This document shows, piece after piece, positions 1 through 64,000 of a stretch of DNA of 64,000 nucleotides. The DNA lies in contig OY855912.1 in the NCBI GenBank assembly GCA_963693305.1, forward strand, positions 126,501 to 190,500, in the 5' to 3' direction. The position numbers and the translations under genes are program-made. Position 1 is the stretch's first letter. Each line of letters starts with the position of its first letter. The notes under the pieces are model-generated. The model ran no database searches and was not told the DNA's origin. It saw nothing but the letters and a program-made list of their open reading frames with translations. This DNA comes from Meandrina meandrites (lineage: Eukaryota > Cnidaria > Anthozoa > Scleractinia > Meandrinidae).

Positions 1-7
1 ATGGCAA

Positions 8-525
8 TTAGTAAACTGTGACTATGGAAGCGGCAGGATTGGTTCGGGTAAGTGCAATATTCATGACTACCTTATTCCATTGCTGCCAACAGTTATTTCC
101 CAACTGTAATGGTTCACATTTAGCTTTGTCAACTACAGGGCCTAAAACAGGTTCAAACTCTTGCCTAGAATGTTTACCCGCAATGAATTTGGTGACCAGA
201 TTTCTTTGGTGTTTAATTGGCTTGTTAACAACAATTGCTTGGTTGTAGTTCTCAACCAATTTAGCAACTTTAACTCTCTGGTAATATGACCATTGCCTCC
301 AAGTACATGTACTATTTTCCTCAAAATGCCATTCACATTTGTCAAATCATCCTGCTTAACATTTGCAAATTGACTAGGGTAGGTGGATGAATGTCAAGAA
401 GCTCAAACTTTAAGTTAATAGCAATATCATGTCCCTGAATTCCCTCTAAAAACCTTGAAATCGTCAAGGTTTCCATTGTCATGTTCTTGTCCTTAAGTTT
501 TTCGGAAATCTCATTCTTTTTCGTC
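8..525 (-). pseudogene. Frameshifted remnant of an unrecognised protein-coding sequence
   Basis: Read on the minus strand, three successive frames give protein-like text of ordinary composition. About 525-365 gives KKNEISEKLKDKNMTMETL followed by a stretch ending HPPTLVN. About 370-290 gives KQDDLTNVNGILRKIVHVL and then GGNGHITRE. About 287-11 gives RVKVAKLVENYNQ and runs to a TAA at 8-10, with KCEPLQLGNNCWQQW near the end. The frame changes at roughly 350-375 and again near 287, with no obvious splice signals, so this looks like a decayed gene or transposon fragment rather than exons. There is no clear start codon. I do not recognise the family. The EPL..GNN.W..W pattern has the feel of an accessory protein from a mobile element, but that is only an impression. 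A true gene with sequencing errors is also possible. Confidence 0.4.
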
Positions 526-1163
526 GCTTAATTAAACAAATTAAACCTGATTGATGAAGCTTGCTAACAACAAACAACACAAGAAACCAGTTCATTCAAC
601 AAAGTAGAAAAGGCGCGAATCGTGACGTCAATGAGCGATATGACACTCGCAAGCGTGTCATACGGAAAATACTCCACTCGGGTCCCGGATGCAGTGGTGT
701 ATGGATTCTACGAGTGGTTTAGTTCCCAGTAAAACAATCTCTTCCATATAATCAATATTAATCCTACATAGGATTGCTTTAATCGTACGAAGTATTTATT
801 TTCTTCCTATCTAGGATTAATCTTTGTCCAAAGATTCCGAAGATTGGCATTATTTAAAGATCAAAGGCGTGCGCGGATTCGCTGGCCCAGAGGTGCTTGC
901 TCCTATTCATTAACTTCTAGGGTCAACATCGTGGTATCTACCAGCTCTAGCATATGCAAAGTGATTGTCATGTGATTGGTGTGATCAGTGTTATGTCCCG
1001 TCAGTTCTGTGTAATGTCTGCAGTGTGTGTGTCATCATAGCTGTATATCAGTATCTCTGAACATTCACGGGAATTTTATCTCGATTATAAGAGACGTAAA
1101 TATTAATCCGGATTGTATTATTAATAATAATCTAATCCTTCCAATTTTTTGCCGTGCCTTAAT
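526..1163. other. Low-copy AT-rich flank without a recognisable gene
   Basis: No convincing long open frame, RNA gene or transposon is visible. Several short palindromic patches occur, including AATCCT-ACAT-AGGATT near 762-777. The sequence is clearly different from both satellites and is the only apparently low-copy DNA in the window, so it is the best anchor for placing the array in a genome. Confidence 0.5.
623..662. repeat. Short palindrome pair: TGACGTCA plus an 8-bp-arm inverted repeat
   Basis: TGACGTCA at 623-630 is a perfect palindrome identical to the animal cAMP-response-element core. Nine bases later, TATGACAC (639-646) and GTGTCATA (655-662) form a perfect inverted repeat around an 8-base spacer. 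This could be a fragment of a terminal inverted repeat from a small DNA transposon, or a promoter element. Nothing nearby decides between these. Confidence 0.35.
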
Positions 1164-1247
1164 CTATTACCGGATTATAATAAGCTATTACTGGATTATA
1201 ATAATCTATTACCGGATTATAATAATCTATTACCGGGCTATAATAAG
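1164..1247. repeat. Minisatellite, four copies of a 21-bp unit
   Basis: Four adjacent units begin at 1164, 1185, 1206 and 1227. Each starts CTATTAC and ends ATAATAAG or ATAATAAT, with single-base differences. A degenerate AT-rich tail (1248-1275, CCTATTATAATCTATTATT and so on) continues to the edge of satellite A. Because 21 is a multiple of three, one plus-strand frame reads LLPDYNK-like repeats. I regard that as incidental. Confidence 0.85.
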
Positions 1248-1276
1248 CCTATTATAATCTATTATTATTATAATCA

Positions 1277-3410
1277 ACGGTACACTGTACTCTTTGCACT
1301 ATACACGGTACACTGTACTCTGTGCACTATACACGGTACACTGTACTCTTTGCACTATACACGGTACACTGTACTCTGTGCACTATGCACGGTACACTGT
1401 ACTCTGTGCACTGTGCACTATACACGGTACACTCTACTCTGTGCACTATACACGGTACACTGTACTCTGTGCACTATACACGGTACACTGTACTCTGTGC
1501 ACTATACACGGTACACTGTACTCTGTGCACTGTGCACCATACACGGTACACTGTACTCTGTGCACAATACACGGTACACTGTACTCTCTGCACTGTGCAC
1601 TATACACGGTACACTGTACTCTGTGCACTGTACACCATACACGGTACACAGTACTCTGTGCACTATATACGGTACACTGTACTCTATGCCCTGTGCACTA
1701 AACACGGTACACTGTACTCTGTGCACTGTGCACTATACACGGTACACTGTACCCTGTGCACTGTGTACTATACACGGTACACTCTACTCTGTGCACTGTG
1801 ACCTATACACGGTACACTGTACTCTGTGCACTGTGCACTATACACGGTACACTGTACTCTGTGCACTGTGCACTATACACGGTACACTGTACTCTGTGTG
1901 CTGGGCACTATACACGGTACACTGTACGCTGTGCACTGTGCACCATACACGGTACACTGTACTCTGTGCACTGTGCACTATACACAGTACACTGTACTCT
2001 GCACTATACACGGTACACTGTACTCTATGCCCTGTGCACTAAACACGGTACACTGTACTCTGTGCACTGTGCACTATCCACGGTACACTGTACCCTGTGC
2101 ACTGTGTACTATACACAGTACACTGTACTCTGTGCACTGTGCACTATACACGGTACACTGTACTCTGTGCACTATACACGGCACACTGTACTCTGTTCAG
2201 TATACACGTAAACTGTACTCTGTGCACTGTACACCATACACGGTACAAAGTACTCTGTGCACTATACACGGTACACTGTACTCTTTGCACTATACACGGT
2301 ACACTGTACGCTGTGCACTGTTCACTATACACGGTACACTGTACTCTGTGCACTGTGCACTATACACAGTACACTGTACTCTGCACTATACACGGTACAC
2401 TGTACTCTATGTCCTGTGCACTAAACACGGTACACTGTACTCTGTGCACTGTGCACTATACACGGTACACTGTACTCTGTGCACTGTGCACTAAACACGG
2501 TACACTGTACTCTGTGCACTATACACGGTACACTGTACTATGTTCACTATACACGGTACACTGTACTCTGTGCACTGTACTCTGTGCACTGTACACTATA
2601 CACGGTACACTGTACTCTGTGCACTATACACGGTACACTGTACTCTGTGCACTGTGCACTATACACGGTACACTGTACTCTGTGTGCTGTGCACTATACA
2701 CGGTACACTGTACGCTGTGCACTGTGCACTATACACGGTACACTGTACTCTGTGCACTGTGCACTATACACAGTACACTGTACTCTGCACTATACACGGT
2801 ACACTGTACTCTATGCCCTGTGCACTAAACACGGTACACTGTACTCTGTGCACTGTGCACTATACACGGTACACTGTACCCTGTGCACTGTGTACTATAC
2901 ACGGTACACTGTACTCTGTGCACTGTGAACTATACACGGTACACTGTACTCTTTGCACTATACACGGCACATTGTACTCTGTTCACTATACACGGTACAC
3001 TGTAGTCTGTGCACTGTACACCATACACGGTACACAGTACTCTGTGCACTATACACGGTACACTGTACTCTGTGCGCTGTGCCCTATACACGGTACACTG
3101 TACTCTGTGCACTGTGCACTGTGCACTATACACGGTACACTGTACTCTGTGCACTGTGCACTGTGCACTATACACGGTACACTGTACTCTGTGCACTGTG
3201 CACTATACACGGTATAGTAGTATATACGGTATATACAAGGTATATACACTGTACTCTGTGCGCTGTGCACTATACACGGTAGACTGTACTCTGTGCACTG
3301 TGCACTGTGCACCATACACGGTACACTGTACTCTCTGCACTGTGCACTATACACGGTACACTGTACTCTCTGCACTAGACACGGTACACTGTACTCTGTG
3401 CACTACACAG
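1277..3410 (+). repeat. Satellite A array, plus orientation (block 1)
   Basis: The tandem array starts abruptly at ACGGTACACTGTACTC. Each unit consists of 7-bp words: GTGCACT (one to three times), ATACACG, GTACACT and GTACTCT, giving periods of 28, 35 or 42 bp. All three plus-strand frames lack stops through the consensus (reading VHYTRYTVLC, CTIHGTLYS and ALYTVHCTL), and two minus frames are also open, so the long open frames here are not genes. A TATA-rich box lies at about 3211-3249 with an AAGG variant. The CGGCACATTG variant starts at 2965, 446 bp outside the A/B boundary, and recurs mirror-wise at the other boundaries. Confidence 0.95.
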
Positions 3411-6331
3411 CTGGCTTTTTGCGCTGCTTGCAAAAGCCGACCCAAAATTTTGGTTTGAAACCAAACTCGTGGAATTCGATCCCAAGGGTGTTTTTTCGTT
3501 TCGCCTCGATGGGGAATCTCAAAAAAACGAGTTTTGAACGCAATTGGACGACCTTCGTCAACCCAGCGTTTTCCGCTACTTGGTAAATCCACCCCAAAAT
3601 GGTGGTATGAAACCGACCTCGTGGAAATCGATCCCAAGGGTGTTTTTTCGTTTTGCCCCGATGGGGATAGTAGGAAAAACGAGTTTTGAACGCAATTGGA
3701 CGACCTTCGTCAACCCGGCGTTTTGCGCTGCTGGGAAAAGCCCACCCAAAATGGTGGTATGAAGCCGACCTCGTGGAATTCGATCCAAAGGGTGTTTTTT
3801 CGTTTCGCCACTATGGGGAAACTCGAAAAAACGAGTTTTCAACGCAATTGGACGACATTCGTCAACCCGCCTTTTTGCAGTGCTTGCAAAAGCCCAGCAA
3901 AAATGGTGGTATGAAACCGACCTCGTGGAATTTGATCCCAAGGGTGTTTTTTTGTTCCGTCCCGATGGGGAAACTCGACAAAACGAGTTTTCAACCCAAT
4001 TGGACGACCTTGGTCAAACCGGCGTTTTGCGCTGCTTGGAAAATCCCACCCAAAATGGTGGTATGAAACCGACCTCGTGGAATTCGATCACAAGGGTGTC
4101 TTTTCGTTTCGCCCCGATGGGGAAACTCGACAAAACGAGTTTTGAACGCAATTGGCCGACCTTCGTCAACCCGGCGTTTTCCGCTGCTTGGTAAAGCCCA
4201 GCAAAAATAGGGGTATGAAACCGACCTCGTGGAATTCGATCCCAAGGGTGTTTTTTCGTTTCGCCCCGATGGGGAAAGTTGAAAAAACGCGTTTTGAATG
4301 CAATTGGACGACCTTCGTGAACCCGGCTTTTTCCGCTGCTTGGAAAAGCCCACCCAAAATGGTGGCAGGAAACCGAAATTGTAAAATTCGATCCCAAGCG
4401 TGTTTTTTCGTTTCTCCCCGATGGGCAAAGTTCAAAAAACTCGTTTTGAACGCAATTGGACGACCTTCGTCAACCCGGCTTTTTCCGCTGCTTGGATAAG
4501 CCCACCCAAAGTAGTGCCATGAAACCGAAATTGTAAAATTCGATCCCAAGGGTTTTTTTTCGTTTCGCTATGAATGGGAAAGTTGAAAAAACGCGTTTTG
4601 AACGCAATTCGACGACCTTCGTGAACCCGGCTTTTTCCGCTGCTTGGAAAAGCCCACCCAAAATGGTGGCATGAAACCGAAATTGTAAAATTCGATCCCA
4701 AGGGTGTTTTTTCGTTTCGCCCCGATGGGGAAAGTTGAAAAAACGCGTTTTGAAAGCAATTGGACGACCTTCGTGAACCCGGCTTTTTCCGCTGCTTGGA
4801 AAAGCCCACCCAAAATGGTGGCAGGAAACCGAAATTGTAAAATTCCATCCCAAGCGTGTTTTTTCGTTTCTCCCCGATGGGGAAAGTTCAAAAAACTCGT
4901 TTTGAACGCAATTGGACGACCTTCGTCAACCCGGCCTTTTCCGCTGCTTGGATAAGCCCACCCAAAATGATTCCATGAAACCGAAATTGTAAAATTCGAT
5001 CCCAATGGTGTTTTTTCGTTTCCCTCTGAATAAGAAAGGGTAAAAAACGCGTTTAGAACGCAATTGGACGACCTTCGTGAACCCGGCTTTTTCCGCTGCT
5101 TGGAAAAGCCCACCCAAAATGGTGGCATGAAACCGAAATTGTAAAATTCGATCCCAAGGGTGTTTTTTCGCTTCGCCCCGATGGGGAAAGGTTAAAAATC
5201 GCGTTTTGAACGCAATTGGACGACCTTCGTCAACCCGGCCTTTTCCGCTGCTTGGAAAAGCCCACCCAAAATGGTGGCAGGAAACCCAAATTGTAAAATT
5301 CGATCCCAAGGGTGTTTTTTCGTTTCGCCCCGATGGGGAAAGGTTAATAAACGCGTTTGGAACGCAATTCGACGACCTTCGTGAACCCGGCTTTTTCCGC
5401 TGCTTGGAAAAGCCCACCCAAAATGGTGGCATGAAACCGAAATTGGAAAATTCGATCCCAAGGGTGTTTTTTCGCTTCGCCCCGATGGGGAAAGGTTAAA
5501 AAACGCGTTTTGAACGCAATTCGACGACCTTCGTGAACCCGGCTTTTTCCGCTGCTTGGAAAAGCCCACCCAAAATGGTGGCAGGAAACCGAAATTGTAA
5601 AATTCGATCCCAAGCGTGTTTTTTCGTTTCTCCCCGATGGGCAAAGTTCAAAAAACTCGTTTTGAACGCAATTGGACGACCTTCGTCAACCCGGCTTTTT
5701 CCGCTGCTTGGATAAGCCCACCCAAAATGGTGCCATGAAACCGAAATTGTAAAATTCGATCCCTAGGGTGTTTTTTCGTTTCGCTCTGAATGGGAAAGTT
5801 GAAAAAACGCGTTTTGAACGCAATTCGACGAACTTCGTGAACCCGGCTTTTTCCGCTGCTTGGAAAAGCCCACCCAAAATGGTGGCATGAAACCGAAATT
5901 GTAAAATTCGATCCCAAGGGTGTTTTTTCGCTTCGCCCCGATGGGGAAAGGTTAAAAAACGCGTTTTGAACGCAATTCGACGACCTTCGTGAACCCGGCT
6001 TTTTCCGCTGCTTGGAAAAGCCCACCCAAAATGGTGGCAGGAAACCGAAATTGTAAAATTCGATCCCAAGCGTGTTTTTTCGTTTCTCCCCGATGGGCAA
6101 AGTTCAAAAAACTCGTTTTGAACGCAATTGGACGACCTTCGTCAACCCGGCTTTTTCCGCTGCTTGGATAAGCCCACCCAAAATGGTGCCATGAAACCGA
6201 AATTGTAAAATTCGATCCCTAGGGTGTTTTTTCGTTTGGCTCTGAATGGGAAAGTTGAAAAAACCCGTTTTGAACGCAATTCGACGACCTTCGTGAACCC
6301 GGCTTTTTCCGCTGCTTGGAAAAGCCCACCC
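3411..6331 (+). repeat. Satellite B array, plus orientation (left arm of palindrome 1)
   Basis: About 19 tandem copies of a 152-bp unit. Landmarks in order are GGCTTTTTGCGCTGCTTG, CCACCCAAAATGGTGG (a small hairpin), a variable segment, GATCCCAAGGGTGTTTTTTC, CCCCGATGGGG, AAAACG(A/C)GTTTT and GGACGACCTTCGTCAACCCG. The first six or so copies, to about 4345, are subfamily B1: the variable segment reads GACCTCGTGGAATTC and the motif is AAAACGAGTTTT. From about 4345 inward they are B2: GAAATTGTAAAATTC and the perfect palindrome AAAACGCGTTTT, for example 4284-4295. In 5192-6103 a 456-bp (three-unit) higher-order repeat occurs twice. Open frames reading FWVGFSKQRKKPG-type text come from the repeat. 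Confidence 0.95.
5192..6103 (+). repeat. 456-bp (3 x 152) higher-order repeat, two copies
   Basis: Variant patterns recur at an offset of exactly 456 bp: GGTTAAAAA(A/T)CGCG, then CCCAAGCGTG with CGATGGGCAAAGTTC. For example 5533-5715 matches 5989-6171. Three 152-bp units restore the reading frame, which is why identical open frames reappear here. Confidence 0.8.
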
Positions 6332-6358
6332 AAAATGGTGGCATGAAACCGAAATTTC
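6332..6358. repeat. Inversion centre J1 between B+ and B- arms (27-bp spacer)
   Basis: The plus-oriented array stops at GCCCACCC (6324-6331) and the complementary GGGTGGGC (6359-6366) starts the minus-oriented array. The 27-base spacer begins AAAATGGTGG and contains most of CCGAAATTTCGG (6349-6360), a perfect 12-bp palindrome. The spacer at 49323-49349 is its exact reverse complement. Confidence 0.9.
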
Positions 6359-9300
6359 GGGTGGGCTTTTCCAAGCAGCGGAAAAAGCCAGGTTGACGAA
6401 GGTCGTCGAATTGCGTTCCAAACGCGTATTTTCAACTTTCCCCATCGGGGAGAAACGAAAAAACACTCTTGGGATCGAATTTTAAAATTTCGGTTTCCTG
6501 CCACCATTTTGGGTGGGCTTTTCCAAGCAGCGGAAAAAGCCGGGTTAACGAAGGTCGTCCAATTGCTTTCAAAACGCGTTTTTTCAACTTTCCCCATCGG
6601 GGCAAAACGAAAAAACACCCTTGGGATCGAATTTTACAATTTCGGTTTTATGCCACCATTTTGGGTGGGCTTTTCCAAGCAGCGGAAAAAGCTGGGTTCA
6701 CGAAGGTCGTCCCATTGCGTTCAAAACGCGTTTTTTCAACTTTCCCCATCGGGGCGAAACGCAAAAACACCCTTGGGATCGAATTTTACAATTTCGGTTT
6801 CATGCCACCATATTGGGTGGGTTTTTCGAAGCAGCGGAAGAAGCCGGGTGTACGAAGGTCGTCCAATTGCGTTCAAAACGCGTTTTTTCAACTTTCCCCA
6901 TCGGGGCGAAACGAAAAAACACCCTTGGGATCTAATTTTACAATTTCGGTTTCATGCCACCATTTTGGGTGGGCTTTTCCAAGCAGCGGAAAAAGCCCGG
7001 TTGACGAAGGTCGTCGAATTGCGTTCGAAACAAGTATTTTCAACTTACCCCATCGGGGAGAAACGAAAAAACACTCTTGGTATCGAATTTTACAATTTCG
7101 GTCTCCTGCCACCATTTTGGGTGGGCTTTTCCAAGCAGCGGAAAAAGCCGGGTTCACGAAGGTCGTCCAATTGCTTTCAAAACGCGTTTATTCAACTTTC
7201 CCCATCGGGGCGAAACGAAAAAACACCCTTGGGATCGAATTTTAAAATTTCGGCTTCATGCCACCATTTTCGGTGGGTTTTTCGAAGCAGCGGAAGAAGC
7301 CGGGTGTACGAAGGTCGTCCAATTGCGTTCAAAACGCGTTTTTTCAACTTTCCCCATCGGGGCGAAACGAAAAAACACCCTTGGGATCGAATTTTAAAAT
7401 TTCGGTTTCATGCCACCATTTTGGGTGGGTTTTTCGAAGCAGCGGAAGAAGCCGGGTGTACGAAGGTCGTCCAATTGCGTTCAAAACGCGTTTTTTCAAC
7501 TTTCCCCATCGGGGCGAAACGAAAAAACACACTTGGGATCTAATTTTACAATTTCAGTTTCATGCCACCATTTTGGGTGGGCTTTTCCAAGCAGCGGAAA
7601 AAGCTGGGTTCACGAAGGTCGTCCCATTGCGTTCAAAACGCGTTTTTTCAACTTTCCCCATCGGGGCGAAACGCAAAAACACCCTTGGGATCAAATTTTA
7701 CAATTTCGGTTTCATGCCACCATTTTGGGTGGGTTTTTTGAAGCAGCGGAAGAAGCCGGGTGTACGAAGGTCGTCCAATTGCTTTCAAAACGCGTTTATT
7801 CAACTTTCCCCATCGGGGCGAAACGAAAAAACACCCTTGGGATCGAATTTTAAAATTTCGGCTTCATGCCACCATTTTCGGTGGGTTTTTCGAAGCAGCG
7901 GAAGAAGCCGGGTGTACGAAGGTCGTCCAATTGCGTTCAAAACGCGTTTTTTCAACTTTCCCCATCGGGGCGAAACGAAAAAACACCCTTGGGATCGAAT
8001 TTTAAAATTTCGGTTTCATGCCACCATTTTGGGTGGGTTTTTCGAAGCAGCGGAAGAAGCCGGGTGTACGAAGGTCGTCCAATTGCGTTCAAAACGCGTT
8101 TTTTCAACTTTCCCCATCGGGGCGAAACGAAAAAACACACTTGGGATCTAATTTTACAATTTCAGTTTCATGCCACCATTTTGGGTGGGCTTTTCCAAGC
8201 AGCGGAAAAAGCTGGGTTCACGAAGGTCGTCCCATTGCGTTCAAAACGCGTTTTTTCAACTTTCCCCATCGGGGCGAAACGCAAAAACACCCTTGGGATC
8301 AAATTTTACAATTTCGGTTTCATGCCACCATTTTGGGTGGGTTTTTTGAAGCAGCGGAAGAAGCCGGGTGTACGAAGGTCGTCCAATTGCGTTCAAAACG
8401 CGTTTTTTCAACTTTCCCCATCGGGGCGAAACGAAAAAACACCCTTGGGATCTAATTTTACAATTTCGGTTTCATGCCACCATTTTGGGTGGGCTTTTCC
8501 AAGCAGCGGAAAAAGCCGGGTTCACGAAGGTCGTCGAATTGCGTTCGAAACGCGTATTTTCAACTTACCCCATCGGGGAGAAACGAAAAAACACTCTTGG
8601 TATCGAATTTTACAATTTCGGTCTCCTGCCACCATTTTGGGTGGGTTTTTCGAAGCAGCGGAAGAAGCCGGGTGTACAAAGGTCGTACAATTGCGTTCAA
8701 AATGCGTTTTTTCAACTTTCCCCGTCTTGGCAAAACGAAAAAACAACCTTGGGATCGAATTTTACAATTTCGGTTTCATGCCACCATTTTGGGTGGGCTT
8801 TTACAAGCAGCGGAAAAAGCCGGGTTCACGAAGGTCGTCGAATTGCGTTCGAAACGCGTATTTTCAACTTACCCCATCGGGGAGAAACGAAAAAACACTC
8901 TTGGTATCGAATTTTACAATTTCGGTCTCCTGCCACCATTTTGGGTGGGTTTTTCGAAGCAGCGGAAGAAGCCGGGTGTACAAAGGTCGTACAATTGCGT
9001 TCAAAATGCGTTTTTTCAACTTTCCCCGTCTTGGCAAAACGAAAAAACAACCTTGGGATCGAATTTTACAATTTCGGTTTCATGCCACCATTTTGGGTGG
9101 GCTTTTACAAGCAGCGGAAAAAGCCGGGTTCACGAAGGTCGTCCAATTGCGTTCAAAACGCGTTTTTTCAACTTTCCCCATCGGGGCGAAACGAAAAAAC
9201 ACACTTGGGATCGAATTTTACAATTTCGGTTTCCTGCCACCATTTTGGGTGGGCTTTTCCAAGCAGCGGAAAAAGCCGGGTTCACGAAGGTCGTCGAATT

Positions 9301-11217
9301 GCGTTCTAAACTCGTTTTTTCAACTTTCCCATTCAGAGCGAAACGAAAAAACACCCTTGGGATCGAATTTTACAATTTCGGTTTCATGGCACCATTTTGG
9401 GTGGGCTTATCCAAGCAGCGGAAAAAGCCGGGTTGAAGAAGGTCGTCCAATTGCGTTCAAAACGAGTTTTTTGAACTTTCCCCATCGGGGAGAAACGAAA
9501 AAACACGCTTGGGATCGAATTTTACAATTTCGGTTTCCTGCCACCATTTTGGGTGGGCTTTTCCAAGCAGCGGAAAAAGCCGGGTTCACGAAGGTCGTCC
9601 AATTGCTTTCAAAACGCGTTTTTTCAACTTTCCCCATCGGGGCGAAACGAAAAAACACCCTTGGGATCGAATTTTACAATTTCGGTTTTATGCCACCATT
9701 TTGGGTGGGCCTTTCCAAGCAGCGGAAAAAGCCGGGTTGACGAAGGTCGTCCAATTGCGTTCAAAACGCGTTTTTTCAACTTTCCCCATCGGGGCGAAGC
9801 GAAAAAACACCCTTGGGATCGAATTCCAGGAGGTCGGTTTCATACCCCTATTTTTGCTGGGCTTTACCAAGCAGCAGAAAACGCCGGGTTGACGAAGGTC
9901 GTCCAATTGCGTTCAAAACTCGTTTTGTCGAGTTTCCCCATCGGGACGAAACGAAAAAACACCCTTGTGATCGAATTCCACGAGGTCAGTTTCATACCAC
10001 CATTTTGGGTGGGATTTTCGAAGCAGCGCAAAACGCCGGTTTGACCAAGGTCGTCCAATTGGGTTGAAAACTCGTTTTTTCGAGTTTCCCCATTGGGGCG
10101 AAACGAAAAAACACCCTTGCGATCAAGTTCCACAAGGTCGGTTTCATACCACCATTTTGGGTGGGCTAGCTTTTACAAGCAGTGCAAAAAGGCGGGTTGA
10201 CGAAGGTCGTTTTTTCGACTTTCCCCATCGGGGCGAAACGAAAAAACACCCTTGGGATCGAATTCCACGAGGTCGGTTTCATACCCCTATTTTTGCTGGG
10301 CTTTACCAAGCAGTGCAAAAAGGCGGGTTGACGAAGGTCGTTTTTTCGACTTTCCCCATCGGGGCGAAACGAAAAAACACCCTTGGGATCGAATTCCACG
10401 AGGTCGGTTTCATACCCCTATTTTTGCTGGGCTTTACCAAGCAGCGGAAAACGCCGGGGTGACGAAGATCGTCCAATTGCGTTCAAAACTCGTTTTGTCG
10501 AGTTTCCCCATCGGGGCGAAACGAAAAAACACCCTTGTGATCGAATTCCACGAGGTCAGTTTCATACCACCATTTTGGGTGGGATTTTCGAAGCAGCGCA
10601 AAACGCCGGTTTGACCAAGGTCGTCCAATTGGGTTGAAAACTCGTTTTGTCGAGTTTCCCCATCGGGACGGAACAAAAAAACACCCTTGGGATCAAAATC
10701 CACGAGGTCGGTTTCATACCCCTATTTTTGCTGGGCTTTTGCAAGCAGTGCAAAAAGGCGGGTTGACGAATGTCGTCCAATTGCGTTGAAAACTCGTTTT
10801 TTCGAGTTTCCCCATCGGGGCGAAACGAAAAAACACCCTTTGGATCGAATTCCACGAGGTCGGCTTCATACCACCATTTTGGGTGGGCTTTTCCCAGCAG
10901 CGCAAAACGCCGGGTTGACGAAGGTCGTCCAATTGCGTTCAAAACTCGTTTTTTCGACTATCCCCATCGGGGCAAAACGAAAAAACACCCTTGGGATCGA
11001 TTTCCACGAGGTCGGTTTCATACCACCATTTTGGGGTGGATTTACCAAGTAGCAGAAAACGTTGGGTTGACGAAGGTCGTCCAATTGCGTTCAAAACTCG
11101 TTTTTTTGAGATTCCCCATCGAGGCGAAACGAAAAAACACCCTTGGGATCGAATTCCACGAGTTTGGTTTCAAACCACAATTTTGGGTCGGCTTTTGCAA
11201 GCAGCGCAAAAAGCCAG
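6359..11217 (-). repeat. Satellite B array, minus orientation (right arm of palindrome 1)
   Basis: About 32 copies of the 152-bp unit, reversed relative to the left arm. B2 copies extend to about 9820, then B1 copies run to the A boundary, mirroring the left arm. Around 7258-8393 about 530 bp is repeated nearly perfectly at a 608-bp offset (four units). Positions 8522-8746 and 8826-9050 repeat at 304 bp (two units). Near 10160-10400 two units lack about 21 bp (GGTCG runs straight into TTTTTTCGAC), giving a 131-bp spacing, and one has a TAGC insertion. The long plus-strand open frame at 7866-9740 is a repeat artefact. Confidence 0.95.
7258..8473 (-). repeat. 608-bp (4 x 152) higher-order duplication inside satellite B
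   Basis: The segment from 7258 to about 7785 and the segment from 7866 to about 8393 agree almost base for base, sharing rare variants such as CACACTTGGGATCTAATTTT and CATTTTCGGTGGG. The 608-bp offset is exactly four monomers, so this is a recent block duplication. Confidence 0.85.
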
Positions 11218-14200
11218 CTGTGTAGTGCACAGAGTACAGTGTACCGTGTCTAGTGCAGAGAGTACAGTGTACCGTGTAAAGTGCACAGTGCAGAGAGTAC
11301 AGTGTACCGTGTATGGTGCACAGTGCACAGTGCACAGAGTACAGTGTATCGTGTATAGTGCACAGCGCACAGAGTACAGTGTAAATACCTTGTATATACC
11401 GTATATACTACTATACCGTGTATAGTGCAAAGTGCACAGAGTACAGTGTACCGTGTATAGTGCACAGTGCACAGAGCACAGAGTACAGTGTACCGTGTAT
11501 AGTGCACAGTGCACAGTGCACAGAGTACAGTGTACCGTGTATAGTGCACAGCGCACAGAGTACAGTGTACCGTGTATAGTGCACAGAGTACTGTGTACCG
11601 TGTATGGTGTACAGTGCACAGAGTACAGTGTACCCTATATAGTGAACAGAGTACAATGTGCCGTGTATAGTGCACAGAGTACAGTGTACCGTGTATAGTT
11701 CACAGTGCACAGAGTACAGTGTACCGTGTATAGTACACAGTGCACAGGGTACAGTGTACCGTGTATAGTGCACAGTGCACAGAGTACAGTGTACCGTGTT
11801 TAGTGCACAGGGCATAGAGGACAGTGTTCCGTGTATAGTGCAAAGAGTACAGTGTACCGTGTATAGTGCACAGTGCACAGAGTACAGTGTACCGTGTATA
11901 GAGCACAGTGCACTGAGTCCAGTGTACCGTGTATAGTGCACAGTGCACAGAGTACAGTGTACCGTGTATAGTGCACAGTGCACAGAGTACAGTGTACCGT
12001 GTATAGTGCACAGTGCACAGTGCACAGAGTACAGTGTACCGTGTATAGTGCACAGCGCACAGAGTACAGTGTATATACCGTGTATATACCATGTATATAC
12101 CGTGTATATACCGTGTATATACCGTATATACTACTATACCGTGTATAGTGCACAGTGCACAGAGTACAGTGTACCGTGTATAGTGCACAGTGCACAGTGC
12201 ACAGTGTACCGTTTATAGTGCACAGCGTACAGTGTACCGTGTATAGTGCACAGAGTAGAGTGTACCGTGTATAGTGCACAGTGCACAGAGTACAGTGTAC
12301 CGTGCATAGTGCACAGTGCACTGAGTCCAGTGTACCGTGTATAGTGCACAGTGCACAGAGTACAGTGTACCGTGTATAGTGCACAGTGAACAGAGTACAG
12401 TGTACCGTGTATAGTGCACAGTGCACAGTGCACAGAGTACAGTGTACCGTGTATAGTGCACAGTGCACAGTGCACAGAGTACAGTGTACCGTGTATAGTG
12501 CACAGCGCACAGAGTACAGTGTACCGTGTATAGTGCACAGAGTACTTTGTACCCTGTATGGTGTACAGTGCAAAGAGTACAGTTTACCGTGTATACTGAA
12601 CAGAGTACAGTGTACCGTGTATAGTGCACAGTGCACAGAGTACAGTGTACCGTGTATAGTACGCAGTGCACAGGGTACAGTGTACCGTGTATAGTGCACA
12701 GTGCACAGAGTACAGTGTACCGTGCATAGTGCTCAGTGCACTGAATCCAGTGTACCGTGTATAGTGCACAGTGCACAGAGTACAGTGTACCGTGTATAGT
12801 GCACAGTGAACAGAGTACAGTGTACCGTGTATAGTGCACAGTGCACAGTGCACAGAGTACAGTGTACTGTGTATAGTGCACAGTGCACAGTGCACCGAGT
12901 ACAGTGTACCGTGTATAGTGCACAGCGCACAGAGTACAGTGTACCGTGTATAGTGCACAGAGTACTTTGTACCCTGTATGGTGTACAGTGCACAGAGTAC
13001 AGTTTACCGTGTATACTGAACAGAGTACAGTGTGCCGTGTATAGTGCACAGAGTACAGTGTACCGTGTATAGTGCACAGTGCACAGAGTACAGTGTACCG
13101 TGTATAGTACACAGTGCACAGGGTACAGTGTACCGTGTATAGTGCACAGTGCACAGAGTACAGTGTACCGTGTTTAGTGCACATGGCATAGAGTACAGTG
13201 TACCGTGTATAGTGCAGAGTACAGTGTACTGTGTATAGTGCACAGTGCACAGAGTACAGTGTACCGTGTATAGTGCACAGTGCACAGCGTACAGTGTACC
13301 GTGTATAGTGCCCAGCACACAGAGTACAGTGTACCGTGTATAGTGCACAGTGCACAGAGTACAGTGTACCGTGTATAGTGCACAGTGCACAGAGTACAGT
13401 GTACCGTGTATAGTGCACAGTGCACAGAGTACAGTGTACCGTGTATAGTGCACAGAGTACAGTGTTCCGTGTATAGTGTACAGTGCACAGAGTACAGTGC
13501 ACAGAGTACAGTGTACTGTGTATAGTGATCATAGTACAGTGTACCGTGTATAGTGCACATAGTACAGTGTACCGTGTTTAGTGCACAGTGCACAGAGTAC
13601 AGTGTACCGTGTATAATGCACAGCGCACAGAGTACAGTGTACCGTGTATAGTGCACAGAGTACTGTGTACCGTGTATGGTGTACAGTGCACAGAGTACAG
13701 TGTACCGTGTATAGTGAACAGATTACAGTGTGCCGTGTATAGTGCACAGAGTACAGTGTACCGTGTATAGTGCACAGTGCACAGAGTACAGTGTACCGTG
13801 TATAGTACACAGTGCACAGGGTACAGTGTACCGTGTATAGTGCACAGTGCACAGAGTACAGTGTACCGTGTATAGTGCACAGAGTACTGTGTACCGTGTA
13901 TGGTGTACAGTGCACAGAGTACAGTGTACCGTGTATAGTGAACAGAGTACAGTGTGCCGTGTAAAGTGCACAGAGTACAGTGTACCGTGTATAGTGCACA
14001 GTGCACAGAGTACAGTGTACCGTGTATAGTTCACAGTGCACAGGGTACAGTGTACTGTGTATAGTGAAAAGTGCACAGAGTACAGTGTACCGTGTTTAGT
14101 GCACAGGGCATAGAGTACAGTGTATAGTGCGCAGAGTACTGTGTACCGTGTATGGTGTACAGTGCACAGAGTACAGTGTACCGTTTATAGTGCACAGAGT

Positions 14201-16682
14201 ACAGTGTACCGTGTATAGTGCACAGAGTACAGTGTACCGTGTATAGTGCACAGAGTAGAGTGTACCGTGTATAGTGCACAGTGCTCAGAGTACAGTGTAC
14301 CGTGCATAGTGCACAGTGCAGAGAGTACAGTGTACCGTGTATAGTGCACAGAGTACAGTGTACCGTGTATAGTGCACAGTGCACAGAGTACAGTGTACCG
14401 TGTATAGAGCACAGTCCACTGAGTCCAGTGTACCGTGTATAGTGCACAGTGCACAGAGTACAGTGTACCGTGTATAGTGCACAGTGCACAGAGTACAGTG
14501 TACCGTGTATAGTGCACAGTGCACAGTGCACAGAGTACAGTGTACCGTGTATATTGCACAGCGCACAGAGTAGAGTGTATATACCGTGTATATACCGTGT
14601 ATATACCGTATATACTACTATACCGTGTATAGTGCACAGTGCACAGAGTACAGTGTACCGTGTATAGTGCACAGTGCACAGAGTACAGTGTACCACGTAT
14701 AGTGCACAGGGCACAGAGTACAGTGTACCGTGAATAGTGCACAGAGTACAGTGTACTGTGTATAGTGGACAGTGCACAGAGTACAGTGTACCGTGTATAG
14801 TGCACAGTGCACAGTGTACCAAGTATAGTGAACAGAGTACAGTGTACCGTGTATAATACACAGTGCACAGAGTACAGTAAACCGTGTATAGTGCACAGAG
14901 TACAGTGTACCGTTTAGAGTGCACAGTGCACAGAGTACACTGTACTGTGTATAGTGCACAGAGTACAGTGTACCGTGTATTAGAAAACAGTGCACAGTGC
15001 ACAGAGTACAGTGTACCGTGTCTAGTGCACAGTGCACAGAGTACAGTCTACCGTGTATAGTGCACAGTGCACAGTGCACAGAGTACAGTGTACCGTGTAT
15101 AGTGCACAGCGCACAGAGTACAGTGTACCGTGTATAGTGCACAGAGTACTGTGTACCGTGTATGGTGTACAGTGCACAGAGTACATTGTACCGTGTATAG
15201 TGAACAGATTACAGTGTGCCGTGTATAGTGCACAGAGTACAGTGTACCGTGTATAGTACACAGTGCACAGGGTACAGTGTACCGTGTATAGTGCACAGTG
15301 CACAGACTACAGTGTACCGTGTATAGTGCACAGAGTACTGTGTACCGTGTATGGTGTACAGTGCACAGAGTACAGTGTACCGTGTATAGTGAACAGAGTA
15401 CAGTGTGCCGTGTATAGTGCACAGAGTACAGTGTACCGTATATAGTGCACAGTGCACAGAGTACAGTGTACCGTGTATAGTTCACAGTGCACAGGGTACA
15501 GTGTACTGTGTATAGTGAAAAGTGCACAGAGTACAGTGTACCGTGTTTAGTGCACAGGGCATAGAGTACAGTGTACCGTGTATAGTGCACAGAGTACTGT
15601 GTACCGTGTATAGTGCACAGTGCACAGAGTACAGTGTACCGTGCATAGTGCACAGTGCAGAGAGTACAGTGTACCGTGTATAGTGCACAGAGTACAGTGT
15701 ACCGTGTATAGAGCACAGTGCACTGAGTCCAGTGTACCGTGTATAGTGCACAGTGCACAGAGTACAGTGTACCGTTTATAGTGCACAGTGCACAGAGTAC
15801 AGTGTACCGTGTATAGTGCACAGTGCACAGTGCACAGAGTACAGTGTACCGTGTATAGTGCACAGCGCACAGAGTAGAGTGTATATACCGTGTATATACC
15901 GTGTATATACCATATATACTACTATACCGTGTATAGTGCACAGTGCACAGAGTACAGTGTACCGTGTATAGTGCACAGTGCACAGTGCACAGATTACAGT
16001 GTACTGTGTATAGTGCACAGAGTACAGTGTACCGTGTATAGTGCACAGAGTAGAGTGTACCGTGTATAGTGCACAGTGCACAGAGTACAGTGTACCGTGC
16101 ATAGTGCACATTGCACTGAGTCCAGTGTACCGTGTATAGTGCACAGTGCACACAGTACAGTGTACCGTGTATAGTGCACAGTGCACAGAGTACAGTGTAC
16201 CGTTTATAGTGCACAGTGCACAGTGCACAGAGTACAGTGTACCGTGTATAGTGCACAGTGCACAGTGCACAGAGTACAGTGTACCGTGTATAGTGCACAG
16301 CGCACAGAGTACAGTGTACCGTGTATAGTGCACAGCGCACAGAGTACAGTGTACCGTGTATAGTGCACAGAGTACTGTGTACCGTGTATGGTGTACAGTG
16401 CACAGAGTACAGTGTACCATGTATAGTGAACAGAGTACAGTGTGCCGTGTATAGTGCACAGTGCACAGTGCACAGAGTACAGTGTACCGTGTATAGTGCA
16501 CAGAGTACAGTGTACCGTGTTTAGTGCACAGGGCATAGAGTACAGTGTACCATGTATAGTGCAGAGTACAGTGTACTGTGTATAGTGCACAGTGCACAGA
16601 GTACAGTGTACCGTGTATAGTGCACAGTGCACAGCGTACAGTGTACCGTGTATAGTGCACAGCACACAGAGTACAGTGTACC
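11218..16682 (-). repeat. Satellite A array, minus orientation (block 2, before the LINE)
   Basis: Begins at CTGTGTAGTGCACAGAGTAC, the exact mirror of the 3410 boundary. Variant CAATGTGCCG at 11654-11663 ends 446 bp from the boundary, as on the left. TATA-rich boxes lie near 11384-11420, 12071-12140, 14575-14622 and 15880-15929. A 420-bp higher-order repeat links about 12386-12600 to 12806-13020. The GTGTATTAGAAAACAGTGC marker is at about 14973-14991. The open frames of up to several hundred codons are repeat-derived. Confidence 0.95.
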
Positions 16683-16696
16683 ATGTATAGTGCACA
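16683..16696. repeat. Left target-site duplication of the LINE
   Basis: ATGTATAGTGCACA lies at 16683-16696 and again at 18425-18438, directly after the poly(A) tract. The first A of the right copy cannot be separated from the tail, so the duplication is 13 or 14 bp. Because the target is itself a repeat, part of the match could be by chance, but the placement at both ends is exact. Confidence 0.8.
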
Positions 16697-18233
16697 TAAA
16701 TTCGGAAAGTTATCGGGACTGTGTCTGAATGAACGGAAAACGAAAGCAGTTTGGTTAGGGAAAGACAAAAATTGTAAAGCTAAACCCCTCAACTTAAATT
16801 GGACTTGTGATACAATTCGAATTCTGGGAACTTACCATTCATATGATAAAAAGAAAAACTTGATGCAAAATTTTACGATCAAAGTACAAAAAATACAAAC
16901 GGTTTTTGATATGTGGCGCAGTAGGGACCTAACTATGTTTGGAAAAGCAGTAATAATAAAAGCGCTTGGAATCAGTCCGATTGTGTACTCTATGTCCATG
17001 CTGGAAGCACCAAGGTCTGAACTAGAAAAAGTAAACAAATTAATTTTCAAATTCTTCTGGAAGAATAAACCGGATAGAATAAAACGAGAGGTGCTATATC
17101 AGAATATCGATAAGGGTGGGATTAAGTTGCCAAATATATTTCTGATAAACAAAGCTCTGAGGTTAAGTTGGATTAGTCGGCTTGTTGCTGACAGGCCAGG
17201 CAACTGGAAGAAAATCCCTCAACATTTTCTAGATAAATCTGGTGGAATTGAATTCTTAATAAAATGCAATTATGATGATAAGAGCTTGGACAAACAAATT
17301 CCAGCCTTCTACAGGAATATGTTATTATATTTTAAAGAATTAAAATGCCTCTACGATAAAGAAAATATAGAAAAATATGTTTTATTCAACAACAAACTGA
17401 TTCTTATTGACAAAAAACCTGTGTTTTGGAAGTCTTGGTATGACAACAATATTGTTACTGTTCAGGATCTTTTAAAGGATGATGGCACAGTAATGACCTA
17501 CAAGGACTTTAGTGAGAAGTATAATAATGTTAAATCGAACTTTCTTCAGTTCTATCAGATGACATCAACAATTCCAAAACGCCTCTTTGTCTCAGGGAAA
17601 AACATTATCGTAGATAAGGGGATTCTTGACAACGGTAAGCCAGTTGCTCTAGGTCAAAATACCGAAATAGATTTATGTAAAATGAAGTGCAAAGACTACT
17701 ACAGACTATTTATTGAAGGAAAGTACACGTGTCCTACAGGTTTTCGGAAGTGGTCTAATTACTTCGACAGAGACGTTACAAAAGAATGCGAAAACTGTTT
17801 AAAACATACTAAGGCTATCTGCCAAGATACAAAAGTCCTACAAACGACATTCAAATTATTACATCGTATTATTTTCACTAAAAGAGAGTTGGCATTCTGT
17901 AACATTGCCCCGGACGCGAAATGTATCTACTGTGAACAGGATGACTCTATAGAACATTGCTTTTTTCAATGCCCATCAGCGCTTGAATTCATCTCCAGTG
18001 CATGCAATTGGTTTGAGCGGAAGACAAACAAGCCTCTCGATATAAATAACTATTCTTTAATCTTTGGAATAGAACATCACGCAAACCTAATAGCAAATCT
18101 TTTTATTACATATTTAAGGCATTATATAATTTATAATAAAATGTGGGACAGCCAACTGACATTAAAAGAATTTCAAAATAAATTTAATAACTATTGTAGA
18201 ACCTTAAAGATTAATAGTCCGTTTTCAATTTAA
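16697..18233 (+). CDS. LINE ORF2-like protein, C-terminal part (RT end plus zinc knuckle), truncated
   Basis: The open frame runs 516 codons from an ATG inside the satellite (16683) to TAA at 18231-18233; only the part after the first four codons belongs to the LINE. In that numbering, residues 7-26 read FGKLSGLCLNERKTKAVWLG, the conserved reverse-transcriptase block just after the catalytic YxDD box, which is missing. LTMFGKAVIIKALGISPIVY and FKFFWKN follow, then KGGIKLPNIFLINKALRLSW, typical of the RT thumb in L1/Tx1 elements. The C-terminal zf-RVT-like knuckle has Cys414, Cys417, His425 and Cys430 (C-x2-C-x7-H-x4-C). A DTKVLQTTFKLLHRIIFTKR block precedes it, as in this clade. Intact ORF2 proteins exceed 1,000 residues, so less than half remains. 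The ATG and first four codons come from satellite DNA, which fuses the frames by chance. Clade assignment is from motif memory, not a search. Confidence 0.85.
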
Positions 18234-18389
18234 TGTAATAGATGGAAATATACCGTATTGTTATGTATTGTACCTGAAATTGTATGAAAATGTATTGGAG
18301 AACTGTTGTACTGGAGTTAGCTGTTGTTGTTTGGTTTGCCTCTACTTTACCTTATTTAAGTTTGCTTGTAATGTGTGTAATTGTATTGG

Positions 18390-18390
18390 A

Positions 18391-18425
<35 letters not shown>
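18390..18425 (+). other. LINE polyadenylation signal and poly(A) tail
   Basis: AATAAA at 18390-18395 merges directly into an uninterrupted run of A from 18393 to 18425. It marks the 3' end of the copied transcript and gives the element's orientation (plus). Confidence 0.9.
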
Positions 18426-18427
<2 letters not shown>

Positions 18428-21400
18428 TATAGTGCACAGTGCACAGCGTACAGTGTACCGTGTATAGTGCACAGCACACAGAGTACAGTGTACCGTGTAT
18501 AGTGCACAGAGTACAGTGTACCGTGTTTAGTGCACCGGGCATAGAGTACAGTGTACCGTGTATAGTGCAGAGTACTTGTACTGTGTATAGTGCACAGTGC
18601 ACAGAGTACAGTGTACCGTGTATAGTGCACAGTGCACAGCGTACAGTGTACCGTGTATAGTGCACAGCACACAGATTACAGTGTACCGTGTATAGTGCAC
18701 AGTGCACAGAGTACAGTGTACCGTGTATAGTGCACAGTGCACTGAGTCCAGTGGACCGTGTATAGTGCACAGTGCACAGAGTACAGTGTACCGTGTATAG
18801 TGCACAGTGCACAGAGTACAGTGTACCGTGTATAGTGCACAGAGTACAGTGTACCGTGTATAGTGTACAGTGCACAGAGTACAGTGCACAGAGTACAGTG
18901 TACCCTGTATAGTGAACATAGTACAGTGTACCGTGTATAGTGCACATAGTACAGTGTACCGTGTATAGTGCACAGTGCACAGAGTACAGTGTACCGTGTA
19001 TAGAGCACAGTGCACTGAGTCTAGTGTACCGTGTATAGTGCACAGTGCACAGAGTACAGTGTACAGTGTATAGTGCACAGTGCACAGAGTACAGTGTACC
19101 GTGTATAGTGCACAGTGCACAGTGCACAGAGTACAGTGTACCGTGTATAGTGCACAGCGCACAGAGTACAGTGTATATACCGTGTATATACCGTGTATAT
19201 ACCGTATATACTACTATACCGTGTATAGTGCACAGTGCACAGAGTACAGTGTACCGATTATAGTGCACAGTGCACAGTGCACAGAGTACAGTGTACCGTG
19301 TATAGTGCACAGAGTACAGTGTACCGTGTGTAGTGCACAGAGTACAGTGTACCGTGTATAGTGCACAGTGCACAGAGTACAGTGTACCGTGCATAGTGCA
19401 CAGTGCACTGAGTCCAGTGTACAGTGCACAGTGCACAGTGCACAGTGTATAGTGCACAGTGCACAGAGTACAGTGTACCGTGTATAGTGCACAGTGCACA
19501 GGGTACAGTGTACCGTGTATAGTGCACAGTGCACAGAGTACAGTGTACCGTGTTTATTGCACAGGGCATAGAGTACAGTGTACCGTGTATAGTGCAGAGT
19601 ACAGTGTACTGTGTATAGTGCACAGTGCACATAGTACAGTGTACCGTGTATAGTGCACAATGCACAGCGTACAGTGTACTGTGTATAGTGCACAGCACAC
19701 AGAGTACAGTGTACCATGTATAGTGCACAGTGCACAGAGTACAGTGTACCGTGTATAGTGCACAGTGCACAGAGTACAGTGTACCGTGTATAGTGCACAG
19801 TGCACAGAGTACAGTGTACCGTGTATAGTGCACAGTGCACAGAGTACCGTGTACCGTGTATAGTGCACAGAGTACAGTGTACCGTGTATAGTGTACAGTG
19901 CACAGAGTACAGTGCACAGAGTACAGTTTACCGTGTATAGTGAACATAGTACAGTGTACCGTGTATAGTGCACATAGTACAGAGTACCGTGTTTAGTGCA
20001 CAGTGCACAGAGTACAGTGTACCGTGTATAGTGCACAGTGCACAGAGTACAGTGTACCGTGTATAGAGCACAGTGCACTGAGTCCAGTGTACCGTGTATA
20101 GTGCACAGTGCACAGAGTACAGTGTACCGTGTATAGTGCACAGTGCACAGATTACAGTGTACCGTGTATAGTGCACAGTGCACAGTGCACGGAGTACAGT
20201 GTACTGTGTATAGTGCACAGCGCACAGAGTACAGTGTATATACCGTGTATATACCGTGTATCTACCGTATATACTACTATACCGTGTATAGTGCACAGTG
20301 CACAGAGTACAGTGTACCGTGTATACTGCACAGTGCACAGTGCACAGTGTACAGTGTACCGTGTATAGTGCACAGAGTACAGTGTACCGTGTATAGTGCA
20401 CAGAGTAGAGTGTACCGTGTATAGTGCACAGTGCACAGAGTACAGTGTACTGTGCATAGTGCACAGTGCACTGAGTCCAGTGTACAGTGTATAGTGCACA
20501 GTGCACAGAGTACAGTGTACCGTGTATAGTGCACAGTGCACAGAGTACAGTGTACCGTGTATAGTGCACAGTGCACAGTGCACAGAGTACAGTGTACCGT
20601 GTATAGTGCACAGTGCACAGTGCACAGAGTACAGTGTACCGTGTATAGTGCACAGCGCACAGAGTACAGTGTATAGTGCACAGAGTACTGTGTACCGTGT
20701 ATAGTGTACAGTGTACAGTGCACAGAGTACAGTGTACCGTGTATAGTGAACAGAGTACAGTGTACAGTGTATAGTGCACAGTGCACAGAGTGCAGTGTAC
20801 CGTGTATAGTACACAGTGCACAGGGTACCGTGTACCGTGTATAGTGCAGAGTGCACAGAGTACAGTGTACCGTGTTTAGTGCACAGGGCATAGAGTACAG
20901 TGTACCGTGTATAGTGCAGAGTACAGTGTACTGTGTATAGTGCACAGTGCACAGAGTACAGTGTACCGTGTATAGTGCACAGTGCACAGCGTACAGTGTA
21001 CCGTGTATAGTGCACAGCACACAGAGTACAGTGTACCGTGTATAGTGCACAGTGCACAGAGTACAGTGTACCGTGTATAGTGCACAGTGCACAGAGTGCA
21101 GTGTACCGTGTATAGTGCACAGTGCACAGAGTACAGTGTACCGTGTATAGTGCACAGTGCACAGAGTACAGTGTACCGTGTATAGTGCACAGAGTACAGT
21201 GTACCGTGTATAGTGTACAATGCACAGAGTACAGTGCACAGAGTACAGTGTACCGTGTATAGTGAACATAGTACAATGTACCATGTATAGTGCACATAGT
21301 ACAGTGTACCGTGTTTAGTGCACAGTGCACAGAGTACAGTGTACCGTGTATAGTGCACAGTGCACAGAGTACAGTGTACCGTGTATAGTGCACAGTGCAC

Positions 21401-23257
21401 AGAGTACAGTGTACCGTGTTTAGTGCACAGGGCATAGAGTACAGTGTACCGTGTAAAGTGCAGAGTACAGTGTACTGTGTATAGTGCACAGTGCACAGAG
21501 TACAGTGTACCGTGTATAGTGCACGGTGCACAGAGTACAGTGTACCGTGTATAGTGCACAGTGCACAGAGTACAGTGTACAGTGTACCGTGTATAGTGCA
21601 CGGTGCACAGAGTACAGTGTACCGTGTATAGTGCACAGTGCACAGAGTACAGTGTAGCACGTATAGTGCACAGGGCACAGAGTACAGTGTACCGTGGATA
21701 GTGCACAGAGTACAGGGTACTGTGTATAGTGGACAGTGCACAGAGAACAGTGTACCGTGTATAGTGCACAGTGCACAGTGTACCATGTATAGTGAACAGA
21801 GTACAGTGTACCATGTATAGTACACAGTGCACAGAGTACAGTGTACCGTGTATAGTGCACAGAGTACAGTGTACCGTTTATAGTGCACAGTGCACAGAGT
21901 ACAGTGTACTGTGTATAGTGCACAGAGTACAGTGTACCGTGTAATTGAAAACAGTGCACAGTGCATAGAGTACCGTGTACCGTGTATAGTGCACAGCGCA
22001 CAGAGTACAGTGTACCGTGTATAGTGCACAGAGTACTGTGTACCGTGTATGGTGTACAGTGCACAGAGTACAGTGTACCGTGTATAGTGAACAGAGTACA
22101 GTGTGCCGTGTATAGTGCACAGAGTACAGTGTACCGTGTATAGTGCACAGGGTACAGTGTACCGTGTATAGTGCACAGTGCACAGAGTACAGTGTACCGT
22201 GTTTAGTGCACAGGGCATAGAGTACAGTGTACCGTGTATAGTGCACAGAGTACTGTGTACCGTGTATGGTGTACAGTGCACAGAGTACAGTGTACCGTGT
22301 ATAGTGCACAGTGAAGAGAGTACACAGTGTACCGTGTATGGTGGACAGTGCACAGATTACAGTGTACCGTTTATAGTGCACAGAGTACAGTGTACCGTGT
22401 ATAGTGCACAGAGTACAGTGTACCGTGTATAGTGCACAGAGTAGAGTGTACCGTATATAGTGCACAGTGCACAGAGTACAGTGTACCGTGCATAGTGCAC
22501 AGTGCAGAGAGTACAGTGTACCGTGTATAGTGCACAGAGTACAGTGTACCGTATATAGTGCAAAGAGTACAGTGTACCGTGTATAGTGCACAGAGTACAG
22601 TGTACCGTGTATAGTGCACAGTGCACAGAGTACAGTGTACCGTGTATAGAGCACAGTGCACTGAGTCCAGTGTACCGTGTATAGTGCACAGTGCACAGAG
22701 TACAGTGTACCGTGTATAGTGCACAGTGCACAGAGTAGAGTGTACCGTGTATAGTGCACAGTGCACAGCGCACAGAGTACATTGTACCGTGTATAGTGCA
22801 CAGCGCACAGAGTAGAGTGTACAGTGTATAGTGCACAGTGCACAGTGCACAGAGTACAGTGTACCATGTGTAGTTCACAGAGTACAGTGTACCGTGTATA
22901 GTGCACAGAGTAGAGTGTACCGTGTATAGTGCACAGTTTACAGAGTACAGTGTACCGTTCATAGTGCACAGTGCACTGAGTCCAGTGTACCGTGCATAGT
23001 GCACAGTGCACAGAGTCCAGTGTACAGTGTATAGTGCACAGTGCACAGAGTACAGTGTACCGTGTATAGTGCACAGTGCACAGTGCACAGAGTACAGTGT
23101 ACCGTGTATAGTGCACAGTGCACAGTGCACAGTGCACAGAGTACAGTGTACCGTGTATAGTGCACAGTGCACAGTGCACAGAGTACAGTGTGCCGTGTAT
23201 AGTGCACAGCGCACAGAGTACAGTGTACCGTGTATAGTGCACAGAGCACAGAGTACA
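18426..23257 (-). repeat. Satellite A array, minus orientation (block 2, after the LINE)
   Basis: Same repeat and orientation as before the LINE, continuing in register after the target duplication. TATA-rich boxes lie at about 19171-19222 and 20236-20284. A variant of the TTAGAAAAC marker (GTGTAATTGAAAACAGTGC) is near 21940, with its partner GTAGCACGTATAGTGC about 288 bp to the left. The block ends at GCACAGAGTACA (to 23257), where orientation flips. Confidence 0.95.
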
Positions 23258-23265
23258 CGGTACAC
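23258..23265. repeat. Inversion centre J2 within satellite A (8-bp spacer)
   Basis: GCACAGAGTACA (ending 23257) and its complement TGTACTCTGTGC (from 23266) face each other across CGGTACAC. To the left all units are minus-oriented and to the right all are plus-oriented. The left flank has the unusual string CACAGAGCACAGAG. The same centre, reverse-complemented, lies at 60152-60159. Confidence 0.9.
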
Positions 23266-26200
23266 TGTACTCTGTGCACTGTGCACTATACACGGTACAC
23301 TGTACTCTGTGTGCTGTGCACTATACACAGTACACTGTACGCTGTGCACTGTGCACTATACACGGTACACTGTACTCTGTGCACTGTGCACTGTGCACTG
23401 TACACTGGACTCAGTGCACTGTGCACTATGCACGGTACACTGTACTCTGTGCACTGTGCACTATACACGGTACACTCTACTCTGTGCACTATACACGGTA
23501 CACTGTACTCTGTGCACTATACACGGTAAACTGTACTCTGTGCACTGTGCACTTTGCACTATACACTGTACACTGTACTCTGTGCACTGTGCACTGTGCA
23601 CTGTACACTGGACTCAGTGCACTGTGCACTATGCACGGTACACTGTACTCTGTGCACTGTGCACTATACACGGTACACTCTACTCTGTGCACTATACACG
23701 GTACACTGTACTCTGTGCACTATACACGGTACACTGTACTCTGTGCACTGTGCACTGTGCACTATACACGGTACACTTCACTCTGTGCACTGTGCACTAT
23801 ACACGGTATAGTAGTATATACGGTATATACACGGTATATACACGGTATATACACTGTACTCTGTGCGCTGTGCACTATACACGGTACACTGTACTCTGTG
23901 CACTGTGCACTGTGCACTATACACGGTACACTGTACTATGTGCAATGTGCACTATACACGGTACACTGTACTCTGTGCACTGTGCACTATACACGGTACA
24001 CTCTACTCTGTGCACTATACACGGTACACTCTACTCTGTGCACTATACACGGTACACTGTACTCTGTGCACTGTGCACTGTGCACTATACACGGTACACT
24101 CTACTCTGTGCACTGTGCACTATACACGGTATAGTAGTATATACGGTATATACACGGTATATACACAGGTATATACACTGCACTCTGTGCGTTGTGCACT
24201 ATACACGGTACACTGTACTCTGTGCACTGTGCACTGTGCACTATACACGGTACACTGTACTCTGTGCAATGTGCACTATACACTGTACACTGTACTCTGT
24301 GCACTGTGCACTATACACGGTACACTGGACTCAGTGCACTGTGCTCTATACATGGTACACTGTACTCTGTGCACTGTGCACTATACACGGTACACTGTAC
24401 TCTGTGCACTGTGCACTAAACACGGTACACTGTACTATGTGCACTATACATGGTACACTGTACTATGTTCACTATACATGGTACACTGTACTCTGTGCAC
24501 TGTACTCTGTGCACTGTACACTATACACGGTACACTGTACTCTGTGCACTATACACGGTACACTGTACTCTGTGCACTGTGCACTATACACGGTACACTG
24601 TACTCTGTGCACTGTGCACTATACACGGTACACTGTACTCTGTGCACTGTGCACTAATCACGGTACACTGTACTCTGTGCACTGTGCACTATACACGGTA
24701 CACTGTACTCTGTGTGCTGTGCACTATACACGGTACACTGTACGCTGTGCACTGTGCACTATACACGGTACACTGTACTCTGTGCACTGTGCACTATACA
24801 CAGTACACTGTACTCTGCACTATACACGGTACACTGTACTCTATGCCCTGTGCACTAAACACGGTACACTGTACTCTGTGCACTATACACGGTACACTGT
24901 ACCCTGTGCACTGTGCACTGTGCACTATACACGGCACACTGTACTCTGTTCACTATACACGGTACACTGTACTCTGTGCACTGTACACCATACACGGTAC
25001 ACAGTACTCTGTGCACTATACACGGTACACTGTACTCTGTGCGCTGTGCACTATACACGGTACACTGTACTCTGTGCACTGTGCACTGTGCACTATACAC
25101 TGTACACTGTACTCTGTGCACTGTGCACTGTGCACTGTGCACTGTGCACTATACACGGTACACTGTACTCTGTGCACTGTGCACTATACACTGTACACTG
25201 TACTCTGTGCACTGTGCACTATACACGGTACACTGGACTCAGTGCACTGTGCACTATGCACGGTACACTGTACTCTGTGCACTGTGCACTATACACGGTA
25301 TAGTAGTATATACGGTATATACACGGTATATACACGGTATATACACGGTATATATACTGTACTCTGTGCGCTGTGCACTATACACGGTACACTGTACTCT
25401 GTGCACTGTGCACTATACATGGTACACTGTACTCTGTTCACTGTGCACTATACACGGTACACTGGACTCAGTGCACTGTGCTCTATACACGGTACACTGT
25501 ACTCTGTGCACTGTGCACTATACACGGTACACTTTACTCTGTGCACTATACACGGTACACTCTACTCTGTGCACTATACACGGTACACTGTACTCTGTGC
25601 ACTATACACCATACACGATACACAGTACTCTGTGCACTATACACGGTACCCTGTACTCTGTGCGCTGTGCACTATACACGGTACACTGTACTCTGTGCTC
25701 TGTGCACTGTGCACTATACACGGTACACTGTAATCTGTGCACTGTGCACTGTGCACTATACACGGTACACAGTACTCTGTGCACTGTGCACTATACACGG
25801 TACACTGTAATCTGTGCACTGTGCACTATACACGGTACACTGGACTAAGTGCAATGTGCACTATGCAGGGTAAACTGTACTCTGTGCACTGTGCACTATA
25901 CACGGTACACTCTACTCTGTGCACTATACACGGTACACTGTACTCTGTGCACTGTGCACTTTGCACTATACACGGTACACTGTACTCTGTGCACTGTGCA
26001 CTGTGCACTATACACGGTACACTGTACTCTGTGCACTGTGCACTATACACGGTATAGTAGTATATACGGTATATACACGGTATATACACGGTATATACAC
26101 GGTATATATACTGTACTCTGTGCGCTGTGCACTATACACGGTACACTGTCCTCTGTGCACTGTGCACTATACACGGTACACTGTACTCATTTCACTGTGC

Positions 26201-26948
26201 ACTATACACGGTACACTGAACTCTTTGCACTGTGCACTATACACGGTACACTGGACTAAGTGCAATGTGCACTATGCACGGTACACTGTACTCTGTGCAC
26301 TGTGCACTATACACGGTACACTGTAATCTGTGCACTGTGCACTATACACGGTACACTGGACTAAGTGCAATGTGCACTATGCACGGTACACTGGACTAAG
26401 TGCAATGTGCACTATGCACGGTACACTGTACTCTGTGCACTGTGCACTATACACGGTACACTCTACTCTGTGCACTATACACGGTACACTGTACTCTGTG
26501 CACTGTGCACTGTGCACTATACACGGTACACTGTACTCTGTGCACTGTGCACTGTGCACTATACACGGTACACTGTACTCTGTGCACTGTGCACTATACA
26601 CGGTATAGTAGTATATACGGTATATACACGGTATATACACGGTATATACACGGTATATATACTGTACTCTGTGCGCTGTGCACTATACACGGTACACTGT
26701 ACTCTGTGCACTGTGCACTATACACGGTACACTGTACTCTGTTCACTGTGCACTATACACGGTACACTGGACTCAGTGCACTGTGCTCTATACACGGTAC
26801 ACTGTACTCTGTGCACTGTGCACTGTGCACTATACACGGTACACTGTACTCTGTGCACTGTGCACTATACACGGTATAGTAGTATATACGGTATATACAC
26901 GGTATATACACGGTATATACACGGTATATATACTGTACTCTGTGCGCT

Positions 26949-29900
26949 GTGCACTATACACGGTACACTGTACTCTGTGCACTGTGCACTATACACGGTA
27001 CACTGTACTCTGTTCACTGTGCACTATACACGGTACACTGGACTCAGTGCACTGTGCTCTATACACGGTACACTGTACTCTGTGCACTGTGCACTATACA
27101 CGGTACACTATACTCTGTGCACTATACACGGTACACTGTACTCTTTGCACTATACACGGTACACTGTACTCTTTGCACTACACACGGTACACTGTACTCT
27201 CTGTACTGTGCACTATGCACGGTACACTGTACTCTGTGCACTGTGCACTATACACGGTACACTCTACTCTGTGCACTATACACGGTACACTGTACTCTGT
27301 GCACTATACACCATACACGATACACAGTACTCTGTGCACTATACACGGTACACTGTACTCTGTGCGCTGTGCACTATACACGGTACACTGTACTCTGTGC
27401 ACTGTGCACTGTGCACTATACACGGTACACTGTACTCTGTGCACTGTGAAATGTGCACTATACACGGTACACTGTACTCTGTGCACTGTGCACTATACAC
27501 GGTACACTGTACTCTTTGCACTGTGCACTATACACGGTACACTGGACTAAGTGCAATGTGCACTATGCACGGTACACTGTACTCTGTGCACTGTGCACTA
27601 TACACGGTACACTCTACTCTGTGCACTATACACGGTACACTGTACTCTGTGCACTGTGCACTATACACGGTACACTGTACTCTGTGCACTGTGCACTATA
27701 CACGGTACACTGTACTCTTTGCACTGTGCACTATACACGGTACACTGGACTAAGTGCAATGTGCACTATGCACGGTACACTGTACTCTGTGCACTGTGCA
27801 CTATACACGGTACACTGGACTCAGTGCACTGTGCACTATGCACGGTACACTGTACTCTGTGCACTGTGCACTATACACGGTATAGTAGTATATACGGTAT
27901 ATACACGGTATATACACGGTATATACACGGTATATATACTGTACTCTGTGCGCTGTGCACTATACACGGTACACTGTACTCTGTGCACTGTGCACTATAC
28001 ACGGTACACTGTACTCTGTTCACTGTGCACTATACACGGTACACTGGACTCAGTGCACTGTGCTCTACACACGGTACACTGTACTCTGTGCACTGTGCAC
28101 TATACACGGTACACTGTACTCTGTGCACTATACACGGTACACTGTACTCTTTGCACTACACACGGTACACTGTACTCTCTGTACTGTGCACTATGCACGG
28201 TACACTGTACTCTGTGCACTGTGCACTATACACGGTACACTGGACTCAGTGCACTGTGCACTATGCACGGTACACTGTACTCTGTGCACTGTGCACTATA
28301 AACGGTATAGTAGTATATACGGTATATACACGGTATATACACGGTATATACACGGTATATATACTGTACTCTGTGCGCTGTGCACTATACACGGTACACT
28401 GTACTCTGTGCACTGTGCACTATACACGGTACACTGTACTCTGTTCACTGTGCACTATACACGGTACACTGGACTCAGTGCACTGTGCTCTATACACGGT
28501 ACACTGTACTCTGTGCACTGTGCACTATACACGGTACACTGTACTCTGTGCACTATACACGGTACACTGTACTCCTTGCACTATACACGGTACACTGTAC
28601 TCTTTGCACTACACACGGTACACTGTACTCTTTGCACTATACACGGTACACTGTACTCTTTGCACTACACACGGTACACTGTACTCTCTGTACTGTGCAC
28701 TATGCACGGTACACTGTACTCTGTGCACTGTGCACTATACACGGTACACTCTACTCTTTGCACTATACACGGTACACTGTACTCTGTGCACTATACACCA
28801 TACACGATACACAGTACTCTGTGCACTATACACGGTACACTGTACTCTGTGCGCTGTGCACTATACACGGTACACTGTACTCTGTGCACTGTGCACTGTG
28901 CACTATACACGGTACACTGTACTCTGTGCACTGTGAAATGTGCACTATACACGGTACACTGTACTCTGTGCACTGTGCACTATACACGGTACACTGTACT
29001 CTTTGCACTGTGCACTATACACGGTACACTGGACTAAGTGCAATGTGCACTATGCACGGTACACTGTACTCTGTGCACTGTGCACTATACACGGTACACT
29101 CTACTCTGTGCACTATACACGGTACACTGTACTCTGTGCACTGTGCACTATACACGGTACACTGTACTCTGTGCACTATACACGGTACACTGTACTCTGT
29201 GCACTATACACGGTACACTGTACTCCTTGCACTATACACGGTACACTGTACTCTTTGCACTACACACGGTACACTGTACTCTCTGTACTGTGCACTATGC
29301 ACGGTACACTGTACTCTGTGCACTGTGCACTATACACGGTACACTCTACTCTGTGCACTATACACGGTACACTGTACTCTGTGCACTATACACCATACAC
29401 GATACACAGTACTCTGTGCACTATACACGGTACACTGTACTCTGTGCGCTGTGCACTATACACGGTACACTGTACTCTGTGCACTGTGCACTGTGCACTA
29501 TACACGGTACACTGTAATCTGTGCACTGTGCACTGTGCACTATACACGGTACACTGTACTCTGTGCACTGTGCACTATACACGGTACACTGTAATCTGTG
29601 CACTGTGCACTATACACGGTACACTGGACTAAGTGCAATGTGCACTATGCACGGTACACTGGACTAAGTGCAATGTGCACTATGCACGGTACACTGTACT
29701 CTGTGCACTGTGCACTATACACGGTACACTCTACTCTGTGCACTATACACGGTACACTGTACTCTGTGCACTGTGCACTGTGCACTATACACGGTACACT
29801 GTACTCTGTGCACTGTGCACTGTGCACTATACACGGTACACTGTACTCTGTGCACTGTGCACTATACACGGTATAGTAGTATATACGGTATATACACGGT

Positions 29901-30962
29901 ATATACACGGTATATACACGGTATATATACTGTACTCTGTGCGCTGTGCACTATACACGGTACACTGTACTCTGTGCACTGTGCACTATACACGGTACAC
30001 TGTACTCTGTTCACTGTGCACTATACACGGTACACTGGACTCAGTGCACTGTGCTCTATACACGGTACACTGTACTCTGTGCACTGTGCACTATACACGG
30101 TACACTGTACTCTGTGCACTATACACGGTACACTGTACTCTTTGCACTATACACGGTACACTGTACTCTTTGCACTACACACGGTACACTGTACTCTCTG
30201 TACTGTGCACTATGCACGGTACACTGTACTCTGTGCACTGTGCACTATACACGGTACACTCTACTCTTTGCACTATACACGGTACACTGTACTCTGTGCA
30301 CTATACACCATACACGATACACAGTACTCTGTGCACTATACACGGTACACTGTACTCTGTGCGCTGTGCACTATACACGGTACACTGTACTCTGTGCACT
30401 GTGCACTGTGCACTATACACGGTACACTGTACTCTGTGCACTGTGAAATGTGCACTATACACGGTACACTGTACTCTGTGCACTGTGCACTATACACGGT
30501 ACACTGTACTCTTTGCACTGTGCACTATACACGGTACACTGGACTAAGTGCAATGTGCACTATGCACGGTACACTGTACTCTGTGCACTGTGCACTATAC
30601 ACGGTACACTCTACTCTGTGCACTATACACGGTACACTGTACTCTGTGCACTGTGCACTATACACGGTACACTGTACTCTGTGCACTGTGCACTATACAC
30701 GGTACACTGTACTCTTTGCACTGTGCACTATACACGGTACACTGGACTAAGTGCAATGTGCACTATGCACGGTACACTGTACTCTGTGCACTGTGCACTA
30801 TACACGGTACACTCTACTCTGTGCACTATACACGGTACACTGTACTCTGTGCACTGTGCACTGTGCACTATACACGGTACACTGTACTCTGTGCACTGTG
30901 CACTATACACGGTATAGTAGTATATACGGTATATACAAGGTATATACACGGTATATACACTC
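26949..30962 (+). repeat. Higher-order repeat of about 1.5 kb in satellite A, three copies
   Basis: The rare string GCACTGTGAAATGTGCAC occurs near 27441, 28928 and 30438, at offsets of about 1,487 and 1,510 bp. Each copy lies in nearly identical context: CACCATACACGATACACAG upstream, then GTGCACTATGCACGGTACAC and GGACTAAGTGCAATGTGC downstream. The copies differ by whole units, indicating recent block amplification with unequal exchange. Confidence 0.8.
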
Positions 30963-33792
30963 TATTCTGTGCGCTTTGCACTATACACGGTACACTGTAC
31001 TCTGTGCACTGTGCACTGTGCACTATACACGGTACACTGTACTCTGTGCACCGTGCACTATACACGGTACACTGTACTCTGTGCACTGTGCACTATACAC
31101 GGTACACTGGACTCAGTGCACTGTACTCTATACACGGTACACTGTACTCTGTGCACTGTGCACTATACACGGTACACTGCACTCTGTGCACTATACACGG
31201 TACACTGTACTCTTTGCACTATATACGGTACACTGTACTCTGTGCACTATACACAGTACACTGTACTCTCTGCACTGTGCACTATGCATGGTACACTGTA
31301 CTCTGTGCACTGTGCACTATACACGGTACACTCTACTCTGTGCACTATACACGGTACACTGTACTCTGTGCACTATACACGGTACACTGTACTCTGTGCA
31401 CTATAAACGGTACACTGTACTCTGTGCACTGTGCACCATACACGGTACACTGTGTACTCTCTTCACTGTGCACTATACATGGTACACTGTACTCTGTGCA
31501 CTGTACACCATACACGGTACACAGTACTCTGTGCACTATACACGGTACACTGTACTCTATGCCCTGTGCACTAAACACGGTACACTGTACTGTGTGCACT
31601 GTGCACTATACACTGTACACTGTACCCTGTGCACTGTGAACTATACACAGTACACTGTACTCTGTGCACTGTACACCATACACGGTACACAGTACTCTGT
31701 GCACTATACACGGTACACTGTACTCTGTGCACTGTGCACTATACACGGTACACTGTACCCTGTGCACTGTGTACTATACACGGTACACTGTACTCTGTGC
31801 ACTGTGCACTATACACGGTACACTGTACTCTGTGCACTATACACGGCACACTGTACTCTGTTCACTATACATGGTACACTGTACTCTGTGCACTGTACAC
31901 CATACACGGTACACAGTACTCTGTGAACTATACACGGTACACTGTACTCTGTGCGCTGTGCACTATACACGGTACACTGTACTCTGTGCACTGTGCACTG
32001 TGCACTATACACGGTACACTGTACTCTGTGCACTGTGCACTATACACGGTACACTGTACTCTGTGCACTGTGCACTGTTTTCTAATACACTGTACACTGT
32101 ACTCTGTGCACTATACACAGTACACTGTACTCTGTGCACTGTGCACTATAAACGGTACACTGTACTCTGTGCACTATACACGGTACACTGTACTCTGTGC
32201 ACTGTGTACTATACACGGTACACTGTACTCTGTTCACTATACATGGTACACTGTGCACTGTGCACTATACACGGTACACTGTACTCTGTGCACTGTCCAC
32301 TATACACAGTACCCTGTACTCTGTGCACTATCCACGGTACACTGTACTCTGTGCCCTGTGCACTATACGTGGTACACTGTACTCTGTGCACTGTGCACTA
32401 TACACGGTACACTGTACTCTGTGCACGGTGCACTATACACGGTACACTGTACTCTGTGCACTGTGCACTATACTTGGTGCACTGTACTCTGTGCACTGTG
32501 CACTATACACGGTACACTGTACTCTGTGTGCTGTGCACTATACATGGTACACTGTATGCTGTGCACTGTGCACTATACACGGTACACTGTACTCTGTGCA
32601 CTGTGCACTATACACAGTACACTGTGCTCTGCACTTTACACGGTACACTGTACTCTATGCCCTGTGCACTAAACATGGTACACTGTACTCTGTGCACTGT
32701 GCACTATACACGGTACACTGTACTCTGTGCACTGTGCACTATACACGGTACACTGTACTCTGTGCACTGTGCACTAAACACGGTACACTGTACTATGTGC
32801 ACTATACACGGTACACTGTACTATGTTCACTATACACGGTACACTGTACTCTGTGCACTGTACTCTGTGCACTGTACACTATACATGGTACACTGTACTC
32901 TGTGCACTATACACGGTACACTGTACTCTGGGCACTGTGCACTATACACTGTACACTGTACTCTGTGCACTGTGCACTATACACGGTACACTGTACTCTG
33001 TGCACTGTGCACTATACACGGTACACTGTACTCTGTGTGCTGGGCACTATACACGGTACACTGTACGCTGTGCACTGTGCACTATACACGGTACACTGTA
33101 CTCTGTGCACTGTGCACTATACACAGTACACTGTACTCTGCACTATACACGGTACACTGTACTCTATGCCCTGTGCACTAAACACGGTACACTGTACTCT
33201 TTGCACTGTGCACTATTCACGGTACACTGTACCCTGTGCACTGTGTACTATACACGGTACAGTGTACTCTGTGCACTGTGCACTATACACGGTACACTGT
33301 ACTCTGTGCACTATACACGGCACACTGTACTCTGTTCAGTATACACGGTAAACTGTACTCTGTGCACTGTACACCATACACGGTACAAAGTACTCTGTGC
33401 ACTATACACGGTACACTGTACTCTGTGTGCTGTGCACTATACACGGTACACTGTACTCTGTGCACTGTGCACTGTGCACTATACACGGTACACTTTACTC
33501 TGTGCACTGTGCACTGTGCAGTATACACGGTACACAGTACTCTGTGCACTGTGCACTATACACGGTACACTGTACTCTGTGCACTGTGCACTATACACGG
33601 TACACTGGACTCAGTGCACTGTGCACTATGCACGGTACACTGTACTCTGTGCACTGTGCACTATACACGGTACACTCTACTCTGTGCACTATACACGGTA
33701 CACTGTACTCTGTGCACTATAAACGGTACACTGTGCACTGTGCACTGTGCAATACATGGTACACTGTACTCTGTGCACTGTGCACTATACAC

Positions 33793-33864
33793 GGTATAGT
33801 AGTATATACGGTATATACACGGTATATACACGGTATATACACGGTATATACACGGTATATACAC
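33793..33864 (+). repeat. TATA-rich box, longest example (family of about 33 in the window)
   Basis: The box is a 17-bp head GGTATAGTAGTATATAC (33793-33809) followed by five copies of the 11-bp unit GGTATATACAC. Elsewhere the unit count varies from one (about 63238) and two (about 3211, 47419) upward, and some boxes carry AAGG, CAGG or a terminal GGTATATATAC variant. Boxes are inserted between ATACAC and TGTACTCTGTGCGCTG of satellite A and always have the array's orientation. Boxes with an adjacent GCGC variant travel as a unit, so they spread by array amplification, not by independent insertion. Confidence 0.85.
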
Positions 33865-35983
33865 TGTACTCTGTGCGCTGTGCACTATACACGGTACACT
33901 GTACTCTGTGCACTGTGCACTGTGCACTATACACGGTACACTGTACTCTGTGCACCGTGCACTATACACGGTACACTGTACTCTGTGCACTGTGCACTAT
34001 ACACGGTACACTGGACTCAGTGCACTGTGCTCTATACACGGTACACTGTACTCTGTGCACTGTGCACTATACACGGTACACTGTACTCTGTGCACTATAC
34101 ACGGTACACTGTACTCTTTGCACTATACACGGAACACTGTACTCTGTGCACTATACACGGTACACTGTACTCTCTGTACTGTGCACTATGCACGGTACAC
34201 TGTACTCTGTGCACTGTGCACTATACAAGGTACACTCTACTCTGTGCACTATACATGGTACACTGTACTCTGTGCACTATACACGGTACACTGTACTCTG
34301 TGCACTATACACGGTACACTGTACTCTGTGCACAGTGCACCATACACGGTACACTGTACTCTGTGCACAATACACGGTACACTGTACTCTCTGCACTGTG
34401 CACTATACACGGTACACTGTACTCTGTGCACTGTACACCATACACGGTACACAGTACTCTGTGCACTATACACGGTACACTGTACTCTGTGCACTGTGCA
34501 CTATACATGGTAGACTGTACCCTGTGCACTGTGTACTATACACGGTACACTGTACTCTGTGCACTGTGCACTGTGCACTATACACGGTACAGTGTACTCT
34601 GTGCCATGTGCACTATACACGGTACACTGTACTCTGTGCACTGTGCACTGTTTTCTAATACACGGTACACTGTACTCTGTGCACTATACACAGTACACTG
34701 TACTTTGTGCACTGTGCACTATAAACGGTACACTGTACTCTGTGCACTATACACGGTACACTGTACTCTGTGCACTCTTTACTATACACGGTACACTGTA
34801 CTCTGTTCACTATACATGGTACACTGTGCACTGTGCACTATACACGGTTCACTGTACTCTGTGCACTGTCCGCTATACACAGTACCCTGTACTCTGTGCA
34901 CTATCCACGATACACTGTACTCTGTGCCCTTTGCACTATACGTGGTACACTGTACTCTGTGCACTGTTTACTATACACAGTACACTGTACTCTGTTCACT
35001 ATACACGGTACACTGTACTCTATGCCCTGTGCACTAAACACGGTAAACTGTACTCTGTGCACTGTGCACTATACACGGTACACTGTACTCTATGCCCTGT
35101 GCACTAAACACGGTACACTGTACTCTGTGCACTGTGCACTATACACGGTACACTGTACTCTGTGCACTGTGCACTATACACGGTACACTGTACTCTGTGC
35201 ACTGTGCACTAAACACGGTACACTGTACTCTGTGCACTATACACGGTACACTGTACTATGTTCACTATACACGGTACACTGTACTCTGTGTACTGTGCAC
35301 TATACACGGTACACTGTACGCTGTGCACTGTGCACTATACACGGTACACTGTACTCTGTGCACTGTGCACTATACACGGTACACTGTACTCTGTGTGCTG
35401 TGCACTATACACGGTACACTGTACTCTGTGCACAATACAAGGTACACTGTACTCTCTGCACTGTGCACTATACACGGTACACTGTACCCTGTGCACTGTG
35501 TACTATACACGGTACACTGTACTCTGTGCACTGTGAACTATACACGGTACACTGTACTCTGTGCACTATACACGGCACATTGTACTCTGTTCACTATACA
35601 CGGTACACTGTACTCTGTGCACTGTACACCATACACGGTACACAGTACTCTGTGCACTATACACGGTACACTGTACTCTGTGCGCTGTGCACTATACACG
35701 GTACACTGTACTCTGTGCACTGTGCACTGTGCACTATACACGGTACACTGTACTCTGTACTCTGTGCACTGTGCACTATACACGGTATAGTAGTATATAC
35801 GGTATATACAAGGTATATACACTGTACTCTGTGCGCTGTGCACTATACACGGTACACTGTACTCTGTGCACTGTGCACTGTGCACCATACACGGTACACT
35901 GTACTCTCTGCACTGTGCACTATACACGGTACACTGTACTCTCTGCACTAGACACGGTACACTGTACTCTGTGCACTACACAG

Positions 35984-37738
35984 CTGGCTTTTTGCGCTGC
36001 TTGCAAAAGCCGACCCAAAATTGTGGTTTGAAACCAAACTCGTGGAATTCGATCCCAAGGGTGTTTTTTCGTTTCGCCTCGATGGGGAATCTCAAAAAAA
36101 CGAGTTTTGAACGCAATTGGACGACCTTCGTCAACCCAGCGTTTTCCGCTACTTGGTAAATCCACCCCAAAATGGTGGTATGAAACCGACCTAGTGGAAA
36201 TTGATCCCAAGGGTGTTTTTTCGTTTTGCCCCGATGGGGATAGTCGAAAAAACGAGTTTTGAACGCAATTGGACGACCTTCGTCAACCCGGCGTTTTGCG
36301 CTGCTGGGAAAAGCCCACCCAAAATGGTGGTATGAAGCCGACCTCGTGGAATTCGATCCAAAGGGTGTTTTTTCGTTTCGCCCCGATGGGGAAACTCGAA
36401 AAAACGAGTTTTCAACGCAATTGGACGACATTCGTCAACCCGCCTTTTTGCACTGCTTGCAAAAGCCCAGCAAAAATGGTGGTATGAAACCGACCTCGTG
36501 GAATTTGATCCCAAGGGTGTTTTTTTGTTCCGTCCCGATGGGGAAACTCGACAAAACGAGTTTTCAACCCAATTGGACGACCTTGTTCAAACCGGCGTTT
36601 TGCGCTGCTTCGAAAATCCCACCCAAAATGGTGGTATGAAACCGACCTCGTGGAATTCGATCACAAGGGTGTTTTTTCGTTTCGCCCCGATGGGGAAACT
36701 CGACAAAACGAGTTTTGAACGCAATTGGACGACCTTCGTGAACCCGGCGTTTTCCGCTGCTTGGTAAAGCCCAGCAAAAATAGGGGTATGAAACCGACCT
36801 CCTGGAATTCGAACCCAAGGGTGTTTTTTCGTTTCGCCCCGATGGGGAAAGTCGAAAAAACGAGTTTTGAACGCAATTGGACGACCTTCGTCAATCCGGC
36901 TTTTTGCGTTGCTGGGAAAAGCCCACCCAAAATGGTGGTGTGAAACCGACCTCGTGGAATTCGATCCCAAGGGTGTTTTTTCGTTTCGCCCCGATGGGGA
37001 AACTCGAAAAAACGCGTTTTGAACGCAATTGGACGACCTTCGTCAACCCGGCTTTTTGCACTGCTTGCAAAAGCCCACTCAAAATGAAGGTATGAAATCG
37101 AAATTGGTAAAATCGATTCCAAGGGTGTTTCTGCGTTTCGCTCCGATGGGGAAAGTGGAAAAAACGCGTTTTGAACGCATTTGAACGACCTTCGTCAACC
37201 CGGCTTTTTGCGCTGTTTGGAATAGCCCACCCAAAATGGTGGCATGAAACCGAAATTGTAAAATTCGATCCCAAGGCTGTTTTTTCGCTTCGACCCGATG
37301 GGGAAAGTTGAAAAAACGCGTTTTGAACGCAATTGGACGATCTTCGTCAACCCGGGTTTTTCCGCTGCTTGGAAAAGCCCACCCAAAATGATGGCATGAA
37401 ACCGAAATTTTAAAATTCGATCCCAAGGGTGTTTTTTCGTTTCCCCCCGATGGGGAAATTTAACAAAACGCGTTTTGAACGCAATTGGACCACTTTCGTG
37501 AACCCGGCTTTTTCCGCTGCTTGGAAAAGCCCACCCAAAATGGTGGCATGAAACCGAAATTTTAAAATTCGATCCCAACCGTGTTTTTTCGTTTCCCGCC
37601 GATGGGGAAATTTAACAAAACGCGTTTTGAACGCAATTGGACCACTTTCGTGAACCCGGCTTTTTCCGCTGCTTGGAAAAGCCCACCCAAAATGGTGGCA
37701 GGAAACCGAAATTGTAAAATTTGATCCCAAGGGTGTTT
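35984..37738 (+). repeat. Satellite B array, plus orientation (isolated island)
   Basis: About 11.5 copies of the 152-bp unit. It starts at the same A/B boundary as 3411 (CACAGCTGGCTTTTTGCG) with B1 units, passes through a transitional unit (GAAATCGAAATTGGTAAAATC near 37093) and ends in B2 units. Unlike the other B blocks it has no opposing arm. It stops mid-unit at GGGTGTTT and satellite A in minus orientation follows. Confidence 0.95.
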
Positions 37739-40700
37739 GTACTGTGTATAGTGCACAGTGCACAGAGTACAGTGTACCGTGTATAGTTCACACTGCACAG
37801 CGTACAGTGTACCGTGTATAGTGCACAGCACACAGAGTACAGTGTACCGTGTATAGTGCACAGTGCACAGACTACAGTGTACCGTGTATAGTGCACAGAG
37901 TACAGTGTACCGTGTATAGTGTACAGTGCACAGAGTACAGTGCACAGAGTACAGTGTACCGTGTATAGTTAACATAGTACAGTGTACCGTGTATAGTGCA
38001 CAGAGTACAGTGTACCGTGTTTAGTGCACAGTGCACAGAGTGCAGTGTACCGTGTATAGTGCACAGTGCACAGAGTACAGTGTACCGTGTATAGTGCACA
38101 GTGCACAGAGTACAGTGTACTGTGTTTAGTGCACAGGGCATAGAGTACAGTGTACCGTGTAAAGTGCAGAGTACAGTGTACTGTGTATAGTGCACAGTGC
38201 ACAGAGTACAGTGTACCGTGTATAGTGCACAGTGCACAGCATACAGTGTACCGTGTATAGTGCACAGCACACAGAGTACAGTGTACCGTGTATAGTGCAC
38301 AGTGCACAGAGTACAGTGCACTGTGTATAGTGCACAGTGCACAGAGTACAGTGTACCGTGTATAGTGCACGGTGCACAGAGTACAGTGTACCACGTATAG
38401 TGCACAGGGCACAGAGTACAGTGTACCGTGGATAGTGCACAGAGTACAGGGTACTGTTTATAGTGGACAGTGCACAGAGTACAGTGTACCGTGTATAGTG
38501 CACAGTGCACAGTGTACCATGTATAGTGATTACAGTACAGTGTACCGTGTATAGTAAACAGTGCACAGAGTACAGTGTACCGTGTATAGTGCACAGAGTA
38601 CAGTGTACCGTTTATAGTGCACAGTGCACAGAGTACAGTGTACTATGTATAGTGCACAGAGTACAGTGTACCGTGTATTAGAAAACAGTGCATAGTGCAC
38701 AGAGTACAGTCTACCGTGTATAGTGCACAGTGCACAGAGTACACTGTACCGTGTATAGTGCACAGTGCACAGTGCACAGAGTACAGTGTACCGTGTATAG
38801 TGCACAGCGCACAGAGTACAGTGTACCGTGTATAGTGCACAGAGTACTGTGTACCGTGTATGGTGTACACTGCACAGAGTACAGTGTACCGTGTATAGTG
38901 AACAGAGTACAGTGTGCCGTGTATAGTGCACAGAGTACAGTGTACCGTGTATAGTGCACAGTGCACAGAGTACAGTGTACCGTGTATAGTAAACAGTGCA
39001 CAGGGTACAGTGTACCGTGTATAGTGCACAGTGAACAGAGTACAGTGTACCGTGTATAGTGCACAGAGTACTGTGTACCGTGTATGGTGTACAGTGCACA
39101 GAGTACAGTGTACCGTGTATAGTGAACCGAGTACAGTGTGCCGTGTATAGTGCACAGAGTACAGTGTACCGTGTATAGTGCACAGTGCACAGAGTACAGT
39201 GTACCGTGTATAGTACACAGCGCACAGGATACAGTGTACCGTGTATAGTGCACAGAGCACAGAGTACAGTGTACCGTGTTTAGTGCACAGGGCATAGAGT
39301 ACAGTGTACCGTGTATAGTGCACAGAGTACTGTGTACCGTGTATGGTGTACAGTGCACAGAGTACAGTGTACCGTGTATAGTGCACAGTGCAGAGAGTAC
39401 AGTGTACCGTGTATTGTGCACAGAGTACAGTGTACCGTGTATGGTCCACAGTGCACAGAGTACAGTGTACCGTGTATAGTGCACAGAGTACAGTGTACCA
39501 TGTATAGTGCACAGAGTACAGTGTACCGTGTATAGTGCACAGAGTAGAGTGTACCGTGTATAGTGCACAGTGCACAGAGTACAGTGTACCGTGCATAGTG
39601 CACAGTGCAGAGAGTACAGTGTACCGTGTATAGTGCACAGAGTACATGGTTCCGTGTATAGTGCAAAGAGTACAGTGTACCGTGTATAGTGCACAGAGTA
39701 CAGTGTACCGTGTATAGTGCACAGTGCACAGAGTACAGTGTACCGTGTATAGAGCACAGTGCACTGAGTCCAGTGTACCGTGTATAGTGCACAGTGCACA
39801 GAGTACAGTGTACCATGTATAGTGCACAGTGCACAGAGTACAGTGTACCGTGTATAGTGCACAGTGCACAGTGCACAGAGTACAGTGTACTGTGTATAGT
39901 GCACAGCGCACAGAGTACAGTGTATATACCGTGTATATACCGTGTATATACCGTGTATATACCGTGTATATACCGTATATACTACTATACCGTGTATAGT
40001 GCACAGTGCACAGAGTACAATGTACCGTGTATAGTGCACAGTGCACAGTGCACAGTGTACCGTGTATAGTGCACAGAGTACAGTGTACCGTGTATAGTGC
40101 ACAGAGTAGAGTGTAGCGTGTATAGTGCACAGTGCACAGAGTACAGTGTACCGTGTATAGTAAACAGTGCACAGAGTACAGTGTACCGTGTATAGTGCAC
40201 AGTGCACAGTGCACAGAGTACAGTGTACCGTGTATAGTGCACAGTGCACAGTGCACAGAGTACAGTGTACCGTGTATAGTGCACAGCGCACAGAGTACAG
40301 TGTACCGTGTATAGTGCACAGAGTACTTTGTACCGTCTATGGTGTACAGTGCACAGAGTACAGTTTACCGTGTATACTGAACAGAGTACAGTGTGCCCTG
40401 TATAGTGCACAGAGTACAGTGTACCGTGTATAGTGCACAGTGCACAGAGTACAGTGTACCGTGTATAGTACACAGTGCACAGGGTACAGCGTACCGTGTA
40501 TAGTGCACAGTGCACAGAGTACAGTGTACCGTGTTTAGTGCACAGGGCATAGAGTACAGTGTACCGTGTATAGTGGAGAGTACAGTGTACTGTGTATAGT
40601 GCACAGTGCACAGAGTACAGTGTACGGTGTATAGTGCACAGTGCACAGCGTACAGTGTACCGTGTATAGTGCCCAGCACACAGAGTACAGTGTACCGTGT

Positions 40701-43700
40701 ATAGTGCACAGTGCACAGAGTACAGTGTACCGTGTATAGTGCACAGTGCACAGAGTACAGTGTACCGTGTATAGTGCACAGAGTACAGTGTACCGTGTAT
40801 AGTGTACAGTGCACAGAGTACACTGCACAGAGTACAGTGTACCGTGTATAGTGCACAGAGTACAGTGTACCGTGTTTAGTGCACAGTGCACAGAGTACAG
40901 TGTACCGTGTATAGAGCACAGTGCACTGAGTACAGTGTACCGTATATAGTGCACAGTTTACAGAGTACAGTGTAGCGTGTATAGTGCACAGTGCACAGAG
41001 TACAGTGTACCGTGTATAGTAAACAGTGCACAGAGTACAGTGTACCGTGTATAGTGCACAGTGCACAGTGCACAGAGTACAGTGTACCGTGTATAGTGCA
41101 CAGCGCACAGAGTACAGTGTACCGTGTATAGTGCACAGAGTACTTTGTACCGTCTATGGTGTACAGTGCACAGAGTACAGTTTACCGTGTATACTGAACA
41201 GAGTACAGTGTGCCCTGTATAGTGCACAGAGTACAGTGTACCGTGTATAGTGCACAGTGCACAGAGTACAGTGTACCGTGTATAGTACACAGTGCACAGG
41301 GTACAGCGTACCGTGTATAGTGCACAGTGCACAGAGTACAGTGTACAGTGTTTAGTGCACAGGGCATAGAGTACAGTGTACCGTGTATAGTGGAGAGTAC
41401 AGTGTACTGTGTATAGTGCACAGTGCACAGAGTACACTGTACGGTGTATAGTGCACAGTGCACAGCGTACAGTGTACCGTGTATAGTGCCCAGCACACAG
41501 AGTACAGTGTACCGTGTATAGTGCACAGTGCACAGAGTACAGTGTACCGTGTATAGTGCACAGTGCACAGAGTACAGTGTACCGTGTATAGTGCACAGAG
41601 TACAGTGTACCGTGTATAGTGTACAGTGCACAGAGTACACTGCACAGAGTACAGTGTACCGTGTATAGTGAACATAGTACAGTGTACCGTGTATAGTGCA
41701 CAGAGTACAGTGTACCGTGTTTAGTTCACAGTGCACAGAGTACAGTGTACCGTGTATAGAGCACAGTGCACTGAGTACAGTGTACCGTATATAGTGCACA
41801 GTTCACAGAGTACAGTGTACCGTGTATAGTGCACAGTGCACAGAGTACAGTGTACCGTGTATAGTGCACAGTGCACAGTGCACAGAGTACAGTGTACCGT
41901 GTATAGTGCACAGTGCACAGTGCACAGAGTACAGTGTACCGTGTATAGTGCACAGTGCACAGCGTACAGTGTACCGTGTATAGTGCAAAGCACAGAGTAC
42001 AGTGTACCGTGTATAGTGCACAGTGCACAGAGTACAGTGTACCGTGTATGGTGTACAGTGCACAGAGTACAGTGTACCGTGTATAGTGAACAGAGTACAG
42101 TGTGCCGTGTATAGTGCACAGAGTACAGTGTACCGTGTATAGTGCATAGTGCACAGAGTACAGTGTACCGTGTATAGTTCGCAGTGCACAGGGTACAGTG
42201 TACCGTGTATAGTGCACAGTGCACAGAGTACAGTGTACCGTGTTTAGTGCACAGGGCATAGAGTACAGTGTACCGTGTATAGTGCACAGAGTACTGTGTA
42301 CCGTGTATGGTGTACAGTGCACAGAGTACAGTGTACCGTGTATAGTGCACAGTGCAGAGAGTACACAGTGTACCGTGTATGGTGCACAGTGCACAGAGTA
42401 CAGTCTACCGTTTATAATGCACAGAGTACAGTATACGGTGTATAGTGCACAGAGTACAGTGTACCGTGTATAGTGCACAGAGTAGAGTGTACCGTGTATA
42501 GTGCACAGTGCACAGAGTACAGTGTACCGTGCATAGTGCACAGTGCAGAGAGTACAGTGTACCGTGTATAGTGCACTGAGTACAGTGTACCGTGTATAGT
42601 GCAAAGAGTACAGTGTACCGTGTATAGTGCACAGAGTACAGTGTACCGTGTATAGTGCACAGTGCACAGAGTACAGTGTACCGTGTATAGAGCACAGTGC
42701 ACTGAGTCCAGTGTACCGTGTATAGTGCACAGTGCACAGAGTACAGTGTACCGTGTATAGTGCACAGTGCACAGAGTACAGTGTACCGTGTATAGTGCAC
42801 AGTGCACAGTGCACAGAGTACAGTGTACCGTGTATAGTGCACAGTGCACAGTGCACAGAGTACAGTGTACCGTGTATAGTGCACAGCGCACAGAGTAGAG
42901 TGTATATACCGTGTATATACCGTGTATATACCGTATATACTACTATACCGTGTATAGTGCACGGTGCACAGAGTACAGTGTACCGTGTATAGTGCACAGT
43001 GCACAGTGCACAGAGTACAGTGTACCGTGTATAGTGCACACAGTACAGTGTACCGTGTATAGTGCACAGAGTAGAGTGTACCGTGTATAGTGCACAGTGC
43101 ACAGAGTACAGTGTACCGTGTATAGTGCACAGTGCACAGAGTACAGTGTACCGTGTATAGTGCACAGTGCACAGTGCACAGAGTACAGTGTACCGTGTAT
43201 AGTGCACAGCGCACAGTGCACAGAGTACAGTGTACCGTTTATAGTGCACAGCGCACAGAGTACAGTGTACCGTGTATAGTGCACAGAGTACTATGTACCG
43301 TGTATGGTGTATAGTGCACAGAGTACAGTGTACCGTTTATAGTGCACAGAGTAGAGTGTACCGTGTATAGTGCACAGTGCACAGAGTACAGTGTACCGTG
43401 CATAGTGCACTGTGCAGAGAGTACAGTGTACCGTGTATAGTGCACAGAGTACAGTGTACCGTGTATAGTGCAAAGAGTACAGTGTACCGTGTATAGTGCA
43501 CAGAGTACAGTGTACCGTGTATAGTGCACAGTGCACAGAGTACAGTGTACCGTGTATAGAGCACAGTGCACTGAGTCCAGTGTACCGTGTATAGTGCACA
43601 GTGAACAGAGTACAGTGTACCGTGTATAGTGCACAGTGCACAGAGTACAGTGTACCGTGTATAGTGCACAGTGCACAGTGCACAGAGTACAGTGTACCGT

Positions 43701-46700
43701 GTATAGTGCACAGCGCAGAGAGTACAGTGTATATACCGTGTATATACCGTGTATATACCGTGTATATACCGTATATACTACTATACCGTGTATAGTGCAC
43801 AGTGCACAGAGTACAGTGTACCATGTATAGTGCACAGTGCACAGTGCAGAGAGTACAGTGTACCGTGTATAGTGCACAGAGTACAGTGTACCGTGTATAG
43901 TGCACAGAGTAGAGTGTACCGTGTATAGTGCACAGTGCACAGAGTACAGTGTACCGTGCATAGTGCACAGTGCACTGAGTCCAGGGTACCGTGTATAGTG
44001 CACAGTGCACAAAGTACAGTGTACCGTGTATAGTGCACAGTGCACAGAGTACAGTGTACCGTGTATAGTGCACAGTGCACAGTGCACAGTGCACAGAGTA
44101 CAGTGTACCGTGTATAGTGCACAGTGCACAGTTCACAGAGTACAGTGTACCGTGTATAGTGCACAGCGCACAGAGTACAGTGTACCGTGTATAGTGCACA
44201 GAGTACTGTGTACCGTGTATGGTGTACAGTGCACAGAGTACAGTGTACCGTGTATAGTGAACAGAGTACAGTGTGCCGTGTATAGTGCACAGTGCACAGT
44301 GCACAGAGTACAGTGTACCGTGTATAGTGCACAGAGTACAGTGTACCGTGTTTAGTGCACAGGGCATAGAGTACAGTGTACCGTGTATAGTGCAGAGTAC
44401 AGTGTACTGTGTATAGTGCACAGTGCACAGAGTACAGTGTACAGTGTATAGTGCACAGTGCACAGCGTACAGTGTACCGTGTATAGTGCACAGCACACAG
44501 AGTACAGTGTACCGTGTATAGTGCACAGTGCACAGTGCACATAGTACAGTGTACCGTGTATAGTGCACAGCGCACAGCGTACAGTGTACCGTGTATAGTG
44601 CAAAGCACACAGAGTACAGTGTACCGTGTATAGTGCACAGTGCACAGAGTACAGTGTACCGTGTATGGTGTACAGTGCACAGAGTACAGTGTACCGTGTA
44701 TAGTGAACAGAGTACAGTGTGCCGTGTATAGTGCACAGTGCACAGTGCACGGAGTACAGTGTACCGTGTATAGTGCACAGAGTACAGTGTACCGTTTTTA
44801 GTGCACAGGGCATAGAGTACAGTGTACCGTGTATAGTGGAGAGTACAGTGTACTGTGTATAGTGCACAGTGCACAGAGTACAGTGTACGGTGTATAGTGC
44901 ACAGTGCACAGCGTACAGTGTACCGTGTATAGTGCCCAGCACACAGAGTACAGTGTACCGTGTATAGTGCACAGTGCACAGAGTACAGTGTACCGTGTAT
45001 AGTGCACAGTGCACAGAGTACAGTGTACCGTGTATAGTGCACAGAGTACAGTGTACCGTGTATAGTGTACAGTGCACAGAGTACAGTGCACAGAGTACAG
45101 TGTACCGTGTATAGTGAACATAGTACAGTGTACCGTGTATAGTGCACATAGTACAGTGTACCGTGTTTAGTGCACAGTGCACAGAGTACAGTGTACCGTG
45201 TATAGTGCACAGTGCACAGAGTACAGTGTACCGTGTATAGAGCACAGTGCACTGAGTCCAGTGTACCGTGTATAGTGCACAGTGCACAGAGTACAGTGTA
45301 CCGTGTATAGTGCACAGTGCACAGAGTACAGTGTACCGTGAATAGTGCACAGTGCACAGTGCACAGAGTACAGTGTACCGTGTATAGTGCACAGCGCACA
45401 GAGTACAGTGTATATACCGTGTATATACAGTGTATATACCGTATATACTACTATACCGTGTATAGTGCACAGTGCACAGAGTACAGTGTACCGTGTATAG
45501 TGCACAGTGCACAGTGCACAGTGTACAGTGTACCGTGTATAGTGCACAGAGTAGAGTGTACCGTGTATAGTGCACAGTGCACAGAGTACAGTGTACCGTG
45601 CATAGTGCACAGTGCAATGAGTCCAGTGTACAGTGTATAGTGCACAGTGCACAGAGTACAGTGTACCGTGTATAGTGCACAGTGCACAGAGTACAGTGTA
45701 CCGTGTAAAGTGCACAGTGCACAGTGCACAGAGTACAGTGTACCGTGTATAGTGCACAGTGCACAGTGCACAGAGTACAGTGTACCGTGTATAGTGCACA
45801 GCGCACAGAGTACAGTGTACCGTGTATAGTGCACAGAGTACTTTGTACCGTGTATAGTGTACAGTGCACAGAGTACAGTGTACCGTGTATAGTGAACAGA
45901 GTACAGTGTACCGTGTATAGTGCACAGTGCACAGAGTACAGTGTACCGTGTATAGTACACAGTGCACAGGGTACAGTGTACCGTGTATAGTGCAGAGTGC
46001 ACAGAGTACAGTGTACCGTGTTTAGGGCACAGGGCATAGAGTACAGTGTACCGTGTATAGTGCAGAGTACAGTGTACTGTGTATAGTGCACAGTGCACAG
46101 AGTACAGTGTACCGTGTATAGTGCACAGTGCACAGCGTACAGTGTACCGTGTATAGTGCACAGCACACAGAGTACAGTGTACCGTGTATAGTGCACAGTG
46201 TACAGAGTACAGTGTACCGTGTATAGTGCACAGTGCACAGAGTACAGTGTACCGTGTATAGTGCACAGTGCACAGAGTACAGTGTACCGTGTATAGTGCA
46301 CAGTGCACAGAGTACAGTGTACCGTGTATAGTGCACAGAGTACAGTGTACCGTGTATAGTGTACAATGCACAGAGTACAGTGCACAGAGTACAGTGTACC
46401 GTGTATAGTGCACATAGTACAGTGTACCGTGTTTAGTGCACAGTGCACAGAGTACAGTGTACCGTGTATAGTGCACAGTGCACAGAGTACAGTGTACCGT
46501 GTATAGTGCACAGTGCACAGAGTACAGTGTACCGTGTTTAGTGCACAGGGCATAGAGTACAGTGTACCGTGTAAAGTGCAGAGTACAGTGTACTGTGTAT
46601 AGTGCACAGTGCACAGACTACAGTGTACCGTGTATAGTGCACAGTGCACAGCGTACAGTGTACCGTGTATAGTGTACAGCACAAAGAGTACATTGTACCG

Positions 46701-46898
46701 TGTATAGTGCACAGTGCACAGAGTACAGTGCACCGTGTACAGTGCACAGTGCACAGAGTACAGTGTACCGTGTATAGTGCACGGTGCACAGAGTACAGTG
46801 TACCGTGTATAGTGCACATTGCACAGAGTACAGTGTACCACGTATAGTGCACAGAGTACTTTGTACCGTGTATGGTGTACAGTGCACAGAGTACAGTG
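37739..46898 (-). repeat. Satellite A array, minus orientation (block 4)
   Basis: Begins at GTACTGTGTATAGTGCACAG directly after a truncated B unit. The GTGTATTAGAAAACAGTGC marker is at about 38671-38689 and its partner ACCACGTATAGTGC at about 38391. TATA-rich boxes lie near 39925, 42902, 43729 and 45409. A higher-order repeat of about 817 bp links 40.2-40.4 kb with 41.0-41.25 kb, identical over about 220 bp. The 849-codon open frame at 44352-46901 is a repeat artefact. Confidence 0.95.
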
Positions 46899-46902
46899 CA
46901 CT
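46895..46902. repeat. Inversion centre J4 within satellite A
   Basis: Orientation flips at AGTGCACT, an 8-bp palindrome shared by both orientations: GAGTACAGTGCAC on the left continues as TGTGCACTATACACGG on the right. It lacks the 8-bp spacer seen at J2 and is a separate event. Confidence 0.85.
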
Positions 46903-47617
46903 GTGCACTATACACGGTATAGTAGTATATACGGTATATACACGGTATATACACGGTATATACACGGTATATACACTGTACTCTGTGCGCTGTGCACTAT
47001 ACACGGTACACTGTACTCTGTGCACTGTGCACTAAACACGGTACACTGTACTGTGTGCACTATGCACTATACACGGTACACTGTACCCTGTGCACTGTGT
47101 ACTATACACGGTACACTGTACTCTGTGCACTGTGAACTATACACGGTACACTGTACTCTGTGCACTATGCACGGCACATTGTACTCTGTTCACTATACAC
47201 GGTACACTGTACTCTGTGCACTGTACACCATACACGGTACACAGTACTCTGTGCACTATACACGGTACACTGTACTCTGTGCGCTGTGCACTATACACGG
47301 TACACTGTACTCTGTGCACTGTGCACTGTGCACTATACACGGTACACTGTACTCTGTGCACTGTGCACTGTGCACTATACACGGTACACTGTACTCTGTG
47401 CACTGTGCACTATACACGGTATAGTAGTATATACGGTATATACAAGGTATATACACTGTACTCTGTGCGCTGTGCACTATACACGGTACACTGTACTCTG
47501 TGCACTGTGCACTGTGCACCATACACGGTACACTGTACTCTCTGCACTGTGCACTATACACGGTACACTGTACTCTCTGCACTAGACACGGTACACTGTA
47601 CTCTGTGCACTACACAG
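46899..47617 (+). repeat. Satellite A array, plus orientation (block 5, short)
   Basis: Only about 720 bp, starting almost at once with a TATA-rich box (about 46917-46977) and including a second (about 47419-47456, AAGG type). Variant CGGCACATTG at 47172 lies 446 bp from the B boundary, exactly as at 2965. The block matches the last 0.5 kb before the first A/B boundary, so it is a copy of that edge. Confidence 0.95.
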
Positions 47618-49322
47618 CTGGCTTTTTGCGCTGCTTGCAAAAGCCGACCCAAAATTGTGGTTTGAAACCAAACTCGTGGAATTCGATCCCAAGGGTGTTT
47701 CTTCGTTTCGCCTCGATGAGGAATTTAAAAAAAACGAGTTTGAACGCAATTGGCCGACCTTCGTCAACCCAGCGTTTTCCTCTTCTTGGTAAATCCACCC
47801 CAAAATGGTGGTATGAAACCGACCTCGTGGAAATCGATCCCAAGGGTGTTTTTTCGTTTTGCCCCGATGGGGATAGTCGAAAAAACGAGTTTTGAACGCA
47901 ATTGGACGACCTTCGTCAACCCGGGGTTTTGCGCTGCTGGGAAAAGCCCACCCAAAATGGTGGTATGAAGCCGACCTCGTGGAATTCGATCCAAAGGGTG
48001 TTTTTTCGTTTCGCCCCGATGGGGAAACTCGAAAAAACGAGTTTTCAACGCAATTTGACGACATTCGTCAACCCGCCTTTTTGCACTGCTTGCAAAAGCC
48101 CAGCAAAAATGGTGGTATGAAACCGACCTCGTGGAATTTGATCCCAACGGTGTTTTTTTGTTCCGTCCCGATGGGGAAACTCGACAAAACGAGTTTTCAA
48201 CCCAATTGGACGACCTTGGTCAAACCGGCGTTTTGCCCTGCTTGGAAAATCCTACCCAAAATGGTGGTATGAAACCGACCTCGTGGAATTCGATCACAAG
48301 GGTGTTTTTTCGTTTCGCCCCGATGGGGAAACTCGACAAAACGAGTTTTGAACGCAATTGGACGACCTTCGTGAACCCGGCGTTTTCCGCTGCTTGGTAA
48401 AGCCCAGCAAAAATAGGGGTATGAAACCGACCTCGTGGAATTCGATCCCAAGGGTGTTTTTTCGTTTCGCCCCGATGGGGAAACTCGAAAAAACGCGTTT
48501 TGAACGCAATTGGACGACCCTCGTCAACCCGGCTTTTTGCACTGCTTGCAAAAGCCCACTCAAAATGGTGGTATGAAATCGAAATTTGTAATATCGATTC
48601 CAAGGGTTTTTCTGCGTTTCGCTCCGATGGGGAAAGTTGAAAAAACGCGTTTTGAACGCAATTGGACGACCTTCGTCAACCCGGCTTTTTCCGCTGCTTG
48701 GAAAAGCCCACCCAAAATGGTGGCATGAAACCGAAATTTTAAAATTCGATCCCAAGGGTGTTTTTTTTGTTTCCCCCCAATGGGGAAAATTAACAAAACG
48801 CGTTTTGAACGCAATTGGACCACTTTCGTGAACCCGGCTTTTTCCGCTGCTTGGAAAAGCCCACCCAAAATGGTGGCATGAAACCGAAATTTTAAAATTC
48901 GATCCCAAGGGTGTTTTTTCGTTTCCCCCCGATGGGGAAATTTAACAAAACGCGTTTTGAACGCAATTGGACCACTTTCGTGAACCAGGCTTTTTCCGCT
49001 GCTTGGAAAAGCCCACCCAAAATAGTGGCAGGAAACCGAAATTGTAAAATTCGATCCCAAGGGTGTTTTTTCGCTTCGCCCCGATGAGGAAAGTTGAAAA
49101 AACGCGTTTTGAACGCAATTGGACGACCTTCGTCAACCCGGCTTTTTCCGCTGCTTGGATAAGCCCACCCAAAATGGTGGCAGGAAACCGAAATTGTAAA
49201 ATTCGCTCCCAAGGGTGTTTTTTCGCTTCGCCCCGATGGGGAAAGTTGAAAAAACGCGTTTTGAAAGCAATTGGATGACCTTCGTGAACCCGGCTTTTTC
49301 TGCTGCTTGGAAAAGCCCACCC
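47618..49322 (+). repeat. Satellite B array, plus orientation (left arm of palindrome 2)
   Basis: About 11 units of 152 bp, B1 from the boundary to about 48560 and then B2. The A/B boundary sequence, with CAGCTG at 47615-47620, matches 3408-3413. The B2 units include a run with TTTAACAAAACGCG and GGACCACTTTCGTGAACC, also found near 37455-37640. Confidence 0.95.
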
Positions 49323-49349
49323 GAAATTTCGGTTTCATGCCACCATTTT
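49323..49349. repeat. Inversion centre J1' between B+ and B- arms (27-bp spacer)
   Basis: GCCCACCC (49315-49322) faces GGGTGGGG (49350-49357). The 27-base spacer begins GAAATTTCGG and ends GCCACCATTTT; it is the exact reverse complement of the 6332-6358 spacer. CCGAAATTTCGG is at 49321-49332. Confidence 0.9.
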
Positions 49350-52300
49350 GGGTGGGGTTTTCCAAGCAGCGGAAAAAGCCGGGTTGACGAAGGTCGTCGA
49401 ATTGCGTTCGAAACGCGTATTTTCAACTTTCCCCATCGGGGAGAAACGAAAAAACACTCTTGGTATCGAATTTTACAATTTCGGACTCCTGCCACCAATT
49501 TGAGTGGGCTTTTCCTAGCAGCGGAAAAAGCCGGGTTGACGAAAGTGGTCCAATTGCGTTCGAAACGCGTTTTTTCAACTTTCCCCATCGGGGAGAAACG
49601 AAAAAACACGCTTGGGATGGAATTTTACAATTTCGGTTTCCTGCCACCATTTTGGGTGGGCTTTTCCAAGCAGCGGAAAAAGCCGGGTTCACGAAGGTCG
49701 TCGAATTGCGTTGAAAACGCGTTTTTTCAACTTTCCCATTCAGAGCGAAACGAAAAAACACCCTTAGGATCGAATTTTACAATTTCGGTTTCATGGCACC
49801 ATTTTGGGTGGGCTTATCCAAGCAGCAGAAAAAGCCGGGTTGACGAAGGTCGTCCAATTGCGTTCAAAACGAGTTTTTTGAACTTTGCCCATCGGGGAGA
49901 AACGAAAAAACACGCTTGGGATCGAATTTTACAATTTCGGTTTCCTGCCACCATTTTGGGTGGGCTTTTCCAAGCAGCGGAAAAAGCCGGGTTGACGAAG
50001 GTCGTCCAATTGCGTTCAAAACGCGTTTTTTCAACTTTCCCCATCGGGGCGAAGCGAAAAAACACCCTTGGGATCGAATTTTACAATTTCGGTTTCCTGC
50101 CACCATTTTGGGTGGGCTTTTCCAAGCAGCGGAAAAAGCCGGGTTGACGAAGGTCGTCCAATTGCTTTCAAAACGCGTTTTTTCAACTTTCCCCATCGGG
50201 GCGAAGCGAAAAAACACCCTTGGGATCGCATTTTACAATTTCGGTTTCCTGCCACCATTTTGGGTGGGCTTTTCCAAGCAGCGGAAAAAGCCGGGTTGAC
50301 GAAGGTCGTCCAATTGCGTTCAAAACGCGTTTTTTCAACTTTCCCCATCGGGGCGAAGCGAAAAAACACCCTTGGGATCGAATTTTACAATTTCGGTTTC
50401 CTGCCACCATTTTGGGTGGGCTTTTCCAAGCAGCGGAAAAAGCCGGGTTCACGAAGGTCGTTTAATTGCTTTCAAAACGCGTTTTTTCAACTTTCCCCAT
50501 CGGGGCGAAACGAAAAAACACCCTTGGGATCGAATTTTACAATTTCGGTTTCATGCCACCATTTTGGGTGGGCTTTTCCAAGCACCGGAAAAAGCCGGGT
50601 TGACGAAGGTCGTCCAATTGCGTTCAAAACGCGTTTTTTTCAACTTTCCCCATCGGGGCGAAGCGAAAAAACACCCTTGGGATCGAATTTTACAATTTCG
50701 GTTTCCTGCCACCATTTTGGGTGGGCTTTTCCAAGTAGCGGAAAAAGCCGGGTTGACGAAGGTCGTCCAATTGCGTTCAAAACGCGTTTTTTCAACTTTC
50801 CCCATCGGGGCGAAGCGAAAAAACACCCTTGGGATCGAATTTTAAAGTTTCGGTTTCATGCCACCATTTTGGGTGGGCTTTTCCAAGCAGCGGAAAAAGC
50901 CGGGTTCACGAAAGTGGTCCAATTACGTTCAAAACGCGTTTTGTTAAATTTCCCCATCGGGGGGAAGCGAAAAAACAGCCTTGGGATCGAATTTTACAAT
51001 TTCGGTTTCATGGCACCATTTTGGGTGGGCTATTCCAAGCAGCGCAAAAAGCCGGGTTGACGAAGGTCGTCCAAATGCGTTCAAAACGCGTTTTTTCGAC
51101 TTTCCCCATCGGAGCGAAACGCAGAAACACCCTTGGAATCGATTTTACCAATTTCGATTTCATACCACCATTTTGAGTGGGCTTTTGCAAGCAGTGCAAA
51201 AAGCCGGGTTGACGAAGGTCGTCCAATTGCGTTCAAAACGCGTTTTTTCGACTTTCCCCATCGGAGCGAAACGCAGAAACACCCTTGGAATCGATTTTAC
51301 CAATTTCGATTTCATACCACCATTTTGAGTGGGCTTTTGCAAGCAGTGCAAAAAGCCTGGTTGACGAAGGTCGTCCAATTGCGTTCAAAACGCGTTTTTT
51401 CGAGAATCCCCATCGGGGCGAAACGAAAAAACACCCTTGGGATCGAATTCCACGAGGTCGGTTTCACACCACCATTTTGGGTGGGCTTTTCCCAGCAACG
51501 CAAAAAGGCGGGTTGACGAAGGTCGTCCAATTTCGTTCAAAACTCGTTTTTTCGACTTTCCCCATTGGGGCGAAACGAAAAAACACCCTTGGGTTCGAAT
51601 TCCAGGAGGTCGGTTTCATACCCCTATTTTTGCTGGGCTTTACCAAGCAGCGGAAAACGCCGGGTTCACGAAGGTCGTCCAATTGCGTTCAAAACTCGTT
51701 TTGTCGAGTTTCCCCATCGGGGCGAAACGAAAAAAACACCCTTGTGATCGAATTCCACGAGGTCGGTTTCATACCACCATTTTGGGTGGGATTTTCGAAG
51801 CAGCGCAAAACGCCGGTTTGACCAAGGTCGTCCAATTGGGTTGAAAACTCGTTTTTTCGAGTTTCCCCATTGGGGCGAAACAAAAAAACACCCTTGCGAT
51901 CAAATTCCACAAGGTCGGTTTCATACCACCATTATGGGTGGGCTAGCTTTTACAAGCAGTGCAAAAAGGCGGGTTGACGAAGGTCGTTTTTTCGACTTTC
52001 CCCATTGGGGCGAAACAAAAAAACACCCTTGCGATCAAATTCCACAAGGTCGGTTTCATACCACCATTATGGGTGGGCTAGCTTTTACAAGCAGTGCAAA
52101 AAGGCGGGTTGACGAAGGTCGTTTTTTCGACTTTCCCCATCGGGGCGAAACGAAAAAACACCCTTGGTATCGAATTTCACGAGGTCGGTTTCATACCCCT
52201 ATTTTTACTGGGCTTTACCAAGCAGCGGAAAATGCCGGGTTGACGAAGGTCGTCCAATTTCGTTCAAAACTCGTTTTGTCGAGTTTCCCCATCGGGGCGA

Positions 52301-52998
52301 AACGAAAAAACACCCTTGTGATCGAATTCCACGAGGTCGGTTTCATACCACCATTTTGGGTGGGATTTTCCAAGCAGCGCAAAACGCCGGTTTGACCAAG
52401 GTCGTCCAATTGGGTTGAAAACTCGTTTTGTCGAGTTTCCCCATCGGGACGGAACAAAAAAACACCCTTGGGATCAAATTCCACGAGGTCGGTTTCATAC
52501 CACCATTTTTGCTGGGCTTTTGCAAGCAGTGCAAAAAGGCGGGTTGACGAATGTCGTCCAATTGCGTTGAAAACTCGTTTTTTCGAGTTTCCCCATCGGG
52601 GCGAAACGAAAAAACACCCTTTGGATCGAATTCCACAAGGTCGGCTTCATACCACCATTTTGGGTGGGCTTTTCCCAGCAGCGCAAAACGCCAGGTTGAC
52701 GAAGTTCGTCCAATTGCGTTCAAAACTCGTTTTTTCGACTATCCCCATCGGGGCAAAACGAAAAAACACCCTTGGGATCGATTTCCACGAGGTCGGTTTC
52801 ATACCACCATTTTGGGGTGGATTTACCAAGTAGTGGAAAACCCTGGGTTGACGAAGGTCGTCCAATTGCGTTCAAAACTCGTTTTTTTGAGATTCCCCAT
52901 CGAGGCGAAACGAAAAAACACCCTTGGGATCGAATTCCACGAGTTTGGTTTCAATCCACAATTTTGGGTCGGCTTTTGCAAGCAGCGCAAAAAGCCAG
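49350..52998 (-). repeat. Satellite B array, minus orientation (right arm of palindrome 2)
   Basis: About 24 units. From about 49916 to 50845 the B2 units are unusually uniform (all carry GGGGCGAAGCGAAAAAACAC), a sign of recent single-unit amplification. Transitional units with GATTTTACCAATTTCG lie near 51140-51300, and B1 units run from about 51410 to the boundary. Two units near 51841-52140 lack 21 bp and carry a TAGC insertion (spacing 135 bp), matching the odd units near 10160-10400. Confidence 0.95.
49916..50845 (-). repeat. Homogenised run of B2 monomers
   Basis: Successive 152-bp units starting at about 49916, 50068, 50220 and 50372 differ by only a few bases each and share the GAAGCG variant. 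One unit near 50470-50640 has GCACCGG in place of GCAGCGG and one extra T. This is the most uniform part of either satellite. Confidence 0.8.
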
Positions 52999-55900
52999 CT
53001 GTGTAGTGCACAGAGTACAGTGTACCGTGTCTAGTGCAGAGAGTACAGTGTACCCTGTATAGTGCACAGTGCAGAGAGTACAGTTTACCGTGTATGGTGC
53101 ACAGTGCACAGTGCACAGAGTACAGTGTACCGTGTATAGTGCACAGCGCACAGAGTACAGTGTATATACCTTGTATATACCGTATATACTACTATACCGT
53201 GTATAGTGCACAGTGCACAGAGTACAGTGTACCGTGTATAGTGCACAGTGCACAGTGCACAGAGTACAGTGTACCGTGTATAGTGCACAGTGCACAGTGC
53301 ACATTGCACAGAGTACAGTGTACCGTGTATAGTGCACAGTGCACAGAGTACAGTGTACCGTGTATAGTGCACAGAGTACTGTGTACCGTGTATGGTGTAC
53401 AGTGCATAGATTACAGTGTACCGTGTATCGTGAACAGAGTACAATGTGCCGTGTATAGTGCACAGAGTACAGTGTACCATGTATAGTTCACAGTGCACAG
53501 AGTACAGTGTACCGTGTATAGTACACAGTGCACAGGGTACAGTGTACCGTGTATAGTGCACAGTGCACAGAGTACAGTGTACCGTGTTTAGTGCACAGGG
53601 CATAGAGTACAGTGTACCGTGTATAGTGCAGAGTACAGTGTACTGTGTATAGTGCACAGTGCACAGAGTACAGTGTACCGTGTATAGTGCACAGTGCACA
53701 GCGTACAGTGTACCGTGTATAGTGCACAGCACACAGAGTACAGTGTACCGTGTATAGTGCACAGTGCACAGAGTACAGTGTACCGTGTATAGTGCACAGA
53801 GTACAGTGTACCGTGTATAGTGTACAGTGCACAGAGTACAGTGCACAGAGTACAGTGTACCGTGTATAGTGAACATAGTACAGTGTACCGTGTATAGTGC
53901 ACAGAGTACAGTGTACCGTGTATAGTGCACAGTGCACAGAGTACAGTGTACCGTGTATAGTACACAGTGCACAGGGTACAGTGTACCGTGTATAGTGCAC
54001 AGTGCACAGAGTACAGTGTACCGTGTTTAGTGCACAGGGTATAGAGTACAGTGTACCGTGTATAGTGCAGAGTACAGTGTACTGTGTATAGTGCACAGTG
54101 CACAGAGTACAGTGTACCGTGTATAGTGCACAGTGCACAGCGTACAGTGTACCGTGTATAGTGCACAGCACACAGAGTACAGTGTACCGTGTGTAGTGCA
54201 CAGTGCACAGAGTACAGTGTACCGTGTATAGTGCACAGTGAACAGAGTACAGTGTACCGTGTATAGTGCACAGTGCACAGAGTACAGTGTACCGTGTTTA
54301 GTGCACAGGGCATAGAGTACAATGTACCGTGTAAAGTGCAGAGTACAGTGTACTGTGTATAGTGCACAGTACACAGAGTACAGTGTACCGTGTATAGTGC
54401 AAAATGCACAGCGTACAGTGTACCGTGTATAGTGCACAGCACACAGAGTACAGTGTACCGTGTATAGTGCACAGTGCACAGAGTACAGTGCACCGTGTAT
54501 AGTGCACAGTGCACAGAGTACAGTGTACCGTGTATAGTGCACGGTGCACAGAGTACAGTGTACCGTGTATAGTGCACATTGCACAGAGTACAGTTTACCA
54601 CGTATAGTGCACAGGGCACAGAGTACAGTGTACCGTGGATAGTGCACAGAGTACAGGGTACTGTGTATAGTGGACAGTGCACAGAGTACAGTGTACCGTG
54701 TATAGTGCACAGTGCACAGTGTACCATGTATAGTGAACAGAGTACAGTGTACCGTGTATAGTAAAAAGTGCACAGAGTACAGTGTACCGTGTATAGTGCA
54801 CAGAGTACAGTGTACCGTTTAAAGTGCACAGTGCACAAAGTACAGTGTACTGTGTATAGTGCACAGAGTACAGTGTACCGTGTATTAGAAAACAGTGCAC
54901 AGTGCACAGAGTACAGTGTACCGTGTATAGTGCACAGTGCAGAGAGTACACTGTACCGTGTATAGTGCACAGTGCACAGTGCACAGAGTACAGTGTACCG
55001 TGTATAGTGCACAGCGCACAGAGTACAGTGTACCGTGTATAGTGCACAGAGTACTGTGTACCGTGTATGGTGTACACTGCACAGAGTACAGTGTACCATG
55101 TATAGTGAACAGAGTACAGTGTGCAGTGTATAGTGCACAGAGTACAGTGTACCGTGTATAGTGCACAGTGCACAGAGTACAGTGTACCGTGTATAGTACA
55201 CAGTGCACAGGGTACAGTGTACCATGTATAGTGCACAGTGCACAGAGTACAGTGTACCGTGTATAGTGCACAGAGTACTGTGTACCGTGTATGGTGTACA
55301 GTGCACAGAGTACAGTGTACCTTGTATAGTGAACCGAGTACAGTGTGCCGTGTATAGTGCACAGAGTACAGTGTACCGTGTATAGTGCACAGTGCACAGA
55401 GTACAGTGTACCGTGTATAGTGCACAGTGCACAGAGTACAGTTTACCGTGTATAGTGCACAGTGCACAGAGTACAGTGTACCGTGTATAGTGCACAGTGC
55501 ACAGTGCACAGAGTACAGTGTACCGTGTATAGTGCACAGCGCACAGAGTACAGTGTATATACCGTGTATATACCGTGTATATACCGTGTATATACCGTAT
55601 ATACTACTATACCGTGTATAGTGCACAGTGCACAGAGTACAGTGTACCGTGTATAGTGCACAGCACACAGAGTACAGTGTACCGTGTATAGTGCACAGAG
55701 TACTGTGTATCGTGTATGGTGTATAGTGCACAGAGTACAGTGTACCGTGTATAGTGCACAGAGTAGAGTGTACCGTGTATAGTGCACAGTGCACAGAGTA
55801 CAGTGTACCGTGCATAGTGCACAGTGCAGAGAGTACAGTGTACCGTGTATAGTGCAAAGAGTACAGTGTACCGTGTATAGTGCACAGTGAACAGAGTACA

Positions 55901-58900
55901 GTGTGCCGTGTATAGTGCACAGTGCACAGAGTACAGTGTACCGTGTATAGTGCACAGCGCACAGAGTACAGTGTATATACCGTGTATATACCGTGTATAT
56001 ACCGTGTATATACCGTATATACTACTATACCGTGTATAGTGCACAGTGCACAGAGTACAGTGTACCGTGTATAGTGCACAGTGCACAGTGCACAGAGTAC
56101 AGTGTACCGTGTATAGTGCACAGAGTACAGTGTAATGTGTATAGTGCACAGAGTAGAGTGTACCGTGTATAGTGCACAGTGCACAGAGTACAGTGTACCG
56201 TGCATAGTGCACAGTGCACTGAGTCCAGTGTACCGTGTATAGTGCACAGTGCACAGAGTACAGTGTACCGTGTATAGTGCACAGTGCACAGAGTACAGTG
56301 TACGGTGTATAGTGCACAGTGCACAGTGCACAGAGTACAGTGTACCGTGTATAGTGCACAGTGCACAGTGCACAGAGTACAGTGTACCGTGTATAGTGCA
56401 CAGCGCACAGAGTACAGTGTACCGTGTATAGTGCACAGAGTACTGTGTAACGTGTATGGTGTACAGTGCACAGAGTACAGTGTACCGTGTATAGTGAACA
56501 GAGTACAGTGTGCCGTGTATAGTGCACAGTGCACAGTGCACAGAGTACAGTGTACCGTGTATAGTGCACAGAGTACAGTGTACCGTGTTTAGTGCACAGG
56601 GCATAGAGTACAGTGTACCGTGTATAGTGCAGAGTACAGTGTACTGTGTATAGTGCACAGTGCACAGAGTACAGTTTACTGTGTATAGTGCACAGTGCAC
56701 AGCGTACAGTGTACCGTGTATAGTGCACAGCACACAGAGTACAGTGTACCGTGTATAGTGCACAGTGCACAGAGTACAGTGTACCGTGTATAGTGCACAG
56801 TGCACAGAGTACAGTGTACCGTGTATAGTGCACAGTGCACAGAGTACAGTGTACCGTGTATAGTGCACAGTGCACAGAGTACAGTGTACCGTGTATAGTG
56901 CACAGAGTACAGTGTACCATGTATAGTGTACAGTGCACAGAGTACAGTGCACAGAGTACAGTGTACCGTGTATAGTGAACATAGTACAGTGTACCGTGTA
57001 TAGTGCACATAGTACAGTGTACCGTGTTTAGTGCACAGTGCACAGAGTACAGTGTACCGTGTATACTGCACATTGCACAGAGTACAGTGTACCGTGTATA
57101 GAGCACAGTGCACTGAGTCCAGTGTACCGTGTATAGTGCACAGTGCACAGAGTACAGTGTACAGTGTATAGTGCACATTGCACAGAGTACAGTGTACCGT
57201 GTATAGTGCACAGTGCACAGTGCACAGAGTACAGTGTACCGTGTATAGTGCACAACGCACAGAGTACAGTGTATATACCGTGTATATACCGTGTATATAC
57301 CGTATATACTACTATACCGTGTATAGTGCACAGTGCACAGAGTACAGTGTACCGTGTATAGTGCACAGTGCACAGTGCACAGAGTACAGTGTACCGTGTA
57401 TAGTGCACAGAGTACAGTGTACCGTGTATAGTGCACAGAGTAGAGTGTACCGTGTATAGTGCACAGTGCACAGAGTACAGTGTACCGTGTATAGTGCACA
57501 TTGCACAGAGTACAGTGTACCGTGTATAGTGCACAGTGCACAGTGCATAGAGTACAGTGTACCGTGTATAGTGCACAGCGCACAGAGTACAGTGTATATA
57601 CCGTGTATAAACCGAGTATATACCGTATATACTACTATACCGTGTATAGTGCACAGTGCACAGAGTACAGTGTACCGTGTATAGTGCACAGTGCACAGTG
57701 CACAGAGTACAGTGTACCGTGTATAGTGCACAGAGTACGGTGTACCGTGTATAGTGCACAGAGTAGAGTGTACCGTGTATAGTGCACAGTGCATAGAGTA
57801 CAGTGTACCGTGCATAGTGCACAGTGCACTGAGTCCAGTGTACAGTGCACAGTGCACAGTGCACAGAGTACAGTGTACAGTGTATAGTGCACAGTGCACA
57901 GTGCACAGAGTACAGTGTACCGTGTATAGTGCACAGCACACATAGTACAGTGTACCGTGTATAGTGCACAGAGTACAGTGTACCGTGTATAGTGCACAGA
58001 GTAGAGTGTACCGTGTATAGTGCACAGTGCACAGAGTACAGTGTACCGTGCATAGTGCACAGTGCACTGAGTCCAGTGTACAGTGCACAGTGCACAGTGC
58101 ACAGAGTACAGTGTACAGTGTATAGTGCACAGTGCACAGTGCACAGAGTACAGTGTACCGTGTATAGTGCACATTGCACAGAGTACAGTGTACCACGTAT
58201 AGTGCACAGGGCACAGAGTACAGTGTACCGTGGATAGTGCACAGAGTACAGGGTACTGTGTATAGTGGACAGTGCACAGAGTACAGTGTACCGTGTATAG
58301 TGCACAGTGCACAGTGTACCATGTATAGTGAACAGAGTACAGTGTACCGTGTATAGTGCACAGCACACAGAGTACAGGGTACCGTGTTTAGTGCACAGTG
58401 CACAGAGTACAGTGCACCGTGTAAAGTGCACAGTGCACAGAGTACAGTGTACCTTGTATAGTGCACGCTGCACAGAGTACAGTGTACCGTGTATAGTGCA
58501 CAGTGCACAGAGTACAGTGTACCACGTATAGTGCACAGGGCACAGAGTACAGTGTACTGTGGATAGTGCACAGAGTACAGGGTACTGTGTATAGTGGACA
58601 GTGCACAGAGTACAGTGTACCGTGTATAGTGCACAGCGCACATAGTACAGTGTACCGTGTATAGTGCACAGAGTACTGTGTACCGTGTATGGTGTACAGT
58701 GCACAGAGTACAGTGTACCCTGTATAGTGCACAGAGTACAGTGTACCGTGTATAGTGCACAGAGTACAGTGTACCGTGTATAGTGCACAGTGCACAGAGT
58801 ACAGTGTACCGTGTATAGTACACAGTGCACAGGGTACAGTGTACCGTGTATAGTGCACAGTGCACAGAGTACAGTGTACCGTGTTTAGTGCACAGGGCAT

Positions 58901-60151
58901 AGAGTACAGTGTACCGTGTATAGTGCAGAGTACAGTGTACTGTGTATAGTGCACAGTGCACAGAGTACAGTGTACCGTGTATAGTGCACAGTGCACAGCG
59001 TACAGTGTACCGTGTATAGTGCACAGCACACAGAGTACAGTGTACCGTGTGTAGTGCACAGTGCACAGAGTACAGTGTACCGTGTATAGTGCACAGTGCA
59101 CAGAGTACAGTGTACCGTGTATAGTGCACAGTGCACAGAGTACAGTGTACCGTGTATAGTGCACAGTGCACAGAGTACAGTGTACCGTGTATAGTGCACA
59201 GAGTACAGTGTACCGTGTAAAGTGCACAGTGCATAGAGTACAGTGTACCGTGTATAGTGCACAGTGCACAGTGCAAAAAGTACAGTGTACCGTGTATAGT
59301 GCACAGCGCACAGAGTACAGTGTAAATACCGTGTATATACCGTGTATATACCGTATATACTACTATACCGTGTATAGTGCACAGTGCACAGAGTACAGTG
59401 TACCGTGTATAGTGCACAGTGCACAGTTCACAGTGTACAGTGTACCGTGTATAGTGCACAGAGTACAGTGTACCATGTATAGTGCACAGAGTAGAGTGTA
59501 CCGTGTATAGTGCACAGTGCACAGAGTACAGTGTACCGTGCATAGTGCACAGTGCACTGAGTCCAGTGTACAGTGTATAGTGCACAGTGCACAGAGTACA
59601 GTGTACCTTGTATAGTGCACAGTGCACAGAGTACAGTGTTCCGTGTATAGTGCACAGTGCACAGTCCACAGAGTACAGTGTACCGTGTATAGTGCACAGT
59701 GCACAGTGCACAGAGTACAGTGTACCGTGTATAGTGCACAGCGCACAGAGTACAGTGTACCGTGTATAGTGCACAGAGTACTGTGTACCGTGTATGGTGT
59801 ACAGTGCACAGAGTACAGTGTACCGTGTATAGTGAACAGAGTAAAGTGTACCGTGTATAGTGCACAGTGCACACAGTACAGTGTACCGTGTATAGTACAC
59901 AGTGCACAGGGTACAGTGTACCGTGTATAGTGCAGAGTGCACAGAGTACAGTGTACCGTGTTTAGTGCACAGGGCATAGAGTACAGTGTACCGTGTATAG
60001 TGCAGAGTACAGTGTACTGTGTATAGTGCACAGTGCACAGAGTACAGTGTACCGTGTATAGTGCACAGTGCACAGCGTACAGTGTACCGTGTATAGTGCA
60101 CAGCACACAGAGTACAGTGTACCGTGTATAGTGCACAGTGCATAGAGTACA
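52999..60151 (-). repeat. Satellite A array, minus orientation (block 6)
   Basis: Starts with CTGTGTAGTGCACAGAG as at 11218. Variant CAATGTGCCG ends at 53451, 453 bp from the boundary, seven more than the usual 446. The GTGTATTAGAAAACAGTGC marker is near 54879-54897 with its CCACGTATAGTGC partner near 54598. Further CACGTATAG copies lie near 58194 and 58523. TATA-rich boxes lie near 53160, 55556, 55973, 57272, 57594 (degenerate) and 59323. The 943-codon open frame at 57312-60143, the longest in the window, is a repeat artefact. Confidence 0.95.
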
Positions 60152-60159
60152 GTGTACCG
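60152..60159. repeat. Inversion centre J2' within satellite A (8-bp spacer)
   Basis: A left arm ending GAGTACA (60145-60151) faces TGTACTCTGTGC (from 60160) across GTGTACCG, the reverse complement of the J2 spacer. The diagnostic CTCTGTGCTCTGTG is now on the right side, so flanks and spacer are both flipped relative to J2. Confidence 0.9.
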
Positions 60160-63100
60160 TGTACTCTGTGCTCTGTGCACTATACACGGTACACTGTACG
60201 CTGTGCACTGTGCACTATACACTGTACACTGTACTCTGTGCACTGTGCACTATACACAGTACACTGTACTCTGCACTATACACAGTACACTGTACTCTAT
60301 GCCGTGTGCACTAAACACGGTACACTGTACTCTGTGCACTGTGCAATATACACGGTACACTGTACCCTGTGCACTGTGTACTATACACGGTACACTGTAC
60401 TCTGAGCACTGTGCACTATACACGGTACACTGTACTCTGTGCACTATACACGGCACACTGTACTCTGTTCACTATACACGGTACACTGTACTCTGTGCAC
60501 TGTACACCATACACGGTACACAGTACTCTGTGCACTATACACGGTACACTGTACTCTGTGCGCTGTGCACTGTGCACTATACACGGTACACTGTACTCTG
60601 TGCACTGTGCACTATACACTGTACACTGGACTCTGTGCACCGTGCACTATGCACGGTACACTGGACTCAGTGCACTGTGCACTATGCACGGTACACTGTA
60701 CTCTGTGCACTGTGCACTATACACGGTACACTCTACTCTGTGCACTATACACGGTACACTGTACTCTGTGCACTATACATGGTACACTGTACTCTGTGCA
60801 CTGTGGACTGTGCACTATACACGGTACACTCTACTCTGTGCGCTGTGCACTATACACGGTACACTGTACTCTGTGCACTGTGCACTGTGCACTATACACG
60901 GTACACTGTACTCTGTGCACTGTGCACTATACACGGTACACTGTACTCTGTGCACTGTGCACTATACACGGTACACTGGACTCAGTGCACTGTGCTCTAT
61001 ACACGGTACACTGTACTCTGTGCACTGTGCACTATACACGGTACACTGTACTCTGTGCACTATACACGGTACACTGTACTCTTTGCACTATATACGGTAC
61101 ACTGTACTCTGTGCACTATACACGGTACACTGTACTCTCTGCACTGTGCAGTAGGCATGGTACACTGTACTCTGTGCACTGTGCACTATACACGGTACAC
61201 TCTACTCTGTGCACTATACACGGTACACTGTACTCTGTGCACTATACACGGTACACTGTACTCTGTGCACTATAAACGGTACACTGTAATCTGTGCACTG
61301 TGCACCATACACGGTACACTGTGTACTCTCTTCACTGTGCACTATACACGGTACACTGTACTCTGTGCACTGTACACCATACACGGTACACAGTACTCTG
61401 TGCACTATACACGGTACACTGTACTCTATGCCCTGTGCACTAAACACGGTACACTGTACTCTGTGCACTGTGCACTGTGCACTATACACGGTACACTGTA
61501 CTCTGTGCACTGTGCACTGTGCATTATACACGGTACACTATACTCTGTGCACTGTGCGCTGTGCACTATACACGGTACACTGTACTCTTTGCACTGTGCA
61601 CTGTGCACTATACACGGTACACTGTACTCTGTGCAATGTGCACTATACACGGTACACTGTACTCTGTGCACTGTGCACTGTTTTCAATTACACGGTACAC
61701 TGTACTCTGTGCACTATACACAGTACACTGTACTCTGTGCACTGTGCACTATAAACGGTACACTGTACTCTGTGCACTATACACGGTACACTGTACTCTG
61801 TGCACTGTGTACTATACATGGTACACTGTACTCTGTTCACTATACATGGTACACTGTGCACTGTGCACTATACACGGTACACTGTACTCTCTGCACTGTC
61901 CACTATTCACAGTACCCTGTACTCTGTGCACTATCCACGGTACACTGTACTCTGTGCCCTCTGCACTATACGTGGTACACTGTACTCTGTGCACTGTGCA
62001 CTATACACGGTACACTGTACTCTGTGCACCGTGCACTATACAAGGTACACTGTACTCTGTGCACTGTGCACTATACACGGTGCACTGTACTCTGTGCACT
62101 GTGCACTATACACGGTACCCTGTACTCTGTATGCTGTGCACTATACACGGTACACTGTACGATGTGCACTGTGCACTATACACGGTACACTGTACTCTGT
62201 GCACTGTGCACTATACACAGTACACTGTACTCTGCACTTTACACGGTACACTATACTCTATGCCCTGTGCACTAAACACGGTACACTGTACTCTGTGCAC
62301 TGTGCACTATACACGGTACACTGTACTCTGTGCACTGTGCACTATACACGGTAAACTGTACTCTGTGCACTGTGCACTAAACACGGTACACTGTACTATG
62401 TGCACTATACATGGTACACTGTACTATGTTCACTATACACGGTACACTGTACTCTGTGCACTGTACTCTGTGCATTGTACACTATACACGGTACACTGTA
62501 CTCTGTGCACTATACACGGTACACTGTACTCTGTGCACTGTGCACTATACACGGTACACTGTACTCTGTGCACTGTGCACTATACACGGTACACTGTACT
62601 CTGTGCACTGTGCACTATACACGGTACACTGTACTCTGTGCACTGTGCACTATACACGGTACACTGTACTCTGTGTGCTGTGCACTATACACGGTACACT
62701 GTACGCTGTGCACTGTGCACTATACACGGTACACTGTACTCTGTGCACTGTGTACTATACACAGTACACTGTACTCTGCACTATACACGGTACACTGTAC
62801 TCTATGCCCTGTGCACTAAACACGGTACACTGTACTCTGTGCACTCTGCACTATACACGGTACACTGTACCCTGTGCACTGTGTACTATACACGGTACAC
62901 TGTACTCTGTGCACTGTGCACTATACACGGTACACTGTACTCTGTTCACTATACACGGTACACTGTCTTCTGTGCACTGTACACCATACACGGTACACAG
63001 TACTCTGTGCACTATACACGGTACACTGTACTCTGTGCGCTGTGCACTATACACGGTACACTGTACTCTGTGCACTGTGCACTCTGCACTATACACGGTA

Positions 63101-63963
63101 CACTGTACTCTGTGCACTGTGCACTATACATGGTACACTGTACTCTGTGCACTGTGCACTATACACTGTACACTGGACTCAGTGCACTGTGCACTATGCA
63201 CAGTACACTGTACTCTGTGCACTGTGCACTATACACGGTATAGTAGTATATACGGTATATACACTGTACTCTGTGCGCTGTGCACTATAAACAGTACACT
63301 GTACTCCGTGCACTGTGCACTGTGCACTTTACACGGTACACTGTACTCTGTGCACTGTGCACTATACAGGGTACACTGTACTCTGTGCACTGTGCTCTAT
63401 ACACGGTACACTGTACTCTGTGCACTGTGCACTATACACGGTACACTGGACTCAGTGCACTGTGCACTATGCACGGTACACTGTACTCTGTGCACTGTGC
63501 ACTATACACGGTACACTCTACTCTGTGCACTATACACATTACACTGTACTCTGTGCACTATACACGGTACACTGTACTCTGTGCACTGTGCACTGTGCAC
63601 TATACACGGTACACTGTACTCTGTGCACTGTGCACTATACACGGTATAGTAGTATATACGGTATATACACGGTATATACACGGTATATACACGGTATATA
63701 CACTGTACTCTGTGCGCTGTGCACTATACACGGTACACTGTACTCTGTGCACTGTGCACTATACACGGCACACTGTACTCTGTTCACTGTGCACTAAACA
63801 CGGTACACTGTACTATGTGCACTATACACGGTACACTGTACTATGTTCACTATACACGGTACACTGTACTCTGTGCACTGTACTCTGTGCACTGTACACT
63901 ATACACGGTACACAGTACTCTGTACACTATACACGGTACACTGTACTCTGTGCACTGTGCACT
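60160..63963 (+). repeat. Satellite A array, plus orientation (block 7)
   Basis: About 3.8 kb. A variant marker GCACTGTTTTCAATTACAC is near 61675, with CTATACGTGGTACACTG about 290 bp downstream. TATA-rich boxes lie at about 63238 (a single 11-bp unit, the shortest in the window) and 63644-63703. It ends at GTGCACTG, where a B unit takes over. Confidence 0.95.
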
Positions 63964-64000
63964 GAACGCAATTGGACGACCTTCGTCAACCCGGCTTTTT
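63964..64000 (+). repeat. Satellite B fragment at the right edge
   Basis: GAACGCAATTGGACGACCTT and the following CGTCAACCCGGCTTTTT match the B unit in plus orientation. This A-to-B switch occurs at a different point of the B unit from the five copied boundaries, so it is a separate junction. The array continues beyond the window. Confidence 0.9.

What the first reader, a model, noticed from the sequence alone, without database searches (positions are those of the whole stretch)
1277..64000. Two unrelated satellites arranged as a chain of giant nested palindromes
Reading the unit orientation gives A+B+|B-A-|A+B+ A-|A+B+|B-A-|A+B+, with five strand flips and five copied A/B boundaries in 63 kb. 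Satellites normally keep one orientation over long stretches. Here inversion is part of the organisation, and two satellites share the same mirror structure. Arms correspond position by position near the boundaries. I know of no described family with this composite structure, but I could not search.
Basis: partly seen in the sequence, partly recalled or inferred. Interest (0 to 1): 0.85.

Follow-up and report, generated by a model that had tools for sequence, protein, structure and literature searches.

The report
Mirror-image satellite chains at coral chromosome ends
Near a chromosome end in what is probably a stony coral, two unrelated repetitive DNAs alternate in mirror-image orientation over a long stretch, and a few original inversion points were copied many times; a similar arrangement is in print for Tribolium beetles, there put near centromeres rather than chromosome ends.

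Summary
The chain is real, with corrections. The window is C10:126501-190500 of a 551-Mb genome, probably a stony coral, beginning about 122 kb inside telomere repeats. It holds six strand flips, not five; five canonical A/B boundaries; and one non-canonical A/B join at 63,964. Alternation runs over C10:62.7-255.5 kb with 17 direct flips in six junction classes. Exact copies genome-wide: J_B 10 (C10 and C17), J_A 6 (C10), both in both orientations. The exact A/B boundary occurs 146 times; the 100 listed all lie within 0.72 Mb of contig ends of C1-C9, orientation alternating more than chance. A 65-87-kb tandem duplication carries five flips with matching junctions; one J_A centre is inverted inside direct flanks. 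Best reading: a subtelomeric higher-order repeat founded by few inverted duplications, amplified by segmental duplication, reshuffled by arm-to-arm exchange. New variant: different phylum, subtelomeric, junctions nearly private to one chromosome. Raw-read support untested.

The parts
1..1276 (+). right end of a non-satellite spacer (U) that borders A; the full spacer at C10:123.6-127.75 kb is a 202-bp satellite (C) plus ~2.4 kb U with a gene-like remnant on the minus strand
   Evidence: copies at C10:207.65-212.45 (99.2%) and 255.5-260.15 kb (97.3%)
1277..3410 (+). A+ satellite
3401..3431 (+). canonical A/B boundary 31-mer (copy 1 of 5 in window; 146 exact genome-wide)
3411..6356 (+). B+ satellite (152 bp)
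6345..6375 (+). flip J_B, forward orientation (B+|B-)
6357..11216 (-). B- satellite
11197..11227 (-). canonical A/B boundary, copy 2
11217..23254 (-). A- satellite (interrupted by LINE)
16697..18425 (+). truncated non-LTR retrotransposon (LINE), 511-aa open frame, poly(A) 33
   Evidence: its own zf-RVT match is below the Pfam cut-off
23240..23269 (+). flip J_A, forward orientation (A-|A+)
23256..35983 (+). A+ satellite
35974..36004 (+). canonical A/B boundary, copy 3
35984..37737 (+). B+ satellite
37726..37754 (+). flip J_BA (B+|A-); second copy at C10:90859 in same orientation
37738..46900 (-). A- satellite
46891..46925 (+). flip J_A' (A-|A+); second copy at C10:101295
46901..47617 (+). A+ satellite
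47608..47638 (+). canonical A/B boundary, copy 4
47618..49321 (+). B+ satellite
49306..49336 (-). flip J_B, reverse orientation
49323..52999 (-). B- satellite
52978..53008 (-). canonical A/B boundary, copy 5
53000..60159 (-). A- satellite
60148..60177 (-). flip J_A, reverse orientation
60161..63964 (+). A+ satellite
63965..64000 (+). B+ satellite after a non-canonical A/B join (31-mer not found there with up to 3 mismatches)

Best explanation
The window is part of a subtelomeric higher-order repeat whose unit is a palindrome-like block, [A+B+|B-A-], with a spacer (satellite C plus sequence U) at some A centres. SHOWN: one exact A/B boundary is present at many chromosome ends; on C10 the flips are copies of a few inversion junctions; a 65-87-kb block carrying many flips was duplicated in tandem; both main junctions exist in both orientations, and at one J_A pair the centre (about half a kb) matches inverted inside flanks that stay direct. 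INFERRED: each founding junction arose once by inverted duplication at a broken or stalled end (fold-back priming, breakage-fusion-bridge or an ODIRA-like event); unequal and ectopic exchange between chromosome ends then copied the blocks; and pairing between inverted arms flips centres and homogenises the A/B boundaries. INFERRED: the result is ordinary subtelomeric heterochromatin with no demonstrated sequence-specific function.
For: Position and telomere. Alternation over C10:62.7-255.5 kb, 17 direct flips plus A-centres that hold a spacer. R1 (84.3-149.75 kb) is collinear with R2 (149.75-237.0 kb); anchors run 85.05-148.64 against 150.85-237.0 kb. Five homologous flip pairs agree at the junction, with 476/500, 485/489, 487/500, 486/500 and 492/500 identical bases around it. 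J_B 31-mer: 10 exact places (8 on C10, 2 on C17; 3 forward, 7 reverse; reversed control 0); with up to 3 mismatches 15 places (10 C10, 4 C17, 1 at C2:21.2 Mb with 3 mismatches). J_A 30-mer, exact only: 6 places, all C10, 3 of each orientation, control 0. Chance that two random joins share a 30-mer: 2.4e-6 for B, 7.7e-5 for A. Boundary 31-mer: 146 exact (61+, 85-), control 0; the 100 listed lie within 0.72 Mb of an end of C1-C9 (contig lengths). Spacing of adjacent listed boundaries: under 12 kb, '+-' 13, '-+' 1, same orientation 10 of 24; 12-30 kb, '-+' 17, '+-' 5, same 3 of 25. Centre inversion at the 109970/186660 pair. A perfect 20.7-copy CCCTAA tract joins the B array at C10:62.68 kb in telomere orientation.
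Against: My first idea, that centres are deletion hot spots, failed: 27 indels of at least 200 bp between R1 and R2 lie no nearer to flips than random points (3135 against 3277 bp, p=0.39). Mirror arms at the window flips are no more alike than random same-satellite pairs, so the founding inversions are old or erased and their mechanism cannot be read. Hairpin loop sizes at junctions are set modulo the repeat period, so they do not tell fold-back from end fusion. The flip pair 84.3/149.75 between R1 and R2 does not share a junction. The second J_A pair (149755/237032) shows a clear inverted match on one side only. 31 of 85 listed neighbours share orientation. No read-level support could be tested, and the genome tool warns that its counts are lower bounds.
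Confidence: 0.66

Rival explanations
1. Assembly artefact: fold-back (chimeric) reads or misjoined repeats created the flips.
For: Satellite arrays are error-prone to assemble; no raw reads were available here; C17, which shares J_B, is a 203,583-base contig that may be an unplaced piece or haplotig.
Against: Fold-back reads give near-identical arms; here the five arms that could be aligned are 84.6-91.2% alike, i.e. baseline. The same junction recurs with flanks diverged by about 1-10%. R1 and R2 differ by a LINE and an inverted U fragment. Alternation recurs on other chromosomes.
Confidence: 0.07
2. The flips are many independent inversions, one per site.
For: Six junction classes exist on C10, and C7 has a junction of its own, present twice in opposite orientation (524837 and 629543, score 127 of 140). 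J_B within 3 mismatches was found on C10 and C17 plus one interior C2 place only, and exact J_A on C10 only, so other ends probably have their own.
Against: On C10, 17 flips reduce to six classes, and one class accounts for six flips. Another C7 flip (630135) scores 70-81 of 140 against J_A copies, below my class cut, so a remote shared origin is not excluded.
Confidence: 0.12
3. Amplification through inverted-dimer circles (ODIRA 'dog-bone' intermediates) that integrate at chromosome ends, rather than by exchange within chromosomes.
For: A circular inverted dimer has one head-to-head and one tail-to-tail junction, as A centres and B centres alternate here (PMC4689423, passages).
Against: Tandem integration of one circle predicts fixed relative orientation of J_A and J_B; here they vary independently along C10, and R1/R2 is a direct duplication.
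Confidence: 0.13
4. Macro-dyad symmetry is selected: hairpin- or cruciform-capable arrays have a role at chromosome ends, as proposed for Tribolium (peri)centromeres.
For: The same architecture with unrelated satellites in a different phylum, and strong homogenisation of the transition zone.
Against: No protein or chromatin evidence; arms at flips are not kept alike; homogenisation is also expected from exchange alone.
Confidence: 0.15

Closest known systems
Macro-dyad symmetries of Tribolium madens TmSat1/TmSat2 (and T. freemani, T. castaneum), PMC13081366
   Same: Two intermingled satellites, each in multi-kb inverted subarrays; [quoted passage not shown] madens; symmetries of a few to several tens of kb (12 of 27 passages and the Discussion read).
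   Different: There putatively (peri)centromeric, with inversion sites conserved over thousands of copies; here subtelomeric, in a probable coral, with a third satellite and a spacer, and inversion junctions found almost only on C10/C17 while the A/B boundary is genome-wide. A and B are unrelated; TmSat1/TmSat2 share an ancestor, but the T. freemani and T. castaneum pairs are unrelated too.
Subterminal caps of African great apes (pCht 32-bp satellite with spacer segmental duplications), PMC12058530
   Same: Subterminal satellite arrays organised in higher-order units with a captured non-satellite spacer (12 passages of 39).
   Different: Satellite tracts of 335-536 kb between spacers against units of roughly 10-30 kb here; one satellite; alternating orientation was not mentioned in the passages I saw.
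Inverted amplification: ODIRA (PMC4689423, passages) and fold-back inverted duplication (PMC3907307, abstract)
   Different: Known from recent events in yeast and patients; here old, in satellites, and the junction anatomy is not readable because of the repeat period.

Membership tests
Macro-dyad satellite symmetries (Tribolium type) | both satellites form multi-kb direct and inverted subarrays | tested here: met
Macro-dyad satellite symmetries (Tribolium type) | conserved transition zone between the satellites | tested here: met
   15 C10 boundaries 98-99% alike over +-600 bp, one of them 96-97%; 146 exact 31-mers
Macro-dyad satellite symmetries (Tribolium type) | inversion sites conserved across the genome | tested here: not met
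   J_B within 3 mismatches on C10/C17 apart from one C2 place; J_A, searched exact only, on C10 only; other junction classes were not searched genome-wide
Macro-dyad satellite symmetries (Tribolium type) | (peri)centromeric location | tested here: not met
   100 listed boundaries lie within 0.72 Mb of contig ends, at both ends of C3 and C5-C9; C10 end has telomere repeats. Centromeres themselves were not mapped
Macro-dyad satellite symmetries (Tribolium type) | structure seen on raw long reads | not testable with these tools
   no reads available
[quoted passage not shown]
   two B+|A- joins are the exception
Inverted amplification (fold-back / ODIRA / breakage-fusion-bridge) | short interrupted inverted repeat at the founding junction | tested here: inconclusive
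   apparent hairpins at five of six window flips are expected in any tandem array, loop size being modulo the period
Foldback (FB-like) transposon | fixed outer ends and an encoded transposase | tested here: inconclusive
   one spacer ORF matches coral hypothetical proteins, no transposase match seen; satellite blocks vary in length; FB features are recalled, not looked up

The most novel reading that the evidence does not exclude
Mirror-image satellite chains are a convergent, self-renewing architecture: each chromosome end of this coral founds its own inversion junctions, amplifies them in tandem, and keeps inverting palindrome centres by arm-to-arm exchange, so strand orientation at chromosome ends is in continual flux while the A/B transition zone is held nearly constant genome-wide.
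Probability: 0.33. Interest if true: 0.75.

Novelty: new variant of a known kind. Interest (0 to 1): 0.6.

Why it matters
A 2026 paper states that macro-dyad satellite symmetries were documented only in Tribolium (PMC13081366). An independent case in a cnidarian, at chromosome ends and with unrelated sequences, would show that the architecture is not a beetle or centromere peculiarity. Because the inversion junctions tested here are nearly private to one chromosome while the A/B boundary is genome-wide, the two processes (making inversions, exchanging sequence between ends) can be separated and dated, which makes the question of how inverted satellite arrays arise testable.

Tried and rejected
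Palindrome-centre deletion hot spot: suggested by self-BLAST, rejected by the indel test and because the blocks first compared are not duplicated partners. Mirror arms at flips as recent copies: rejected. Foldback-transposon reading of A- spacer A+: not supported. Rfam (gathering threshold) and ARAGORN scans of the window: 0 each. Pfam on the LINE ORF and two spacer ORFs: zf-RVT 23.7 bits (cut-off 27.5), SFXNs 13 bits (cut-off 22), nothing for the third. B motif in viral contigs and genome contigs: 0 matches each. Literature on coral satellites: nothing matching in the listings (20 of 30 and 20 of 64 papers listed, titles and abstract starts only); coral cytogenetics and zoantharian repeat papers in those lists were not opened. 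The rye subtelomere paper showed no inverted-array passage; the satellite review showed none on array inversion; the Edessa paper holds 'macro-dyad' only in its reference to the Tribolium work; one human centromere paper was not held. Genome-wide searches with B itself, the spacer and the telomere motif did not complete. Statements about what is not in print rest and on the sentence in PMC13081366.
Full report
What was checked. A is built on a 7-bp theme in 28- and 35-bp units; B is a 152-bp satellite. They gave no blastn hit to each other.

Where it lies. The window is C10:126501-190500 of a genome of 551,114,374 bases in 56 contigs. C10 is 32,534,660 bases long and starts, after 2,500 N, with CCCTAA telomere repeats at 2501-4220. 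The identification as a stony coral is inference: a LINE fragment at 16,697-18,425 matches an Oculina patagonica protein at 92% over 10% of the query, among 35 hits of which only two carry a name, and an ORF in the spacer matches an Acropora cervicornis protein at 76% over 52%, among 15 hits.

The chain is longer than the window. Over C10:62.7-255.5 kb the alternation continues with 17 direct flips. Three further A- to A+ transitions (the last ending at 260.15 kb) hold a 4-5-kb spacer, in the same orientation each time and 96-99% alike, made of a third satellite of 202 bp and a ~2.4-kb stretch U; the last 1 kb of U also occurs inverted at 202.85-203.85 kb. The array begins at 62.68 kb directly after a perfect 20.7-copy telomere repeat in telomere orientation, which looks like a former chromosome end; that is inference.

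The flips are copies. The block 84.3-149.75 kb is collinear with 149.75-237.0 kb. Five flip pairs between the blocks agree at the junction, with 476/500, 485/489, 487/500, 486/500 and 492/500 identical bases around it. Comparing all 17 flips over +-70 bp gives six classes: J_B six, J_A four, then 2, 2, 2 and 1 (within-class scores 107-140 of 140 in the better orientation, between-class scores up to 83). Genome-wide, the J_B 31-mer has 10 exact places (8 C10, 2 C17; 3 forward, 7 reverse) and 15 with up to three mismatches (10 C10, 4 C17, 1 interior place on C2 with three mismatches). The J_A 30-mer has 6 exact places, all on C10, three in each orientation; it was not searched with mismatches. 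The other four classes were not searched genome-wide. Two random joins of the same satellites share a 30-mer with probability 2.4e-6 (B) or 7.7e-5 (A). The C17 place at 170.8 kb has a short B+ piece, then B- and A-.

Orientation of centres. J_A is forward at 110.0 and 149.8 kb and reverse at the corresponding sites 186.7 and 237.0 kb. For the first pair the centre (about -300 to +150 bp) matches best in inverted sense, by small margins in some bins, while flanks from about +450 bp and mostly from about -750 bp match in direct sense or equally. Crossing over between the arms of a palindrome predicts this. The second pair matches inverted on the left in most bins for about 3 kb but is unclear on the right.

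The A/B boundary. The 31-mer across it occurs 146 times exactly (61 forward, 85 reverse). The tool listed 100; these lie within 0.72 Mb of contig ends of C1-C9, at both ends of C3 and C5-C9. On C10:62.5-260.5 kb, 15 copies within three mismatches (13 exact) are 98-99% alike over +-600 bp whatever their orientation, except one at 96-97%. Mean identity is 93-99% in the first 800 bp and about 82-93% farther out, dropping to 70-71% in the last A bin (2400-2600 bp). In the listed 100, 54 of 85 neighbouring pairs are opposite (permutation p=0.0032); below 12 kb apart the pairs are '+-' 13, '-+' 1, same 10 of 24, and at 12-30 kb '-+' 17, '+-' 5, same 3 of 25. So among listed places blocks joined through B tend to be short and blocks joined through A longer.

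What it is not. The arms at the window flips are not mirror copies beyond the satellite baseline, which speaks against fold-back read artefacts and also means the founding events are old or erased. Indels between the duplicated blocks are not concentrated at flips (27 indels, p=0.39). Two C7 flips form a separate class in opposite orientation, so inversions have probably been founded more than once in this genome; a third C7 flip scores 70-81 of 140 against J_A, which leaves a remote relation open.

Mechanism. Shown: copying of junctions, tandem duplication of a multi-flip block, both orientations of junctions, one local centre inversion, wide spread of the A/B boundary. Inferred: founding by fold-back, breakage-fusion-bridge or ODIRA-type inverted duplication; spread by unequal and ectopic exchange between chromosome ends; homogenisation by conversion. 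Junction hairpins cannot decide, because in a tandem array the apparent loop is always shorter than a period.

Comparison. The closest described case is the Tribolium macro-dyad organisation (PMC13081366; abstract, 12 passages and the Discussion read). That paper says such symmetries had been documented only in Tribolium. The present case shares inverted subarrays and a conserved transition zone, but differs in location (subtelomere) and in inversion sites that, as far as searched, are nearly private to one chromosome. Ape subterminal caps (PMC12058530, passages) share position and captured spacers. Strand inversions in human satellites are recalled, not looked up.

Limits. After rechecking I lowered the best explanation from 0.68 to 0.66 and the novel case from 0.35 to 0.33, because J_A was searched without mismatches and four classes were not searched genome-wide.

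Noticed in passing
C10:62558-62681 (outside window): A perfect 20.7-copy CCCTAA tract joins the B array directly, in telomere orientation, 58 kb inside the present telomere; a second, less perfect tract (95% matches) lies at 9259-9420. Looks like a captured former chromosome end.
   Followed up: partly
window 16697-18425: Truncated non-LTR retrotransposon with an open 511-codon frame and 33-base poly(A), absent from the matching place in block R2; a 13-base repeat flanks it but is part of the A unit.
   Followed up: partly
C10:125.34-127.78 kb and copies; window 1-1276: Spacer U carries a minus-strand remnant of a protein of unknown function with relatives in corals (e.g. Acropora cervicornis).
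   Followed up: partly
C10:123.6-125.34 kb and copies: Third satellite, 202-bp period, about 9-12 copies, left of U in the three copies seen.
   Followed up: partly
C7:524837, 629543 and 630135; C6:39769692 and 39771210: Strand flips in A arrays of other chromosome ends; C7 524837 and 629543 are the same junction in opposite orientation.
   Followed up: partly
C10:232.3-234.3 kb: A 2-kb non-satellite insert in A- of block R2, with no blastn match to the spacers or the LINE insert it was compared with.
   Followed up: no
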